From contig NZ_FNPZ01000001.1 of NCBI RefSeq assembly GCF_900107435.1, positions 1,398,960 to 1,462,959 on the forward strand: DNA of 64,000 nucleotides. Reading direction: 5' to 3'. Both the position numbers and the translations under genes were made by a program. This document shows positions 1-64,000 of this stretch, piece after piece. The notes under the pieces were generated by a model. That model made no database searches and was not told where the DNA came from. It saw only the letters and a program-made list of their open reading frames with translations. The DNA comes from Herbiconiux ginsengi (GTDB lineage: Bacteria; Actinomycetota; Actinomycetes; Actinomycetales; Microbacteriaceae). Each line of letters begins with the position of its first letter. The first letter of the stretch is position 1.

Positions 1-309
1 GACGAGTCGATCGAGGTAGCTTCGCGCGATGACCCACCCCGGAGCCTGCTGGAGGATGTCGACGGGAAGGGATTCGATGGCAGTACGAAGGCCTTGCGGA
101 TCCGCCAGGAGTTGGGTCACCCACTCCGTTTGCAGCACGGCGAGGACGGCCCCCCAATCACGGTTCGCGACGTGATCGCGCAGGTGCTCCTCGAGCGTCG
201 CCCCGGTCGGCCCCGCCGCCGCCCATCTGCTCTCCGTGCTCGAGCGCGGAGGCGCGAGCGCCGCTGCGATGACGGGGAGGGACCATGCCGGACCGAGTTT
301 GTTCGCCAT
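1..309 (-). CDS. Partial protein leaving the left edge (N-terminal 103 residues), unidentified
   Basis: An open frame on the minus strand starts at ATG 309 and has no stop before base 1, so only the N-terminus is present. It begins MANKLGPAWSL, then a short Ala/Pro/Ser-rich stretch, then a helical segment with repeated Trp/Leu/Asp spacing (EEHLRDHV, RDWGAVLAVLQTEW, QLLADPQGL, QQAPGWVIARSYLDRL). That pattern resembles TPR-like helical parts of large LuxR-type actinobacterial regulators, but no diagnostic domain is in view, so this is a weak inference. It is divergent from the sigma-factor gene, with about 180 bp between the two starts that could hold both promoters. The Shine-Dalgarno in front of the ATG is weak. 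Confidence 0.6.
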   Translation of the reverse strand, partial: MANKLGPAWSLPVIAAALAPPRSSTESRWAAAGPTGATLEEHLRDHVANRDWGAVLAVLQTEWVTQLLADPQGLRTAIESLPVDILQQAPGWVIARSYLDRLV

Positions 310-488
310 TCTCGATCCGCCACGTGGTGTTTCTGGTTCGACTGCTTTCACATTGCGCCCCCGTCGATTTCGTATCCCCAATGGAGTGTCCGAAGATTAA
401 GGAGTGACGAACGCGAGAAAAGTGACGTCACGCATGGTGGCAAGCGCTCTGCTCTTGCCCCGAACGGAGCCTTGGGGGAGGGGCGGAC

Positions 489-2282
489 ATGCGGGGTGCC
501 AGCGATACGGAGCTCTTGAAGGCAGTTCGGGAAGGGGATCGCGACAGCTATGACATGCTGTGGCGACGCCATTCGGATGCCGCCTACCGATACGCCAGTC
601 GACTGATTCCGGCTCAAGCCGACGACCTCGTGTCCGAGGCGTTCGTCGCGATCCTCCACCAAGTCACGACAACCGACAAAGGGCCCCAATTCGCGTTCCG
701 GTCCTATCTCAAGGCAGTGATACGCAACACGGCTGCCGAGTGGGAACGGCAGGCGGGGCGGTATCTCAACTCGGACGACCTCGACCAGGCGGACCTCCGC
801 GACGGCCTCAGCCTGCTCGAGCAGAAATCGGACTCCGAGGACGTGATCACCGCATTCCGCTCCTTGCCCGACCGGTGGCAGCGCGTGTTGTGGCTCGCCG
901 AGGTCACGGAAGCGGGCAGAGCCGAGATCGCGAAGGAACTGGGAATCAAGCCGAACGCGGTGTCCGCACTGCAACGGCGGGCGCGCACCGGTCTGAGGTT
1001 CCAGTGGCTCACCCAACAGATTCCCGCCGCGCTTCGCGACGACACAGACCACGTGGCCCGTCTGATTCCGCAGTACCTGACCGAGCCGAACAACGGCGCC
1101 GTCGCCGTCGCCGTCACGACCCATGTTCGCACCTGCTCGGTCTGCGAGGACCTCCTGCGAAGCACCCGTGCCCGTGCCGCCGGGCTCCGCGGTGGCGCTC
1201 TCGCGATTGTGCTGGCATCTGCGGGTGTGGGAGCGACGACGACGGTCACCCTGTCGTCGGGAACCGCCGCTGCTGCAGCCATCGCCGGAGTCTCGGGTTG
1301 GTTTCTCATCGGCGGTGCGACGGTGGCCGCCGTCGGCGGACTCATCGTGACCTCGGTCGTCATCACAGCGCCGCCGTCATCCGCACCGGCCGACGCCGCG
1401 GCTCCGGTGAGCGTGTCGCCACCTGCTCCTGTGCCGGAATCCGGCCCGGCTCCGTCCGCCATCATCCCCGTGGCGCCCCCCATCCCTGCGGCGCCTCCCA
1501 CGCCGGCATCGCCCGTGTCAGACGAGGAGCCCACCGGGCGGCTGGTGACGGATCCGACGGTCCCGTCGGTCACCCTCATCGACGACCCTGACCAAGAAAT
1601 GCCCAGTGCGCCGCCCCGGCCGACGCCCGCCCCGCCTGACACCCCTGAACCAGGCACGGAGCCATCGACCCAGCTCTCCCCGGGAGTCACCAGCCCCGTG
1701 ACGTACACCGGATACTCGGCACCAGTCATCACCGGGAGAACATCTCCCGGAGACGACGTCGCTGTCGCACTCGACGCACGGCGCTACGCTCCTGTGGTCG
1801 CCGACGACGGCACCTGGAGCTTCGACCCGCGCGCGCTTCAACTCGACGCAGGCACCTACGATTACCAGGTCTGGGCCTACAACGCGACATCGCAATCCGT
1901 CGCCGTCGCAGGAACGTTCACGGTGCTGCCACTCCAGCTGAGGGGATTCGAGCAACTCACCGGGTTCGAAGACATGACCGTCGAGGAAGCGCAGACCACG
2001 GGCGTCGTCATAGCGATCACGGGCCCGCCCGATGGCAGAGTATCCGTCACCACGATGCAAGGAGTCTCTGCGACGATCACGCTGGACGAGAACGGGTACA
2101 CACGCAAACGACTTCTGTTGAACGCACGCGGATGGTACTACTTCAGCTTCCGCGCCCTCGACAGCGACGGATTCTGGGGTCCGGTGGTCGAATCAGCCGT
2201 CGACGTGTTCGACCCGGAGGTCATCTTCGACCCGTGGGGGCCCGACCCCGAGGAGATGACGTTCGATCTCGTCGATCCGTAG
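489..2282 (+). CDS. ECF sigma factor with fused zinc-finger, membrane and extracellular C-terminal extension
   Basis: The first 175 residues are an ECF sigma factor. Region 2 lies at about 10-85 (YDMLWRRHSDAAYRYA, ADDLVSEAFVAIL) and region 4 at about 120-170 (LPDRWQRVLWLAEV, then the HTH IAKELGIKPNAVSALQRRA). Residues 212-219 carry an H-x3-C-x2-C motif like the zinc finger of ZAS anti-sigma factors. Hydrophobic stretches at about 235-292 include one or two membrane spans. A Pro/Ala-rich linker to about 400 leads to an Ig-like beta domain (about 400-480) and a further beta-rich tail. Typical ECF factors are under 220 aa, so some 420 residues are extra. Large ECFs of this layout (groups such as ECF52/53) are known in actinobacteria, where the tail is thought to act as a built-in anti-sigma. 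No separate anti-sigma gene lies alongside. The start is supported by GGGGGAGGGG just upstream of ATG 489. Confidence 0.88.
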   Translation: MRGASDTELLKAVREGDRDSYDMLWRRHSDAAYRYASRLIPAQADDLVSEAFVAILHQVTTTDKGPQFAFRSYLKAVIRNTAAEWERQAGRYLNSDDLDQADLRDGLSLLEQKSDSEDVITAFRSLPDRWQRVLWLAEVTEAGRAEIAKELGIKPNAVSALQRRARTGLRFQWLTQQIPAALRDDTDHVARLIPQYLTEPNNGAVAVAVTTHVRTCSVCEDLLRSTRARAAGLRGGALAIVLASAGVGATTTVTLSSGTAAAAAIAGVSGWFLIGGATVAAVGGLIVTSVVITAPPSSAPADAAAPVSVSPPAPVPESGPAPSAIIPVAPPIPAAPPTPASPVSDEEPTGRLVTDPTVPSVTLIDDPDQEMPSAPPRPTPAPPDTPEPGTEPSTQLSPGVTSPVTYTGYSAPVITGRTSPGDDVAVALDARRYAPVVADDGTWSFDPRALQLDAGTYDYQVWAYNATSQSVAVAGTFTVLPLQLRGFEQLTGFEDMTVEEAQTTGVVIAITGPPDGRVSVTTMQGVSATITLDENGYTRKRLLLNARGWYYFSFRALDSDGFWGPVVESAVDVFDPEVIFDPWGPDPEEMTFDLVDP

Positions 2283-2365
2283 AAGGGCCTGTCCGGAGGG
2301 TCCGGGGTGACGTGCGCGACAGGTGATCCCATCTGTGGAGCCCAGGGCGACCGTAGGGTGGAGGG

Positions 2366-3385
2366 GTGGCTGACGACATCCCCTTCCTCGATGTGGCCGG
2401 GCTCGACCCGCTGAGCGAACGCGTGTACCTCGACCTGCTCACCCAGGGCCGCTCGAACGCGGCGCACGTCTCGGAGAAGTTCGACCTCGGACTGCCCGCC
2501 GCCTCCGCGATGCTCGAAGACCTGCGCGATCTGGGGCTGGCCTCGCGCCTCGAAGGCGCCGAGCGCGATTACACGCCGGTCGACCCGGGCTACTCCCTGC
2601 GCGCCATCGCCGACCGGATGGGCGACCAGGTGCTGCGCATCCGGGAGTCGCTGCCGAAGCTCGTGGAGCTCTTCGAGCGCGTGCCGCCGACCGGGATCGA
2701 CCAGACCCAGACCACCGTGCTCGCCGACGCGGATGCGGTGGCCGCCTGGTACACCCGCCTGCAGCATCAGGCGCGCACCGAGTTCCTCGCCTTCGATCGT
2801 CCGCCCTACGTGTCGGCCTCGCTCGACCCGGTCGAGGCCACCGCCCTCGGCCGCGGTGTCGAATGGCGCGCCATCTACACGATCGAGAGCTTCGACGACG
2901 GCACCACCTGGGAGGAGGTGGCCGACCTGGCCGCCCAGGGGGAACAGGCGCGCATCGCCCCCGATCTGCCCACCAAGCTCGCCATCGTGGATCGCCGCAC
3001 GGCACTGGTGTCGCTGACGCTCGATCCGGGCCGCATCTCTGCGCTCGTCACCTCCTCGCAGCCGCTCGTGGATGCCCTGCGCCAGCTGTTCGAGTTCCAC
3101 TGGGCCCGATCGCTGCCGCTCGGGGATGCGCGAGCGCAGCTGGAGAACGGGTCGGCGCCCCCGGAAGGCGCGGTGCGCGGCGCGGGGCGCATCCGTTCGG
3201 CCACGCCGGAAGAGCGCACCCTGCTGTCGCTGATGGCCGTCGGTATGAAAGACGACGCCGTCGCCCGCCAGCTGCAGATCTCGCCCCGCACGTTGCGCCG
3301 CCGCAGCCAGGAGCTGATGAACGAGCTCGAGGCGAGCACCCGGTTCCAGGCGGGGCTGGAAGCCGCGCGTCGAGGCTGGTTGTAA
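2366..3385 (+). CDS. Two-HTH transcriptional regulator (TrmB-like N-terminus, LuxR-type C-terminus)
   Basis: A 339-aa cytoplasmic protein. The N-terminal 75 residues form a TrmB-like winged helix (LSERVYLDLLTQGRSNAAHV, LEDLRDLGLASRLEG). The middle part resembles the PLD-like or sensor region seen in such actinobacterial regulators. The last 65 residues are a LuxR-type HTH (ATPEERTLLSLMAVGMKDD, ARQLQISPRTLRRRSQEL). The GTG start at 2366 follows AGGGTGGAGG closely. It sits about 175 bp upstream of the large secreted protease in the same orientation, and this architecture is often found beside secreted subtilases, so control of that gene is a reasonable guess. The ligand is unknown. Confidence 0.8.
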   Translation: MADDIPFLDVAGLDPLSERVYLDLLTQGRSNAAHVSEKFDLGLPAASAMLEDLRDLGLASRLEGAERDYTPVDPGYSLRAIADRMGDQVLRIRESLPKLVELFERVPPTGIDQTQTTVLADADAVAAWYTRLQHQARTEFLAFDRPPYVSASLDPVEATALGRGVEWRAIYTIESFDDGTTWEEVADLAAQGEQARIAPDLPTKLAIVDRRTALVSLTLDPGRISALVTSSQPLVDALRQLFEFHWARSLPLGDARAQLENGSAPPEGAVRGAGRIRSATPEERTLLSLMAVGMKDDAVARQLQISPRTLRRRSQELMNELEASTRFQAGLEAARRGWL

Positions 3386-3559
3386 GGCCGGAGTTTCCGC
3401 CGTGTAACGATCGCGTTTCCGCGCCTGGCCGGTTGCGGCAGATGGCCGGGTTAGGCCACCACGCATCACTCCGGGTTCCCCAGAATGGGACGAACCGGCG
3501 ACGCCGACCCCCGAGCGGGGGTGCTGTGCGCCATCCGCTTCCTTCGATCAAGGGCCTTC

Positions 3560-6500
3560 GTGAACACGTCTTCTGCACCGAACCGCGCTCCCCGTCCTGC
3601 ACGCCCGACCCACCGCGCGAGCACGCGCTGGTGGGCGGCCACGACCGCCGTGCTGCTGGCCACCGGCCTCGGCGCCGGTGCGCTGGGGGTGGGGCCGGCG
3701 GCAGCGGCGCCCCGATCGGTTCCGGCACCGGCATCCGCTCCCTCCGCGGCGACGCCGTCAGCGGCCGGCCCGGCCGACCCCGCCTTCGCCGACGGCCGCT
3801 ACATCGTCACCCTGAAGAGCGACGCGGTCGCCGCCTACCGCGGCGGACTCGCGAAGTTCCCCGGCACGCAGTCGGCCCCGGGCGACGACCTCGACGCCGG
3901 TTCGCGCAAGGTGGCCGACTACTCGAGCTACCTCGCCGGGGTGCAGGAGCAGGTGGCCGACTCGGTCGACGCCGAGATCACGACCTCCTACACCCTCACC
4001 ACGAACGGCTTCGCGAGCACCCTCACCGCCGCGCAGGCCACGGCGCTCGCCGCCGACCCGCGAGTCGCCCGCGTGGTGCCCGACGAACTGCTGCACCTGA
4101 CGGCCACGCCGTCGACCGACTATCTCGGCCTCTCGGGAGCCGACGGCGTGTGGGCGCAGACCGGCGGCGTCGAGTCGGCGGGCGACGGCATCGTGGTCGG
4201 CATCATCGACAGCGGCATCGCGCCCGAGAACGCCTCGTTCGCGGGCGCTCCGCTCGCGACCGACCCCGGCACCGGTCAGCCGTACCTCGACGGCGACACC
4301 GTCGTGTTCGACAAGGCCGACGGCAGCACTTTCCACGGCGCCTGCGAGACCGGCGAGCAGTTCACGGCCGACGACTGCTCGACCAAACTCATCACCGCGC
4401 GCTACTTCGTCGACGCCTACGGAGGCTCCGACGTGCTCGGCCGCGACCGCGGCGAATACCTCTCGCCCCGCGACGGCAGCGGCCACGGCTCGCACACCTC
4501 CAGCACGGCGGCGGGCGACGCGGATGTCGCGGCCTCCGTCGCGGGCCGTGACCTCGGTCTCATCTCCGGTGTCGTGCCCGGCGCCAAGATCGCCATGTAC
4601 AAGGCCTGCTGGACCGGCCCGACCCCCTTCGACGACGGCTGCCAGACCGGCGACCTGCTCGCCGCGATCGACGCGGCGGTCGCCGACGGTGTCGACGTGA
4701 TCAACTACTCCATCGGCGGCGGAGCCGCGCAGACCACCATCTCGCTCACCGACGAGGCCTTCCTGAACGCCGCCGCGGTCGGCGTCTTCGTGGCCGCCTC
4801 GGCGGGCAACGACGGCCCGGATGCCTCCACCGCCGACAACGCGGCCCCCTGGATCACCACGGTCGCCGCCTCCACCATCCCCTCCTACGAAGCGACCGTT
4901 CGCCTCGGCGACGGCCAGGTCGTGCTCGGCGGCTCGATCACCGTGCCGACGGATGCGCCCGTGACCGGCCCGTTCGTCGACGCGACAGCGGCTGCCGCTC
5001 CGGGCGCCGCCGACCCGCAGCTCTGCGGCCCCGACACCCTCGACGCCGCGAAGGTCGCCGGGGCCATCGTGCTCTGCGACCGCGGCGTGGTCGACCGCGT
5101 GGCGAAGTCGGCCGAGGTGGCACGCGCCGGCGGCATCGGCCTGGTGCTCGTGAACACGCATCCGGACTCCCTCGATCTCGACACCCACACGGTGCCCACC
5201 GTGCACGTCGACTCCGCGTCGGCCGACGCCCTGCACGCCTACGCGGCGACCGCGGGCGCCACCGTCACGCTCGAAGACGGCAACCCCGACGCCCTCCCCT
5301 CGCCGCCGACACCTCAGGTCGCCGGATTCTCGTCGCGCGGGCCGATCCTCGCCGACGGCGGCGACATCCTGAAGCCCGACATCGCGGCTCCGGGTGTCGG
5401 CATCCTCGCCGCCTACGCGAACTCCGAGAGCCAGGACGGGCAGTACGCCCTGCTCTCCGGCACCTCGATGGCCTCGCCGCACATCGCCGGGCTGGCCGCG
5501 CTCTACCTGGGCGAACATCCTGACGCCACACCGGCCGAGATCAAGTCGGCGATGATGACCACCGCCTACGACACGGTCGACGGATCGGGCGCTCCGGTCA
5601 CCGACCCGTTCGCCCAGGGCGCCGGGCAGGTCGACCCCACGCGCTACTTCGATCCGGGAATGCTCTTCCTCAACGACGTCGACGACTGGTACGGCTACGC
5701 CGAGGCGCTCACCGGGCTCGACCTGGGCGTCGACACGGTGAGCCCCTCGCAGCTCAACCTCCCGTCGATCAGCATCGGTTCGCTCGCCGGAACCGAGACG
5801 ATCACCCGCACGGTCACGGCGACCCGCGCCGGCACCTTCACGGCGGCGCCGGTCAGCATCCCGGGCATCGATGTCGTGGTCTCGCCGAGCGTGCTGACCT
5901 TCGGGGCGGCCGGTGAAGAGCAGAGCTACACCGTCACCTTCACGCGAACGGATGCCCCGCTCGACGAGTTCGCCACCGGCCAGCTGATCTGGACCGACGG
6001 CGACGAGACCGTCACCACCCCGCTCGCGGTGCGGCCCGTGACGCTCGGTGTGCCTCGTGAGGTCGCGGCCGAGGGTGCAGACGCCTCCGTCGACATCCCC
6101 GTCGCCGTGGGAACGACCGGTGACCTCGACATCACGAAGACCGGCCTCGCGAAGGGCGACGTGCTGCACGGCACCGGAACGGCGTCGGCCGACGGCAGCC
6201 CGTCGGTGCGCGACCGGTTCGTGGTCGACGTGCCCGAAGGCACCACCTTCGCGCGGTTCGCCCTCGACTCGCTCGACGGCACGGCCGACCTCGACCTCTA
6301 TCTCTCGCTCTACGACGAGAACGAGCAGGTCACGCCCATCAACCAGGCGGCCACGCCGAATCCCGACGAGACGCTCGACGTGCCCGGCCTCTCGCCCGGA
6401 CGCTACATCGTGGAGGTCGACTTCTTCGCCGGGCAGGGAGACCTGGACTACACCCTCACGAACTACTTCCTCGGGTCGTCGTCGACGGCCGGTGCGTTCA

Positions 6501-8083
6501 CGGCGACGCCGGAGAAGCTCCACATGACCCTCGGTGAGCCGGCGGCGGTGACGGCGTCGTGGTCGGGCCTCGAGCCGGGTGCGAGCTACCTCGGTCGCGT
6601 CGGCTTCGGCGACACCGGGCACAGCACGATCGTGACCGTCACCACCCCGGGCGACCCCGTGCCGCCGACCGGTGACCTCGCGATGACGGTCGACCCCGCG
6701 TGGGCCCGAGCGGGAACGGATGTCGCGGTGCACGCATCCGGCCTCACCCCCGCTGAGCCGTACACGATCACGGTCGGTGGTGGTGCGGATGTCGTGGTGA
6801 CCGGCCTCGGCAGTGCGGGCGGACGAGCCGACCGGGCCGTCTCGCTGCCCGCCGGGCTCGCCGACGGCGCCTACCCCGTCACGATCGAGTCATCGGCCGG
6901 CACCGTGTCGGCCACGGTGAACGTGGCGAAACTGCTGGTGTTCAGCACCCTGGAGTGGACGCAGTACGACTCCGACGGCGCCGCGAGCACGACGCTCGAG
7001 ACGAGTTACGTCGGAACCGGCGAGATGCGAGTGAAGCTCACCGGCGCCACCGGAACGGTGCTCGACGAGCGGATCGCGGTCTCCTCCGACCCGATCTTCT
7101 GGTCGGACAGCGTGCGGTCGTCACCCGCTGCCACGCCGGCCGGTATCTATACCGCCGACGTCTGGGCGGTGGCCGAGGACGGGTCGCTCACGCAGCACTT
7201 CGACTACGTCTTCACGGTGGCCGCGTCGCAGCCGAGCGATGTCACGATCACGCAGAACCCGAACGACGAGAACCTCGCCGACCTGTCGTTCACCAACCGC
7301 TCGGGCAATTTCTTCCTGGTGCGGCTGCGCTACAAGCTCTGCTCGGGTCCGGTGGTGTTCTCGACGGTCGACATCAACAAGGAGGTCATCACGCAGACCT
7401 TCGACATGACGGGCGCGGCGTACGTCGAGCTCATCCGTGACGACGACGTGGTGCTCGCGAGCTACCAGAACACCGGTTCCGCCCGGTGCGCGCCCGAACC
7501 GCACATCACGCAGGACTACTGGCTGACCTTCAGCGACGACCCGTCGACGGCGGAGGAGGGCAAGCCGATGTCGATGGTATTCAGCAACCGCATCCCGGCC
7601 TGGAGCCACGGCTTCGACTTCACTGCGGGCGTCGGCAACAGCATCCGCGCGGGTCAGTTCTACTACCAGCAGACCCCGCACGAGCTGGTGACCGAGCCCG
7701 GTCCGATCGTGACCGTGCCCCTTCAGGTGCCGGAGAACGACGACTACTGGGTGCGGGCGTTCTACGAGACCCTCTCGCCCGACAAGCACGTCACGGCGCA
7801 CCGAGTGATCTACGCGCTGCCGGTCGACCTGTCGATGCTCCAGCCGGTGGCGGATGAGGGCGAGCCGGGCGAGGGCGAGCCGGGTGGCCCGGGCGCCGGT
7901 GACCCCGGGGCTGGCTCGGGTGGCGGCCAGGGGAGCGTGCCGGCCGGGGCGGGCCAGGCATCCGGTGACCTCGCGGCGACGGGTTCAGGGGCCCTGTCGA
8001 CCGTGATCGCGGCTCTGGTGCTGCTCCTCGCGGGAGCGGCGGCGGCGGTCGCGACGGCCAAGCGGCGGCGGAGCCGGGCCTAG
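3560..8083 (+). CDS. Secreted S8 family subtilisin-like serine protease with LAATG cell-wall sorting signal
   Basis: A protein of about 1507 aa, secreted and probably anchored to the wall. Order: Arg-rich signal peptide with hydrophobic core ending near AAAAPRS, inhibitor I9-type propeptide (YIVTLKSD to VARVVPDELL), then the peptidase S8 domain. The catalytic triad is Asp217 (GIIDSGI), His309 (GSGHGSHTS) and Ser636 (SGTSMASPH). A PA domain is inserted in the catalytic domain (CDRGVVDRVAKSAEVARAGG), as in plant-type and lactocepin-like subtilases. Fn3-like and PPC-like beta domains follow. The C-terminus has a Gly/Pro/Glu spacer, LAATG (1471-1475), a membrane helix and KRRRSR, matching the LAXTG signal used by class E sortases. 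GTG 3560 was chosen because AAGGG sits 6 nt upstream and the signal peptide then starts normally. An ATG at 3485 adds 25 residues but has no ribosome site. Confidence 0.93.
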   Translation: MNTSSAPNRAPRPARPTHRASTRWWAATTAVLLATGLGAGALGVGPAAAAPRSVPAPASAPSAATPSAAGPADPAFADGRYIVTLKSDAVAAYRGGLAKFPGTQSAPGDDLDAGSRKVADYSSYLAGVQEQVADSVDAEITTSYTLTTNGFASTLTAAQATALAADPRVARVVPDELLHLTATPSTDYLGLSGADGVWAQTGGVESAGDGIVVGIIDSGIAPENASFAGAPLATDPGTGQPYLDGDTVVFDKADGSTFHGACETGEQFTADDCSTKLITARYFVDAYGGSDVLGRDRGEYLSPRDGSGHGSHTSSTAAGDADVAASVAGRDLGLISGVVPGAKIAMYKACWTGPTPFDDGCQTGDLLAAIDAAVADGVDVINYSIGGGAAQTTISLTDEAFLNAAAVGVFVAASAGNDGPDASTADNAAPWITTVAASTIPSYEATVRLGDGQVVLGGSITVPTDAPVTGPFVDATAAAAPGAADPQLCGPDTLDAAKVAGAIVLCDRGVVDRVAKSAEVARAGGIGLVLVNTHPDSLDLDTHTVPTVHVDSASADALHAYAATAGATVTLEDGNPDALPSPPTPQVAGFSSRGPILADGGDILKPDIAAPGVGILAAYANSESQDGQYALLSGTSMASPHIAGLAALYLGEHPDATPAEIKSAMMTTAYDTVDGSGAPVTDPFAQGAGQVDPTRYFDPGMLFLNDVDDWYGYAEALTGLDLGVDTVSPSQLNLPSISIGSLAGTETITRTVTATRAGTFTAAPVSIPGIDVVVSPSVLTFGAAGEEQSYTVTFTRTDAPLDEFATGQLIWTDGDETVTTPLAVRPVTLGVPREVAAEGADASVDIPVAVGTTGDLDITKTGLAKGDVLHGTGTASADGSPSVRDRFVVDVPEGTTFARFALDSLDGTADLDLYLSLYDENEQVTPINQAATPNPDETLDVPGLSPGRYIVEVDFFAGQGDLDYTLTNYFLGSSSTAGAFTATPEKLHMTLGEPAAVTASWSGLEPGASYLGRVGFGDTGHSTIVTVTTPGDPVPPTGDLAMTVDPAWARAGTDVAVHASGLTPAEPYTITVGGGADVVVTGLGSAGGRADRAVSLPAGLADGAYPVTIESSAGTVSATVNVAKLLVFSTLEWTQYDSDGAASTTLETSYVGTGEMRVKLTGATGTVLDERIAVSSDPIFWSDSVRSSPAATPAGIYTADVWAVAEDGSLTQHFDYVFTVAASQPSDVTITQNPNDENLADLSFTNRSGNFFLVRLRYKLCSGPVVFSTVDINKEVITQTFDMTGAAYVELIRDDDVVLASYQNTGSARCAPEPHITQDYWLTFSDDPSTAEEGKPMSMVFSNRIPAWSHGFDFTAGVGNSIRAGQFYYQQTPHELVTEPGPIVTVPLQVPENDDYWVRAFYETLSPDKHVTAHRVIYALPVDLSMLQPVADEGEPGEGEPGGPGAGDPGAGSGGGQGSVPAGAGQASGDLAATGSGALSTVIAALVLLLAGAAAAVATAKRRRSRA

Positions 8084-8110
8084 CCGGCCCCGTCGGCCTC
8101 TCGGCCCGGA

Positions 8111-8141
8111 GCGGGGCGCCCTTTCGAGTGGGGCGCCCCGC
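8111..8141 (+). terminator. Rho-independent-type terminator after the subtilase gene
   Basis: A perfect 11-bp inverted repeat (GCGGGGCGCCC and its complement) with a 9-nt loop lies 28 bp after the protease stop codon and is followed by a short T-containing stretch. It separates the protease from the next gene on the same strand. Confidence 0.75.
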
Positions 8142-8224
8142 TTCTGCGTGCGTCGCGCCGGCGATTCGCATGACAGGTTCGGGGTGCGGTGTAATCGACG
8201 GGGACTCTCGACCGAGGAGGATGC

Positions 8225-9223
8225 GTGGGAACACTGGTGCTGGACGACGCCGTTCGCTGGGTGAAGCGACAGGTGGAGGAGGGGCCGCTGCCGTCGGCGG
8301 TGTTCGGGGTGGCGACATCCGCGGGTGTGCAGCACATGGAAGCGTTCACTGGCCGGGATGCGCGCACCGCCGAGATCGATGACTACTACGCGCTGTTCTC
8401 GGTGACCAAGCCGCTGTCGGGCATCGCGATCGCGCGGTCGGTCGAGCGCGGCGAACTGTCGCTGCGGGCGTCGCTCGCGTCGGCGTTCCCGTCGGACGAG
8501 GCCCAGCCCTGGCGCGCCGGCGTGCGCCTCGAGCACCTGATCTCGCACACCGCGGGGCTGAGCGAGCCGCCCCTCGACTCGCCGCTCGATCTCGACGAGC
8601 AACTCGGCCTCGCCCGCCCCGACTTCCTGCCCGGATCGATGGTGCGGTATTCCAACATCGCCTTCCACGGTGCGGCGCGCATCCTCACCGCCGTCACCGG
8701 TCGTGACCTGCACGACGAGATCGAGGTGCTCGGCGCGTTCGCCGGCGGCTCGGCGCTCACCTTCGACGCCGGGAGCGACCCGCACGAGGTCTTCGGGCAG
8801 AAGGGGGTCGGACTCGACCACGCCGCGATGGTGCGGCACCGTCATCCTGCCGCCGGGGTGAACGCGACCGCGGCGGGCCTGCTCGAACTCGGCAGCTCCC
8901 TGCTGCGGGCGAACGGCGGCGTTCGCGGCCAGGTGTTGCACCCCGAGACGCTCCGCGGGATGCTCGTGCCCCGCACCATCGGGGTGCCCGAGCCCATCCC
9001 CGGCGACCCGAAGCGCGACTTCGGGTTGGCCTGGAACATCCGGCAGACCTCCACTGCGCTCCTGCACCGTAACGCTTTCGGGCACGAGGGCTGGTCGGGC
9101 ACCCAGTGGTGGATCTACCCCGAGCTCGACCTGTGCTTCGCCCTCATGACGAACCTGCTCGACGTGCGTCTCTACGGTGTCGACCCCGACGAGTTGAACA
9201 ATGCGGTGGTCGCCGGATCCTGA
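8225..9223 (+). CDS. Serine hydrolase of the class C beta-lactamase fold (beta-lactamase/transpeptidase-like)
   Basis: A 332-aa protein with the penicillin-binding fold motifs: Ser59-x-x-Lys62 (FSVTKPLSG), YSN (MVRYSNIAFHG) and a C-terminal HEG motif (GHEGWSGTQWW) in the place of KTG. No signal peptide is seen, so a cytoplasmic esterase or amidase-type hydrolase is more likely than a periplasmic beta-lactamase. The GTG start at 8225 has a strong GAGGAGG 4 nt upstream; an overlapping ATG at 8221 is out of frame. Its last 31 codons align without gaps to a remnant at 11584-11676, on the far side of the HNH gene. The substrate cannot be read from the sequence. Confidence 0.88.
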   Translation: MGTLVLDDAVRWVKRQVEEGPLPSAVFGVATSAGVQHMEAFTGRDARTAEIDDYYALFSVTKPLSGIAIARSVERGELSLRASLASAFPSDEAQPWRAGVRLEHLISHTAGLSEPPLDSPLDLDEQLGLARPDFLPGSMVRYSNIAFHGAARILTAVTGRDLHDEIEVLGAFAGGSALTFDAGSDPHEVFGQKGVGLDHAAMVRHRHPAAGVNATAAGLLELGSSLLRANGGVRGQVLHPETLRGMLVPRTIGVPEPIPGDPKRDFGLAWNIRQTSTALLHRNAFGHEGWSGTQWWIYPELDLCFALMTNLLDVRLYGVDPDELNNAVVAGS

Positions 9224-9433
9224 TCTCTCGCGTGTGAGCCTGAGCGGCTGCCGCGCGCTGCGCGCTTGCCGACGATGGGTCCTGCCCGGGTTTTCTGAGA
9301 TCGTGACGGATGCGGTTGGTCTGGATTCCGGTGACCGTCTGTTCGACTCAGCCCTGGTTCCTTTTCGGCAAGCGCGGAGCGCGCGGCAGGTTCCCGGGGG
9401 TCAATGTCGGTGGCTGGTGTTTGAATAAACCTC

Positions 9434-10936
9434 ATGAAGGGTTTGTTCGTGGTTCGCATCGAGGAACTCGACGCGCGCCTGGATGCGGAGATCGATGAAC
9501 TCCACGACATCGACCTCGCCACCGCCGGGTTGGATGCGCGCCGGGCCCGGTGTCTGGCCGCGGTGGGGCGGATCGCGGACGAGCGGGCCGCCCTGGCCTC
9601 CCCGACCGGGCGCGGGTTGTCGGAGGCGCGGGAGGGCGAACGGCGGCTGGTCGCGGTGGAGATCGCGACCGCCACCCGGCGATCCGAGCGGACCGTGGCG
9701 CGGATGATCAACGACGCCGAACAACTCGTCCACGACTACCCCGCCACCCTGGCTGCGCTGTCCGAGGGCAGGGTGTCCGGGTTGCACACCCGGCACCTGA
9801 TCGCTCACGCCTGCACCCTCCCCGCCCAGGCGCGACCCGCGTTTGAAACGAAACTTCTTGACCTCGCGGCCGTCCTGCCGGCGCACCGGTTCGCGGAGCG
9901 GGCGCGTCGTCTGCGGGAGACCGCCCACCCCGACTCGATCACGGTCCGTCACCGGCAGGCCCGCGAGGAACGCAGCGTGTGGCTCTCACCCGAGTGTGAC
10001 GGGATGGCGACCCTCACCCATCACCTGCCCGCGGTCGACGCGGTCGCTGTCGATGACCTCCTCGACAAAATCGCGAGGAGTGAACGCTCCGATACGGATC
10101 CCCGCACCCATCTGCAGCGCCGCGCGGACGCTCTCACCCGCCTGATCCTCACCCCCGGCAACCCCGCCCGGCCCGCGTCGATCACCGCGAACGTGCTCGT
10201 CACCATCCCCGCCACCACCATCGCCGGTGTCTCCGACCAGCCGGGTGACCTGCACGGGTATGGGCCCATCGACCCCGATACCGCCCGGGCCATCGCGGCG
10301 ACCGCGCCCACCTTCCTCCGGATCCTCACCCACCCCGTCACCCGGGAACCCACCATGGTCACCCGACACCGCGGCCGCGCCGTCGCCGCCTGCCCCGACG
10401 CGGGCGCCCACCACCCCACCATCGACACCCACCCCACCATCGACACCCACCCCACCATCGACACCCACCCCACCATCGACACCCACCCCACCACCGACAC
10501 CCACCCCACCACCGACACCATCCCCACGAGCGACACCCACCCCACCAACGGCGCCCTCCCGACCGGCGACACCCACTCCACCAGCGGCACCGACCCCACC
10601 GACCGCACCGACGACCGCGAGACCACCGGCCGGGACCGGTACAGCGCCGCACCCGAACTCCGACTCGTGCTCGCCGCCATCGACCAGACCTGCCGATTCC
10701 CCGGCTGCAACCGACGCGCCAACCGATGCGAACTCGACCACACAAAAGACTGGGCCCACGGCGGCACCACCACCCCCGACAACCTCACCTACCTCTGCCC
10801 CCGCCACCACCACCTCAAACACAACACCCGCTGGACCGTCGAATCCGACCCCCACCGGCCCCGCCACCTCAACTGGCGCAGCCCCCACGGACGCCAACAC
10901 ACCACCGCACCACCACCCCCACCCAACGACACCTGA
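9434..10936 (+). CDS. DUF222 domain protein with C-terminal HNH nuclease motif
   Basis: A 500-aa protein of the DUF222/HNH family, which is multicopy in Microbacteriaceae and related actinobacteria. DUF222 covers about residues 10-290 (LARRARCLAAVGRI-like start; ATRRSERTVARMINDA; HTRHLIAHACTLP). The HNH domain is at about 405-455 (CRFPGCNRRANRCELDHTKD, then WAHGG, TTPDNLTYLCPRHHHLKH), with the Cys pairs and the His of the nuclease intact. Between them is an in-frame tract of 11 hexapeptide units (HPTIDT and variants). ATG 9434 has no ribosome site; GTG 9449 has AAGGG at a suitable distance and may be the real start. The 210 bp before the gene hold no other ORF. The cellular role of the family is not established; mobility or DNA processing is suspected. 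Confidence 0.88.
   Translation: MKGLFVVRIEELDARLDAEIDELHDIDLATAGLDARRARCLAAVGRIADERAALASPTGRGLSEAREGERRLVAVEIATATRRSERTVARMINDAEQLVHDYPATLAALSEGRVSGLHTRHLIAHACTLPAQARPAFETKLLDLAAVLPAHRFAERARRLRETAHPDSITVRHRQAREERSVWLSPECDGMATLTHHLPAVDAVAVDDLLDKIARSERSDTDPRTHLQRRADALTRLILTPGNPARPASITANVLVTIPATTIAGVSDQPGDLHGYGPIDPDTARAIAATAPTFLRILTHPVTREPTMVTRHRGRAVAACPDAGAHHPTIDTHPTIDTHPTIDTHPTIDTHPTTDTHPTTDTIPTSDTHPTNGALPTGDTHSTSGTDPTDRTDDRETTGRDRYSAAPELRLVLAAIDQTCRFPGCNRRANRCELDHTKDWAHGGTTTPDNLTYLCPRHHHLKHNTRWTVESDPHRPRHLNWRSPHGRQHTTAPPPPPNDT
10412..10609 (+). repeat. 18-bp in-frame minisatellite inside the DUF222/HNH gene
   Basis: Eleven consecutive 18-bp units encode the hexapeptide HPTIDT and drifted forms. 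The first four units are identical in protein and almost identical in DNA, the next two read HPTTDT, and the last five are increasingly diverged (IPTSDT, HPTNGA, LPTGDT, HSTSGT, DPTDRT). The gradient from identical to diverged units suggests expansion by slippage at the 5' end. Confidence 0.95.
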
Positions 10937-11332
10937 AGCCACGCGCACCAGGAGGTGCCAAATGAGCTGCCCCTCCGAGTTGCAGTCCTGCTCGAACGCG
11001 CCTGCACTCGAACGAGCCTGAACTCGAGCGCACCCGAGGCGATCAGTCGGTTGGTAGATGAGTGAATCAGGCGCAGGTTGCGCTCAGCACGGCGACAAGG
11101 ACGGTGAGTGCCGTTCTCGCGTCGCGAACAGCGGTGCTGAGGGGGCGAATCGTCAGACCGGCGCGCACGGCCTCTCGGCCGTCAACGGCGCCTGAGGCAG
11201 GATTCGCCCCTGGACATCGATGACCCCAGAGCGGGGGTCTGGCGCGACGGGGGGCCACTCGGGGAGAGTTCTCTTGTCGACACGTGTCTCCGATCGACAG
11301 ATCTGCCCCAATCCGCACCGGAAGAGCAATTC
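10937..11332. other. Gene-poor interval of about 400 bp
   Basis: No recognisable gene was found on either strand. Two local details are visible. A 19-codon ORF (10962-11021, starting MSCPSELQ) has a perfect AGGAGG 9 nt upstream. Overlapping its 3' end are three imperfect tandem 16-bp units (10991-11038) beginning CTCGAACG/CTCGAGCG. A minus-strand frame over 11067-11318 is open but shows no family-like pattern. The stretch looks like decayed sequence between the HNH gene and the hydrolase remnant. Confidence 0.5.
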
Positions 11333-11479
11333 ATGAGCGCGTCACCGTCGTCATCGCGACCGAATCGGATCAAGACTCCCTCCGACCACCTTCGCATCGT
11401 GGGGCGGACTCTTGTGATCGGACTATCGGCCGCCGCGGCCCTGTCGCTCAGCGTCATCGCCTTCGCCATACAGCCATGA
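11333..11479 (+). CDS. Small predicted membrane protein, 48 aa, unidentified
   Basis: The ORF starts at ATG 11333, with GGAAGAG 6 nt upstream, and encodes a basic N-terminus (SRPNRIK, DHLRIVGR) followed by one hydrophobic helix (TLVIGLSAAAALSLSVIAFA) and a two-residue tail. Basic-then-hydrophobic order predicts a single-span inner-membrane protein with the N-terminus inside. No family is recognised. The gene stands alone in a decayed interval, so it may be a real small protein or a fortuitous ORF; the ribosome site and coherent topology favour the former. Confidence 0.45.
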   Translation: MSASPSSSRPNRIKTPSDHLRIVGRTLVIGLSAAAALSLSVIAFAIQP

Positions 11480-11583
11480 CGCCGGCCGAGCCTCGGTAGT
11501 CCGGGAGTCGCGTTCGCGGGCGTGCGGGCGAGGCCCCCAGCAACCCAGACCCGCACGGGTCACCGCCACAGGGGAGCGCACCG

Positions 11584-11676
11584 TGTGGCTTCGCGCTCAT
11601 GACGAACGTGCTCGATGCTCTCCTCCACGGCCTCGACCGCGACGAGCGGGACAACGGGGTAGTCACCGGGTACTGA
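11584..11676 (+). pseudogene. 3' remnant of a beta-lactamase-fold serine hydrolase gene
   Basis: Thirty codons plus stop read CGFALMTNVLDALLHGLD and onward to VVTGY. They align without gaps to the last 30 codons plus stop of the serine hydrolase at 8225-9223 (LCFALMTNLLDVRLYGVD onward to VVAGS), with about 17 of 30 residues identical. Nothing upstream matches the rest of that protein, so this is a truncated relic with no start or active site. It lies beyond the DUF222/HNH gene, so copies of one hydrolase tail flank that gene. Confidence 0.8.
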
Positions 11677-11828
11677 GCCGTCGTCCGCTCGCGTACCCGT
11701 TCCACCCAGCAGAACGAACGCATTTCGCCAGGCGGAGCGCCAGTCATGCGGCTTCCGCACCACCGGCGGACACTTGCGCCATTTGGCCCGGGGAAACCGT
11801 CTCCCCCGTTCTCGCCGTGGAGCATGCT

Positions 11829-11843
11829 TTCCACAATGCGGAA
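11829..11843. promoter_or_regulatory. Candidate IclR-type operator upstream of the aromatic catabolic operon
   Basis: TTCCACAATGCGGAA is a 15-bp interrupted palindrome (TTCC-C-A...TG-GGAA). Its shape resembles operators reported for IclR-family regulators. It ends 6 bp before a candidate -35 box, a position typical of activator binding. The operon encodes two IclR regulators. Binding is inferred, not shown. Confidence 0.5.
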
Positions 11844-11849
11844 CGCTCC

Positions 11850-11879
11850 TTGGCGGGCCCGACACCGTCTCGACATAGT
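11850..11879 (+). promoter_or_regulatory. Candidate promoter of the hyuA-led catabolic operon
   Basis: TTGGCG (11850-11855) and CATAGT (11874-11879) are separated by 18 bp and lie about 40 bp upstream of the hyuA start. This is a plausible housekeeping-type promoter with a weak -10, consistent with activator dependence. Confidence 0.4.
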
Positions 11880-11917
11880 GAGTCCACAACACCCCGCAAC
11901 GAAGCGAAGGACTCTCC

Positions 11918-14050
11918 GTGCACTCGTCGACGAAGTCGAGCACCCCCACCCGATACATGATCGGTACCGACATCGGCGGTACGTTCACCGACCTCGTTCT
12001 CCTCGAGGCAGGGCGACAACCGCGACTCTTCAAGTCACCCACCACGCCGCACGACCGTTCCGAGGGCGTCCTCAACGCGCTGGGACTCGCCGCCGATGCC
12101 GTGGGCCGGCCCGTGGCGGAGTTCATCGAAGACGTCGTGTACTTCGCCCACGGCACCACTGCGGCCACCAACGCCCTGATCGAGCGCAAGGGCGCGAAGA
12201 CCGGTCTGCTGACCACCAGCGGTTTCGGCGACACCATGCTGATCCAACGCAGCATGACTTCGTGGGTCGGCGTGGGAGCGGCGACCGGGCACTACAGCAT
12301 CCGCGAGAACCCCGTACCGCTGGTGTCGCGGGCCGACACCCGCGAGATCACCGAACGGGTCGACTCGGCCGGCACCGCCCTCGTGGCGCTGAACGAGCAG
12401 GAGGTGCGATCGGCCCTCCGCGCGCTCAGAGCCGAGGGGGTCACCGCGCTCGCGGTCAGCTTCCTCTGGTCGTTCCTCAATCCCGATCACGAACTCGACG
12501 TGCAGCGCATCGTGGCGGAGGAATGGCCGGAGGTCTACCTCACGGTCTCGCACGAGGTCGCGCCGGTGATCGGAGAGTACGAGCGCACCGCCACCGCGGT
12601 CATCAACTCCTATCTGGGCCCGGTCATCCGCGACTACATGAGCAACCTCGAGGGTCGTCTGCGCGCCGAAGGTTTCGTGGGCGACTTCTCGGTCATGGAC
12701 TCGGGCGGCGGTGTGATGCGGGCGACGGATGCCGCCGGGCGGTCGGTCTCGCTGCTCACCTCCGGACCCGCCGGGGGCGTGCTGGCCACCACGTCCGCCG
12801 CGTCCCGGCTCGGCTACGCGAACGTGATCACCAGCGACATGGGCGGAACGAGCTTCGACGTCGGCCTGATCATCGACGGCGAGCCACTCGTCGAGCGTAA
12901 GAGCGAGATCGGCAACTATCACCTCTCCATCCCGCGGATCAAGGTGACGGCCATCGGCGCCGGAGGCGGATCGATCGCCGGTGTCGACGAGGTGGGCGCA
13001 CTCGTGGTCGGACCGGAGAGCGCCGGCTCCATGCCCGGTCCCGCCTGTTACGCCCGAGGCGGCACAAGGCCCACGGTCACCGATGCCGACGTCGTGCTCG
13101 GCATCATCGACCCCGCCTATTTCCTGGGCGGCCGGATGCCACTGGACGTCGATCTCGCCCGTGAAGCCATCCGGGCGCACATCGCCGACCCGCTGGGCAT
13201 GACCGTCGAAGAGGCTGCCCTGGGCATTCGCACGGTGGCCGACAACCAGATGGCGGATCTGCTTCGCCGGGTGACGGTCGAACAGGGCCGCGACCCCCGC
13301 GACTTCGTGGTCTTCGCCTACGGTGGCGCCGGGCCGACCCATGCCAGCTCGTACACCTCGGCGGCCGGGATCTCGACGCTCGTCATCCCGCCCACGTCCA
13401 CGGTGCACTCGGCATTCGGTGCCGTGACGGCAGACCGCTTCCGTGCGCTCCAGGCCACCGACCTGCAGCGCACGCCCCCCGGGGAGAGCGACCCGGCCGC
13501 GTTCATCGACCTCGAGCGCCTGAACGGCAGTCTCGACGAGCTGCAGGCGAAGGTGCACGCCGACCTCGACGAGAACGTCGAGGCCGTGTTCGCCCGATCC
13601 GTGCACCTGAAGTTCCGCCGCCAGACCCACGAACTCCCGGTGGCCCTCCCGGCCGGGCCGGTCACCCTCGACGTGATGCGTGACGTCGTCGACGCGTTCC
13701 TCGCCACCTACGAGCGTCTCTACGGCAAGGGGACGGCGATTCGCGCCGCCGGCGTGGAGATCAACACCCTCCGGGTGGAAGGCCGGGTGGCGGTCGGAGT
13801 GGCCACCGGAGGAGAGACACCGGCGCCCTCCGTCGCGGCCTCGCCGATCGGCTCCCGCACGGTGACCTTCGCCGGGCGCGGGTCGCTCGAGGTGCCGGTC
13901 TACCGGGGCGAAGAGGTGGGGCCGGGCAGTGAGATCGCGGGTCCGGCGATTCTCGAGTTCGCCGGCACGACCGTCGTCATCGAACCCGATCAGGACCTGA
14001 TCGTCGACCAGTACAGCAACGTGATCGTGAACTGCGAGGGGAAGAAATGA
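11918..14050 (+). CDS. hyuA: Hydantoinase/oxoprolinase family protein, HyuA subunit (acetone/acetophenone carboxylase-like)
   Basis: A 710-aa ATP-dependent subunit of the HyuA type. The N-terminal nucleotide-binding motif DIGGTFTD is at 18-25; the second ASKHA-type motif DMGGTSFDVG and the conserved GAGGGSIAGVDEVG stretch follow, then the C-terminal HyuA domain. In this family ATP activates a carbonyl so that a partner HyuB either hydrolyses a cyclic amide (5-oxoprolinase, N-methylhydantoinase) or carboxylates a ketone (acetone and acetophenone carboxylases). GTG 11918 has GAAGG 7 nt upstream; ATG 11957 is an alternative. The stop overlaps the hyuB start by ATGA, so the two subunits are translationally coupled. 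It is first in the catabolic operon. Confidence 0.9.
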   Translation: MHSSTKSSTPTRYMIGTDIGGTFTDLVLLEAGRQPRLFKSPTTPHDRSEGVLNALGLAADAVGRPVAEFIEDVVYFAHGTTAATNALIERKGAKTGLLTTSGFGDTMLIQRSMTSWVGVGAATGHYSIRENPVPLVSRADTREITERVDSAGTALVALNEQEVRSALRALRAEGVTALAVSFLWSFLNPDHELDVQRIVAEEWPEVYLTVSHEVAPVIGEYERTATAVINSYLGPVIRDYMSNLEGRLRAEGFVGDFSVMDSGGGVMRATDAAGRSVSLLTSGPAGGVLATTSAASRLGYANVITSDMGGTSFDVGLIIDGEPLVERKSEIGNYHLSIPRIKVTAIGAGGGSIAGVDEVGALVVGPESAGSMPGPACYARGGTRPTVTDADVVLGIIDPAYFLGGRMPLDVDLAREAIRAHIADPLGMTVEEAALGIRTVADNQMADLLRRVTVEQGRDPRDFVVFAYGGAGPTHASSYTSAAGISTLVIPPTSTVHSAFGAVTADRFRALQATDLQRTPPGESDPAAFIDLERLNGSLDELQAKVHADLDENVEAVFARSVHLKFRRQTHELPVALPAGPVTLDVMRDVVDAFLATYERLYGKGTAIRAAGVEINTLRVEGRVAVGVATGGETPAPSVAASPIGSRTVTFAGRGSLEVPVYRGEEVGPGSEIAGPAILEFAGTTVVIEPDQDLIVDQYSNVIVNCEGKK

Positions 14051-16260
14051 CCGTACCCACCGACGTGAGCACCGTGGCCGACGCGCCGACCGCTGAGACC
14101 GCGGTCGACCCGGTGACCTTCGAGGTCATCCGTCACCGGCTGCTCGCCATCACCGACGAGCAGGGCGCAACCCTCGCCGCGATCTCCGGATCGCCCCACG
14201 TCGTGAACGCCAACGACTTCAACGTGGGCCTCTACCTGCCCGACGGCTCGGTGGCGGCGATGGGCCGCACCATCGTTCTGCACTCCGCGTCGATGGCTCT
14301 CATCACCCGGCACGTCATCGCCGACTGCGCGGAGAACCCCGGCATCAAACCGGGCGACATGTTCGTGGTCAACAACCCCTGGAAGGGTGCCATCCACGCT
14401 CAGGACATGGGCATCGTCGTGCCGATCTTCTACGAGGGTGAACTGCTGGCCTGGGCCGGTGCGATGTGCCACCTCCCGGATGTCGGCGGCTCGAAGCCGG
14501 GCAGCTTCTGCAACGACGCCACCGAGTGCTACCAGGAGGGCCTCCAGCTCACGCCCACGAAGATCGTGGAGAACGGCGAGATCCGCGACGACGTGTGGAA
14601 CCTCATCCTCAGCCACACCCGCGCCGCGTCGGCCGTGAATCTCGACATGCGCGGACTCGTCGGCGCCAACAACACGGCGGTGCGCGCCATGACTCAGTTG
14701 GCCGACCGCTACGGCGCGGACACGGTGCGCCAAGTGATGGCCGGCCTCATCAACCTGTCCGATCGTCGGCTGCGGCAGCGGTTGTCGAGCCTCCCGGACG
14801 CCACCGTGCGCTCGCACGCTTTCCTCGACAACGACGGCGGGCTCGACCGGGTGTACGAGATCGACCTCGTGCTCACCAAGAAGGGCGACACCCTCACCTT
14901 CGACTACTCGGGGTCGTCGCCGCAGGCGCCTGGCTACATCAATTGCACCTCCTCGGGTCTGATGGCGGGGATCAACGCAGCCCTGCTGCCGATCCTCGCC
15001 TACGACGCCCCGTGGAACCAGGGGCTGTTCCGGGCGATCGAGGTGAACGCCCCCGAAGGCCTGATCGTGAACGCCAAACGTCCTGCAGCGGTCTCCGGTG
15101 GCGCGCTCGAGGCGGGCTGGCTGGTGGAGATGACCGCCGTCGAGGCGCTCTCCAAGCTCGCCGCCTGCTCCGACGAGCTGATCCGGGAGAGCCAGGCCGC
15201 GCCGGCCGGGGGACCCGACCAGTTCGTGCTGAGCGGAACGAACGCGCACGGCGACCCCTTCACCCACGTCATCCTCGACTGCCTCGCCACCGGCGGCGGC
15301 GCGTACGCCCACCGCGACGGCGTCTGGACGCAGGGGCAGCACAACATCGAGCGTCAGCGCATCTCGAACGCCGAGGACATGGAACTGGAGACCCCGCTGC
15401 TCTACCTCTCGCGCAGCCTGATCGTCGATTCCGGCGGCGCGGGCGAACGCCGTGGCGGCCAGAGCATGGGCTCGGTGTTCCTCGCCCACGGCGGCTCCGA
15501 TCTGCGGGCCGTCTGCAACGGCCACGGCTGGGAGGCGCCGAACTCCACCGGGATCTTCGGCGGATACCCGGGCACGCAGAACGACCGCGAGGTCGTCTCC
15601 GGCAGTGACGTGCTCGAACGGATGCGCCAGGGCGAGATCCTCAACGACGTCGCCGACATCGCGGGCGAACGCCCCACGATGCACGGCCGCCAGGGTCTCG
15701 TGCGACTCGCCGACGGCGACGTCATCGCCTCGGTGCACCAGTCCGGGGGTGGCTGGGGCGACCCGCTGAACCGCTCCGCCGACGATCTCGCTGCCGACCT
15801 CCGCGACCGCGCGATCAGCGTCGATGCGGCCGAACGGCTCTACGGGGCCGTGGTGGTGAACGGAACCATCGACGATGTCGCCACCCGCGAGCGCCGGGAG
15901 GCGATCCGGGGCGAGCGGCTGACCTGGCCGCGAGCGACGGATGCGCCGGAGGTCGCCGTCACGGGTGACGCTCTGCGTCGCGGTCCTCTCGGCACCCAGC
16001 TGAGCATCGTCGAGGCGCCCGACGGGTCGGCATTCGTCGCGTGCAACTGCGGACACGTCTTCGGTTCTGTCCGCGAGCCCTGGCGGGCGAGCGCCTTGGA
16101 GCGCCGCAGCCACGACGTGCACGAGTTCAGCCGTTCGCGTCGACTCAACGAGGTGCTCGAGATCCGCGAGTATGCCTGCCCTTCCTGCGCCGTGCTCCTG
16201 GCGACCGACGTCGCCGGAGTCGGATCCGCCATCCTGCACGACATCGAAATGGAGAGCTGA
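14047..16260 (+). CDS. hyuB: Hydantoinase B family subunit with C-terminal zinc-binding acetone-carboxylase-gamma-like tail
   Basis: A 737-aa partner of HyuA. The HyuB domain covers about residues 15-560 (DPVTFEVIRHRLLAITDEQG; DMFVVNNPWKGAIHAQDMG; GGGAYAHRDGVWTQGQHNIE; RRGGQSMGS). The remaining ~150 residues are not normal for HyuB. They carry two Cys pairs, Cys666/Cys668 (ACNCGH) and Cys711/Cys714 (CPSC), with an intervening Trp/Arg-rich stretch, recalling the small zinc-binding gamma subunit of acetone carboxylase. The fusion supports a carboxylase-type role over simple hydantoin hydrolysis, though the substrate is unknown. It overlaps hyuA and is followed at once by the dioxygenase genes. 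Confidence 0.87.
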   Translation: MTVPTDVSTVADAPTAETAVDPVTFEVIRHRLLAITDEQGATLAAISGSPHVVNANDFNVGLYLPDGSVAAMGRTIVLHSASMALITRHVIADCAENPGIKPGDMFVVNNPWKGAIHAQDMGIVVPIFYEGELLAWAGAMCHLPDVGGSKPGSFCNDATECYQEGLQLTPTKIVENGEIRDDVWNLILSHTRAASAVNLDMRGLVGANNTAVRAMTQLADRYGADTVRQVMAGLINLSDRRLRQRLSSLPDATVRSHAFLDNDGGLDRVYEIDLVLTKKGDTLTFDYSGSSPQAPGYINCTSSGLMAGINAALLPILAYDAPWNQGLFRAIEVNAPEGLIVNAKRPAAVSGGALEAGWLVEMTAVEALSKLAACSDELIRESQAAPAGGPDQFVLSGTNAHGDPFTHVILDCLATGGGAYAHRDGVWTQGQHNIERQRISNAEDMELETPLLYLSRSLIVDSGGAGERRGGQSMGSVFLAHGGSDLRAVCNGHGWEAPNSTGIFGGYPGTQNDREVVSGSDVLERMRQGEILNDVADIAGERPTMHGRQGLVRLADGDVIASVHQSGGGWGDPLNRSADDLAADLRDRAISVDAAERLYGAVVVNGTIDDVATRERREAIRGERLTWPRATDAPEVAVTGDALRRGPLGTQLSIVEAPDGSAFVACNCGHVFGSVREPWRASALERRSHDVHEFSRSRRLNEVLEIREYACPSCAVLLATDVAGVGSAILHDIEMES

Positions 16261-16262
16261 GC

Positions 16263-17081
16263 ATGAGCCGAATGGCCCTGGTCGCCGCGACATCGCACGT
16301 CGGCGCCATCATCAAGAATCCCGACGCCGTGCCCGAGCGGTCCTCGCTCCTGAAGTCGGCCTGGGAAAGACTCACCGTCGAGATCGCAGCGGCGGATCTC
16401 GACGCGGTGATCGTGGTCGGAACCGATCATTTCGAGACCTTCAACCTCGAGAACCATCCCACCTTCTGCCTCGGCGTCGCCGACGACTACGAGGCCTGGG
16501 GCGAGTTCGGCAACCCTTCGGGCTCGCTGAAGGGCGCGCCCGAGGTGAGCGCGCATCTGCTGGAGGGCCTGATCGCGCGTGGCTTCGACGTCTCGCGCAG
16601 CCACGAGATGCCCCTGGATCACGCCTACATGGTGCCGATCCTGCGTCTCGAACTCGCGGAGTTGCCGATCATCCCGCTCTACATCAACTGCAACACTCCG
16701 CCGCTGCCCACCCTGCAGCGGTGCCGCGACCTCGGCGAGGCGATCCGTGCCACCGTCGAAGCGCTGCCGGGCGATCTCCGGATCGGACTGGTCGCCACCG
16801 GCGGCGTCTCGCACTGGGTGGGTCTGCCGCAGTTCGGGCAGATCAACCCCGAGTGGGATCGCGACTTCCTGGAGCTGTTCCAAGCGGCGGATCTGGACGC
16901 GCTCGTGGGGTTCAGCGACGAGGAGATCCTCGCCGACGCCGGCAACGGCGCTCTCGAGGTGCGCACCTGGATTCTGGCGCAGGCGGCGGCGGGCAATCCG
17001 CACAGCCAGTTGCTGGAGTACCAGCCCATGGAGCCCTGGGGGATCGGGATCGGGATCATGCGGATGGCGGACGCGACATGA
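16263..17081 (+). CDS. Class III extradiol ring-cleavage dioxygenase catalytic subunit (LigB/MhpB-like)
   Basis: A 272-aa non-haem Fe(II) dioxygenase subunit of the LigB superfamily, which opens catechol-type rings next to the hydroxyls. By comparison with LigB, His12 (ATSHVGA), His56 (GTDHFET) and Glu232 (LEVRTW) match the iron ligands, and His184 (GGVSHW) the catalytic base. The ATG at 16263 follows GGAGAG, two bases after the hyuB stop. The stop overlaps the start of the LigA-like gene by ATGA, so the product is probably a two-subunit enzyme. Candidate substrates are carboxylated catechols such as protocatechuate, gallate or 2,3-dihydroxybenzoate types; the sequence alone does not decide. 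Confidence 0.88.
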   Translation: MSRMALVAATSHVGAIIKNPDAVPERSSLLKSAWERLTVEIAAADLDAVIVVGTDHFETFNLENHPTFCLGVADDYEAWGEFGNPSGSLKGAPEVSAHLLEGLIARGFDVSRSHEMPLDHAYMVPILRLELAELPIIPLYINCNTPPLPTLQRCRDLGEAIRATVEALPGDLRIGLVATGGVSHWVGLPQFGQINPEWDRDFLELFQAADLDALVGFSDEEILADAGNGALEVRTWILAQAAAGNPHSQLLEYQPMEPWGIGIGIMRMADAT

Positions 17082-17326
17082 GCGTCATCGCGGTGAACAA
17101 ATTCACGCTCGACCTCGAACACAAGCCCGGCGTGCTGGAGGCCTACCGGGCCGATCCGGCGGCGGTACTCGACGGCTACCGGCTTTCCGACGCCGAGCGC
17201 GACGCCATCGCGCGGCTGGACGCCGACTGGTTCCTCACCGCCGGTGTGAACCCGATCGTGATCCGCAACCTGCTGGTCATCCTCGGCATCCCGCATAACC
17301 AGATGTACACCCACGACCAGAGCTGA
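17078..17326 (+). CDS. LigA-like small subunit of the extradiol dioxygenase
   Basis: An 82-aa protein matching the alpha chain (LigA domain) of protocatechuate 4,5-dioxygenase-type enzymes: an all-helical protein with VNKFTLDLEHKPGVLEAYRA at the N-terminus, GYRLSDAERDAI and DWFLTAGVNPIVIRNLLVIL. LigA packs over the LigB active site and shapes the substrate pocket. It is coupled to the preceding LigB-like gene by an ATGA overlap, confirming the pairing. Length is shorter than classical LigA (about 140 aa) but normal for free-standing LigA-domain proteins. Confidence 0.85.
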   Translation: MSVIAVNKFTLDLEHKPGVLEAYRADPAAVLDGYRLSDAERDAIARLDADWFLTAGVNPIVIRNLLVILGIPHNQMYTHDQS

Positions 17327-17354
17327 CGCCCCGCGCGTCGAATCGGAGAACAGA

Positions 17355-18890
17355 GTGGTTCCCACCCCCGCGACGGCCACGCCGTCGCCGACCGCCCAGC
17401 ACCACGACGACGTCGTGCTGAGCCTGCGCGGTGTCACGAAGTCGTTCGGCGGCCCCCCGGCGATCCGGTCGATCGACCTCGACGTACGCACCGGCCGCAT
17501 CCACGCCCTGCTCGGGATGAACGGCGCCGGCAAATCCACGCTGGTACAGATCATCAGCGGCTCGCTTGCCGCGACGGCGGGCGAGATCACCGTCGGCGAC
17601 ACCCGCTACCGGCTGATCAGCCCGCGGCGGGCCCGTGCCGCCGGCGTCGCCACCGTGTTCCAGCGCCGCACGCTGGTGCCGTCGCTGACCGTGGCCGAGA
17701 ACATCCTGCTCGGCGAGCTGCCGACGCGGGCCGGCATCGTCGACTGGTCCGCCGCCCGCCGGGCTGCTGAGGAGGCGCTCGGGGTGATCGGCGCGCGCAT
17801 CGACCCGAAGGCGAGCGTCGATCAGCTCGGCGCCGCTCAGCAGACCCTGGTGGAGATCGCCCGCGAGATCCGGAAGGGTGCGCGGCTGCTGCTGCTCGAC
17901 GAGCCGACGGCCGCCCTGGGGGCAGCCGACTCGGCGACCGTGCACGAGGTCGTGCGGGGCCTTGCCGCCGATGGCGTGGCTGTGATCTACATCTCGCACC
18001 ACCTCGAGGAGGTGATGCACCTCGCCGACGACGTGACCGTGCTGCGCGACGGATGCGTCGTGCTCGACGCTCCCGTGCGCAGCATCGATCTGCCGACACT
18101 GGTACGCGCCATGGTGGGAGACGACGTGATCTCGGATCGTGCTCCGCGCTCGACGGAGTACGGCCCGGTCGTGCTCGAGCTGCAGGACGTCTCGGTCGAA
18201 CGCCGGATCGACCGGCTCGACCTCACGGTGCGGGCCGGGGAGATCGTGGCGGTGCTCGGCCCGGCCGGCGCCGCGCAGGAGGCGCTCTTCCCCCTCCTGG
18301 CCGGCCTCCGGCCCGCCGACGCGGGTCGCATCCACGTCGCCGGAGCGGCATTGCGTCCCGGCGTCCGCAATTCGCTGGAATCGGGTCTGCGCTGCGTGAG
18401 TGTCGACCGACTGGGCCTCGGTCTCGTTCCCGGCCTGTCCGTGTCGGAGAACATCACCGCGTTCGAGCAGGTCGTCGCGCGGCGGATGCTCGTGCGCTGG
18501 CGTCGCCTCACCTCGCGAGCCGACGAACTGCGTCGCAGGTTCGACGTGGTCACGCTCGCCGACGATCCACCCGTCGACCGGCTCTCGGGCGGAAACCAGC
18601 AGAAGGTGCTGCTGGCGAAATGGCTGGGTAACGAATCCGTCAAGGCATGCCTGCTCGAGGAGCCGACCGGCGGGGTGGACATCAGCGCCAAGGCCGAGAT
18701 CCACCGCTACATCGAAGAACTCGCGGCACAGGGAACCGCTGTGCTCCTGGCGAGCAGCGACGTCGACGAAGTCGTGCGACTGGCCGATCGCATCGTCGTC
18801 GTGCGCGGCGAATCCGTGGTGGCCGAATGCGAAGCGGCCGTCACAACCCATGAAGAGCTGGTCTCGATCGTTCTCGGAGGACACGCATGA
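17355..18890 (+). CDS. ABC importer ATP-binding protein, ribose/RbsA type with two ATPase domains
   Basis: A 511-aa duplicated ATPase. The first domain has a full Walker A (GMNGAGKST, about 54-62), an atypical signature (LGAAQQTLVEIARE) and Walker B (LLLLDEPTAALG). The second has a degenerate P-loop (GPAGAAQEAL), as is usual for this family, with an intact LSGGNQQKVLLAKWL signature and LLEEPTGGVD. Such proteins normally power import of pentoses, autoinducer-2 and related polar compounds. Here the gene sits between ring-cleavage genes, so it may import the aromatic or glycosylated substrate. GTG 17355 is preceded by GGAGAA. Confidence 0.9.
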   Translation: MVPTPATATPSPTAQHHDDVVLSLRGVTKSFGGPPAIRSIDLDVRTGRIHALLGMNGAGKSTLVQIISGSLAATAGEITVGDTRYRLISPRRARAAGVATVFQRRTLVPSLTVAENILLGELPTRAGIVDWSAARRAAEEALGVIGARIDPKASVDQLGAAQQTLVEIAREIRKGARLLLLDEPTAALGAADSATVHEVVRGLAADGVAVIYISHHLEEVMHLADDVTVLRDGCVVLDAPVRSIDLPTLVRAMVGDDVISDRAPRSTEYGPVVLELQDVSVERRIDRLDLTVRAGEIVAVLGPAGAAQEALFPLLAGLRPADAGRIHVAGAALRPGVRNSLESGLRCVSVDRLGLGLVPGLSVSENITAFEQVVARRMLVRWRRLTSRADELRRRFDVVTLADDPPVDRLSGGNQQKVLLAKWLGNESVKACLLEEPTGGVDISAKAEIHRYIEELAAQGTAVLLASSDVDEVVRLADRIVVVRGESVVAECEAAVTTHEELVSIVLGGHA

Positions 18891-19864
18891 CCCCCACGAC
18901 GCCATCCGCTGCCGAAGCCCGACGACTGCGGCTGCCCGACGCACTCACCCAGCACATCGGCCTCATCGGCGTGATCGTCGTGATCGGCGTGTTCCTCACC
19001 GTCGCCACCGATGCCTTCGCGACCGGCCCGAACCTGGTGAACGTGCTGCGGCAGATCTCGGTGATGGCGGTGCTCGCGGCCGGACTGACGCTGTTGCTGG
19101 GCGCCGGAGGCTTGGATTTCTCGCTCGGCAGTCAGGTGGCGGTGGTGGTCGCCACCCTGGCCCAGCTGCTCTCCGCCGGAGTACCGCTCCCGATCGCCCT
19201 GGCGGCCGTATTGGCTCTCGGTGTGGTGATGGGGCTGCTGAACGGCGTGATCATCACGGTGTTCGGTGTGGCACCGTTCGTCGTGACGCTCGCCAGCGCG
19301 ACGTTGCTCGACGGTGTTGCACTGATCATCCAGAACGGGCAGAGCGTCTCGATCGGGGGCGATCTCACGGCGCTCGGTCTCGGCACCGCGTTCGGCATCC
19401 CGTACCTCGTGCTGATCGCGGCGGCCATCTGTGCGATCGCCGCGATCGTGCTGCGCTGGACCAGGTTCGGCCGCGACATCCTGGCCATCGGCGGCAACAA
19501 GGCGGCCGCCCGCCTCACCGGCATCCCGGTGCGCAGCCGAACCGTCACGCTCTACGCCCTGAACGGATTGTTCGCCGGCATAGCCGGCATCATGCTGCTC
19601 TCCCGCCTGGGCGCGTCGAGCCCCGGCACCGCGGGCCTCCCGCTCGAGTTGTCGGTGGTCGCGGCCGTCGTGATCGGTGGCACCGCGCTGCACGGCGGGA
19701 GCGCGACCGTCTTCGGCACCGTTCTCGGCGTACTGCTGCTCGGCATCGTGGCCAACGGCCTGAATCTGCTCCAGATCGACTCGTTCTACCAGCCCGTCTC
19801 GGTGGGGCTGGTGCTCCTGGTGGCCGCAGTCATCAACGAACTGCGGTACCGACGCAAGAGATGA
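18887..19864 (+). CDS. ABC importer permease, RbsC type
   Basis: A 325-aa membrane protein of the BPD_transp_2 family with eight to ten hydrophobic spans from about residue 20 on (GLIGVIVVIGVFLTVATDAF; ISVMAVLAAGLTLLLGAGGL), the conserved GGLDFSLGSQVA segment and GGNKAAARLTGI cytoplasmic loop. The start overlaps the ATPase stop by ATGA. One permease gene suggests a homodimeric channel, as in ribose importers. Confidence 0.92.
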   Translation: MTPTTPSAAEARRLRLPDALTQHIGLIGVIVVIGVFLTVATDAFATGPNLVNVLRQISVMAVLAAGLTLLLGAGGLDFSLGSQVAVVVATLAQLLSAGVPLPIALAAVLALGVVMGLLNGVIITVFGVAPFVVTLASATLLDGVALIIQNGQSVSIGGDLTALGLGTAFGIPYLVLIAAAICAIAAIVLRWTRFGRDILAIGGNKAAARLTGIPVRSRTVTLYALNGLFAGIAGIMLLSRLGASSPGTAGLPLELSVVAAVVIGGTALHGGSATVFGTVLGVLLLGIVANGLNLLQIDSFYQPVSVGLVLLVAAVINELRYRRKR

Positions 19865-19921
19865 GTCCGGACACCCGCCGGACCCTGACGATCCATTCCC
19901 ACACAGAAAGCGCATTGTTCA

Positions 19922-20881
19922 ATGAAGAATAAGAAACGCACAGCACTCCTCGTCGCCGGCATCGCCGCGCTCGGCCTCGCCGGCTGTTCCTCCGGGGGCA
20001 GTGCCGCTCCCAGCGCGAGCGGAGAGCCGCAGAGCTCGCTGGCCGTCGGATTCGTCAACGCCAACAACCTCGAGTACCACACCTGCCTCGAGAAGGGCGT
20101 GGTTGCCGCCGCCGACGAACTCGGAGTGAAGCTCGACGTCGTCAACTCGGCCGGCGATCCCACCAAGGAGCAGACCAACGTCGAGGACATCCTGGCGCAG
20201 CAGCCGGACATCCTGATCCTCCAGACCGTGAACGTGGACTCACTCGAACAGGCCGTCGCGAAAGCCAACGCCGCGGGGGTGCCGATCTACCTGACCTCCG
20301 TGCTCGGCAATCAGGACGACGACATCCTCGGCGCCACGGTGGCGCAGATCACCACGAGTGCGGGCCTTCTCGCGGAGTTCACGAACACCGACTCGGCCGG
20401 GGCTCCCGTCGACGTCGCCATCATCGCCGGTGCGCCCGGTGCGGCGAGCGACCTCTTCGTGAGCGGCTACAGCGACAAACTCGACGACAACGTGAACGTC
20501 GTGTTCAACCAGCCCGGGTTCTTCAACCGGGCCAAGGCCCAGGAAGTGGCAGAGAATCTGCTGCAGTCGAACCCGGGCGTGCAGTACATCTACGTTCCCA
20601 ACGAGGAGATGGCATTCGGGGCGCTCGCGGCCGTGCAGGCCGCCGGTCGCGACGACATCAAGATCCTGGCCAACGGAGGCACCGAGGCGGGTCTGGACGC
20701 TGTCGCGAGCGGCGATTTCACCGCCATGACGGCTGATTCGGCCTACGAGCTCGGGCACCTGGCGCTGGAGAACGCCGTGAAATTGAAGGAGGGCGACACC
20801 TCCGTCGAGAAGATCTCCTCGCTCGCGCCCGTCCTCGTGCAGAAGGACAACATCGCCGACGCTCCGGCGTTCTGTGGATAG
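19922..20881 (+). CDS. Sugar-type periplasmic-binding-protein-like lipoprotein (substrate-binding component)
   Basis: A 319-aa lipoprotein. Signal peptide MKNKKRTALLVAGIAALG is followed by a lipobox LAGC with the lipidated Cys22 and a Ser/Ala-rich linker. The rest is a Peripla_BP_4 fold (LAVGFVNANNLEYHTCLEKG; DILAQQPDILILQTVNVDSL; YIYVPNEEMAFGALAAVQAA), the same group as ribose- and AI-2-binding proteins. It completes the importer encoded just upstream, 57 bp away. The ribosome site is poor. Ligand cannot be read from the sequence; binding-site Asp/Asn/Arg positions would need a structure-based alignment. Confidence 0.9.
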   Translation: MKNKKRTALLVAGIAALGLAGCSSGGSAAPSASGEPQSSLAVGFVNANNLEYHTCLEKGVVAAADELGVKLDVVNSAGDPTKEQTNVEDILAQQPDILILQTVNVDSLEQAVAKANAAGVPIYLTSVLGNQDDDILGATVAQITTSAGLLAEFTNTDSAGAPVDVAIIAGAPGAASDLFVSGYSDKLDDNVNVVFNQPGFFNRAKAQEVAENLLQSNPGVQYIYVPNEEMAFGALAAVQAAGRDDIKILANGGTEAGLDAVASGDFTAMTADSAYELGHLALENAVKLKEGDTSVEKISSLAPVLVQKDNIADAPAFCG

Positions 20882-20887
20882 CCGGCG

Positions 20888-21676
20888 ATGAAACAGGGGC
20901 AGCCCCGCATGGGCAACGCGGACCGGCACCAGGTGCAGTCGGTGGTGCGAGCGATGGACATCATGTCGTCGTTCAGCCGCATCCACCCGCGACTGCAGCT
21001 GAGCGAACTCGCCGACGCCGTGGGGCTGCCCCGCTCCTCCACCCGTCGCCTCGCGTTGACCTTGATCGAGGGCGGGTTCCTCCGGCAGGACGCCGGTGGG
21101 TTCTACTCCCTCGGTGGTCGCCTGCTCGAACTGGGCGGTCTCGTGTCGAACTCGAGCACTCTCGCTGCCCTGACGGCCCGATCGATGCGCAAGGCCCACG
21201 AGATCACGGGCGAGACCATCCTGGTGGCCGAGGTGAGCTGGATCGACCAGTCCACGCTCATCACGCACAAGATCGAGGGGTTGCATGCGCTCTCGGTGAC
21301 GTCACCGGTGGGCAAACGCACCACCCTCGGCAACGGCTGCATCGGCAAAGCAGCGCTGTCCGCCCTCCCCGAGGACGAAGCCGATCAGGTGCTGGCGCGC
21401 ACCTCGCTGGTGCCGCGCACCTCCCAGAGCATCACCGACCCGCAGGTGCTCGCCACTCATGTGGCACGGGCCCGGGCGAAGGGCTACGCGATCGAGACCG
21501 GGGAGTTCCTCGAAGGCTGCTCGGGCGTGGCCGTGCCCATCCTCACGGGCGGACGCCCGGTCGGCGCCATCGGGATCGTGGCCCCGAGCTCGCGAGCCGG
21601 TGTGCGGCAACTGGATTCCTGGGGACGGATGCTGCTGTCCCTGGCCAACGATGAGAAGAGAGAGAAACGAGCATGA
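20888..21676 (+). CDS. IclR-family transcriptional regulator (first copy)
   Basis: A 262-aa regulator with an N-terminal winged helix (SVVRAMDIMSSFSRIHPRLQ, LSELADAVGLPRSSTRRLAL) and a C-terminal effector-binding GAF-like IclR domain (SVTSPVGKRTTLGNGCIGKA; GFLEGCSGVAVPIL-type segment). It lies inside the operon, 6 bp after the binding-protein gene, and overlaps the next gene by ATGA, so it is probably co-expressed and autoregulatory. It is closely similar in layout and motifs to the second IclR at 27649. It is a natural candidate for binding the operator at 11829-11843. Confidence 0.93.
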   Translation: MKQGQPRMGNADRHQVQSVVRAMDIMSSFSRIHPRLQLSELADAVGLPRSSTRRLALTLIEGGFLRQDAGGFYSLGGRLLELGGLVSNSSTLAALTARSMRKAHEITGETILVAEVSWIDQSTLITHKIEGLHALSVTSPVGKRTTLGNGCIGKAALSALPEDEADQVLARTSLVPRTSQSITDPQVLATHVARARAKGYAIETGEFLEGCSGVAVPILTGGRPVGAIGIVAPSSRAGVRQLDSWGRMLLSLANDEKREKRA

Positions 21677-22440
21677 CCATCAATCTCGAGACGATCGACG
21701 ACGTCGACGCCGGCTGGGTGCACTTCCCGCGAGGTGACCAGCTGATCCGGGGCTATCTCGCCGTACCCAAGGGCGACGGCCCCTTCCCCGCGGTCATCAC
21801 CGCGCATGAGAACCTCGGTGTGACCGAGCATCGGCAGGGAGTCACCCGGGACCTCGCGCGCGAGGGATTCGTGAGCCTCACGGTCGACCTGTTCTCGCGG
21901 CTCGGCGGAGTCTCACCGCGCAACTACCGCGACAACGACGAGCGCCGGTCGCTCGCGTTCCTCGCCGCTCGGGACGACCAGGCCGTGCCTGACCTGCAGG
22001 CGGGCGTCGAATTCCTGAAGTCGCTGCCCCACGTCGATCCCGACCGCATCGGCGCCCTCGGTTTCTGCCTCGGCGGCGGAACGGTGATGGTCTGGGGAAC
22101 GCAGACCGACGACCTGAAGGCGATCGTGTCGCTCTACGGCATCCCCGTGTTGCCGCCGGAGTATTCGCCCACGGGCGAGGAGCAATCCCGCATCCCGACC
22201 CTCGGGTCGCTTCGTGCGCCGATCCAGTTCCACTTCGGCGCCGACGACGAGGCGATCCCGCACGACCAGATCGACGCGCTCGAAGCGGCACTGCCGACCA
22301 GCGCCACGACGGCCGAGTTCTACCGGCACGAGGGCGCTCGGCACGCCTATCACGACGACACGCACAAGAACTACAACCCGCAGGCCGCCGCCGAGACCTG
22401 GAACGAGACGCTCGAGTTCCTGCGTCGGTACCTCTCGTGA
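21673..22440 (+). CDS. Dienelactone hydrolase family protein
   Basis: A 255-aa alpha/beta hydrolase of the dienelactone hydrolase group with a Cys nucleophile: Cys132 in GALGFCLGGG, Asp191 in FGADDEAIP and His224 in EGARHAYHDD complete the expected triad. Members hydrolyse dienelactones or related enol lactones and some small esters. In a meta-cleavage operon it may hydrolyse a lactone side product or an ester of the substrate; this is inferred from context. Start overlaps the IclR stop (ATGA) and stop overlaps the next start (GTGA). Confidence 0.88.
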   Translation: MTINLETIDDVDAGWVHFPRGDQLIRGYLAVPKGDGPFPAVITAHENLGVTEHRQGVTRDLAREGFVSLTVDLFSRLGGVSPRNYRDNDERRSLAFLAARDDQAVPDLQAGVEFLKSLPHVDPDRIGALGFCLGGGTVMVWGTQTDDLKAIVSLYGIPVLPPEYSPTGEEQSRIPTLGSLRAPIQFHFGADDEAIPHDQIDALEAALPTSATTAEFYRHEGARHAYHDDTHKNYNPQAAAETWNETLEFLRRYLS

Positions 22441-23282
22441 GCATCTGGACCGAACTGCTCGGAGGCACGGTCGCCTTCGAGGAGATAGCCGGTGTGAGAA
22501 CCCGCATCCTGCGCTTCGGACCCGACGCCGGGCGGCCGATCCTGCTGCTGCACGGGCGGGGCGGTCATCTCGAGACCTTCGTGCGCAACATCCGCGCCTG
22601 GGCCGGCGACGCCCGGCCGGTGATCGCGTTCGACCTGCTCGGCCACGGCTTGACCGCCCAGGCCGGAACCCGCTACGACATCGGAGAATTGCACGAGCAC
22701 GCCCGGGCGGTGCGTGACCTCGTCGCGCCCGGCGACCACGACCTCGTGGGCCAGTCGCTCGGCGGGTGGCTCGCCGTGCTGCTCGCCGAAAGCCGCCCGC
22801 CGCGACGGCTCGTCCTGATCGAACCCGCCGGCTTCCAATCGGAAGGCGAGCGGATGGCCGACCCCCGGGTTCGTGCCGCCTCCGCTGCCGGCGGGCTGGC
22901 CTTCGACGCCGCGACCCGGGAGAACGTGGAGGCTCGGTTCGCCCAGCTCCTGAACGATCCACACCGGCTCGATCCGGAGATGGTCGACCTCCGCACCGAG
23001 CTGTACGCGGTGCCGGGTGCGGGCGCCGTGCACCGGGCGGTGCGCTCGGGCGACAACGCCCGCTGGCTCATCGACAAGGAACGATTCGCAGCTCTGCCGG
23101 TGGCGCCCCTGATCGTGCGCGGAGCTCGTGGTCACATCCCCGCGGAGACCTTGCGGCAGCTCGCCGAGGCACCCGGAGGTGCACTCCTCACCATCGCCGA
23201 TGCCAAGCAGTGGCCGCACTACGAGAACCCCGACGCCGTGAATCCCGCGGTGATCGATTACCTGAAGGAGAAGACAGCATGA
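22437..23282 (+). CDS. Alpha/beta hydrolase fold protein with altered catalytic residues
   Basis: A 281-aa alpha/beta hydrolase with an oxyanion motif (LLHGRGGH) and nucleophile elbow Ser107 (GQSLGGW). It is a tandem paralogue of the next gene: both begin MSxWTxxLG and have RTRxL and GHG at matching positions. Aligned with that neighbour, the catalytic Asp position is Ala230 (VRGARGHIP in place of IWTDKNP) and the catalytic His is Gln258 (AKQWPHYE in place of AGHWPMFE); a His occurs three residues later. The protein may therefore be inactive as a hydrolase, use a rearranged triad, or serve a non-hydrolytic or partner role. GTG start overlaps the previous stop. Confidence 0.85.
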   Translation: MSIWTELLGGTVAFEEIAGVRTRILRFGPDAGRPILLLHGRGGHLETFVRNIRAWAGDARPVIAFDLLGHGLTAQAGTRYDIGELHEHARAVRDLVAPGDHDLVGQSLGGWLAVLLAESRPPRRLVLIEPAGFQSEGERMADPRVRAASAAGGLAFDAATRENVEARFAQLLNDPHRLDPEMVDLRTELYAVPGAGAVHRAVRSGDNARWLIDKERFAALPVAPLIVRGARGHIPAETLRQLAEAPGGALLTIADAKQWPHYENPDAVNPAVIDYLKEKTA

Positions 23283-24151
23283 GTTTCTGGACCGACGCCC
23301 TCGGCGCCCGGATCGAGTACTACGACGCCGGCGGCTGGCGCACCCGCGCCCTCGAGGCCGGCGACGAGGGAGCCGACGTCATCATGATGGGCGGGCTCTC
23401 CGGGCACGTCGAGGGCTTCATCCGGAACGTCGTGCCGCTCTCCCAGCGCGGATTGCGCGTGCACGCGATCGACGTGCTCGGACACGGCTACACCGACAAG
23501 CCCCTCGACGTCACCTACCACGCACCTGCGTTCACCGATCACCTGCTGCGATTCATGGACGCGCGAGGGATCGCGAAGGCTCACATCGTGGGCCAGAGCC
23601 TCGGTGGGTGGATCGCTTTGCACACCGCCCGCACCCACCCCGAGCGGGTGGACAAGATCGTGTTCGCCACCGGGGCCGGGGTGTTGCTGAGCGACGAGGG
23701 GCGCAAGGAGGAGAGCGAGAAGGTGCACGCCGCCGTGCAGAGCGTCACCAAGAAGGCCGTCGACTCGCCGAGTTACGAGAGCGTCAAGGCCCGCCTGGAA
23801 TGGCTGATGGCCGACCCTGCCACCGTGACCGACGAGCTCATCCGAACGCGCCTGGCCATCTACCAGCTCGCCGACAGTCGCCTGGCGATGGCGAAGCTGG
23901 TCGAGGAGCAGGCAGGCGAGGGCAACCGCCGATACCTCCTCGGCGAGGACGACCTCGCCGCTCTGCCCCAGGAGACCCTGGTCATCTGGACCGACAAGAA
24001 CCCGACGACCCCTCTCGAGGTCGGCCGGCGGGCGAGCGAACTCATCCCGAACGCTCGATTCGAGGTGATCGAGAACGCCGGGCACTGGCCGATGTTCGAG
24101 CAGCCCGCTGAGTTCAACCGCCTGGTCGGCGAATTCCTCGCCGCGTCATGA
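23279..24151 (+). CDS. Alpha/beta hydrolase, probable meta-cleavage product C-C hydrolase (MhpC/BphD-like)
   Basis: A 290-aa alpha/beta hydrolase with Ser107 (GQSLGGW), Asp239 (IWTDKNPTTP) and His269 (AGHWPMFEQPAEFNRLVGEF). The last segment is the hallmark ending of meta-cleavage product hydrolases such as MhpC, XylF and BphD, which split the C-C bond of 2-hydroxy-6-oxo-dienoates to 2-hydroxypentadienoate and an acid. Location directly before hydratase, dehydrogenase and aldolase genes fits that step. It is the complete-triad partner of the preceding paralogue. Overlaps on both sides are ATGA. Confidence 0.87.
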   Translation: MSFWTDALGARIEYYDAGGWRTRALEAGDEGADVIMMGGLSGHVEGFIRNVVPLSQRGLRVHAIDVLGHGYTDKPLDVTYHAPAFTDHLLRFMDARGIAKAHIVGQSLGGWIALHTARTHPERVDKIVFATGAGVLLSDEGRKEESEKVHAAVQSVTKKAVDSPSYESVKARLEWLMADPATVTDELIRTRLAIYQLADSRLAMAKLVEEQAGEGNRRYLLGEDDLAALPQETLVIWTDKNPTTPLEVGRRASELIPNARFEVIENAGHWPMFEQPAEFNRLVGEFLAAS

Positions 24152-24873
24152 CCGACGACCTCCGCTCCTCCGTCGTTCTCGGCAGCCGCGTGCTCGCCGA
24201 GAACGGCCACTCCGACATGGTCTGGGGGCATCTCTCGCTGCGCGACCCGGCGGGGCGGGGGATCTGGATCAAACGAGCGGGCCTCGGCTTCGAGGAGCTG
24301 ACGAGCGACGACATCCACCTCGTCGGATGGGACGGCGAGCGGGTCGAGGGTGGCGGTGACGTCCACCTCGAATGCCACATCCACCTCGAGGTGATGCGGG
24401 CACGGGCGGACGTGAGCTCCGTGGTGCACAGTCATCCCGAAGCTGCGGTGACCCTCGCGGGCACGGGGATCCCGCTTCTCGCCGTGGGGCATGAGGCGTG
24501 CTTCTTCGCGCCCGGCGACCTGCCGCGGTTCACCGAGACGGGTGACCTCATCCGCGACCCGGCACTCGGCCGGTCTGTGGCCGCGACCCTCGGTGAACGC
24601 AATGCCGCGTTGCTTGTCGACCACGGGATCGTGGTGGCGGAATCCTCGCTGCCGAGGGCCGTTTTCGGCGCCGTGCTCCTGGAGCGGGCGGCCCGGATGA
24701 CGCTGGCCGCCGTCTCAGCCGCCGGAGGCGTGGGGAATGTGGCTCACTCCTCCCAGGCGGAAGCCCTGGCCAAGCGCGACCGGTGCTACTCCGATCGCCA
24801 GGTGGGGCACGGCTGGGACTATCTCGTACGGCGGCTCCGCACGGATACGGAACGGAAAGGAACATCGTCATGA
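24148..24873 (+). CDS. Class II aldolase/adducin family protein, possible decarboxylase
   Basis: A 241-aa class II aldolase-fold enzyme. The metal site is visible as Glu75 (HLECHIH), His94 and His96 (VVHSHPEA) and His159 (VDHGIVV), matching the Glu/His set of fuculose-phosphate aldolase. In aromatic pathways this fold also provides decarboxylases acting on 3-carboxy-2-hydroxymuconate-type products and on dihydroxyphthalate. Its place between the C-C hydrolase and the hydratase suggests removal of a ring-derived carboxyl, but an aldolase role cannot be excluded. Coupled on both sides by ATGA overlaps. Confidence 0.83.
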   Translation: MTDDLRSSVVLGSRVLAENGHSDMVWGHLSLRDPAGRGIWIKRAGLGFEELTSDDIHLVGWDGERVEGGGDVHLECHIHLEVMRARADVSSVVHSHPEAAVTLAGTGIPLLAVGHEACFFAPGDLPRFTETGDLIRDPALGRSVAATLGERNAALLVDHGIVVAESSLPRAVFGAVLLERAARMTLAAVSAAGGVGNVAHSSQAEALAKRDRCYSDRQVGHGWDYLVRRLRTDTERKGTSS

Positions 24874-25652
24874 CAACCCTGTCGCACACCGGGATCGCCG
24901 AGGAGTTGATCGCGGCGACCCGCGGGCGAACCGTGGTGCAGCCCCTGCGCAAGCGCTTCCCGGCGCTCACCCTCGACGACGCCTACGCGATCCAGGTTCA
25001 CCAGCTCGACGCTCGCCGGCGTAGCGGATCGACTCTCGTGGGCCGCAAGATCGGGCTCACTTCCACCGCGATGCAGCGACAACTCGGCATCGACTCCCCG
25101 GATTTCGGGTTCGTTCTCGACGACATGGTGTACTCCGACGGCGACTCGATCCCACTGGACCGCTTCGTGGCGCCGCGCGTGGAGCCCGAGCTGGCGTTCG
25201 TGCTGCGGCATTCGCTCTCCGGCCCCGGCGTCGACCGGGAGGAGGCGCTCGCCGCGGTGGAGTACGTGTTCGCCGCGATCGAGATCATCGACTCGCGCAT
25301 CGCCGACTGGGACATCGGACTGCTCGACACCGTGGCCGACAACGCCTCGTGCGGGGCGATCGTGGTCGCCCGCGAGCCGATGGACATCGACGTCGGCCAC
25401 ACCCGGTCGGTCGAGGTCGACCTCCATCGAAACGGCGAGATCGTCGACAGCGGTCGCGGTGACGCCGTGCTCGGCGACCCGTTGCAGCCCCTGGTGTGGC
25501 TCGCCAACGTGCTCGGCGAGCACGGCGCCACCATCCAGGCCGGCGAGATCGTGCTCACCGGTTCGTTCTGCCGAGCGGCACCCGTCGTGCGCGGCGATCG
25601 CGTGACGGCGGATTTCCGCGATCACGGCTCCCTGACCATCGACTTCACCTGA
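24870..25652 (+). CDS. mhpD: 2-keto-4-pentenoate hydratase (MhpD type)
   Basis: A 260-aa member of the fumarylacetoacetate hydrolase-fold hydratases that convert 2-hydroxypenta-2,4-dienoate to 4-hydroxy-2-oxovalerate. Recognisable stretches are DDAYAIQVHQL, VGRKIGLTSTAMQRQLGI, PDFGFVLDDMV, PRVEPELAFVL with its metal-binding Glu pair, and VLTGSFCRAAPV near the end. ATG 24870 overlaps the preceding stop and has GGAAAGGA upstream; the frame is open further upstream but that part is not conserved. It starts the lower meta pathway with the next two genes. Confidence 0.93.
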   Translation: MTTLSHTGIAEELIAATRGRTVVQPLRKRFPALTLDDAYAIQVHQLDARRRSGSTLVGRKIGLTSTAMQRQLGIDSPDFGFVLDDMVYSDGDSIPLDRFVAPRVEPELAFVLRHSLSGPGVDREEALAAVEYVFAAIEIIDSRIADWDIGLLDTVADNASCGAIVVAREPMDIDVGHTRSVEVDLHRNGEIVDSGRGDAVLGDPLQPLVWLANVLGEHGATIQAGEIVLTGSFCRAAPVVRGDRVTADFRDHGSLTIDFT

Positions 25653-25661
25653 GGAATCACC

Positions 25662-26588
25662 ATGACCAAGACCGCCGCGATCGTCGGCTCCGGGAACATC
25701 GGCACCGACCTGATGTTCAAGCTGCTGCGCCGATCGACCGAGATCACCCCTACGATCATGATCGGCATCGACCCCGAGTCCGACGGGCTGGCCCGAGCCG
25801 GCCGACTCGGTCTCGCCACCTCCGCCGCTGGCGTCGACTGGCTGCTCCAGCACGACGAGCGGCCCGACTTCGTCTTCGAGGCGACCTCGGCCAAGGCGCA
25901 CCTGGCCAATGCTCCGCGCTATCGGGAGGCCGGCATCACCGCCATCGACCTCACCCCCGCGGCGGTGGGTCCATACCTGTGCCCGGCGGTGAACCTCGAC
26001 GCACTCGGGGAGGTCGGCAACGTCAACATGATCACCTGCGGCGGGCAGGCGACCACGCCGATCGTCGCGGCCGTGAGCCGGATCGTGCCGGTGGAGTACG
26101 CCGAGATCGTCTCCTCGATCGCCTCACGGTCGGCCGGGCCGGGCACTCGAGCGAACGTGGACGAGTTCACGGAGACCACCGCCGCGGCGCTCTCCGCCGT
26201 GGGAGGAGCGGAGCGCGGAAAGGCGATCATCATCATCAACCCGGTCGATCCGCCGATGATCATGCGCAACACGGTGTACTGCACCATCCCGGCCGAGGTC
26301 GCGGAGGCGGGGCCTGCACAGGACGCCGTCCGCGAATCGATCGCACGGATGGTCGAGTCGGTCCAGGACTACGTGCCCGGTTACTCGCTGAGGGTCGACC
26401 CGCAATTCGATCCGCCCCGATCCGACTGGAACGGCCACGGTCGTGTGGGGGTCTGGCTGGAGGTGCGCGGTGCGGGCGACTACCTGCCCGATTACGCCGG
26501 CAATCTCGACATCATCACGGCGGCGGCTGTGCGCACGGCTGATCTGCTCGCATCCCGCCGCACGACCGCCTCGGAGGCCACAGCATGA
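25662..26588 (+). CDS. mhpF: Acetaldehyde dehydrogenase, acetylating (MhpF/DmpF type)
   Basis: A 308-aa NAD-dependent CoA-acylating aldehyde dehydrogenase. A Rossmann motif [10 protein letters not shown] (10-18) binds NAD, and Cys126 ([10 protein letters not shown]) is the thioester-forming residue; the conserved ARTN-like segment [16 protein letters not shown] is present. It turns acetaldehyde, channelled from the aldolase encoded next, into acetyl-CoA. The stop overlaps the aldolase start by ATGA, as expected for the obligate two-enzyme complex. Confidence 0.95.
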
Positions 26589-27607
26589 CCATGCAGCACG
26601 ATCTCGCCGTCCGCCTGACCGACACCACGCTGCGCGACGGCTCGCACGCCGTCAGCCATCGATTCACTGTTCCGCAGGTGCGTACGGTGGTGCGTGCGCT
26701 CGACGACGCCGGTGTGCAGGTGATCGAAGTGACGCACGGCGACGGCCTGGGCGGCTCGAGTTTCAACTACGGATTCTCCGCGACGCCCGAACTCGAGCTG
26801 GTGGCCGCCGCCGTCGACGAGGCGCGGCGCGCGCGGATCGCCGTGCTGCTGCTGCCCGGCCTCGGCACCATCCAGGATCTCGACCGGGCGTTCGATGCGG
26901 GCGCCTCCATTGCGCGGATCGCCACCCACTCGACCGAGGCCGACATCTCGATCGAGCATTTCGGCCACGCTCGCGAGCTCGGCATGGAGACGGTGGGATT
27001 CCTGATGCTCTCGCACCGGGTGGAGCCGCAGGCGCTGGCGAAGCAGGCCAGGATCATGGCCGACGCGGGCTGCCAATGCGTCTACGTGGTCGACTCGGCC
27101 GGCGCGCTCATCCTCGAGCAGGTGAGCGACCGGGTCGCCGCGCTCGTCGACGAGTTGCACGGCGACGCCGAAGTGGGCTTCCACGGTCACCAGAACATCA
27201 GCTTCGGTGTGGCGAACTCGGTCTTCGCGGCCCGCGCCGGCGCGACGCAGATCGACGGCACGCTGATGGGCCTCGGTGCCGGTGCAGGCAATTCGCCGAC
27301 CGAAGTGCTGGCGGTCGCGTTCGAGCGCCTCGGCATCCGCACGGGCGTCGACGCCCAGAAGATCATGGCCGCCGCCGACGAGGCTGCCCGGCCCCTGATC
27401 ACCCGGATGCCCGTGATGGACCGGCCCTCGATCATGCAGGGCTACGCCGGCGTCTACTCGTCATTCCTCATCCACGCCGAGCGGGCATCGGAGCGTTACG
27501 GCGTCCCGGCCTGGCGCATCCTGGAAGAGGCCGGACGGGCCGGTTACGTGGGAGGGCAGGAAGACATGCTGGTGGAGGTCGCCGTGCGGCTCGCCGCTGC
27601 GTCGTGA
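26585..27607 (+). CDS. mhpE: 4-hydroxy-2-oxovalerate aldolase (MhpE/DmpG type)
   Basis: A 340-aa metal-dependent aldolase of the DRE-TIM group. [17 protein letters not shown] at the N-terminus carries the metal-binding Asp and catalytic His, and [15 protein letters not shown] carries the two metal-binding His residues. It splits 4-hydroxy-2-oxovalerate into pyruvate and acetaldehyde and passes the aldehyde to the dehydrogenase. It is the last coupled enzyme of the operon; a 41-bp gap precedes the second IclR gene. Confidence 0.95.
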
Positions 27608-27648
27608 CCCCGGTGACCAGGGCTGTGGGGCTCGGATAGCATTCGGGA

Positions 27649-28398
27649 ATGGACGATGCCCGTCACGTGAAGTCGGTGGAGCGCGCACTCGACATCCTGA
27701 TGGCCTTCAACGCCCGCAATCCGCGGCTCCAGCTGCAGGAGTTGGCGGAGTCGGCGGGCATCCCGAAGTCCAGCGCCCGGCGACTGGCGCTGACGTTGAT
27801 CTCGGCGGGGTTCCTCGAACAGAGTGCCGACGGCACGTATTGCCTGGGCGGGCGGCTGCTCGAACTGGGCGGCGTGGTCGCGAATGCCGGCGCGCTCAGT
27901 GAACTGACCGCCCGCACGATGCGAGAGATCCACGAGGCGTCGGGTGAGTCGGTGCTGGTGGCCGATGTGAACTGGATCGACCGTTCGATCCTCATCACGC
28001 ACAAGCGCGACGCCGTCCACCTGCTCTCGATCTCGTCGCCCGTCGGCAAGCGAACGGCGCTCGGGACCGGATGCATCACGAAAGCCGCCCTCGCTGCACT
28101 CCCCGCCGCAGAGGCCGAGCGCGTGGTGGCGCACATGGCGTTCGCCCGCAAGACGCCTCGATCCGTCGCCAGCGCGAGTGAGCTCCTCGGCCAGCTCGAG
28201 GTCATCCGCGCGCAGGGTTGGGCGAGTGAGGAAGGGGAGTTCATCGACGGCGTGTCGGGGGTGGCCGTCGCCGTCGTCGAGAACGAGCGACCGATCGGCG
28301 CGGTGGCGGTCATCGCGCCGTCTTCCCGCGCTCCCCGTTCGTCGCTCGAGACCTGGGGGGCTCTCATGAGCGCCTCCCTGGGGCGGGGTGTGACGTGA
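27649..28398 (+). CDS. IclR-family transcriptional regulator (second copy)
   Basis: A 249-aa IclR protein with HTH (LQELAESAGIPKSSARRLAL) and effector domain (SISSPVGKRTALGTGCITKA; EGEFIDGVSGVAVAVV). It shares long identical stretches with the IclR at 20888, including GGRLLELGG, LITHK and SPVGKRT, so the two are recent paralogues flanking the lower pathway genes. Two related regulators could distinguish an early substrate from a later intermediate, or one may be a redundant duplicate. Confidence 0.93.
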   Translation: MDDARHVKSVERALDILMAFNARNPRLQLQELAESAGIPKSSARRLALTLISAGFLEQSADGTYCLGGRLLELGGVVANAGALSELTARTMREIHEASGESVLVADVNWIDRSILITHKRDAVHLLSISSPVGKRTALGTGCITKAALAALPAAEAERVVAHMAFARKTPRSVASASELLGQLEVIRAQGWASEEGEFIDGVSGVAVAVVENERPIGAVAVIAPSSRAPRSSLETWGALMSASLGRGVT

Positions 28399-28441
28399 TG
28401 ACTCGTGGAGACGTCGGGAAGCCGCTCGGTAGTCTCAGGAG

Positions 28442-29371
28442 ATGAGCTCCATCACCGTGCACGAGGTCGCATCCGCCGACGAGGGACCGTACGGAGTGGC
28501 CGTCACCGACGACGGCGCCGTGTGGTGCACACTCGTGCACGCGGGGGCCGTGCTCCGGGTGGTCCGGGATGTCGGCGGCGGCGTCGCGGTGACGCGTATC
28601 GATCTGCTGGGGCCGGGCATCCCGAGCGTGTCTGCAAGACCGGGCGCGGGCAAGCCGCAGACCGCACAGGTCGCCGCCGCGGGCGAGGACACCGTGTGGG
28701 TCACCGACACCGCGGGTGACGCGGTGCTGCTGGTCGGGCCGACCGGCATCCTGCGCCGCATCGACGTTCCGACGCCCGGCGCCCAGCCGTTCGGCATCGC
28801 CACCCAGGCCGACGGAACCACCTGGTTCACCGAACTGGGCCGCGATGCCCTGGGCCACATCGACCTCCTCGGCCGCGTGACCGAGTTCCCCGCCGGCATC
28901 GACGAGGGATTCGTGTCCATGATCGCCTCCTCGGGCGAGAGCCTCTGGTTCACGGCGAATCAGGCCAACGCGATCGGCTACATCCGCGGCGGCGACTCGG
29001 CGGTGCAGCTGTTCGAGGTCCCCACGCCGCACTCCGGGCCCGTGGGCATCACGGTGGGCGACGACGGGGCCGCCTGGTTCTGCGAGATCCTCGCCGGCAC
29101 CATCGGCCGCGTCGACCGCACTGGCCGCTTCACCGAGTTCGCGCTGCCGTGGCCGGAATCGAAGCCGCACGCCATCGCGGTCGATCCCGCCGGCGGATTC
29201 TGGGCCACCCTCTGGGGCTCGAACCAACTCGCCCACATCGCGCTCGACGGCACGATCGAGATCGTCGATCTCCCCGGCTCCCACTCCGAACCGCACGGCC
29301 TCGCAGTGGCCGCCGACGGCACGGTCTGGGTCGCCATGGAGTCCGGCGCCCTCCTGGCGATCACCCCGTAA
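28442..29371 (+). CDS. Beta-propeller protein of the virginiamycin B lyase (Vgb)/streptogramin lyase family
   Basis: A 309-aa protein made of seven repeated blades, each with a pattern like AxxxDGTxWFTE or GDDGAAWFCEI followed by IGRVDRTGRFTEF. This is typical of Vgb-type lyases, which linearise streptogramin B by beta-elimination at a lactone ester. No signal peptide. Most family members are of unknown function, so antibiotic resistance is not claimed. It follows the second IclR and may act on a lactone-type substrate of the cluster. GGAG ends at the base before ATG 28442, an unusually short spacing. Confidence 0.78.
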   Translation: MSSITVHEVASADEGPYGVAVTDDGAVWCTLVHAGAVLRVVRDVGGGVAVTRIDLLGPGIPSVSARPGAGKPQTAQVAAAGEDTVWVTDTAGDAVLLVGPTGILRRIDVPTPGAQPFGIATQADGTTWFTELGRDALGHIDLLGRVTEFPAGIDEGFVSMIASSGESLWFTANQANAIGYIRGGDSAVQLFEVPTPHSGPVGITVGDDGAAWFCEILAGTIGRVDRTGRFTEFALPWPESKPHAIAVDPAGGFWATLWGSNQLAHIALDGTIEIVDLPGSHSEPHGLAVAADGTVWVAMESGALLAITP

Positions 29372-29377
29372 CCCTCT

Positions 29378-29440
29378 TCGCGACCCGCCAAAATCCGCCC
29401 CTCTCACCCCGGAATGAGGGCGGATTTTGGCGGGTCGCGA
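29378..29440. terminator. Bidirectional terminator-like 23-bp perfect hairpin between convergent genes
   Basis: Left arm 29378-29400 and right arm 29418-29440 are perfect complements with a 17-nt loop. Each arm contains an A4/T4 tract (CCGCCAAAATCCGCCC). It lies between the Vgb-like gene and the convergent thioredoxin-like gene, so it probably ends both transcripts. The arms are longer than needed for a terminator. Confidence 0.75.
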
Positions 29441-29464
29441 GGAGGCGTGGGGTGGGGAAGGGGG

Positions 29465-29740
29465 TCAGGGGAGGGCGGCGGCCAGGGCCGTGAGCACCTG
29501 GTCGGGCGAGGGGACTCCGGATGCGCGCATCCGCTCCGTGCCGTCGGGCGTCGTGATGACGATGGTCGGCGTGGCGACGATGCCGCGCGCCTCGCTCTCG
29601 TCGGGCGCGTCGGCCACGTTCACCTCGCGCCACTCCACCCGCGAGCCGAGCAACGGTGCGATCTGGTCGAGGGTCTGCCGCGTGCTCGTGCAGGCGCCGC
29701 AGAAGCTCGACGAGTAGAGCGTGACACTCAGTTCTGCCAT
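29465..29740 (-). CDS. Small thioredoxin/glutaredoxin-like protein
   Basis: A 91-aa cytoplasmic thioredoxin-fold protein with a Cys14-Gly-Ala-Cys17 redox motif in SSSFCGACTS, a cis-Pro segment VATPTIVIT and a short C-terminal helix. Length fits the glutaredoxin-like group rather than full thioredoxin. GGAGG lies 8 nt before ATG 29740. It is divergent from purA, and the 140 bp between the two starts hold a TAGAAT (29803-29808) that could be a -10 box for purA. Confidence 0.88.
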   Translation of the reverse strand: MAELSVTLYSSSFCGACTSTRQTLDQIAPLLGSRVEWREVNVADAPDESEARGIVATPTIVITTPDGTERMRASGVPSPDQVLTALAAALP

Positions 29741-29881
29741 GGAAGACCTCCGCGAAAGCCAACCGCCGCGAGGCCTCGGGGATTCCCTGGAGCGCCCCAC
29801 GATAGAATCGACTGTCAACCGGCACAGTCCGTCGGGCTCTGACATCGACCCTGTCTCTGAACAGCGCCGGAGGGAATCCAC

Positions 29882-31168
<1,287 letters not shown>

Positions 31169-31175
31169 CGCTCGG

Positions 31176-32372
31176 TCAGGGCCGCACCGCTGCCGACGAC
31201 CCGACGACCCGATCCAGGGCCGCGACGATCGCGGTGCCCCGCGGATCGTCGGCCTCCATCCGGTTGGTGAGGAACGCGAATCCGATCTCGTGGCGCCGAT
31301 CGGCGAAGGCGACCTGTCCACCCGCGCCGTCGTGGCCGAAGCTCTCGGGGCCGAGGTAGCGACGCGCTTCCGAGTCGAGCTGGAAGCCCATCGCCCAGCG
31401 CGGCCAGGGTCCGGGAACCGCGAAGAACGGTGCGCCGGATGACTGCACCCGGGTGGCCCGTTCGATCGTGGCGTCGTCGAGCAGGCGAACGCCGTTCGTC
31501 TCCGTGACGGTGGCCGACCAGATGGTCGCGAGCGCCCGGGCCGAGCCGATGCCCCCGGCTCCCGGGATCTGCGCCCGTCGCACATCGGCGCGGTTGAACC
31601 CGTCGTCGTCGCCGACGAGTCGATCGGGCAGGGCTCCGCCCAGCGTCATCGCACGGAAGGGCCAGTCCACGGCCACGAGGCGCGCCTGCTCGACCTGCCG
31701 CAAGTGCAAGGCCTCGAGCGTCGGCCCCACCACCATGTGGGCCACCGAATCCTGCACCTCGTCGGGGAGGCCGACCCACGCATCGACGCCGAGGGGCTCC
31801 GCCACGAGCTGCGAGAGGTAGTCGCCCGGCATCCTGCCCGTGACGCGCCGCACCAACTCGCCGGTCAGCCAGCCGTGGGTGATCGCGTGGTAGTTCCACG
31901 CTGCGCCGGGTCGCCACAGCGGCTCCTGTTCGGCGAGCAGGGTGGTGGCGCGGTCCCAGTCCAGGATGTCGGCACGCGACCAGTCCACGCGGGGCGCCGA
32001 GAGTCCGGCTCGATGCGAGATCGCGTCCTTCACCGCCGTCGAGGCCTTGCCGGCCGCGGCGTACTCGGGCCAGTAGTCGGTCACGAGCGCCTCGTAGTCG
32101 AGCCGGCCCTCCTGCACGAGCCGGGCCAGGAGGATCGACATCAGCCCCTTGGTGCAGGAGAAGACGACGCTCGGGGTGTCGGCCTCCCATTCGCGGCCGG
32201 TGCGGCCGTCGGCGACGCCCGCCCACAGATCGACCACGACCTCGCCGTGCTGCAGGACGCACAGCGCGGCCCCCGTGTCGACATCGTTCTCGACAGCCGC
32301 TCCGAACGCCTCGAGCACGGGTTCGTATCCGGGCGCGACGGTGCCGGAGACGGATGCTCCTCGCGCGCTCAC
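31176..32372 (-). CDS. Serine hydrolase of the class C beta-lactamase/esterase fold
   Basis: A 398-aa protein with Ser72-x-x-Lys75 (VVFSCTKGLMS), a Tyr motif (WNYHAITHGWL) and HDGAGGQ near the C-terminus in the KTG position, the pattern of EstB-like beta-lactamase-fold esterases. No signal peptide. GTG 32372 overlaps the stop of the glycosidase-like gene (GTGA), so it belongs to the minus-strand sugar operon; it might remove acyl groups from imported oligosaccharides. That role is inferred from linkage only. Confidence 0.87.
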   Translation of the reverse strand: MSARGASVSGTVAPGYEPVLEAFGAAVENDVDTGAALCVLQHGEVVVDLWAGVADGRTGREWEADTPSVVFSCTKGLMSILLARLVQEGRLDYEALVTDYWPEYAAAGKASTAVKDAISHRAGLSAPRVDWSRADILDWDRATTLLAEQEPLWRPGAAWNYHAITHGWLTGELVRRVTGRMPGDYLSQLVAEPLGVDAWVGLPDEVQDSVAHMVVGPTLEALHLRQVEQARLVAVDWPFRAMTLGGALPDRLVGDDDGFNRADVRRAQIPGAGGIGSARALATIWSATVTETNGVRLLDDATIERATRVQSSGAPFFAVPGPWPRWAMGFQLDSEARRYLGPESFGHDGAGGQVAFADRRHEIGFAFLTNRMEADDPRGTAIVAALDRVVGSSAAVRP

Positions 32373-33358
32373 AGCACGAACTCGTTTCGCTGCGCCACCA
32401 GCCGGCCGGCGTCGTCCCAACGAAGGGGCACCGGATCGGACAGCCGGCCGACGAAGACGCCGTTCACGCCGATGTTCTCGAACCCCAGAAGGGCCCACTC
32501 GCCGTTCGGCCGGAGCACGGCGCGGCCCGCGTACAGGTCGTCGCCCGTCACCCGGTGGGCGTCGCGCAACGAGAGGAGCGGCCCGGAGAAGAGCCCGTCC
32601 TCGGGCACGGGCACGGCCCAGACACCGCCGCGCTCGCCGGCGCGCGCCCCGGCCAGGTGGGCCGTGTCGCAGGAGAACAGCAGAACCTGGCGCCCGTCGA
32701 TCTCCACCAGCTGCAGCACCTCCAGGTGGGCGAAGCCCTCGCCGGGTGCACTGAGCGGCTCGACGGTGCGCCACGTCACGAGGTCGGCGGAGACGACGTG
32801 TCCGATGACCCCACGGTCGCGCGGGTCGACGGCCGGGGCGACGTCACGGGAACGGGCGGTGACGAGCATGTGCCACCCGCCCCGCGCATCCTGAGCGATC
32901 CAGGGATCGCGCCAGGCCTCCTCGTGCCAGGTGCCGGCGGGGAGCGTCTCATACCAGTCCGAGTCGGCGGAGAGTGACGTGCCGCCCTCCTTGGTCCAGT
33001 CGCGCAAGTCGGTCGATGTGGCCATCAAGACGGTCTCGACATTCGTGTGCGCGTCGTCGCGGAGGAATCTCGATCCGGTGTAGTACATGCGCCAGAGCCC
33101 CGACGGATCGCGCAGCACGCTGCCCGTCCACGTCGCGGTGGCATCGGGATCGCCCGCGGCCCCGTGCTCGAGCACCACCCCGTGGTCGGCCCAGTTCACC
33201 AGATCCACCGACGTGGCGTGGCCGATGGCCGCGTTGCGGTGCCGCAGCTCCGGGTCGCCGAGCGACTTGGGCGCGTGCAGGTAGTAGAGGTGGAACGTGT
33301 CGCCGTCGCGCGCGGTCCAGAAGTCCCACACCCAGGCGTGCGGAAGGGAGAAAGTCAC
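32369..33358 (-). CDS. Glycoside hydrolase-like five-bladed beta-propeller (GH32/GH43/GH68 fold)
   Basis: A 329-aa protein with repeated propeller-blade signatures: HAWVWDFWTARDGDTFHLYY with an Asp in the nucleophile or base position, WTGSVLRDPSGLWRMYYTG, EEAWRDPWIAQDARGGWHML and the final GEWALLGFEN. These fit the clan of GH32, GH43 and GH68 enzymes that cut fructosides or arabino/xylosides. The exact family is not clear. No signal peptide is present, so it would act on imported sugar. It lies 7 bp after the permease gene in the same operon. Confidence 0.8.
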   Translation of the reverse strand: MTFSLPHAWVWDFWTARDGDTFHLYYLHAPKSLGDPELRHRNAAIGHATSVDLVNWADHGVVLEHGAAGDPDATATWTGSVLRDPSGLWRMYYTGSRFLRDDAHTNVETVLMATSTDLRDWTKEGGTSLSADSDWYETLPAGTWHEEAWRDPWIAQDARGGWHMLVTARSRDVAPAVDPRDRGVIGHVVSADLVTWRTVEPLSAPGEGFAHLEVLQLVEIDGRQVLLFSCDTAHLAGARAGERGGVWAVPVPEDGLFSGPLLSLRDAHRVTGDDLYAGRAVLRPNGEWALLGFENIGVNGVFVGRLSDPVPLRWDDAGRLVAQRNEFVL

Positions 33359-33365
33359 GGGGGCT

Positions 33366-34190
33366 CTAGCCTTTCACGGCGCCCTGGAGCAGGGCGCCGA
33401 TGAACTGTCGTTGGAAGATGATGTAGATGGCCACGGTCGGCAGCATCACGAGGAGCGAGGCGGCGAACAACAGCGGCAGGGTGTCGATGTACTGGCCCTG
33501 GAACGCGCCGAGCGCTCCCGCCATGGTGCGCTTGTCGGGGTCGTCGATCATCACCAGTGGCAGCAGGAACTGGTTCCAGGTCCACAGGAACAACAGGATG
33601 CCGAGGGCGGAGAGCGCCGGCCGGGCGAGCGGCAGCTGGATGCGCCGCAGCTCCTGCCAGACACTCGCTCCGTCGACCCGGGCCGCTTCGGAGAGCTCGC
33701 GGGGCACCCCGATGAAGTGGGCGCGCATCCAGAACACGCTGAACGGCATGTACAAGCCGATGAGGGGCAGGATGACCGCCCACTGGGTGTTGATGACGCC
33801 GAAGGAGGTGAGCTGGTAGTAGAGCGGGATGACGATGGCTTCGAAGGGGATGGTGAGCCCGACGATCATCCCGATCAGCACGGCCCGTCCGCCGGGAATC
33901 CGGAGGTTGCCGAGGGCGTAGCCGGCCAGCGTGGCGAAGACGAGGCTCACCGGAACCACGATCGCCACGATGAACAGGCTGGAGAGCATCAGGGTGCCGA
34001 TCTTGCCCACCAGGAACGCCGTGACGAAGTTCTCCCAGTGCGGATCGGTGGGCCAGGCGAAGCCGTTGGGAATCCGGTCCGGCGACTGCAGTGCCGCGGT
34101 CAGCATGCTCGCGAACGGCAGCAGGGTCAGGAGCAGGATCACGACGAGCAGGATGCGCCCGACGATCAGCTCGGTGCGGTTGACGATCAT
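33366..34190 (-). CDS. Carbohydrate ABC importer permease, MalG type
   Basis: A 274-aa inner-membrane permease with six spans and the conserved EAA loop (ELSEAARVDGASVWQELRRI). It starts with a hydrophobic helix right after MIVNRTELIVGR. ATG 34190 overlaps the stop of the partner permease gene by ATGA. It pairs with that gene and the binding protein to form a CUT1-type importer; the ATPase is not encoded here and is presumably a shared MsmK-like protein. Confidence 0.93.
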   Translation of the reverse strand: MIVNRTELIVGRILLVVILLLTLLPFASMLTAALQSPDRIPNGFAWPTDPHWENFVTAFLVGKIGTLMLSSLFIVAIVVPVSLVFATLAGYALGNLRIPGGRAVLIGMIVGLTIPFEAIVIPLYYQLTSFGVINTQWAVILPLIGLYMPFSVFWMRAHFIGVPRELSEAARVDGASVWQELRRIQLPLARPALSALGILLFLWTWNQFLLPLVMIDDPDKRTMAGALGAFQGQYIDTLPLLFAASLLVMLPTVAIYIIFQRQFIGALLQGAVKG

Positions 34191-35146
34191 TGGTCGCGCT
34201 CCCGGGACAGTCTCTGGATGGGGATGACGATGATCAGCACGAACACGAGCAGCACGATGCCGAATGCCGAGGCGAGGCCCACCTGGCTCTGCGCGAACGC
34301 GAGCCGGAAGATCGAGATGCCCGGCACCAGGGTCGTGGTGCCCGGACCGCCCTTGGTGGTCGTGTAGATGATGTCGAAGGTGCTGAGGGCGGCGATCACG
34401 GTGATCGTCACGAGCACGGCGATCTCCTGGCGGAGGCCCGGCAGGGTGACGGTGACGAACTCGCGGAACCAGCCCGCACCGTCCAGCCGCACCGCTTCGT
34501 AGAGGGAGCCGTCGATCTTTCCCATGCCGGTCAGCAGCAGCACCGTGCAGAGGCCGGTGAGAACCCAGGAGCCGATCAGGCCGACCGCGGGGAGTGCGGT
34601 GTCGAACTCGGCGAGCCACGACCGGGAGAGGAAACCGAGTCCCACGCCGTTCAGGATCGAGTTGATCGTGCCGCTCTGGGCGTACATCCACGACCAGGCG
34701 ATGCCGGCGGCGACCAGGGGCACGATCTGGGGGAGGAACAGGATCGTGCGCGAGGCGGTGGCGAACGGACCGGGCCGCATGGTGCGGAGCAGGCTCGCGA
34801 GCGCGAGGCCCGCGACGATCGGGATGCCCGAGAAGAACAGGATCAGGATCAGCGCGTTGAAGATCGGCGCCAGCAGTTGCGGGTTCGTGAAGATCTCGAC
34901 GTAGTTGCCGATGCCCACCCAGGTGGAGGCGCCGATTCCGTTCCATTTGTAGAACGAGTACTGCACCGCGGTGATCAGCGGGTACACGACGAAGCCGAGG
35001 TAGGAGAGCAGGGCCGGCAGCACCATCAGCCAGCCCACGGCGATCAGACGACGTGCACTGCGCCCGCGGCGCCGGCGGGGTGAGGGGGCCGGCACGGCCG
35101 GGGCGGATGTCGCCGCCCCGGCCGTGCCGTCGTCGGTGGCGATCAC
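34187..35146 (-). CDS. Carbohydrate ABC importer permease, MalF type
   Basis: A 319-aa permease with a cytoplasmic Arg-rich N-terminus (SPRRRRGRSARRLI), six spans and the EAA loop (SLYEAVRLDGAGWFREFVTV). The GTG start at 35146 overlaps the binding-protein stop (GTGA). It forms a heterodimer with the following permease. Confidence 0.93.
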   Translation of the reverse strand: MIATDDGTAGAATSAPAVPAPSPRRRRGRSARRLIAVGWLMVLPALLSYLGFVVYPLITAVQYSFYKWNGIGASTWVGIGNYVEIFTNPQLLAPIFNALILILFFSGIPIVAGLALASLLRTMRPGPFATASRTILFLPQIVPLVAAGIAWSWMYAQSGTINSILNGVGLGFLSRSWLAEFDTALPAVGLIGSWVLTGLCTVLLLTGMGKIDGSLYEAVRLDGAGWFREFVTVTLPGLRQEIAVLVTITVIAALSTFDIIYTTTKGGPGTTTLVPGISIFRLAFAQSQVGLASAFGIVLLVFVLIIVIPIQRLSRERDQ

Positions 35147-36492
35147 TGGGATGCGAGGTCCTTCTCGTAGAACTCCTGCGTGGCCTTCAGGAAGTCCTCG
35201 GGCGTGATCTTGCTGGTGAGCAGCAGCTGCTCGTTCGGCTGGAGCGAGCCCTGGTAGATGCCGGCCGTCGAGTTCGCCATGAAGTCGGTGAACCCGTCGT
35301 CGGCGCCGACCTCGGCCGAGAGCTCGAGCGCCTTCGCGATCAGGCTGCCCTCCTCCACGGTCGGCAGCGCCTGTGCCGGGTCGCCTCCGGGGGAGGCGCC
35401 GGTGACGTCGACCACGATCTGGCGAGCCTTGTCATTGGTGGCGATCCAGTTGAGGAAGAAGGCGGTGGCGTCGGCGTTCTTCGCCTTCGCCGGGATGGCG
35501 AAGGTGTTGCCGGTGCCCATCGCGACGTAGGGGTCGCCGGCGGCGACGGGCGGCATCAGGAAGAACTGGGCGTTGCCGGTGCCGAGGCCCTTGTCGACGT
35601 TCGCCGCGTCCCAGTTGCCGTCCCACATGAACAGGCCCTGGCCGGCGGTGAAGTTCGACACCATCGTGGTGTAGTTGATGGCGTTGACGTCGGGGGGAAG
35701 GTAGCCCTTCTCGGCCCATTCCTGGAAGGTCGTCGCGCCCTGCAGCGCCGCATCCGTCTGGATGGTGGCACCGGGCTTGTTGAACATCCAGTCGACCAGC
35801 GGCTGCTTGTCGCCGTACTGGTTGATCAGGGCCTGCAGCACGAACGTGCCCACGCCGTCCTGCATACCGGTCTGGATCGGCAGCACGCCCGCATCCTTCG
35901 CCTTCTGGAGGTCGGCCTCGAGCTCGTCGATGGTGGCCGGGACCTCCGTGATACCCACCTGGTCGGCGATCTTCTGGTTCATGTAGATGCCGGTGACGCT
36001 GTAGCCGATGCCGAACTGCCACAGCGATCCGTCGCCGCGCACGCCGTTGTCATCCATCCGCGCGCCCGCCAGCTGGCCCGCGGGGAACGTGTCCCAGCCG
36101 TAGGCGTCGAAGTACGGGTCGAGGTTCGTCAGCAGGCCGTCCTTCACCGTGGTGCCGAGGGTGGAGAGCCGGATGAGGTCGGGCGCGTCGTCACTGGCGA
36201 GCAGGCGCGGCGAGTTCGCCAGGAGGTTCTGGAAGCTGTCGCGCTTGATGTCGAACTTCACGTTCGGGTACTGCTTCGTGAACTCGTCGGCGAGATCGGA
36301 GGTGACCGGGAACCCCGTCTCGTCCTGGATCGTGATGGTGATGTCTTCGGTCGGAGCGTCGGTGCTCACCGCTCCGGACGCCTGGGTGGCGGGTGCGGAT
36401 GTGCCCGGCGCGCAGGCGGCCAAGCCGAGCAGCAGAGCGGCCGCCGTCGCCGTGAGGGCGACGGCACGCCGTCGGGTGTTTCTGGGTGCCAT
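35143..36492 (-). CDS. Extracellular sugar-binding lipoprotein of a CUT1 ABC importer
   Basis: A 449-aa family 1 solute-binding protein. MAPRNTRRRAVALTATAAAL is the signal peptide; lipobox LAAC gives lipidated Cys27, followed by a Thr/Ala-rich linker. The mature domain shows the typical order EFTKQYPNVKFDIKRDSFQN, TNLDPYFDAYGW and the W-rich segment GLFMWDGNWDAANVDKG. ATG 36492 has GAAGGAG 8 nt upstream; the frame is open further upstream through the operator and was trimmed. It is first in the minus-strand operon and divergent from a lacI-type gene. Confidence 0.93.
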   Translation of the reverse strand: MAPRNTRRRAVALTATAAALLLGLAACAPGTSAPATQASGAVSTDAPTEDITITIQDETGFPVTSDLADEFTKQYPNVKFDIKRDSFQNLLANSPRLLASDDAPDLIRLSTLGTTVKDGLLTNLDPYFDAYGWDTFPAGQLAGARMDDNGVRGDGSLWQFGIGYSVTGIYMNQKIADQVGITEVPATIDELEADLQKAKDAGVLPIQTGMQDGVGTFVLQALINQYGDKQPLVDWMFNKPGATIQTDAALQGATTFQEWAEKGYLPPDVNAINYTTMVSNFTAGQGLFMWDGNWDAANVDKGLGTGNAQFFLMPPVAAGDPYVAMGTGNTFAIPAKAKNADATAFFLNWIATNDKARQIVVDVTGASPGGDPAQALPTVEEGSLIAKALELSAEVGADDGFTDFMANSTAGIYQGSLQPNEQLLLTSKITPEDFLKATQEFYEKDLASQ

Positions 36493-36541
36493 GGTGACTC
36501 CTTCGTCAGGGTGGAAGTGATGACGTTCGGTGCTAGGAGGC

Positions 36542-36563
36542 GGTGCTAAATGCATTTACCACC
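36542..36563. promoter_or_regulatory. LacI-type operator between divergent binding-protein and regulator genes
   Basis: A 22-bp inverted repeat centred between 36552 and 36553, with core CTAAATGCATTTAC and outer arms GGTG/CACC; only one base pair breaks the symmetry. The length and central GC step are typical of LacI-family operators. It lies between the divergent genes and overlaps the presumed -35 region of a TATACT box (36573-36578) reading toward the lacI gene. Confidence 0.7.
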
Positions 36564-36572
36564 GACTGCGCA

Positions 36573-36578
36573 TATACT
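36573..36578 (+). promoter_or_regulatory. Candidate -10 box of the lacI-type gene at 36646
   Basis: TATACT is a near-consensus -10 hexamer about 68 bp upstream of the regulator ATG. Its -35 position falls within the palindromic operator, which suggests autoregulation. Confidence 0.4.
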
Positions 36579-36645
36579 TACTCGCTCAGGAGGGCATGTC
36601 AAGTCGCGGCCTGCCGAAGCGTCTGAACAGCCGGAACGGGGGAGT

Positions 36646-37728
36646 ATGTCCGCGAAGCGGAGCACGTTGGCGGATGTCGCGCGCCTGGCCGGTCTCTCGC
36701 CCACGGCGGCGTCGCTCATCCTCAACGGCAAGCCCGACACCCGCTTCTCGGCCGAAGCGCACGAACGGGTGCACGCCGCTGCGGCCCGGCTCGGCTACCG
36801 GCCGAACATCGGAGCCCGTGCCTTGCGCACCGATCGCACGCTCTCGATCGCGTTCATCTCCGACGTCGTCGCGACGACGCGTTTCGCGAGCGGCCTGATC
36901 CAGGGCGCCCTCGAGGAGGCCGAGCGGGCGGGGCACGTGGTTCTGGTGATGGAGACGCGAGGAGAGCCCGCCCGCGAGGCCGAGGCGATCGAAGCGGTGC
37001 TCGACCGCCAGGTCGACGGCATCATCTTCGGCACCATGCGCGCGAGGGAGCTCTTCGTGCCCGATTTCCCCGACTCGACGCGAGTGGTGATGCTCAATGC
37101 CACGAACCCGCGGTATGGCGTCTCGGTGCTGCCCGACGAAGAGGCCGGCGGCCGGGCGGCCGTCGATCTCCTCGCGGCCGCCGGGCACGCGGAGGGCATC
37201 GCCCTCATCGGCCAGAACGACGAGGCCGAGCGCGATCTGTTCCGCTCCGCCACGGTCGCGCGCAGGGTGAACGGCCTGCGGTCGGAGCTGACGGAGCTCG
37301 GGCTGACCCTGGTGGCCGAGGAGTCGTGCTGGGAGTGGGAGCCGCACAACGGCTACGAGCTCACGGCCGAGCTGCTCGACCGCCGAGATGACATCCGGGC
37401 ACTGCTGTGCATGAACGACCGCCTCGCATTCGGCGCCTATCAGGCCTGCAGCGAACGCGGTCTCGCCGTGGGCCGGGACATCTCGGTCGTCTCGTTCGAC
37501 AACGATGAGCTGGCCTCCTATCTCCGCCCGGGATTGACGACGATCGGGCTCCCGCACGTGGAGATGGGGCGCGAGGCCGTGAAACTCCTGCTGTCGGATG
37601 CCGCGCCCGGTCAGCGCCTGGTGCCGATGCCGATCGTGGAGCGGCACTCCATCGCCACGGTCGACACGACGAGCGAGAGCGCGCGCCGGGCGCAGGCGCG
37701 ACTGGCCGCCGGCCGAATCGCCGGCTGA
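36646..37728 (+). CDS. LacI-family transcriptional regulator
   Basis: A 360-aa regulator. The N-terminal HTH reads STLADVARLAGLSPTAASLI, followed by the hinge helix (RVHAAAARLGYRPNIGARAL) and a periplasmic-binding-like effector domain (LSIAFISDVVATTRFASGLI; VDGIIFGTMRA; DISVVSFDNDELASYLRPGL). ATG 36646 with GGGGGAGT upstream was chosen; an open frame begins earlier inside the operator. It is divergent from the minus-strand sugar operon and very likely represses it through the 36542-36563 palindrome. Confidence 0.95.
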   Translation: MSAKRSTLADVARLAGLSPTAASLILNGKPDTRFSAEAHERVHAAAARLGYRPNIGARALRTDRTLSIAFISDVVATTRFASGLIQGALEEAERAGHVVLVMETRGEPAREAEAIEAVLDRQVDGIIFGTMRARELFVPDFPDSTRVVMLNATNPRYGVSVLPDEEAGGRAAVDLLAAAGHAEGIALIGQNDEAERDLFRSATVARRVNGLRSELTELGLTLVAEESCWEWEPHNGYELTAELLDRRDDIRALLCMNDRLAFGAYQACSERGLAVGRDISVVSFDNDELASYLRPGLTTIGLPHVEMGREAVKLLLSDAAPGQRLVPMPIVERHSIATVDTTSESARRAQARLAAGRIAG

Positions 37729-37794
37729 GACGCGGCGGTTTCGACGGGCACTCGGTTTCCGCTCGCGGTGGCGAGGTGGTTCGCGGCGGCCAGG

Positions 37795-38808
37795 TCACCG
37801 CGGAAGAGAGGAGCGCGGCGGGGCCGTCGTCGCCCGGCGGATGAGCCGGGTGGGCAACCGGATGTGCGTCGACTCGGGGGTCTCGCCGTTCATCAGCGCC
37901 ACCAGCAGCTCGGCGGCATTGGCGCCCATGCTCTGCATCGGCTGCCGGATGGTGGTGAGCGGCGGGGTGAGCCGGGAGGCCTCCGGCACGTCGTCGAAGC
38001 CGATCACGGAGAGGTCGCCGGGAACCTCGAGGCCGAGTTCGGCGGCGGTCTGGATGATGGCGATGGCCGAGAGGTCGTTGGCGGCGAAGATCGCGGTGGG
38101 CCGGTTCGGCGACGACAGCAACGACGCGGCCGTCGTGCGCGCCGTCTCCGTCTCGTAGAGACCCACCCGCACCAACGTGGGATCGAACGGGATGCGCGCC
38201 ATCTCGAGGGCGCGCCGGTAACCGGCATCCCGCAGCACCGACGACCGCAGATCGGGGCGGCCGGCGACGAAGGCGATGCGGGTGTGCCCGAGCTCGATGA
38301 GGTACTGGGTGGCCTGCAAGGCGCCGCCGAAGCTGTCCGACTCGACCGTGGGCAGGTCGGCCCGGCCGGTGTGCGGGTCGACCGCGACGATCGGCACCTC
38401 GGCGTTCACCCCCACGACGGTGGGGGTGACGATGATCGCGCCGTCGATCAGCGTTCCGCTCAGCCGGCTGAGCGATCGCTGCTCCCATCCGGCCCCCTCG
38501 TGCTGGCGCGAGGCGCTGTAGGCGAGCAGATCGAGGCGGGATTCGTGCAGCGCCGACGCGACGCCCTTCAGGATCTCGGCGCTGAACGGTTCGAAATCGG
38601 CCACCAGCACCCCGATCACACCGGTGCGCCGGGAACGCATGCTGCTGGCGATGAGGCTCGACTCGTAGCCGAGCTCCTCCACCGCATCCAGAACGCGGCG
38701 CGTGGTCTCGCTCGAGATGCCGTAGCGCCCGTTCACGGCTTTCGACACCGTCGAAACGGAGACGCCGGCGGCGGCGGCGACGTCGTGGATGGTGGCTCGG
38801 CGAGACAT
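37795..38808 (-). CDS. LacI-family transcriptional regulator (second, divergent from the GH3 operon)
   Basis: A 337-aa regulator with HTH ATIHDVAAAAGVSVSTVSKA, hinge (RRVLDAVEELGYESSLIASS) and effector domain ending LIRRATTAPP. ATG 38808 was chosen over an upstream frame opening inside the operator. It faces the plus-strand ABC importer and GH3 operon and converges, with only 66 bp between, on the other lacI gene. Its target is probably the palindrome cluster at 38832-38856. A TATGCT on its own strand (38815-38820) may be its -10 box. Confidence 0.95.
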   Translation of the reverse strand: MSRRATIHDVAAAAGVSVSTVSKAVNGRYGISSETTRRVLDAVEELGYESSLIASSMRSRRTGVIGVLVADFEPFSAEILKGVASALHESRLDLLAYSASRQHEGAGWEQRSLSRLSGTLIDGAIIVTPTVVGVNAEVPIVAVDPHTGRADLPTVESDSFGGALQATQYLIELGHTRIAFVAGRPDLRSSVLRDAGYRRALEMARIPFDPTLVRVGLYETETARTTAASLLSSPNRPTAIFAANDLSAIAIIQTAAELGLEVPGDLSVIGFDDVPEASRLTPPLTTIRQPMQSMGANAAELLVALMNGETPESTHIRLPTRLIRRATTAPPRSSLPR

Positions 38809-38831
38809 GGACACAGCATAGTCACAGAGAT

Positions 38832-38858
38832 GGAAAATGTTTTCGAAAACGTTTGACA
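38832..38858. promoter_or_regulatory. Overlapping LacI-type operators and -35 box of the second sugar operon
   Basis: GTTTTCGAAAAC (38839-38850) is a perfect 12-bp palindrome. It overlaps GAAAATGTTTTC (38833-38844) on the left and AAAACGTTT on the right, the AT-arm/CG-centre pattern of LacI-family sites. TTGACA (38853-38858) abuts the right end and could be the -35 box for the operon starting at 38988, with a weak GAAACT 17 bp on. Repressor binding here would block transcription. Confidence 0.6.
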
Positions 38859-38987
38859 CTCGTTCTCGGTCTGGAGAAACTCGTGTCCTGAGGGAGCGCG
38901 ACGACGAATCGACGACCTCCTGCACTTCACATCCCTGGCGCCTCGACGACGATGGTGCCGCTCAACGAAGAGAACAGGTTGAATCAC

Positions 38988-40277
38988 ATGAAGGCACGAA
39001 AGATCCTCGCCGGATCTGCGATCCTCGCATTGGGGGCTCTCGGTCTCAGCGCGTGCAGCTCGGGATCGGGCTCCGGCAGCACCGACGGAGCCGTGACCAT
39101 GAGTCTCTGGCAGAACTCCACCACCGGTCCCGGCAAGGCATTCTGGGACAAGACGGCAGCCGATTTCGAGGCGGCCAACCCGGGGGTCACCATCGATGTC
39201 CAGACCGTGCAGAACGAAGACCTCGACGGCAAACTCCAGACCGCCATGAACTCCGGTGACGGCCCGGAGATCTTCCTCCAGCGCGGTGGCGGCAAGATGG
39301 CGGCGATGGTGGCCGCCGGCCAGGTGATGGACATCACCGACAAGATCTCCGACGACGCCACGAGCCAGATCCCCGAGGGCTCGTTCAAGGCCGAGCAGCT
39401 CGACGGCAAGACCTACGCCATGCCGGTCGCCGTGCTCCCGGGCGGCATCTTCTACAGCAAGGACCTGTTCGAGGCCGCCGGCATCACCGAGACGCCGGCC
39501 ACGATCGACGACCTCGAGTCGGCGGCGCAGAAGCTGAAGGCCGCAGGCAACCAGGGCATCGCGCTCGGCGCCAAGGACGCGTGGCCCGCTGCGCACTGGT
39601 ACTACTTCTTCGCCCTGCGCGAGTGCAGCCCCGACACGCTGGCCAAGGCGGCCGACGAGAAGAGCTTCGACGACGAGTGCTGGGTCAAGGCCGGAGAAGA
39701 CCTCGAGTCGTTCGCCGCGACCGATCCGTTCAACGAGGGCTTCCTCACCACGTCGGCCCAGCAGGGCGCGGGCAGCTCGGCCGGCCTCCTCGCCAACCAC
39801 CAGGCCGGCATGGAGCTGATGGGAGCCTGGGATCCGGGAGTGATCGCGTCGCTCACCCCCGACACCAAGCCGCTGCCCGACCTCTCCTGGTTCCCCTTCC
39901 CCGAGGTGCAGGGCGGCGAGGGCGAGCCCGGCTCGATCCTCGGCGGCGTCGACGGATACTCCTGCGCAGCGGATGCCCCGCCGCAGTGCGTCGACTTCCT
40001 CAACTACATCGCCACCCCCGAGGTGCAGGAGGCCTACTACGTGGCCTTCAACGCCCCGCCGGTGAACACCGAAGCGCAGAAGGCGGTCACCGAGCCCTAC
40101 CTGCAGGAGATCCTCAAGGCCTACAACGCGGCCCCCTACGTCTCGCAGTGGCTCGACACGGTCTACGGACTGAACGTGGGCAACGCGCTGAACGTCGGCG
40201 TGGTCGACCTGCTGGCCGGCAAGAGCTCACCCGAGCAACTCGTGCAGACGGTCAACGACGCCGCCAAGAAGGCGTAG
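38988..40277 (+). CDS. Extracellular sugar-binding lipoprotein of the second CUT1 ABC importer
   Basis: A 429-aa lipoprotein: signal MKARKILAGSAILALGALG, lipobox LSAC with Cys23, then a Ser/Gly linker. The mature part is a family 1 solute-binding domain (ADFEAANPGVTIDVQTVQNE; FLQRGGGKMAAMVAAGQVMD; LDFLNYIATP-like hinge). It lies 10 bp before the first permease gene. Associated enzymes suggest beta-xylosides, beta-glucosides or arabino-oligosaccharides as ligand. Confidence 0.94.
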   Translation: MKARKILAGSAILALGALGLSACSSGSGSGSTDGAVTMSLWQNSTTGPGKAFWDKTAADFEAANPGVTIDVQTVQNEDLDGKLQTAMNSGDGPEIFLQRGGGKMAAMVAAGQVMDITDKISDDATSQIPEGSFKAEQLDGKTYAMPVAVLPGGIFYSKDLFEAAGITETPATIDDLESAAQKLKAAGNQGIALGAKDAWPAAHWYYFFALRECSPDTLAKAADEKSFDDECWVKAGEDLESFAATDPFNEGFLTTSAQQGAGSSAGLLANHQAGMELMGAWDPGVIASLTPDTKPLPDLSWFPFPEVQGGEGEPGSILGGVDGYSCAADAPPQCVDFLNYIATPEVQEAYYVAFNAPPVNTEAQKAVTEPYLQEILKAYNAAPYVSQWLDTVYGLNVGNALNVGVVDLLAGKSSPEQLVQTVNDAAKKA

Positions 40278-40287
40278 GAGACCCGAC

Positions 40288-41319
40288 ATGCAGGTTCGCG
40301 AGACGACCGCGCCCGAGCTCGACGCGACGGCCGATCTCGAGACGACCGGGGGCGGTGGCACCACGCCGCCGCCCCCGGCGCCTGTCCGCAAGCAGCCGCG
40401 CAAGCGGATCAGCTGGACGACGCGGCTCGAGATCATCCTGCTGGCGGGGCCGGCGCTGGTGATCTTCGTCGCCTTCGTGATCTTCCCGGTCGCGGTGGCC
40501 GGCTACTACGGCTTCTTCAGCTGGCAGGGTTACGGCCCCGCGGTCGACTTCGTCGGGCTGCGCAACTACATCACCATCCTGCAAGACCCGGCCTTCCACG
40601 ACGCCCTGCTGCACAACGGCATGATCGCCGTGCTCTCGCTCGTGTTCCAGGGGCCGGTGGCCATCCTGCTGGCCCTGCTGCTGAACCGGCGCATCCGGGG
40701 CCAGTCGATCATCCGGGTGCTCATCTTCGTGCCCTACGTGATCTCCGAGGTCGTCGTGGGCACCGGCTGGAGCCTCATGCTCCAGACCAACGGAGCGCTG
40801 AACGGCCTGCTCGAGAACATCGGCCTCGGCGGTCTCGCGCAGGACTGGCTGGCCAATCCGGATCTCGCGATCTGGACCCTGATGGTCATCATCACCTGGA
40901 AGTACGTGGGCTTCGCGGTCATCCTCTTCCTCGCGGGCCTGCAGGGCATCCCCGAAGAGCTCACCGAGGCCGCCTCGATCGACGGCGCCTCGTTCTGGCA
41001 GATCCAGCGCAGCATCACGCTGCCGCTGCTCGGCCCGACGCTGCGCATCTGGGCGTTCCTGTCGATCATCGGATCGCTGCAGCTGTTCGACCTCGTCTAC
41101 ATCATCTGGGGTCAATACGTCTCGTCGACCGCCGGCACCTCCACCATGGTCACCTACATGGTGACCAACGGCCGCAACGCCGGCAGCTACGGCTACGGCA
41201 GCGCCGTCGCCGTCGTGCTCTTCGTCATCTCACTCGTCGTCGCCCTGGTCTACCAGCGGTTCGTGCTCCGTCGCGACACCGAAGGCGCCCTCACCGGAAA
41301 AGGAGGCAAGCGCGGATGA
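40288..41319 (+). CDS. Carbohydrate ABC importer permease, MalF type
   Basis: A 343-aa permease with a Pro-rich cytoplasmic N-terminus of about 45 residues, six spans and EAA loop (ELTEAASIDGASFWQIQRSI). The stop overlaps the next permease start by ATGA. Confidence 0.94.
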   Translation: MQVRETTAPELDATADLETTGGGGTTPPPPAPVRKQPRKRISWTTRLEIILLAGPALVIFVAFVIFPVAVAGYYGFFSWQGYGPAVDFVGLRNYITILQDPAFHDALLHNGMIAVLSLVFQGPVAILLALLLNRRIRGQSIIRVLIFVPYVISEVVVGTGWSLMLQTNGALNGLLENIGLGGLAQDWLANPDLAIWTLMVIITWKYVGFAVILFLAGLQGIPEELTEAASIDGASFWQIQRSITLPLLGPTLRIWAFLSIIGSLQLFDLVYIIWGQYVSSTAGTSTMVTYMVTNGRNAGSYGYGSAVAVVLFVISLVVALVYQRFVLRRDTEGALTGKGGKRG

Positions 41320-42224
41320 CCGCCACCATCGCCTCGAACCCCGCCAGCCGCACGACCGTCGCGGCCCCCGGCCCGGCCCGCCGCCGCCGTTCGAAGGGCA
41401 AGGCGCCCCTGCAGGGCGGCAACGTCCTGGTCTACTTCGTGGCCCTCGTGGTCATCGCGCTGATGCTGGCGCCCGTCGCCTACATCATCTTCGGCGGCTT
41501 CCGCACGAACTCGCAGATCACGGTCGATCCGGCCGGCCTGCCGAGCCCCTGGAACGTGCAGAACTACCTCGACGTGCTCACGGGCGGCGTGTTCTGGAAC
41601 CAGGTGCTCAACTCCACCATCGCCGCCGTCGTCACCACGCTCGGGGTCGTCGCGCTGGGGCTCATGGCCAGCTACGTGATCGCCCGCTACGAGTTCCGTG
41701 GTCGCGGGGTGATGTACTCGGTGTTCGCCGCCGGCCTGATGTTCCCCATGACGGTCGCCATCACGCCGCTCTACATCGTGGTGAAGAACATCGGCCTCAT
41801 GAACTCGCTCGGCGGCGTCATCCTGCCGCAGATCGCCTTCGCGCTGCCGACGACCATCATCATCCTGGTGCCTTTCCTGCGAGCCATCCCGCGCGAGATC
41901 GAAGAGGCGGCGTTCATCGACGGATGCAGCCGGCTCGGCTTCTTCTGGCGCATGGTGGTGCGGCTCGCGATGCCCGGGGTCATCACCGTGGGCATCCTCG
42001 CGTTCATCGCGAGCTGGAACAGCTACCTGCTGCCCCTGTTCATCCTCAACAACGAGGCGACGTTCACCCTGCCGCTCGGCGTGCAGGCCTTCTCGTCGCA
42101 GTACTCCGTCGACACCGCGAAGGTGCTCGCCTTCACCTCGCTGTCGATGATCCCCGCCCTGGTGTTCTTCAGCCTGTTCGAGCGCCGCATCGTCGGCGGC
42201 TTGACCGGCGCCGTCAAGGGCTGA
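41316..42224 (+). CDS. Carbohydrate ABC importer permease, MalG type
   Basis: A 302-aa permease with six spans and the EAA loop (EIEEAAFIDGCSRLGFFWRM). Coupled to the previous gene by ATGA and followed 5 bp later by the GH3 gene. Again no dedicated ATPase is encoded in the operon. Confidence 0.94.
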   Translation: MTATIASNPASRTTVAAPGPARRRRSKGKAPLQGGNVLVYFVALVVIALMLAPVAYIIFGGFRTNSQITVDPAGLPSPWNVQNYLDVLTGGVFWNQVLNSTIAAVVTTLGVVALGLMASYVIARYEFRGRGVMYSVFAAGLMFPMTVAITPLYIVVKNIGLMNSLGGVILPQIAFALPTTIIILVPFLRAIPREIEEAAFIDGCSRLGFFWRMVVRLAMPGVITVGILAFIASWNSYLLPLFILNNEATFTLPLGVQAFSSQYSVDTAKVLAFTSLSMIPALVFFSLFERRIVGGLTGAVKG

Positions 42225-42229
42225 CCCGC

Positions 42230-44596
42230 ATGACTTCCGAAGAAAGTGAGCTCCCCGTGAGCCTTCCGCACCTCCCCGCCGTCTCCGAGCGGGTTCGCCG
42301 GCTGCACGCCGGCATGACCCTCGAGGAGAAGCTGGCGCAGATCGTGGGGTACTGGGTCGACCAAGGGGGCGAAGTGGTGGCGCCGATGGCCGACGAGATG
42401 GCGACGTCGACCGGCTACGCGGATGCGACCGTGCACGGCATCGGGCACCTCACCCGCGTCTACGGCACGCGGCCGGTCGATCCGGTCGAGCGGGCGGGCT
42501 GGCTCTGGGAGGAGCAGCGGCGGCTGAAGGAGAAGACGCGGCTCGGCATCCCGGCGCTCGTGCATGAGGAGTGCCTCACCGGCCTGGCCGCGTGGAAAGC
42601 GGCCACTTTCCCCACCCCGCTGGCGTGGGGTGCCGCCTTCGATCCCGAGCTCGTGGCCGAGATGGGCCGGCTGATCGGCGAGTCGATGCGACAGCTCGGC
42701 ATCCATCAGGGCCTGGCGCCCGTGCTCGACGTCATCCGCGATCCGCGCTGGGGCCGGGTCGACGAGTGCATCTCCGAAGACCCCTACGTGGTGGGAACGA
42801 TCGGAACCGCGTATGTGCGGGGGCTGCAGAGCGCCGGAGTGCACGCCACCCTCAAGCACTTCGTGGGCTACTCCGCTTCGCAGGCGGGGCGCAACCACGC
42901 CCCCGCCCACCTCGGCCGCCGCGAGCTGAACGACGTGCTCCTGCCGCCGTTCGAGATGGCGGTGCTCGACGGCGGGGTGCGCTCGGTGATGAACTCCTAC
43001 GCCGAGATCGACGGCACCCCGGTGGCCGCCACCACCGAGTACCTCACCGACATCCTGCGCGAGCTCTGGGGCTTCGACGGCGTCGTGGTGTCGGACTACT
43101 TCTCGGTGGCGTTCCTGCAGCTGATGCACGCCGTGGCCGCCGACGGCGGCGAGGCGGCCGAGATCGCTCTCGCCGCCGGCATCGACGTCGAGTTGCCGAC
43201 CGGCGACGCCTACCTGCAGCCGTTGGCCGACCGCATCCGGGCCGGTGACGCCGACGAAGCTCTCGTCGATCGTGCCGTGCTGCGGGTGCTCGCCCAGAAG
43301 GAGGACCTCGGACTCCTCGACGAGACCTTCGACGCCGCACCCACGGAGATCGACCTCGACTCGCCCGAGCACCGCGCCGTCGCCCGCCGGCTCGCCGAGG
43401 AGTCGATCGTGCTGCTCACCAACGACGGATCGCTGCCGCTGGTGTCGCTCGATGGCCGTGCACCCGCATCCGTCGCCCTGATCGGGCCGAACGCCGACTC
43501 GGCCGAGGCGCTGATGGGCTGCTACTCCTTCGTGAACCACGTGCTCGCCCATCACCCGGGCATGCCGATCGGATTCGAGATCCCCACCGTGCTCGAGGCC
43601 CTGCGGGCCGAACTGTCCGCAACCGAGATCGTGAGCGCTCACGGAGTCGACGTCGAGGGCGACGATCGCTCGGGCATCGCCGCCGCCGTCGCAGCGGCGC
43701 AGGCGGCCGAGGTGGCCGTGGTGGTCGTCGGCGACCGGGCCGGACTGTTCGGCCGCGGCACGGTCGGCGAGGGCAACGACGTCGAGAGCCTCGAGCTGCC
43801 CGGCGTGCAGCGCGAACTCGTCGAAGCCGTGATCGCCACCGGAACCCGCGTGGTGCTGGTGATCTGCTCCGGCCGCCCTTATGCGATCGACTGGGCGGTG
43901 AGTGGACCGGATGCTCCCGCCGCCGTGCTGCAGGTCTTCTTCCCGGGCGAAGAGGGCGGCGCGGCCATCGCCGGCGTGCTGACCGGCAGCGTGGTGCCCT
44001 CCGGCCACCTTCCGGTGTCGCTGCCGCGCTCGGCCGGCGCCCAGCCCTATTCCTACCTGCACCCGATCCTCGGTGGGCCCTCCGAGGTGACGAGCGCCGA
44101 CAGCACGCCGGTGCTGCCCTTCGGTCACGGCCTGAGCTACACCACCTTCGAGCGCACCGGGCTGGTGGCCGACGCGTCGGTGGCCGCTGGGGGCTCCTTC
44201 GGTGCCTCCGTGCGCGTGCGCAACACCGGCGAGCGGGATGCCGCCGACCTCGTGCAGCTCTACGCTCGCGACCTGCAGGGCAGCGTCACCCGACCGGTGG
44301 CGCAGTTGCTCGCCTATCAGCGCGTGCTCCTCCCGGCCGGCGCGGAAGCGGTCATCCGCTTCGAGGTGCCCACCACGCGTCTCGCGTTCACCGGTCTCGC
44401 CTACGATCGGATCGTCGAGCCCGGCGAGGTGGAGCTCTGGGTCGGCCCGTCGGCGGCCGAGCGCGACACCGCCACGAGCATCCAGGTGATCGGCCCCGTG
44501 CACACCGTCACGCTGGCCGATGAGCGCTACGTCGGCGTGAGCGTGGAGCGCAGCGAGCCGGCCGTCGCCGTCGGCGTCCTGGCCGACGCCGGCTGA
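42230..44596 (+). CDS. Glycoside hydrolase family 3 beta-glucosidase/beta-xylosidase
   Basis: A 788-aa cytoplasmic GH3 enzyme: TIM-barrel domain (about 20-330) with KHFVGYSASQAGRNHAPAHL and nucleophile Asp289 in GVVVSDYFSV; alpha/beta sandwich (about 395-620) with SIVLLTNDGSLPL and VVVVGDRAG; C-terminal Fn3-like domain (SVRVRNTGERDAADLVQLYA type). No signal peptide, so it would hydrolyse imported oligosaccharides. ATG 42230 lies 5 bp after the permease stop; GTG 42257 is an alternative start. Sequence alone does not separate xylosidase from glucosidase, but the GH51 and xylA neighbours favour xylosides. Confidence 0.93.
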   Translation: MTSEESELPVSLPHLPAVSERVRRLHAGMTLEEKLAQIVGYWVDQGGEVVAPMADEMATSTGYADATVHGIGHLTRVYGTRPVDPVERAGWLWEEQRRLKEKTRLGIPALVHEECLTGLAAWKAATFPTPLAWGAAFDPELVAEMGRLIGESMRQLGIHQGLAPVLDVIRDPRWGRVDECISEDPYVVGTIGTAYVRGLQSAGVHATLKHFVGYSASQAGRNHAPAHLGRRELNDVLLPPFEMAVLDGGVRSVMNSYAEIDGTPVAATTEYLTDILRELWGFDGVVVSDYFSVAFLQLMHAVAADGGEAAEIALAAGIDVELPTGDAYLQPLADRIRAGDADEALVDRAVLRVLAQKEDLGLLDETFDAAPTEIDLDSPEHRAVARRLAEESIVLLTNDGSLPLVSLDGRAPASVALIGPNADSAEALMGCYSFVNHVLAHHPGMPIGFEIPTVLEALRAELSATEIVSAHGVDVEGDDRSGIAAAVAAAQAAEVAVVVVGDRAGLFGRGTVGEGNDVESLELPGVQRELVEAVIATGTRVVLVICSGRPYAIDWAVSGPDAPAAVLQVFFPGEEGGAAIAGVLTGSVVPSGHLPVSLPRSAGAQPYSYLHPILGGPSEVTSADSTPVLPFGHGLSYTTFERTGLVADASVAAGGSFGASVRVRNTGERDAADLVQLYARDLQGSVTRPVAQLLAYQRVLLPAGAEAVIRFEVPTTRLAFTGLAYDRIVEPGEVELWVGPSAAERDTATSIQVIGPVHTVTLADERYVGVSVERSEPAVAVGVLADAG

Positions 44597-44621
44597 CCCG
44601 CGGCGGAAGGGAACGACGACG

Positions 44622-45812
44622 ATGTCTCAGAGCGACGGCCTCCGGGTCGCCTTGATCGGCACGGGGTTCATGGGGCGTGCCCACGCGAACGCCTGGCTCA
44701 CGGCGCCGCGCTTCTTCGCGTTGCCGCGCGCGGTGCGGCCCGCTCTCGTGGTGGGTCGCGACCCCGCGCGCACGCGGGCGGCGGCCGAGTCGTTCGGCTG
44801 GGAGTCGTGGAGCACCGATTGGCGCGAGGCCGTGCAGCGTGACGACATCGACGCGGTCGACATCTGCGTGCCGGGCAACCTGCACGCCGAGATGACCCTT
44901 GCCGCGCTGGCCGCCGGAAAGCACGTGCTCTGCGAGAAGCCCTTGGCGAACTCGGTGGGCGAGGCCGAGATCATGACCGATGCCGCCCAGGCCGCCGAAT
45001 CCCTCGGCGTGCTCTCGATGTGCGGCTTCAGCTACCGCCGCACCCCGGCGCTCGCGCTGGCCAAGCGGTTGATCGACGACGGCCGGATCGGCAGGGTGCG
45101 GCACGTGCGCGCCCAATACCTCCAGGACTGGCTGAGCGATGCCACCGCGCCGATGACCTGGCGGCTCGACAAGGAGCAGGCCGGCAGCGGCACCCTCGGC
45201 GACATCGGCGCCCACAGCGTCGACCTCGCCCAATGGCTGACCGGCTCGCGCATCTCCGGCGTGTCGGCGCTGCTGCACACCTTCGTGTCGGAGCGTCCGG
45301 CGTCCGGCGAGCAGGTGGGCCTCGGCGGAACCGGCGACACGTCGGGCGCGCGTGCAGCCGTGACGGTCGACGACGCGGCCGCCTTCACGGCGCGGTTCGA
45401 CGACGGCGCGGTGGGGGTGTTCGAAGCCACCCGGATGGCGCTCGGCCGCAAGAACGCGAACCGCATCGAGATCAACGGCACGCGCGGCTCGGTGGCCTTC
45501 GACTTCGAGCGGATGAACGAGCTGGAGTTCTTCGAGTCGGAGAGCGACTCGCTGAGCGAAGGATTCCGCCGCGTCCAGGCCACGGAGGCCGGGCATCCGT
45601 ATCTGGAAGGCTGGTGGCCGGTGGGACACGGCCTCGGCTACGAGCACACGTTCACCCACGAGGTGGTGGACTTCGTGCGGGCGATCGGTGCCGGAACGGC
45701 CCCGTCGCCGTCGTTCGGCGAAGCCCTGCAGGTGCAACGGGTGCTGGCCGCAGTCGAGCGCAGTGCCGCCGACGACTCACGATTCACGCACGTCGACAAG
45801 GAGAACAGATGA
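44622..45812 (+). CDS. Gfo/Idh/MocA family NAD(P)-dependent sugar oxidoreductase (first)
   Basis: A 396-aa two-domain oxidoreductase. The Rossmann motif ALIGTGFMGRAHANAW opens the protein; the CEKPLANS signature carries the family EKP lysine; GTLGDIGAHSVDLAQWLTG holds the conserved Asp/His of the active site. It is co-operonic with the GH3 gene and overlaps the ThuA-like gene by ATGA. Members oxidise sugar hydroxyls, often at C3. Confidence 0.93.
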   Translation: MSQSDGLRVALIGTGFMGRAHANAWLTAPRFFALPRAVRPALVVGRDPARTRAAAESFGWESWSTDWREAVQRDDIDAVDICVPGNLHAEMTLAALAAGKHVLCEKPLANSVGEAEIMTDAAQAAESLGVLSMCGFSYRRTPALALAKRLIDDGRIGRVRHVRAQYLQDWLSDATAPMTWRLDKEQAGSGTLGDIGAHSVDLAQWLTGSRISGVSALLHTFVSERPASGEQVGLGGTGDTSGARAAVTVDDAAAFTARFDDGAVGVFEATRMALGRKNANRIEINGTRGSVAFDFERMNELEFFESESDSLSEGFRRVQATEAGHPYLEGWWPVGHGLGYEHTFTHEVVDFVRAIGAGTAPSPSFGEALQVQRVLAAVERSAADDSRFTHVDKENR

Positions 45813-46510
45813 CCGCCAGATCAGCGCTCGTGGTGCGGGGAGGCTGGGAGGGGCACCATCCGGTCGAGGCCACGGAGCTCTTCATCCCCTTCCTCGAGGC
45901 CCAGGGCTTCGCGGTCGAGGTGCACGATTCCCCCGAGGTGTACGCCGACGCGACCCGGATGGGGGAGCAGGATCTCGTGGTGCAGAGCGTCACCATGTCG
46001 CAGATCTCGCCCGAGGCGGTCGCGGGGTTGCGCGCCGCCGTCGAAGGCGGGATGGGCCTCGTGGGCTGGCACGGTGGGATCGCCGACTCGTTCCGCAACG
46101 AGTCCGACTACCTCCAGTTGATCGGCGGCCAGTTCGCCACGCACCCCGCGAAGGCTCCGGACGAGCGGGCCGGCGACGAGAGCGACAACTTCCTCGCCCA
46201 CACGATCGAGATCACCGAGCTCGGGCGGAGTCATCCGATCACGGCCGGCGTCGACCGGTTCGACCTCGTGACCGAGCAGTACTGGGTGCTGCACGACGAC
46301 CTCATCGACGTGCTCGCCACCACGACGCATCCGGCTCCGCCGTGGCATCCGTGGCACCGCACGATCACGTCGCCGGCCGTCTGGACGAGGCAGTGGGGCG
46401 AGGGCCGGATCGTCGTCGCGACGCCCGGTCACAGCGTGGACGTGCTGCACGACGAGAACGTCCGCACCATCATCGAGAGGGGGATGCTGTGGGCCAGTCG
46501 CACGGCATAG
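45809..46510 (+). CDS. ThuA-like (trehalose utilisation) domain protein
   Basis: A 233-aa ThuA-domain protein with a glutamine-amidotransferase-like fold: LVVRGGWEGHHPVEATELFI, VVQSVTMSQISPEAVAG, GLVGWHGGIADSFR and the trailing ATPGHSVDVLHDENVRTI. ThuA with a Gfo/Idh/MocA partner (ThuB) is known from alpha-proteobacterial disaccharide catabolism through 3-keto sugars. Here it is sandwiched, with overlaps, between two Gfo/Idh/MocA genes, which supports such a route. Confidence 0.9.
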   Translation: MTARSALVVRGGWEGHHPVEATELFIPFLEAQGFAVEVHDSPEVYADATRMGEQDLVVQSVTMSQISPEAVAGLRAAVEGGMGLVGWHGGIADSFRNESDYLQLIGGQFATHPAKAPDERAGDESDNFLAHTIEITELGRSHPITAGVDRFDLVTEQYWVLHDDLIDVLATTTHPAPPWHPWHRTITSPAVWTRQWGEGRIVVATPGHSVDVLHDENVRTIIERGMLWASRTA

Positions 46511-47583
46511 CGATCGTCGGGCTCGGGGTCATCTCCCGCGCCTATCTGGAGACACTGACCCGGCATCCGCGGTTGCGGATCGTGGCGGTGGCCGATCTCG
46601 ACGCGGAGCGCGCGCGGGCGACGGCGGCGACGACGGGAGCCGAGGCGCTCACGGTCGACGCGGCGCTCCGGCACCCCGATGTGGAGACGGTGCTGAACCT
46701 CACCATTCCGGCCGCGCATGCCGAGGTGGCCCTGGCCGCCATCGCGGCGGGCAAGGACGTCTACGGCGAGAAGCCGCTCGCGGCGACGCTCGCCGACGCC
46801 CGCGAGGTCATGGCCGCGGCGGCCGCAGCCGGGGTGCGTGTCGGCAGCGCGCCCGACACGGTGCTCGGCACGGGAACGCAGACGGCGCGGTCGGCCGTGG
46901 AGTCCGGGCTGATCGGCCGGCCGGTCTCGGCGACCGCGACCTGGGTGGCTGCAGGGCACGAGGCCTGGCATCCGAACCCCGACTTCTACTACGCGCCGGG
47001 CGGTGGACCCCTGCTGGACATGGGGCCGTACTACATCTCGTCGCTAGTCCAGACGCTCGGTCCGGTGGTCGCGGCCATCGGCGCCGCGAGCCGGCTGCGC
47101 TCGAGCCGCGTCATCCAGACCGGTCCGCGCGCCGGTGAGGAGATCCCGGTGTCGGTCGACACGCACGTCACCGGCATCCTGGAGCACGCGAACGGCGCGC
47201 TCTCCACGATCATCACGAGCTTCGACGGCGTGCGGACCGATGCGAACCCGATCGAGATCCACGGCGAGCGTGGCTCGCTCTCGGTGCCCGATCCGAACTA
47301 CTTCGGCGGCGAGGTGCGTTCCTTCGCCCTCAGCGGGGAGGAGTGGCAGCCGGTGGCCCCTTCGGCGGGGTTCGAGGACGGCAGCCGGGGCGCGGGCCTC
47401 ATCGACTTCGTGTTCGGCGATCGCGACCTGCCGCGTGCGTCCGGCGCCATCGGGCTGCATGCCCTCGACGTGATGACCGCCATCCTCGAGTCGGCGCGAT
47501 CCGGACGCCGAGTCGTCGTGGAGTCGGCGCCCGAACTGCCGCCGCTCGTTCCGCTCACCCCGTCGTCGCGGTGGTTGTCGTGA
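46489..47583 (+). CDS. Gfo/Idh/MocA family NAD(P)-dependent sugar oxidoreductase (second)
   Basis: A 364-aa oxidoreductase with Rossmann motif [17 protein letters not shown], the [10 protein letters not shown] signature and [20 protein letters not shown] active-site segment. GTG 46489 lies within the end of the ThuA-like gene and has GAGAGGGGG about 6 nt upstream; the open frame further upstream is a shadow of the thuA-like gene. Only distant similarity to the first oxidoreductase, so the two likely act on different steps. Confidence 0.92.
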
Positions 47584-49130
47584 GCGCCGCCGCGGCCCGG
47601 GTCGTGATCGACCTCGACATCCCCGGCCCCACCATCAGCCGGCACCTGTACGGGCACTTCGCCGAGCACCTCGGCCGGTGCATCTACGGCGGGTTCTGGG
47701 TGGGCGAGGACTCCCCGGTGCCGAACCAGGGCGGCATCCGTCTCGACGTGGTGGAGGCCCTCCGCGACATCGCGATCCCGAACCTGCGCTGGCCGGGCGG
47801 ATGCTTCGCCGACGAGTACCACTGGCGCGACGGGATCGGGCCGCGGGAGGAGCGACCCCGGATGGTCAACACCAACTGGGGCGACGTGGTGGAGGACAAC
47901 AGCTTCGGCACGCACGAGTTCCTGGCGCTGTGCGAGCTGCTCGGCGCCGATCCGTACGTGAACGGCAACGTGGGGTCGGGCACCGTGCGCGAGATGAGCG
48001 AGTGGGTCGAATACCTCACCCGCGGAGGCGAATCGCCGATGGCCGCGCTCCGCCGCGCGAACGGCCGGGACGAGCCCTGGCGGGTGCCGTTCTGGGGCAT
48101 CGGCAACGAGGCCTGGGGATGCGGCGGAAACATGCGCGCCGAGGCATATGCCGATCTCGCCCGGCAGTACGCGACCTATCTGCGTGACCACGGCGACAAC
48201 ACGCTCTACCGGATCGCGGCCGGGGCCGCCGACGACGACTACCGCTGGACCGAGACGCTGATGAAGTCGATCAGCTGCATCGGCTGCGGCGACGGGCCGA
48301 AGGACATCTACCAGGCGATCTCGTTCCACTACTACACGATCCCCGGGCCCTGGGAGGACAAGGGCGACGCGACGCGGTTCAGCACCGACGACTACTACGC
48401 CACGATGGTGAAGGCGCGTCGGGTCGAGGAGCTCATCCGCGGCCATGCCGCCGTGATGGACGTCTACGACCCCGCGAAGAAGATCGGCCTGGTGCTCGAC
48501 GAGTGGGGCACCTGGTGGAACGTGGAGGCCGGCACGAACCCCGGCTTCCTCTACCAGCAGAACACCCTGCGGGACGCCCTCGTGGCGAGCGTGCACTTCG
48601 ACGCCTTCCACGCCCACGCCGACCGGCTGGTGATGGCGAACATCGCCCAGACGGTCAATGTGCTGCAGGCGATGATCCTCACCGATCCGGAGAGCGGGGC
48701 TCTCGTGCTCACGCCGAGTTACCACGTCTTCCGGATGAACGTCGGTCACCACGACGCGACCGCCCTGCGGGTGCACGTGGACGCGCCGGAGCTGCATCGC
48801 GAGGTCGACGGCCGGCGCCTGGAGCTGCTCTCGGTCTCGGCCTCGACGAGGGGCGACTCGGCACTGTTCTCGCTGACGAACCTCGACGCCGACCGATCCG
48901 TCCCGGTGGTCCTGGATCTGCGGGGGCGCACCGTGGTCGGGCAGAGCGCCCGCATCCTGAACGCCGACTCCCTGCAGGCGCACAACACGGCGGCCGATCC
49001 GGATGCCGTCACGGTGCGCGACCACGACGTCGAGGTGGTCGACCAGCCGTACGGAGCCGGCATCCGGGTCGAGCTGCCCCCGCATTCCTACGTGACCGTA
49101 TCCGTGACGCTGGCTGGGAGCGCGCCGTGA
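47580..49130 (+). CDS. GH51 alpha-L-arabinofuranosidase
   Basis: A 516-aa intracellular arabinofuranosidase. [20 protein letters not shown] begins the TIM barrel; Glu177 in [12 protein letters not shown] is the acid/base and Glu308 in [10 protein letters not shown] the nucleophile; a beta-sandwich domain ends the protein. It removes arabinose side chains from arabinoxylan or arabinan fragments. The GTG start at 47580 overlaps the previous stop. No signal peptide. It is the last gene of the sugar operon. Confidence 0.96.
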
Positions 49131-49207
49131 GTTTGTTGCCGTATGCGGTTTATCGCGGAAGCCTCCCAGGAATTGGATGGGATAGGGCCGCAAGCTGCCC
49201 GGCATTG

Positions 49208-49246
49208 TTGACATCGCCCGAATCTTCCGAATATGTTGTTGGCAAC
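49208..49246 (+). promoter_or_regulatory. xylA promoter and candidate operator
   Basis: TTGACA (49208-49213) and TATGTT (49232-49237), spaced 18 bp, form a good housekeeping promoter 45 bp upstream of xylA. GTTGGCAAC (49238-49246), an inverted repeat with one central base, lies just after the -10 box and could be a repressor site for the ROK protein encoded after xylA. The stretch is clearly more AT-rich than its surroundings. Confidence 0.6.
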
Positions 49247-49281
49247 CACTTTTAGTACTGAATCTGCACTGGAGCATTCTC

Positions 49282-50475
49282 ATGTCGTTGACCCCCACTC
49301 GTGAAGACAAGTTCTCGTTCGGTCTGTGGACCATCGGGTACAACGGCGCCGACCCCTTCGGCGGCCCCACCCGCGCCCCGCTCGACGTGGTGCACGGCGT
49401 GGAGAAGCTGGCCGAGCTCGGCGCCTACGGTCTCACCTTCCACGACGACGACCTGTTCGCCTTCGGCTCGACGGATGCGGAGCGCCAGACCCAGATCGAC
49501 CGCCTGAAGCAGGTGCTCGCCGACACGGGCGTCATCGTGCCGATGGTCACCACCAACCTCTTCTCGGCTCCCGTCTTCAAAGACGGCGGCTTCACCTCCA
49601 ACGATCGCGCCGTGCGCCGGTTCGCGCTGCGGAAGGTGCTCCGCAACATCGACCTCGCCGCCGAGCTCGGCGCCACCACCTTCGTGATGTGGGGCGGCCG
49701 CGAGGGCGCCGAGTACGACGCGGCCAAAGACATCCGGGCCGCGCTCGAGCGCTACCGCGAAGCCGTGAACCTGCTCGGTCAGTACGTCACCGACAAGGGC
49801 TACGACATCCGCTTCGCCATCGAGCCGAAGCCGAACGAGCCGCGTGGCGACATCCTGCTCCCGACCGTGGGCCACGCGCTCGCCTTCATCGAGACCCTCG
49901 AACGCCCCGAGCTGGTGGGTGTGAACCCCGAGGTCGGGCACGAGCAGATGGCGGGCCTCAACTTCACCGCCGGCATCGCTCAGGCGCTCTACCAGGGCAA
50001 GCTCTTCCACATCGACCTCAACGGTCAGCGCGGCATCAAGTACGACCAGGACCTCGTGTTCGGCCACGGCGACCTGCAGAACGCCTTCTCGCTGGTCGAC
50101 CTGCTGGAGAACGGCGGACCGAACGGTGGGCCCTCCTACGACGGTCCGCGGCACTTCGACTACAAGCCCTCGCGCACCGAAGACGAGACGGGCGTGTGGA
50201 CATCCGCCGCCGCGAACATGCGCACCTACCTGCTGCTCAAGGAGCGGGCCGCCGCGTTCCGCGCCGACCCCGAGGTGCAGGAGGCGCTCGCCGCCTCGCG
50301 CGTGCCCGAGCTCTCGGTGCCCACGCTCGGCTCGGGCGAAAGCTACGACGACCTGCTCGCCGATCGCTCCGCATTCGAGGACTTCGACGCCGCCGCCTAC
50401 TTCAACGGCAAGGGCTTCGGCTTCGTGCGTCTGCAGCAGCTGGCGCTCGAGCACCTCACCGGGGCCCGGGGCTAG
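49282..50475 (+). CDS. xylA: Xylose isomerase
   Basis: A 397-aa enzyme that interconverts D-xylose and D-xylulose in the cytoplasm. His54 and Asp57 ([12 protein letters not shown]), [19 protein letters not shown], the Lys of [20 protein letters not shown] and [20 protein letters not shown] provide the catalytic pair and the two metal sites; length is standard for the actinobacterial type. It has its own promoter and is followed by a ROK regulator. No xylulokinase gene is in the window. Confidence 0.98.
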
Positions 50476-50517
50476 CCGTTCCGGTCGGCGCGGGTCGCAC
50501 GGATTCGGGAGCGGGGC

Positions 50518-51723
50518 ATGGCGGAGTCGACGGGGAGTGAGCTCAGGCGCACGAACCTCTCCGCCGTGCTCACCCTGGTGCACAGCCGAGGAGCCGTGAC
50601 CCGCGCCGAGCTGACGCGCGAGACCGGCCTGAACCGCTCGACGGTGGGCGCTCTCGTGGGCGAACTGGTCGACCTGCGGCTGGTGCGCGAATCGGAGGCC
50701 GCAGCGCGGCACGTCGGCCGGCCGAGCCTGATGATCGAGCCGGAGCGGCGCACGGTGGCGCTCTCGGTGCATCCCACGCCCGATGCCGTGACCATCGGTC
50801 TGGTTGGGCTCGGTGGCCACGTCATCAAGCGCATCCGCTACGGCACGGTGCAGGTGCCGCGGCCGGATGAGGTGGTGAACATCGTCTCCGCGGTCGTGGC
50901 CGGCATGCGGTCCGAGCTCGACGCGTCGTACCGGACGGTCGGGGTGGGTCTCGCGGTTCCCGGCCTCGTGCGCTCCCGTGACGGACTGGTGGATGCCGCC
51001 CTGCAACTCGGCTGGCACGCCGAACCCCTCGCCGAGCGGCTCGAGCAGACGCTCGGGCTGCCGGTCTTCGCCGGCGGCGAGGCCGCCGCGGGTGCTCTCG
51101 CCGAGAGTGCGTTCGGTGTGGCACGCCAGGTGCGCAACCTGGTCTTCCTCACCGGGGGTGCGGGCGGCGTCAGTGCGGCGGTGATCGGTGACGGCGCACT
51201 GCTCACCGGCACCGACGGCTACGCGGGCGCACTCGGCCACACCCTGGTGAACAGCGACGGGGCGCTCTGCCGCTGCGGCGCTCGAGGGTGCCTGGACACC
51301 GAGGTGGGCCCGGATGCGCTGCTCGCCACGCTCGCCGCCCCTGGCGCTGGCGTCGGCGCCGGCGTCGGCGCCGGCTTCGACCTCGATGCGGCGATGCATG
51401 CCCGGCGCGACGACCCCGACCTGATCGCCGTGGTGCACCGACAGCTCGACCATCTGGCCGTGGCGGTGCGTACTGCCGTCAACCTCTTCGACCCGGAGCT
51501 GCTCGTGCTCGGTGGCTACCTCGGTGGGCTGCACGCCTTCGCCCCCGAACGGCTCCCGGCCGCGCTCGCCCGCTCGGCGATGCGGGCCCCGGGGTCGGGC
51601 GTGCGGATCGCCCAGGCCGGACTCGGCGACGACCTCCTCATGGTCGGCGCCGCCCAGCTGGCCCTGACGCGGGTTCTCCGCGATCCGGCCGGTCTGGCGA
51701 CGCGGACCCGACCCGCGATGTAG
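50518..51723 (+). CDS. ROK-family transcriptional regulator (XylR-like)
   Basis: A 401-aa repressor with an N-terminal winged helix (GAVTRAELTRETGLNRSTVG) and a ROK sugar-kinase-like domain (LVFLTGGAGGVSAAV; CRCGARGCLDTEVG zinc motif). ROK proteins with an HTH commonly repress xylose genes in actinobacteria and Firmicutes. It lies 42 bp after xylA. Residues near 290 contain a small GAGVGAGVGAG repeat. The C-terminal DVQ-like kinase residues were not assessed, so kinase activity is not proposed. Confidence 0.92.
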   Translation: MAESTGSELRRTNLSAVLTLVHSRGAVTRAELTRETGLNRSTVGALVGELVDLRLVRESEAAARHVGRPSLMIEPERRTVALSVHPTPDAVTIGLVGLGGHVIKRIRYGTVQVPRPDEVVNIVSAVVAGMRSELDASYRTVGVGLAVPGLVRSRDGLVDAALQLGWHAEPLAERLEQTLGLPVFAGGEAAAGALAESAFGVARQVRNLVFLTGGAGGVSAAVIGDGALLTGTDGYAGALGHTLVNSDGALCRCGARGCLDTEVGPDALLATLAAPGAGVGAGVGAGFDLDAAMHARRDDPDLIAVVHRQLDHLAVAVRTAVNLFDPELLVLGGYLGGLHAFAPERLPAALARSAMRAPGSGVRIAQAGLGDDLLMVGAAQLALTRVLRDPAGLATRTRPAM

Positions 51724-52286
51724 CGGAGTATCGGCGGTACTCCTCCCACGGCAGGAGTGCTCGCCCGGTCGCCGACGGGCGACGTGGCGACTCGTGCGGT
51801 CTGCGAGGCGGCCGGCGCGCAGCAGCCGGCCCTCGACCGGCTGTTCGGCTCTTCGCCACGACCCTCACGACCCGGCCCGAATCGGTCGGCGAGGCCATGC
51901 AACTGCTCCGCGAGGTGCTCGACCGGCTCGCCGTTGACGGCCGGCTGCTGGTCGTGCCCGAGACGGCGGCGCGGATGGTGATGGCCGCGAACACGGGCGT
52001 CGCGCTGGCCTTGGTGGTGCGGCCCTCGCTCTATCCGGATGCCGGACGCTCCGCGCTGGTGCGTGACGCGATCCTTCGCGCCATCCTGCGCGCCGTCGAC
52101 GCCGTCGACCAGGAAGCGGATGCCCGCAGCGCGGCCGCGAACACGCTCGCCTCCGGTCTCGGCGCCCTCGTGCCCGAAACCTTCAGCCCTGCGGAGGCGG
52201 GGCTGCTCGGCGACTGGCTGGCGCGCGTGCCGGCCGCCGGCACCCACTCCTCCCCGAACCGACCTCCCCGAAAGGACCCCTCATGA
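51724..52286 (+). pseudogene. TetR-family regulator pseudogene (frameshift with internal deletion)
   Basis: Two frames each carry part of one TetR protein. Frame one (from about 51736) reads LARSPTGDVATRAVCEAAGA, QQPALDRLFGS, the HTH of a TetR. Near 51845 the match jumps to another frame reading ATTLTTRPESVGEAMQLLRE and on to the stop at 52286, a normal TetR C-terminal domain. Perhaps 60-70 residues between the two parts are missing, and the usual N-terminal helix before the HTH is also short. A deletion near 51845 explains both loss and frameshift. The stop overlaps the SDR remnant by ATGA, so this was once a TetR-SDR operon. Confidence 0.8.
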
Positions 52287-52429
52287 CCGACACCGAGACA
52301 CTCTCCGCACCAGCGGCCCGCGTCGCCCGCGTCGCCCTCGTCACCGGCGGATCGGGCGGCATCGGCCGCGCGGTCGCCGAGCGTCCGGCCGCCGACGGCA
52401 TCGCGGTCGGCGTGCACTTCTCTCGTTGA
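52283..52429 (+). pseudogene. Truncated short-chain dehydrogenase/reductase remnant
   Basis: Forty-eight codons starting at ATG 52283 encode an SDR N-terminus (ARVALVTGGSGGIGRAVAER, then DGIAVGVHFS) with the TGxxxGIG cofactor motif, then a stop. SDR enzymes are about 250 aa, and no continuation was found downstream, where a convergent gene begins at once. The start has AAAGGA upstream. Translation may still occur, but a functional enzyme is impossible. Confidence 0.8.
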
Positions 52430-52443
52430 TCTGAGCGGGGGAG

Positions 52444-53052
52444 TCAGACGACCGAGTAACCGTCGGGCAGTGTGCCGCGGCCGGTGAGACTGAGCAGGAG
52501 CGTCTCGCCGTCGCCGCGAGCGGCCGCGATTCCGGCCGCGAGCTCCAGCGTCGCGGAGACCGCCTCGGGCGACTGCCCGTGCGCCAACCCGGTCGCGCGC
52601 GCGATGTCGATCGAGTGCACCACGAGTTCGAACACGCGTGTGCGCAGATACTCCGGCAGAGCGATGCCGAGTCCGCCGATGGACACGATCCGCTCCGGTG
52701 GGGCGGAGTCGACCAGGGCCATCGCGCGACCGAGGGCATCCGAGATCGCGTGGGCCGGGTCGTCTCCGAGCCAGATACCCGCCTCCACGCCCCGCGCCGC
52801 GACAGCCTCCGGGTCGGTCAGCTCGCGGTAGACCCGCGCGTAGTACGACTCGGCGTTCTGCACGTTCGGATACCCCGGGTCGTCGAGAAGCAGGTAGCTC
52901 TCGACGGTCAGGATGGCCCGCGTGGTGTGGCCGACGAGCGACCGTACGGTCCACTCCCCGAGCGCGACGGACTCCCACTGACGGTCGTCGATGCGGGTGA
53001 CGAGGTCGTGGAATGCGGTGGCGGAGTGGAAGAACATGGCGGCACTGCCCAT
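52444..53052 (-). CDS. Maleylpyruvate isomerase/DinB-like family protein
   Basis: A 202-aa protein with the four-helix N-terminal domain of the mycothiol-dependent maleylpyruvate isomerase group: FHSATAFHDLVTRIDDRQWE, LGEWTVRSLVGHTTRAIL with its metal-binding His, and FELVVHSIDIARATGL with the second His. These proteins are common in actinobacteria and probably act in mycothiol-linked reactions; the specific reaction is unknown. ATG 53052 or ATG 53037 could be the start; neither has a good ribosome site. Confidence 0.85.
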   Translation of the reverse strand: MGSAAMFFHSATAFHDLVTRIDDRQWESVALGEWTVRSLVGHTTRAILTVESYLLLDDPGYPNVQNAESYYARVYRELTDPEAVAARGVEAGIWLGDDPAHAISDALGRAMALVDSAPPERIVSIGGLGIALPEYLRTRVFELVVHSIDIARATGLAHGQSPEAVSATLELAAGIAAARGDGETLLLSLTGRGTLPDGYSVV

Positions 53053-53166
53053 GGCACCATCGTGGCACAGCTCCGGGCCGACCGGATGCCCGCGCCCGCG
53101 GCCCGCCGTCCGATCCACCGTCATCCGCGGCCCGAGGCGGCGGGCAACCGATGCCAGACTGGAGGC

Positions 53167-53808
53167 ATGCCAGCAACACGCCCCGCATCCGGCATCCTGC
53201 AGGGTCGCTACATCCGTCTCGAACCGCTCACGCCCGAACTCCTCCCGGAGCTGCACCGAGCCATCGGTCACCCCGAGGTCTTCGCCGGCGGCTACGGTGG
53301 CGGCCCAGCGGGCTACCGCGCGACCGCGCAGGAATTCGTGGAATGGGCCAAGGGCTACTACCAGTGGGAGGGCGGCAACGCTTACGTCATCCGCCTGGTC
53401 GGTGGCCGGAACGACGGCACCCTGGTGGGCACGACGACGCTCGGCGACATCAATCCGGCCCTCGAATCCGCCCACATCGGGTGGACCGCCTACGACCCCC
53501 GGGTCTGGGGCACGGTCGTGAACCCTGAAGCAAAACTCCTCCTTCTCGGTCTAGCCTTCGACAACGGCTTCGGCCGCGTCAAGATCCAGGCGGATGTTCT
53601 CAACACGCGTTCGCGCGCCGCGATCGCGAAACTCGGCGCGACCTTCGAAGGCATCGTGCGGCGCGATCTGCCGCGCGCCGACGGCACCTGGAGGGACTCC
53701 GCCGTGTTCTCGATCATCATCGACGAGTGGCCCGCCGTCCGGGCCGGATTGCGTGAACGTGTGGAGAACCAAGGTGGAGGCGTTCCTGTGGAATTCGCGA
53801 ACGCCTGA
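53167..53808 (+). CDS. GNAT family N-acetyltransferase (RimJ/RimL type)
   Basis: A 213-aa acetyltransferase with RYIRLEPLTPELLPELHRAI at the start, the beta-strand GTLVGTTTLGDINPALESAH, AKLLLLGLAFDNGFGRVKIQ and NTRSRAAIAKLGATFEGIVR, as in RimJ/RimL-like enzymes. It transfers acetyl from acetyl-CoA to an amine; substrate unknown. ATG 53167 has TGGAGG 1-2 nt upstream, a short spacing; the longer upstream frame is not conserved. Confidence 0.87.
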   Translation: MPATRPASGILQGRYIRLEPLTPELLPELHRAIGHPEVFAGGYGGGPAGYRATAQEFVEWAKGYYQWEGGNAYVIRLVGGRNDGTLVGTTTLGDINPALESAHIGWTAYDPRVWGTVVNPEAKLLLLGLAFDNGFGRVKIQADVLNTRSRAAIAKLGATFEGIVRRDLPRADGTWRDSAVFSIIIDEWPAVRAGLRERVENQGGGVPVEFANA

Positions 53809-53883
53809 CGAACCTTCTGGGCGTAGGCCGAGAACGCGCATCCGGGTGCAGGCGCACCGTTCGATTGATGATGAACTAGTTCC

Positions 53884-54303
53884 ATGGAACCTCTCTACAC
53901 TGCAATCGCCCATGCATCCGGTGGCGGCCGCGACGGACACGTCCGGAGCGAAGACGACCGGCTCGACTTCGACACCCGCCCGCCGAAGGAGATGGGAGGC
54001 TCAGGAGAGGGAACCAACCCCGAGCAGCTCTTCGCCGCCGGCTACTCCGCCTGCTTCCTCGGCGCGGTGCACGCGGCCGGTCGTGAGTTGAAGCTCGACA
54101 CCGCGGATGCCGCGGTGTCAGCGAGTGTCTCGATCGGCAAGAACGACTCCGCCGGTTTCGGCCTCGCCGTCGAACTCGACGTCTACGTGCCGAACGTGAC
54201 CCCGGAACAGTCGCGGGAGATCGCCGAGAAGGCCCACACGATCTGCCCCTATTCCAACGCGACCCGCGGCAACATCGAGGTCACGCTGACCGTGGTCGAA
54301 TAG
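53884..54303 (+). CDS. Organic hydroperoxide resistance protein (Ohr/OsmC family)
   Basis: A 139-aa thiol peroxidase that reduces organic hydroperoxides in the cytoplasm. Cys57 (GYSACFLGAV) is the peroxidatic and Cys121 (HTICPYSNATRGN) the resolving cysteine; Glu47 lies in NPEQLFAAG as in Ohr. The start codon sits inside a 12-bp palindrome GTTCCATGGAAC (53879-53890) and no Shine-Dalgarno is visible, so the transcript may be leaderless. No MarR-type ohrR gene is adjacent. Confidence 0.94.
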   Translation: MEPLYTAIAHASGGGRDGHVRSEDDRLDFDTRPPKEMGGSGEGTNPEQLFAAGYSACFLGAVHAAGRELKLDTADAAVSASVSIGKNDSAGFGLAVELDVYVPNVTPEQSREIAEKAHTICPYSNATRGNIEVTLTVVE

Positions 54304-54356
54304 CGGCCGACGACGGGATCGACGGGAGGATCCGACCCGGTCGATCCTGCCAATTC

Positions 54357-54393
54357 GAGACGCCCGACTGCCAACCGGCTGGTCGGGCGTCTC
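54357..54393. terminator. Terminator-like hairpin after ohr
   Basis: GAGACGCCCGAC (54357-54368) pairs perfectly with GTCGGGCGTCTC (54382-54393) across a 13-nt loop, about 55 bp after the ohr stop and 40 bp before the next start. Confidence 0.7.
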
Positions 54394-54435
54394 GTGCCGG
54401 TCGGCGATGTCGCACCCGCACGATAGGGTCGCGGG

Positions 54436-55419
54436 GTGACCCAGCTCCGCCCCGAATCCGCCCGTGCCCGTCGCAGCCGACTCCTCGTCGCGCTGCAGTT
54501 CACGGCACTGGGCCTCGTCTGGGGGTCGAGCTTCCTGTTCATGAAGGTCGCCCTCGGCGGCGTCTCCTTCGGCCAGGTGGCGTGGACGCGATTGATGCTC
54601 GGCGCCCTGACACTCGGCATCCTGCTGCTCGTGGTGCGCACGCGGATGCCTCGCAACCCCAGGGTCTACCTGCACTTCGTCGTCATCGGCGCCTTCGGCT
54701 GCGCCGTGCCCTACCTGCTCTTCGCCTGGGCCGAGCAGTACGTCACCTCGGGGCTCGCGAGCATCTACAACGCGGTGACGCCCATCGCCACGGCGCTGAT
54801 GGTGACGCTCGCCTTCCGGGTCGAGAAGCTCGACCGCTCCCGCATCCTCGGCGTGACGGCCGGCATCATCGGAGTCGTCGTCATCATCGGCCCCTGGTCG
54901 TTCGTGGCGAACGAAGCGGCGCAGGGCGACCTGGCGCTCGAGCTCGCCGGCCAGCTGGCCTGCCTCGGCTCGGCGGTCTGCTACGGCTTCACCTTCGGGT
55001 ACATCCGTCGGTTCGTCACCGGCCACTATCCGGTGACGGGGCTCACCGCCGCGTTCCTGCAGGTCGGCATGGGTGCGGTCATCCTGCTCGTGCTCACGCC
55101 GTTCGTGGCGATCGGCCCCATCGGGCTCGACCTGCCCATCGTGCTCAGCCTGCTGGCGCTCGGCATCGCCGGCACCGGCGTGGCCTACTACTGGTACATG
55201 AACGTGCTGAACGCCTGGGGGCCCACGGCGACGTCTACGGTCACCTATCTCACTCCGGTGGTGGGCGTCGCGCTCGGCATCGTGCTGCTCGGCGAGACCT
55301 TGAGCTGGAACGCGCCGGTGGGCGCCTTGCTCGTCTTCCTCGGCATCCTGCTCGCCCAGGGCCGGCTGCGGCTGCCGCGGCGACGTCACGCGCAGAACGG
55401 AGTCAGCGAGGCTGGCTAG
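54436..55419 (+). CDS. EamA/DMT superfamily membrane transporter
   Basis: A 327-aa protein with ten predicted spans in two EamA repeats (about 15-150 and 165-305): GLVWGSSFLFMKVALGGVSF, YLLFAWAEQYVTSGLASIYN and GIAGTGVAYYWYMNVLNAWG, TSTVTYLTPVVGVALGIVLL. Members export amino acids, metabolites or drugs; substrate unknown. GTG 54436 is the start, 10 bp before the next gene at the other end. Confidence 0.92.
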   Translation: MTQLRPESARARRSRLLVALQFTALGLVWGSSFLFMKVALGGVSFGQVAWTRLMLGALTLGILLLVVRTRMPRNPRVYLHFVVIGAFGCAVPYLLFAWAEQYVTSGLASIYNAVTPIATALMVTLAFRVEKLDRSRILGVTAGIIGVVVIIGPWSFVANEAAQGDLALELAGQLACLGSAVCYGFTFGYIRRFVTGHYPVTGLTAAFLQVGMGAVILLVLTPFVAIGPIGLDLPIVLSLLALGIAGTGVAYYWYMNVLNAWGPTATSTVTYLTPVVGVALGIVLLGETLSWNAPVGALLVFLGILLAQGRLRLPRRRHAQNGVSEAG

Positions 55420-55428
55420 GGTTGAGGC

Positions 55429-55767
55429 ATGGTGAACGCGGATTCCACGGTGCCCACGGGTGGCTTCGACAGCTCGGCGGATGTCTACGCCCGATTGACG
55501 AGCATCCGTCAGTCGATCGACAACATCGACGCTGCTCTCATCCACATGTTGGCCGAGCGCTTCAAATTCACGCAGACCGTGGGCCGGCTGAAGGCCGAGC
55601 ACGGTCTGCCACCGGCCGACCTCGACCGCGAGGCCCGTCAGATCAAGCGGCTGCGCGCGCTCGCGGAGGAGTCGCACCTCGACCCCGCGTTCGCGGAGAA
55701 GTTCCTCAACTTCATCGTGGCGGAGGTCATCCACCACCACGAGCGCATCGCCGCCGACTCCGACTGA
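55429..55767 (+). CDS. Chorismate mutase, AroQ type
   Basis: A 112-aa helical protein with the AroQ core: LTSIRQSIDNIDAALIHMLA, ERFKFTQTVGRLKAEHGLPP, REARQIKRLRALAEESHLDP and FAEKFLNFIVAEVIHHHERI, including the conserved Arg and Lys of the active site. It converts chorismate to prephenate for Phe/Tyr synthesis. It follows the transporter by 9 bp and ends before a long hairpin. Confidence 0.94.
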   Translation: MVNADSTVPTGGFDSSADVYARLTSIRQSIDNIDAALIHMLAERFKFTQTVGRLKAEHGLPPADLDREARQIKRLRALAEESHLDPAFAEKFLNFIVAEVIHHHERIAADSD

Positions 55768-55790
55768 TCCGCGTCAGCCGAGCGCGGTCG

Positions 55791-55855
55791 GAAACCGCAA
55801 ACGTCGAGGCGACCGACCCGATATGGCGCGCGGAGGCCGCGACGTTTGCGGTTTC
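55791..55855. terminator. Bidirectional hairpin between convergent chorismate mutase and purL
   Basis: GAAACCGCAAACGTCG (55791-55806) pairs perfectly over 16 bp with 55840-55855; the loop is 33 nt. It lies between convergent stops and probably terminates both genes. Like the hairpin at 29378-29440 it has an A-tract in the left arm and T-tract in the right. Confidence 0.7.
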
Positions 55856-55862
55856 GAACGGG

Positions 55863-58157
55863 TCAGCCGCCGACGACGGGGCCGAAGGCCCCCGGCAGCG
55901 CCGCGCGGTGCACGCCGCCGAGCTCCTCGATGCCCACCTCGAACAGGCCCTGCACCTCGAGCGACGCCGACTGCGCATCCGTCACGCCGATGCGCAGCAC
56001 GGGAACACCGCGGCCCTCGCACAGGCCCTTGAACTTCACGTCGTCTTCGCGCGGCACGGCAACCAGCACGCGGGCCGTCGACTCGCTGAACAGGGCGTCG
56101 GATGCCGACACCCCGTCGCGCTCGATGATCTCGTCGAGCCACACCCGGGCCCCGATGCCGAACCGCAGCACCGACTCGGCGAGGGTCTGGGCGAGGCCGC
56201 CGTCGGAGAGGTCGTGTGCCGAGTCGATCAGGCCCTCGAGGGCGCCGGCGCGGAGCAGGCCCGACAGCGTCTCCTCGGCGGCGAGCGACACGATCGGCGG
56301 GCGGCCGCCCAGGTGGTCGTGCACGACGCCGGCCCAGGCCGAACCGTCGAGCTCGGGGCGGGTGACGCCGAGCAGGTAGAGGTTCGACCCCTCGTCTTGC
56401 CAGCCCGACGGGATGCGCCGTGCGACGTCGTCGATCACGCCGAGCACCGCCACCACGGGGGTGGGGTGGATGGGCTGCGAGCCCGTCTGGTTGTAGAAGG
56501 AGACGTTGCCGCCGGTGACCGGGATCTCGAGTTCCAGGCATCCGTCGGCCAGCCCCTCGACGGCCTGCGAGAACTGCCACATGACCTCGGGGTTCTCGGG
56601 TGAACCGAAGTTGAGGCAGTCGGAGACCGCCACCGGGGTGGCGCCGGTGACCGACACATTGCGGTAGGCCTCCGCCAGCGCGAGCTGGGCGCCGCGGTAG
56701 GGGTCGAGCTGGCAGTAGCGCCCGTTCGCGTCGGAGGCGAGGGCGAAGCCGAGGCCGGAGACCTCGTCGACCCGCACCATTCCGCCGTCGTCGGGGAACG
56801 AGAGGGCGGTGTTGCCCATGACGTAGCGGTCGTACTGGTTGGTGATCCAGTCCTTCGAGGCCATGTTGGGCGAGCCGACCACACGCAGGAACTCGTCGCG
56901 GAGATCGGAACCGGAGGTGGCGCGGGGCAGTCGCACGGCCGAGTCGGCCTGCAGGGCGTCGATCCAGGTGGGGTAGGCAACGGGCCGCTCGTAGACCGGG
57001 CCGTCGACCGCGACCGTGCGTGGCTCGACGTTCACGATCTCCTCCCCGTGCCAGTTGATGACGAGGCGGCCGGTGTCGGTGACCTCGCCGAGCACGCTGG
57101 TCTCGACATCCCATTTGGCGGTGACGGCGAGGAAGCCCTCGAGCTTCTCGGGCGTCACGATCGCCATCATGCGCTCCTGGCTCTCCGACATGAGGATCTC
57201 CTCGGCCGTGAGGGTGGGGTCGCGCAGCAGCACCTTCTCGAGCTCGATGAACATGCCGCCGTCGCCGTTGGAGGCGAGCTCGGAGGTGGCGCACGAGATG
57301 CCGGCCGCGCCCAGGTCTTGGATGCCCTCGACGAGATCGCCCGCGAAGAGCTCGAGGCAGCACTCGATGAGCACCTTCTCGGCGAAGGGGTCTCCGACCT
57401 GCACCGCGGGGCGCTTGGTGGGGCCGCCGGCCGAGAAGGTGTCGGAGGCGAGGATGGATGCTCCGCCGATGCCGTCGCCGCCGGTGCGGGCCCCGAAGAG
57501 CACGACCTTGTTGCCCACGCCGCGCGCGTTGGCGAGGTGCAGGTCTTCGTGCCGCAGCACGCCGACGCTGAGCGCGTTCACCAGCGGGTTGCCCTGGTAG
57601 ACCTTGTCGAAGTAGGTCTCGCCGCCGATGTTCGGCAGGCCCAGGCAGTTGCCGTAGAACGAGATGCCGCTCGTGACTCCGTGCACCACGCGGGCGGTGT
57701 CGGCCTCGGCGATGTCGCCGAAGCGGAGCTGGTCCATCACGGCCACGGGGCGGGCGCCCATCGAGATGATGTCGCGCACGATGCCGCCGACGCCGGTCGC
57801 GGCGCCCTGGAACGGTTCGATGTAGGAGGGGTGGTTGTGCGACTCGACCTTGAAGGTCACCGCCCAGCCCTCGCCGACATCCACCACGCCCGCGTTCTCG
57901 CCCATGCCCACCATGAGGTTCTTCTTCATGGCCGGGCTGACCTTCTGGCCGAACTGGCGGAGGTAGATCTTCGACGACTTGTAGGAGCAGTGCTCGCTCC
58001 ACATCACCGAGTACATCGCCAGCTCGCCGCTCGTGGGGCGGCGCCCCAGGATCTCGCGGATCTTCGCGTACTCGTCGGCCTTCAGGCCGAGTGCCTCGTA
58101 GGGCTGCTCCCGATCGGGGGTCGCGATGGCGTTCTCGACGGTATCGGCATTGCTCAC
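55863..58157 (-). CDS. purL: Phosphoribosylformylglycinamidine synthase subunit PurL
   Basis: A 764-aa small-type PurL that makes FGAM from FGAR, ATP and ammonia delivered by PurQ with Pur[61 protein letters not shown] and [16 protein letters not shown]-like segments are in the correct order; length is right for the Gram-positive form. The GTG at 58157 was chosen, with AAGGAG upstream; the open frame continues beyond but is not conserved. purS and purQ are not adjacent. Confidence 0.97.
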
Positions 58158-58212
58158 GCGGCCAGGACTCCTTGAGTTGCGGGGTGATGCGGGGGTGGGA
58201 TGCCCCACGATT

Positions 58213-59232
58213 CTACCGGCCCGGATGCCACCCCAGGGCCGGGCCGAGTCGCTCGGCCAGGTCGTGCAGGATCTGCACGTAGTCGTCGTGCTCGAAGGAG
58301 AAGGGGAGCGCGAACGCGACCTCGCGGATCTCGCGGAAGGCCGGATCGGCGTAGAGGGCCTCGGCGATCTCGGCGGAGGTGCCGACGATGTCGGCGGCGA
58401 AGAGCATCCGCCGTGGGCCGTGGGGCACGCCGACACGAGCGGATCGGCCGGCCGCGTAGGCGGCGTACTTCGCCTTCTGCTCCGCCGTCGCGGAGTCGGT
58501 CGGGATGACGACGAGCCCCTGCGAGACGCGGGCCTTCGCGCCGTCGGGATGCGCCGCGCGGTAAGCCCGTACCTGGTGCAGCTGGTTCGTGGCGAAGTCG
58601 TCGCCGTTCTCGCCCTGCACCACGCTCGAGGTGAGGAAGTGGAAGCCGTTCTCGCCCGCCCACTCGGCCGACCGGGTGCTGCCGCCGCCGTACCAGAGTC
58701 GCTTCGACAAACCCGCCGCGTGCGGCTGGACCGTGTCGGCGAAGACCTCGATGCCCTGTGTGCCGGCGAAGCTGCTCGCGACGTCGCCGCGCACGAAGTC
58801 GCGGAAGCGCAGGAGCCGGCCGTAGTCGAAGTCCTCCTGCTCGAAGGTGTTCGGGTAGATGGCGTCCTTGTAGTGGTCGATGTTCATCGGCAGGCCGGCC
58901 GAGAACCCCGGTGTGATGCGGCCGTGCGAGAGCAGATCGACCGTGGCGAGGTCTTCGGCGAGACGGAACGGATTCTCGGCGCCGATCGGGGTGACCGCGG
59001 TGCCGAGCTCGATGCGGCTGGTGCGCTGGGTGGCGGCCGCGAGCACGGCGACGGGGGAGGAGATGCCGTATTGCAGGTGGCGGTGCCGCAGCCACGCGCT
59101 GTCGAAGCCGAGCTGCTCGCCGAGCTCGATGATGCGGAGCGTGGTCTCGTGGCCGGTCGCCGGATCGGCGGGATCGAACAGGCCGATGGTGAGGAAGCCG
59201 AGTCGTTGCAGGGGTTCTCCGGGGTGCGGCAC
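58213..59232 (-). CDS. LLM-class flavin-dependent oxidoreductase
   Basis: A 339-aa bacterial-luciferase-like monooxygenase. [20 protein letters not shown] opens the barrel; [40 protein letters not shown] and [20 protein letters not shown] are typical of FMN/F420-type LLM enzymes. Substrate unknown. GTG 59232 is the start. It ends 55 bp before the purL start, and the 180 bp upstream, shared with the divergent LolA-like gene, hold both promoters. Confidence 0.9.
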
Positions 59233-59413
59233 GATTCGACGCTAGCAGGGGCGTGTTCACTGCGGCGCCCGGGCGTCATCCGGGGTCATGCTCCTCCACA
59301 GATGCGGGATGCCGCGATGTTGTCCACAGTTGTGACGAATCGAAGCAAACTCCCGGGTGTCCGGCGTAACGTCGCTGGCACATCCCGTTCAGTTCCGGAA
59401 GAAGTTGATCAGC

Positions 59414-60607
59414 ATGGCCCGAAAGTGGCAGCGCTGGGTTCCCGCGATCGCGGCCCCCGCCGTCGTCGCGGTCGTCGTGGCAGGTGGCGTGTTCGCCGCC
59501 AGCGCGTCGGCCGATCTCCCCGAGAAATCGCCGCACGACGTGCTCGAACTCGCCGCTCAGTCCGACGTGCAGTCGTTCTCCGGCACGGTCGAGCAGAGCT
59601 CCGACCTCGGGCTGCCCGACCTGTCGAGCGTGCCCGGTGGGGTGTCGACGGGCTCATCGGGAGGAGCCGGCGGCGGCTCGGGTGATTCTTCGTCGGCGGC
59701 CGAGAACGATGCGTCGCTGGCTTCGGCGCTCGAACTGCTCACCACCGACCACTCGGCACGTGTCTACGCCGATGGTTCCGACAAGCTCCGGGTGCAGATC
59801 CTCGACCAGCTGGCCGAGCGGGATGCCATCCGTCACGGAGACGACGTCTGGCTCTACGACTCGAGCGACGACACGGCCGTGCACACCACGCTGCCCGACC
59901 CGTCGACACTCGGTGAGGGCGAGGCTCCCGCACCGGTGCCCACCGACATCGCGACGCCGGGCCAGCTGGCCCAGAAGTTCCTCGACGCGGTCGACCCCAG
60001 CACCGAGGTGACCTTGGGCGCCGACACGTCGGTCGCCGGCCGTTCGGCCTACGACCTCGTGCTCACCCCGCGCGGCTCCGAGACCCTGGTGGGTTCGGTG
60101 TCGATCGCGGTCGACGCCGAGACCGGGCTGCCGCTCCAGGTCGAGGTGCTCGCCCGCGGCGCCTCCTCGCCGGCCTTCAGCATCGGTTTCACCGACCTGT
60201 CGCTCGACGCCCCCTCGGGCGATCTGTTCGACTTCACCGCTCCCGAGGGCACCACCGTCACCGAGAAGCCGTTCCCGACGCGCGACGAGCTGCAGGGCGA
60301 CGGATCGACGGATGCCGGCGGCACGCATCCGGAGCCCGTCGTCACCGGGGAGGGCTGGGGTTCGATCGTCTCGCTCGCCGTGGGCGCGGATGCCTCCGAA
60401 CTCACCTCCTCGCCGGTGATGGCCCAGCTGCTGACGCCGGTCGACGGCGGCCAGGCGTTGCAGACCGCGCTCCTGTCGGTGCTGCTCACCGACGACGGGC
60501 GGGTGCTCGTGGGTGCTGTGCCGGTGGACGCGCTGGAGGCGGCCGCCGCGGCTGCTCCGGCCGTACCCGCTCCACCGGCCACGGCTGCTCCCGCTCCGGC
60601 CGAGTGA
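59414..60607 (+). CDS. Secreted or membrane-anchored LolA-like lipoprotein-carrier-fold protein
   Basis: A 397-aa exported protein. MARKWQRWVPAIAAPAVVAV with a following hydrophobic run to AASASAD forms a signal or anchor; the rest is the LolA-like half-barrel seen in actinobacterial proteins (VLELAAQSDVQSFSGTVEQS; LRVQILDQLAERDAI; GDDVWLYDSSDDTAVH; ETGLPLQVEVLARG). A Ser/Gly-rich insert (about 75-95) and Ala/Pro-rich tail are present. It precedes an ABC exporter, a recurring actinobacterial arrangement. ATG 59414 was chosen over GTG 59357 because the signal peptide then begins properly. Confidence 0.87.
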   Translation: MARKWQRWVPAIAAPAVVAVVVAGGVFAASASADLPEKSPHDVLELAAQSDVQSFSGTVEQSSDLGLPDLSSVPGGVSTGSSGGAGGGSGDSSSAAENDASLASALELLTTDHSARVYADGSDKLRVQILDQLAERDAIRHGDDVWLYDSSDDTAVHTTLPDPSTLGEGEAPAPVPTDIATPGQLAQKFLDAVDPSTEVTLGADTSVAGRSAYDLVLTPRGSETLVGSVSIAVDAETGLPLQVEVLARGASSPAFSIGFTDLSLDAPSGDLFDFTAPEGTTVTEKPFPTRDELQGDGSTDAGGTHPEPVVTGEGWGSIVSLAVGADASELTSSPVMAQLLTPVDGGQALQTALLSVLLTDDGRVLVGAVPVDALEAAAAAAPAVPAPPATAAPAPAE

Positions 60608-60686
60608 TCGCCGCCGGACGACGGTTCGCGAGGGTGGGTGCCCACGTCGTGATCGAGTCGGCGTTCGAGGCCGCGGGGCCGGCCCG

Positions 60687-61772
60687 GTGAGCGACTTCGC
60701 CATCGAGACGGCTGGGCTCACCAAGCGCTTCGGCAAGCAGCTCGCGGTCGACGGAGTCGACCTCGCCGTGCCCGAGGGGTCGGTGTTCGGGTTTCTCGGG
60801 CCGAACGGGTCGGGCAAGACCACCACCATCCGCATGCTGCTCGGCCTCGCCTCGGCGACGGCGGGCGACATCCGGGTGCTGGGGCAGGCGATGCCGCGCC
60901 GTCTCGCGAACGTGCTGCCCGGCGTCGGCGCCCTCATCGAAGGGCCCGGCTTCTACCCGTTCCTCTCCGGTGCGGCGAACCTGCGCCGACTGGATGCCGC
61001 CGACGGATTCGCACCCGCCGCGAGTCGTGCGGCCCGGGTCGATCACGCCCTCGAGCGAGTCGGGCTCACCCACGCCGCGGGAAAGAAGGTGCGCGCCTAC
61101 TCGCTCGGCATGAAACAGCGGCTCGGCATCGCCAACGCGCTCCTCGCGCCCCGCGAGCTGATCGTGCTCGACGAGCCGACCAACGGGCTCGACCCGCAGG
61201 GCACGCGCGAGGTGCGCCACCTCATCCGCTCGCTCGCCTCGGAGGGCACCACGGTGTTCGTCTCCAGCCACCTGCTGGCCGAGATCGAGCAGATGTGCAC
61301 GCACGCCGCCGTGATGAGCGGCGGCCGGCTCGTGGCCCAGGGCACGCTCGACGAGCTCCGCCTCGCCGGCCAGACCCGCGCCCGCGTGCTCGTGCCGGCC
61401 GCCGATGCGTCGCGCGCGACGCGCATCCTCACCGACCTCGGCCTCCCGCCCGAGCCCGAGCCCGCTCCCGCGACCCCCGGCACCCAACCCGGGGGCGCCG
61501 GGCTTGGCGCTACATCCGGCACGCGAGGTAGCGCAAACGGTCCTCTTCCGACGCCGGAAGGACACTTTGCGCTACCCGGCGAGGGCGCGGGCGGCGCGGG
61601 TGTGGGGGAGAGCGTGCTGAGTGCGGTGCTGCCCGAGAGCGTGGCGCGTGAAGACGTGGTCGCCGCGCTCGTGGCGGGCGGGGTGCGCGTGCGCGGGTTC
61701 GCCGTGCAGCAGGCCTCGCTCGAAGACCTCTTCGTGGCGCTCACCGGGGAGGGGTTCGACGTTGTCCAGTGA
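60687..61772 (+). CDS. ABC exporter ATP-binding protein
   Basis: A 361-aa ATPase with Walker A (GPNGSGKTTT), signature (YSLGMKQRLGIANALL), Walker B with catalytic Glu (LIVLDEPTNGLDPQG) and H-loop (VFVSSHLLAEIEQM). The region between about residues 255 and 310 is an unusual Pro/Gly-rich linker that coincides with an imperfect palindrome (61527-61576). GTG 60687 is the chosen start. It overlaps the permease start and likely forms an exporter with it and the LolA-like protein. Confidence 0.92.
   Translation: MSDFAIETAGLTKRFGKQLAVDGVDLAVPEGSVFGFLGPNGSGKTTTIRMLLGLASATAGDIRVLGQAMPRRLANVLPGVGALIEGPGFYPFLSGAANLRRLDAADGFAPAASRAARVDHALERVGLTHAAGKKVRAYSLGMKQRLGIANALLAPRELIVLDEPTNGLDPQGTREVRHLIRSLASEGTTVFVSSHLLAEIEQMCTHAAVMSGGRLVAQGTLDELRLAGQTRARVLVPAADASRATRILTDLGLPPEPEPAPATPGTQPGGAGLGATSGTRGSANGPLPTPEGHFALPGEGAGGAGVGESVLSAVLPESVAREDVVAALVAGGVRVRGFAVQQASLEDLFVALTGEGFDVVQ
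61527..61576. repeat. Imperfect palindrome inside the ABC ATPase coding region
   Basis: GGTAGCGCAAA (61527-61537) and TTTGCGCTACC (61566-61576) are perfect complements, and the inner parts (GTCCT..TCC and GGAAGGAC) also pair with a small bulge. It encodes part of a low-complexity linker (around GSANGPLPTPEGHFALPG). Its arm style matches the intergenic hairpins at 29378 and 55791. Confidence 0.7.
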
Positions 61773-62688
61773 CACCCCGCCCGCCCGGATCGCGCCCGCG
61801 GCCGCCGGCGTGGAGGCCGCGGCGCCCGACACCCACGGCGGCGCGCCCGACCTGCTCGGTCGCCGATCCCGGCGCGCTCTCGGGTGGGGGTTCTTCGCCT
61901 CCGAACTCTCCGTGCTCTTCCGCCGACGCCGCACCTGGGCGATGCTCGCGGCGCTCGCGGCCATCCCCATCCTCATCGCCGTGGCCATCCGCGTCACCGA
62001 CGGCGGCGACGGGCGCGGACCGGCCTTTCTCGACCGGATCACCCAGAACGGCCTGTTCGTGGGCATGACGGCTCTCGTCGTCTCGATCCCGCTGTTCCTG
62101 CCACTCACCGTGGGAGTGGTGGCCGGCGACTCGATCGCGGGCGAGGCGAACACCGGCACCCTGCGCTACTTACTGGTGTCGCCGGTGGGGCGCATCCGTC
62201 TGCTCGTCGTGAAATACGCCGCGGCCGCGGTGTTCTGCCTCACGGCCACCGTGACCGTGTCGCTCGCCGGCATCCTCATCGGCATCGCCCTGTTTCCGGT
62301 CGGTCCGGTCACCCTGCTCTCGGGCGACAGCGTGAGCGTCGGCGAGTCGCTGCTGCGCTCGCTGCTGATCGCCGTCTACGTCACGCTGGGGCTCGTCGGC
62401 CTCAGCGCCATCGGCCTGTTCATCTCCACCCTCACCGATGCGCCGGTGGGCGCGATGGCGGCCACGGTGGTCATCTCGATCGTGTCGCAGGTTCTCGGCC
62501 AGCTCTCGCAGACCGAGTGGCTGCATCCGTGGCTCTTCAGCTACTACTGGCTCGACTTCGCCGACCTGCTGCGGCAGCCGATCGAATGGTCGTCGTTCGG
62601 CGGCAACGCCCTGCTGCAGCTGGGCTACGTGGCGGTGTTCGGCGCGCTCGCCTACGGGCGCTTCGCGTCGAAAGACGTGCTCTCCTAA
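61762..62688 (+). CDS. ABC exporter permease, ABC-2 type
   Basis: A 308-aa membrane protein: soluble N-terminus of about 45 residues, first span near TWAMLAALAAIPILIAVAI, then five more spans (GLFVGMTALVVSIPLFLPLT; GAMAATVVISIVSQVLGQLS) with the GEANTGTLRYLLVSPVGRIR cytoplasmic loop typical of ABC-2 permeases. TTG 61762 is proposed because GGGGAGGGG sits 6 nt upstream; it lies within the end of the ATPase gene. GTG 61810 is an alternative. Confidence 0.9.
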   Translation: MSSDTPPARIAPAAAGVEAAAPDTHGGAPDLLGRRSRRALGWGFFASELSVLFRRRRTWAMLAALAAIPILIAVAIRVTDGGDGRGPAFLDRITQNGLFVGMTALVVSIPLFLPLTVGVVAGDSIAGEANTGTLRYLLVSPVGRIRLLVVKYAAAAVFCLTATVTVSLAGILIGIALFPVGPVTLLSGDSVSVGESLLRSLLIAVYVTLGLVGLSAIGLFISTLTDAPVGAMAATVVISIVSQVLGQLSQTEWLHPWLFSYYWLDFADLLRQPIEWSSFGGNALLQLGYVAVFGALAYGRFASKDVLS

Positions 62689-62727
62689 GAAGACGCACGT
62701 CGACAGCCTGGCCCGGCCGGGCGCTCC

Positions 62728-62940
62728 TTACGCGTCGTCGAGCCGGAAACCGACCTTGAGGGTCACCTGGAAATGCGCGATCTCGCCGTTCTCCAGCTCT
62801 CCCCGCGTCGACACGACCTCGAACCAGTCGACGTTGCGCAGGGTCTTCGTGGCGCGGGCGAGTCCGTTGCGGATCGCGGCATCCGTGCCCTCGGGCGAGG
62901 TGCCGACGATCTCGGTGACGCGGTAGGTGTGGCTGCTCAT
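62728..62940 (-). CDS. Dodecin family flavin-binding protein
   Basis: A 70-aa protein with the dodecin pattern: HTYRVTEIVGTSPEGTDAAI, ATKTLRNVDWFEVVSTRGEL with the flavin-stacking Trp, and HFQVTLKVGFRLDD. Dodecins form hollow 12-mers that store flavin or, in some bacteria, CoA. GGAGG lies 8 nt before ATG 62940. It converges on the ABC permease gene. Confidence 0.95.
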   Translation of the reverse strand: MSSHTYRVTEIVGTSPEGTDAAIRNGLARATKTLRNVDWFEVVSTRGELENGEIAHFQVTLKVGFRLDDA

Positions 62941-63457
62941 GGTCGACCTCCAGTGGTGCGATGGGCTGAGATTCCGAGCCTATGCGGATGCACTCCCCAC
63001 GAACAGGGGCCGTGCGGCTCCATGAAAGCCAAAGATTTGCGCAGCTTCGGATCAAGATCATGCCAAGGCCACCTCAACATCCGTGGTGATTCTGCTGAGC
63101 GAAAGGCTCGATCCGACGCATCCTGTGCGACAAAAGGCCTGATCAGTTGTAGTGATTCGAGGTCGGTGACCCCCGCCCGGGGGAGGGGCCGATCCGAAGC
63201 TGGGAGCGACGGAAACACCCCTGAAACAGAGCGGGATTCGAGAGTAGTGTCGCTCTCGGATCGGTGGTCACCCGCCACCGGTCCCAAGAACCCGGACGGC
63301 AGTGGTCACCCCCCACCCGCCGTCCGCGGCATCACCACAGCGTCCCCAACGCTCGATGCCGCGGTGGTGTGTGCAGCTCACCCCCAGCGTCCCCAACGCT
63401 CGGCTGCGCACACCACCCCTTTTCTCACCCGAACATCGTCTTCGACCCGAGGAACAC
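62941..63457. other. Intergenic region with hairpin-rich leader of the glycosyltransferase gene
   Basis: No gene is seen. From 63170 on it is rich in secondary structure: C5/G5 hairpin (63170-63183), CGAGAG/CTCTCG hairpin (63239-63258), overlapping repeats of GTGGTCACC type around 63260-63310, and two copies of CAGCGTCCCCAACGCTCG (near 63337 and 63383), each a small hairpin. A larger hairpin pairs GGTGGTGTGTGCAGC with GCTGCGCACACCACC and is followed by CCTTTT at about 63418, resembling an intrinsic terminator ahead of the coding region. A TAGTGT at 63245-63250 with TGAAAC at 63222-63227 could be a promoter. Confidence 0.55.
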
Positions 63458-64000
63458 ATGTCTACGAAGTCCCTGGCTTCGCCTGCCCGAAAACGACAAC
63501 TGGGCGCCGAGCGCAACACCGAGCCACTGTCCACCGTCCACGCGATTCCGAGCGATGCGAAGATCACCTGGGGCCGGCTGGCCATCGTGATCACGGTGGC
63601 CGCCTGGGTCACCTACGTCGTCTACACCGTCGTCCGGCAGTTCCTGAACAACGGAACCGAGAGCTTCCGCTTCACCACCGAGGCCATCTCCTACCTCGTG
63701 GTCGTCACGTTCCTCACCTTCTCGGCCCTCATGTACCTCGTGGCTCGCCAAGGCGCGCTGCAGCGCTTTCGCGACCACGTTCGGGTGCCGCGGGCCGAGC
63801 TCGACAAGCACTTCTCCGCGGCGCACCAGGACATGACGGTGCTCGTGCCCTCCTACAGCGAAGAGCCCTCCGTCGTGCGCAAGACCCTCTGGTCGGCCGC
63901 GCTGCAGGAGTACCCCTCGCTCCGGGTCGTGCTGCTGCTCGACGACCCGCCCTTCCCCTCCGACCCCGCCGTCGCGGCCCGGCTCGAGATCTCGCGGCAC
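63458..64000 (+). CDS. Membrane glycosyltransferase (family 2, cellulose-synthase-like), partial
   Basis: The first 181 codons are present; the frame runs off the right edge. After a basic cytoplasmic N-terminus come two membrane helices (LAIVITVAAWVTYVVYTVV; ISYLVVVTFLTFSALMYLVA), then the start of a GT2 domain: MTVLVPSYSEEPSVVRKTL, the strand with the nucleotide-binding region, and RVVLLLDDPPF with the first conserved Asp pair. This order is typical of processive polysaccharide synthases. ATG 63458 follows GAGGAAC. The polymer made cannot be told from this part. Confidence 0.88.
   Translation, partial: MSTKSLASPARKRQLGAERNTEPLSTVHAIPSDAKITWGRLAIVITVAAWVTYVVYTVVRQFLNNGTESFRFTTEAISYLVVVTFLTFSALMYLVARQGALQRFRDHVRVPRAELDKHFSAAHQDMTVLVPSYSEEPSVVRKTLWSAALQEYPSLRVVLLLDDPPFPSDPAVAARLEISRH

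Follow-up and report, generated by a model that had tools for sequence, protein, structure and literature searches.

A horizontally acquired operon of Herbiconiux ginsengi that may serve the import and breakdown of a catechol-bearing compound

A block of 16 plus-strand genes, from HyuA to IclR2 (11918-28398), in the 64,000-nucleotide stretch of Herbiconiux ginsengi DNA analysed here (the window) is horizontally acquired, the nearest congener having no such insertion, and it looks like an undescribed route for import and breakdown of a catechol-bearing compound. The operon would catabolise a compound whose ring is already of the catechol type and whose side group is a ketone (or similar), a reading to which a probability of about 0.45 is assigned. 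The genes of the block and the Vgb-like gene on its right are as follows, with positions in the window and profile matches.

11918-14050, plus strand: HyuA-type ATPase (alpha) subunit (Pfam Hydant_A_N, Hydantoinase_A, Hydant_A_C)
14047-16260, plus strand: HyuB-type metal subunit (beta) with a fused acetone-carboxylase-gamma-like zinc tail (Hydantoinase_B 1.6e-123, Acetone_carb_G 1.1e-9)
16263-17081, plus strand: catalytic subunit of a class III extradiol dioxygenase, LigB-type (PF02900 LigB, 128 bits, cut-off 26)
17078-17326, plus strand: LigA-type small subunit (PF07746 LigA 2.9e-9), in 4-bp overlap with LigB
17355-18890, plus strand: RbsA-type ABC ATPase of the variable importer module (ABC_tran, two stretches)
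18887-19864, plus strand: RbsC-type permease (BPD_transp_2)
19922-20881, plus strand: RbsB-type substrate-binding protein (Peripla_BP_4 7.8e-35)
20888-21676, plus strand: IclR-type regulator 1, IclR1 (HTH_IclR, IclR_C)
21673-22440, plus strand: dienelactone-hydrolase-like enzyme, DLH (DLH 1.7e-42)
22437-23282, plus strand: ABH1, alpha/beta-hydrolase fold with an altered triad (Abhydrolase_6)
23279-24151, plus strand: ABH2, meta-cleavage-product hydrolase (Abhydrolase_1 2.5e-30)
24148-24873, plus strand: class II aldolase-fold decarboxylase, AldII (Aldolase_II 5.6e-35)
24870-25652, plus strand: 2-hydroxypenta-2,4-dienoate hydratase, MhpD/DmpE-type (TIGR03220, 258 bits, cut-off 409; FAA_hydrolase)
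25662-26588, plus strand: acetaldehyde dehydrogenase, acylating, MhpF (AcetDehyd-dimer 8.4e-58)
26585-27607, plus strand: 4-hydroxy-2-oxovalerate aldolase, MhpE (HMGL-like, DmpG_comm)
27649-28398, plus strand: IclR-type regulator 2, IclR2 (HTH_IclR, IclR_C)
28442-29371, plus strand: Vgb-like gene, kept by the closest congener; native purA-side DNA outside the acquired block

In the preferred reading, RbsABC would import the compound, and HyuA (the ATPase) and HyuB (with its metal site and gamma-like zinc tail) would phosphorylate the carbonyl and carboxylate it to a beta-keto acid, a step modelled on acetone and acetophenone carboxylases. The DLH-like protein, ABH1 or both may then produce acetate and an aromatic acid, a role that falls to a CoA ligase in the acetophenone pathway. 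The catechol ring would be opened by LigAB, and the class II aldolase-type protein would strip a carboxylate off the ring-fission product, like DhbB and CmtD. Hydrolysis by ABH2 would yield 2-hydroxypenta-2,4-dienoate and a short acid, and MhpD, MhpE and MhpF would lead on to pyruvate and acetyl-CoA. 3,4-Dihydroxyacetophenone is an example of an acyl-catechol candidate substrate that would engage every core gene.

The closest congener found lacks 10,917-28,422 as a whole, and its alignment picks up again at 28423. The first-pass annotation had described about fifteen plus-strand genes with many overlaps, which agrees with the 16 genes and with 4-bp overlaps at nine of the 15 junctions, but it had placed the right end at 29371, with the Vgb-like gene included. 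The congener keeps this gene without the block; it belongs to the ancestral purA neighbourhood, and the acquired block therefore stops at IclR2. The same comparison rules out a role for the Vgb-like gene in the pathway. When two 600-bp stretches at the insertion borders were compared, they shared no direct 12-mer and one inverted 12-mer. A promoter scan returned no sites, and a terminator scan returned 10 (4.6 expected), lying inside or between genes with no evident pattern. Two tRNA-Phe predictions by ARAGORN, one of them within LigB on the opposite strand, were rejected, since a Rfam scan of the window at gathering scores found nothing. The small ORF at 29414-29842 was without a match in a PHROGs scan.

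The conserved core consists of eight genes: HyuA, HyuB, LigB, LigA, the DLH-like gene, ABH1, ABH2 and AldII. Sixteen actinobacterial loci were returned, two of which stop at a contig edge after RbsC, and all eight genes are present in each of the 14 untruncated ones. They also stand together on a Niveispirillum plasmid, where LigA was confirmed by Pfam, so that conservation of the core spans two phyla. This grouping exceeds chance, and the proposal of one coupled catabolic unit is supported. HyuA-HyuB comes first of the core genes in 17/17 loci and is never missing, although the loci were retrieved via HyuB and hence could not lack it. The previously proposed gene list omitted four members of the core: the decarboxylase, both alpha/beta hydrolases and the DLH-like protein. 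A search for conserved neighbourhoods with HyuA-HyuB-LigB-LigA-RbsABC-MhpDFE had also been suggested; HyuAB-LigBA is kept among the loci, but RbsABC is replaced in some. Depending on the locus, the transporter is RbsABC, a different Rbs-like set, an ABC set of the NMT1 type, or a TonB receptor with an MFS protein, and an RbsA orthologue occurs in 10 of the 16 actinobacterial loci. The importer is thus part of the operon here, as had been claimed, but lies outside the conserved unit. MhpDFE differ in type or position among the loci, with 40-58% identity to the H. ginsengi set (64% for one 33-residue piece). Such variation of transporters and MhpDFE would suit a loose set of separate functions gathered in a metabolic island, with no single pathway. 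This is highly improbable against the eight genes kept together across two phyla, the overlapping junctions of the operon and the absence of the block as a whole from the nearest congener found.

The nature of HyuAB bears most directly on the preferred reading. In 18/18 sequences, HyuA retains D18/G20/G21/T22/D25, D307/G309/G310/T311 and P373/G374/P375, and HyuB retains the metal-site residues D57/H117/D120/H142, the same tetrad as in CapB and Apc (PMC8453981, in the part available). The ATP-using, carbonyl-activating enzyme first suggested for HyuAB is supported. These motifs are also found in lactamases and do not discriminate between carboxylase and lactamase. HyuB is the single Hydantoinase_B match in the whole genome. 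Its gamma-like tail (about residues 647-735) has four cysteines, C666/C668/C711/C714, invariant in 18/18 sequences with the first pair spaced C-x-C, and a four-cysteine gamma is described as common to Apc and Acx and missing in Hyd enzymes in the available part of PMC5214803. In the plasmid records examined, fused-gamma HyuB proteins are annotated merely as hydantoinase B/oxoprolinase family. In an unrooted and small tree of 28 HyuB sequences, which left out 5-oxoprolinase and counted as gamma-bearing those with a gamma part or a gamma gene, a branch with ultrafast bootstrap 100 parts seven gamma-less sequences (CapB, NmhAB and five others) from 21 gamma-bearing ones, H. ginsengi HyuB included. 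The inner branches of the gamma-bearing side are weak (52, 57, 67), and H. ginsengi HyuB lies outside the group of AcxB, ApcD and L096 (support 99), though the gamma/no-gamma branch does not come between them.

HyuAB might instead hydrolyse a lactam (or cyclic imide) in an ATP-dependent reaction. It would then open an N-heterocycle that is either fused with a catechol or aminophenol ring or attached to one, and leave this ring to LigAB and the rest. The top NCBIfam scores point this way (HyuA to CapA, 551 bits; HyuB to CapB, 246), with acetophenone carboxylase next (428 for ApcC, and 216), although all of these are under curated cut-offs, that of caprolactamase being 1000 bits. CapB also ranks first in the PDB search, the HL-D-GG motif region of HyuB is CapB-like, and a related gamma-lactamase works in indoleacetate metabolism, as far as the available parts of PMC5214803 and PMC8453981 indicate. 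CapB Tyr136 was considered as a mark of lactam hydrolysis and rejected as a discriminator, since N-methylhydantoinase is also without a conserved Tyr136. The gamma tail with its invariant cysteines and the branch that sets HyuB apart from the gamma-less lactamases tell against lactam opening, as does a core that contains no amidase, deaminase or aminotransferase, and this alternative is rather unlikely. On the four-cysteine gamma part and the fully supported branch, HyuAB is more likely a ketone carboxylase than a lactam opener, and between the substrate classes first suggested the balance leans to the ketone. Within the stretch read, genes for an alcohol dehydrogenase/SDR or for a CoA ligase/CoA transferase accompany HyuAB at eight of nine gamma-bearing loci outside the cluster and at one of five gamma-less loci, the loci being chosen from best matches and several gamma-bearing ones read with 9 kb flanks against 6 kb for the gamma-less. 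One gamma-less HyuAB has a beta-keto-acid cleavage enzyme on one side and an SDR on the other, so the neighbourhood is no clean marker.

HyuAB resembles ApcABCDE and AcxABC in the ATPase subunit with ASKHA motifs, the metal tetrad of beta and the four-cysteine gamma part. It differs in the fusion of gamma to beta, in the single ATPase subunit (no second HyuA (alpha') or epsilon subunit of Apc style is adjacent or in the operon), in the absence of a CoA ligase from the operon, and in scores below those for caprolactamase. To CapAB, 5-oxoprolinase and N-methylhydantoinase it is linked by the best-scoring profiles, the PDB match and the CapB-like tetrad; gamma is missing in all three, and CapB and NmhAB are split from it in the tree.

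Ring opening of the LigAB type, also proposed at the outset, is supported by PF02900 and PF07746 matches above cut-off and by H12, H56, H120, H184 and E232 of LigB, invariant in 18/18 sequences, of which H12, H56, H184 and E232 are presumably the conserved His/Glu site. The nearest solved structures of LigB are MhpB (8k04) and LigAB (1b4u). It thus shares with these class III extradiol dioxygenases the LigB fold family, the conserved His/Glu residues and a small LigA-type partner, but differs in low identity (30-37% among the 30 plasmid-borne relatives listed and at most 39% in the family sample), in scores under the curated cut-off in each of ten matched LigB-type NCBIfam models, and in a C-terminal part that aligns with MhpB rather than with protocatechuate dioxygenase despite the LigA partner. 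This C-terminal match does not favour a protocatechuate step. LigA itself scores 22 bits against a cut-off of 109 in TIGR02792 (ligA).

Behind the ring cleavage, ABH2 has the triad S107, D239 and H269 in 16/16 sequences, and its nearest solved structure is 2-hydroxy-6-oxo-7-methylocta-2,4-dienoate hydrolase (2d0d/1iun, E 7e-32). ABH1 retains Ser107 and has Gln258 in place of the catalytic His, a change found in 16/16 orthologues, while the acid position is Glu in 14, Ala in H. ginsengi and Gln in L042; ABH1 thus fails the Ser-Asp-His triad of meta-cleavage-product hydrolases in all 16. In the DLH-like protein, C132-D192-H224, E46 and R91 are invariant in 16/16 orthologues. The best NCBIfam model for AldII is 3,4-dihydroxyphthalate decarboxylase (97 bits against a cut-off of 200). 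Domain matches for MhpD, MhpF and MhpE support the expected lower pathway.

These parts recall the cmt and dhb meta pathways, which, in the available parts of the sources, share extradiol cleavage, decarboxylation of the fission product (DhbB, which does this, being a class II aldolase), meta-cleavage-product hydrolysis and an MhpDEF-type lower pathway (PMC6362003 for DhbB acting on the 2,3-dihydroxybenzoate ring-fission product; PMC5224996 for the Cmt reaction order). The decarboxylase fold, the intact-triad hydrolase and the hydratase-aldolase-dehydrogenase set are all present, as folds and residues rather than substrates, and LigAB, the decarboxylase, ABH2 and MhpDFE are best read as the counterpart of the p-cumate/2,3-dihydroxybenzoate meta pathways, but with a class III dioxygenase. 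Both ends of the originally claimed LigAB-to-MhpDFE route are present, but the decarboxylase and the hydrolases bring it closer to these pathways. DhbA is a type I extradiol dioxygenase in the available part of PMC6362003, whereas the enzyme of this operon is of the class III LigAB type with two subunits. The operon also contains neither a Rieske dioxygenase nor a diol dehydrogenase, and it has HyuAB, DLH and ABH1 in addition. That the operon lacks a ring hydroxylase had been noted before and holds; Rieske ring-hydroxylase alpha matches are absent from the whole genome at E <= 0.001, and FAD_binding_3 occurs at 33 places, several of them short generic FAD-binding matches. A straight pathway of the cmt/dhb type for 2,3-dihydroxybenzoate or a 4-substituted derivative, with HyuAB, DLH and ABH1 acting only on the post-hydrolysis acid or ketone or on an upstream lactone, would fit the order CmtD-CmtE-CmtFGH and DhbB as far as the sources cover it, and the MhpB-like C-terminus of LigB would suit 3-substituted catechols. 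It is nevertheless quite unlikely, since the constant leading place of HyuA-HyuB suggests an early or obligatory step, although the order of genes says little and loci retrieved via HyuB were bound to contain it.

For the preferred reading, then, speak the core synteny, the gamma tail, the HyuB tree, the HyuAB locus context, the nearest structure of ABH2, the DhbB/Cmt analogy and the metal tetrad. Against it stand the CapA/CapB top scores, the absence of alpha'/epsilon and of a CoA ligase, the place of HyuB outside the AcxB/ApcD clade, the weak inner branches and the MhpB-like LigB C-terminus. A related HyuAB locus, L101, also counts against it: a class II aldolase gene accompanies MhpDFE there, but the stretch read contains no homologue of LigB; MhpDFE, class II aldolase and HyuAB can therefore co-occur without LigAB ring cleavage. 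The balance leaves the reading somewhat short of even.

This gene set came up in no paper of the literature searched, in line with the earlier remark that no described pathway with exactly this set was known. The hydroxyphenylethanone (Hpe) pathway of Rhodococcus rhodochrous GD02 resembles the proposed route as an aerobic hydroxyacetophenone catabolism via ATP-dependent carboxylation, but in the available part of PMC9618137 its carboxylase is biotin-dependent and a phenol kinase takes part; neither is in this operon, and identity was rejected. The two-gene acetophenone cluster of GD02 was also rejected, consisting there of a Baeyer-Villiger monooxygenase and an esterase rather than HyuAB. Isoflavone catabolism (ifc) was rejected as well: the text of PMC11069340 contains neither 'hydantoinase' nor 'acetone carboxylase', and its first enzyme, a flavin hydroxylase, is not in the operon. 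Naringenin (fde) catabolism was set aside on the partial sources considered.

In its most specific form, the proposal is an undescribed aerobic acyl-catechol route in which a gamma-beta-fused, biotin-independent carboxylase would carboxylate the side-chain ketone of, for instance, 3,4-dihydroxyacetophenone without prior phenol phosphorylation, a hydrolase pair including the triad-less ABH1 would cut the beta-keto acid, class III LigAB would open the ring and a CmtD/DhbB-like enzyme would then decarboxylate; in all these particulars it is unlikely. According to the available part of PMC13101465, the ring-fission product of 3,4-dihydroxyacetophenone is a dead-end metabolite of strain RHA1, and such a route, if true, would let natural bacteria past it. 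ABH1 is in any case a conserved alpha/beta-hydrolase whose catalytic histidine is substituted in every orthologue seen. If the preferred reading is right, the operon would represent a conserved aromatic catabolic module that combines a ketone-carboxylase-like enzyme with a class III ring-opening dioxygenase, would give fused-gamma HyuB proteins a testable function, and would be a candidate for the breakdown of hydroxyacetophenones from lignin or plants.

Seventeen consecutive genes lie on the + strand between a DUF222/HNH gene (9434-10936) and purA (29882-31168). Sixteen of them, from HyuA (11918) to the second IclR gene (28398), make up a block in which 9 of 15 junctions are 4-bp overlaps and GC and GC3 are alike throughout.

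Gene order of the 16-gene block
First half, + strand: HyuA, HyuB, LigB, LigA, RbsA, RbsC, RbsB, IclR
Second half, + strand: DLH (dienelactone hydrolase), ABH1 and ABH2 (alpha/beta hydrolases), AldII (class II aldolase)
End, + strand: MhpD (2-hydroxypentadienoate hydratase), MhpF (acetaldehyde dehydrogenase), MhpE (hydroxyoxovalerate aldolase), IclR

In the DUF222/HNH protein, short and nearly identical repeats of the Thr-His-Pro-Thr type follow one another N-terminal to the HNH part. ARAGORN calls tRNA-Phe at 16401-16476 (-), antisense within LigB, and at 55657-55744 (-); both calls look spurious because Rfam gives no tRNA in the window.

Of 16 congeneric genomes searched, the closest has a PurA 99% identical to the window's; it aligns to 2348-10916 and again from 28423 onward at 83-88% identity, and has 333 bp where the window has 10,917-28,422. 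The virginiamycin B lyase-family gene beside purA (28442-29371), which the first-pass annotation had counted in the operon, is retained in this operon-less congener; it falls on the shared side and so lies outside the unit. Across these 16 genomes HyuA has, apart from the window's own, no full-length match above 41% identity, and one partial match reaches 43%. LigB is matched at E <= 1e-10 in 48 of 299 family genomes, the host's own counted, with a best match of 39% identity besides the window's own. The host genome has one Hydantoinase_B match and two LigB-family genes, and no match to a Rieske alpha-subunit.

A HyuB peptide scan of 84,980 species, one genome per species, gives 16 loci with HyuB 64-76% identical, all in Actinomycetota as judged from genus names; the scan detects close relatives only, so that locus counts are lower bounds, and a core without HyuB could not appear, all core loci having been located via HyuB. 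HyuA-HyuB-LigB-LigA, the first part of a neighbourhood that the first-pass annotation had suggested searching for, is consecutive in 16/16 loci, and DLH, ABH1, ABH2 and AldII come next in all 14 that are not cut by a contig edge. The same eight genes are found together on a plasmid of the alphaproteobacterium Niveispirillum cyanobacteriorum in the order HyuA-HyuB-DLH-ABH1-ABH2-LigB-LigA-AldII, with 32-60% identity for the seven proteins detected by tblastn; LigA was missed by tblastn and recovered as an ORF (family match 2.9e-7). ABH2 is present at >= 60% identity in 7/394 sampled genomes of the class, the window's own counted, and the six other carriers appear to be among the 16 core carriers, so that this number serves as a rate but adds no independent support.

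The RbsABC and MhpDFE parts of that neighbourhood are seen in some of the loci. RbsA/RbsC orthologues occur in 10/16, and MhpF lies inside the examined flank in 6/16 (once as a 33-residue edge piece), a lower bound since several flanks stop shortly after AldII. In L043-L045 the Rbs-like set is more distant, its Peripla_BP_4 protein being demonstrated for L043; L039-L041 carry an ABC set of NMT1 type (binding protein in L039, ATPase and permeases in L040, permease in L041), and the Niveispirillum plasmid has a TonB receptor and a protein judged MFS-like from its sequence. In draft sequence, AldII of L039 (about 16768-17444) and MhpE of L040 (about 15454-16480) are each split over two frames, by assembly error or decay. 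In Aeromicrobium sp. Leaf350 (L042), an apparent Mhp-type phenylpropionate cluster (76-7492; LigB/MhpB-like gene, ABH2 paralogue, MFS, MhpDFE) adjoins the core, and an FAD_binding_3 monooxygenase-type gene on the opposite strand just beyond AldII (20693-21916, -) is a possible hydroxylase, seen in this one locus. A Rhizobium rosettiformans plasmid operon (L087, 7552-11753), with LigA-like and LigB-like subunits amid hydrolases, an FAD monooxygenase and a xanthine-dehydrogenase-type enzyme, is another LigAB-type pathway.

The nearest solved structures of LigB are MhpB (8k04) and LigAB (1b4u), and that of ABH2 is a 2-hydroxy-6-oxo-7-methylocta-2,4-dienoate hydrolase (CumD; 2d0d/1iun). DLH retains Cys132, Asp192, His224, Glu46 and Arg91 in 16/16 sequences, residues that match those of the classical enzyme. 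ABH1 and ABH2 of the window share 84 of 278 aligned residues. Ser, Asp and His are retained in all 16 ABH2 proteins; ABH1 retains Ser, with Gln in place of His in 16/16, and its acid position is occupied by Glu in 14 proteins, by Ala in that of the window and by Gln in that of L042. Since this altered protein is maintained beside an active paralogue in two phyla, ABH1 is most likely a partner or specialised enzyme rather than a product of decay. AldII scores highest with a 3,4-dihydroxyphthalate decarboxylase model (97 bits, below the cut-off of 200). In Pseudomonas reinekei MT1, decarboxylation of the 2,3-dihydroxybenzoate ring-fission product involves DhbB, a class II aldolase (PMC6362003), and in the p-cumate (cmt) pathway the 3,4-dioxygenase CmtC is followed by the decarboxylase CmtD, the hydrolase CmtE, and then hydratase, aldolase and dehydrogenase (PMC5224996). 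From these matches and precedents, LigAB-AldII-ABH2-MhpDFE is best read as a cmt/dhb-like block, by family analogy, with a dioxygenase of class III. Every part of the operon belongs to a known family and the ring-cleavage logic has precedents; searches of open-licence papers listed none on this gene set.

HyuAB might be a ketone carboxylase or a lactam hydrolase. The ATP-binding motifs of HyuA, as named in PMC5214803 and PMC8453981, and the metal tetrad of HyuB are invariant in 18/18 sequences, but do not decide because they are common to lactamases and carboxylases. Caprolactamase gives HyuAB its top profile and PDB scores, and the window HyuB lies outside the AcxB/ApcD group, both of which favour lactam hydrolysis. 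Against this, the C-terminal end of HyuB matches the gamma family of acetone carboxylase (E 1.1e-9) and has four cysteines in 18/18, and the acetophenone carboxylase paper reports a four-cysteine gamma for the acetone and acetophenone carboxylases Acx and Apc and its absence from Hyd (PMC5214803). Furthermore, in an unrooted tree of 28 HyuB sequences (IQ-TREE, LG+F+G4) a support-100 branch parts seven gamma-less ones (caprolactamase CapB, N-methylhydantoinase NmhAB, L073 and L097-L100) from 21 with a gamma part or a separate gamma gene, including the window. Among loci chosen from best matches (read with 9-kb flanks in L090-L093, with 6-kb flanks in L094, L095 and L097-L100), an alcohol dehydrogenase/SDR or a CoA ligase/CoA transferase accompanies 8/9 gamma-bearing loci that do not belong to the cluster (L090-L095, L101-L103; the exception is L093) and 1/5 gamma-less ones (L073, with SDR and beta-keto-acid cleavage enzyme); L096, with a separate unannotated gamma stretch, is in the tree and left out of this count. 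The 98-residue gamma-like ORF of L101, with a weak Pfam match (12.6 bits against a cut-off of 21), was counted as gamma from its position and CxxC pairs. Gamma tail, tree and context together argue for a ketone carboxylase, which these sequence comparisons would favour by roughly two to one over lactam hydrolysis. In the Rhodococcus opacus plasmid HyuB (L091, 8908-11217), the length of the gamma tail is kept and one of the four cysteines is left. The Niveispirillum plasmid carries a second, gamma-less HyuAB pair beside the core (L036 33582-38149; L073 31-6254), accompanied by the beta-keto-acid cleavage enzyme, the SDR and a carboxymuconolactone decarboxylase-family gene.

A ketone-bearing catechol fits the gene set as substrate class. 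As a candidate, 3,4-dihydroxyacetophenone would give each core gene a step; Rhodococcus RHA1 is reported to form and cleave it, the ring-fission product being not further metabolised (PMC13101465). The C-terminus of LigB, whose alignment is to MhpB rather than to protocatechuate dioxygenase, and the lack of a CoA ligase in the operon count against this compound. The distant actinobacterial locus L101 (1-18000) holds an NMT1-type transporter, two zinc alcohol dehydrogenases, HyuA, HyuB and the separate four-Cys gamma-like ORF, together with SDR, MhpF, MhpE, MhpD, an aldehyde dehydrogenase and, on the opposite strand, a class II aldolase (match 2.8e-26). LigB has no match within the 35 kb compared, and the association of HyuAB with AldII and MhpDFE may therefore be older than that with LigAB.
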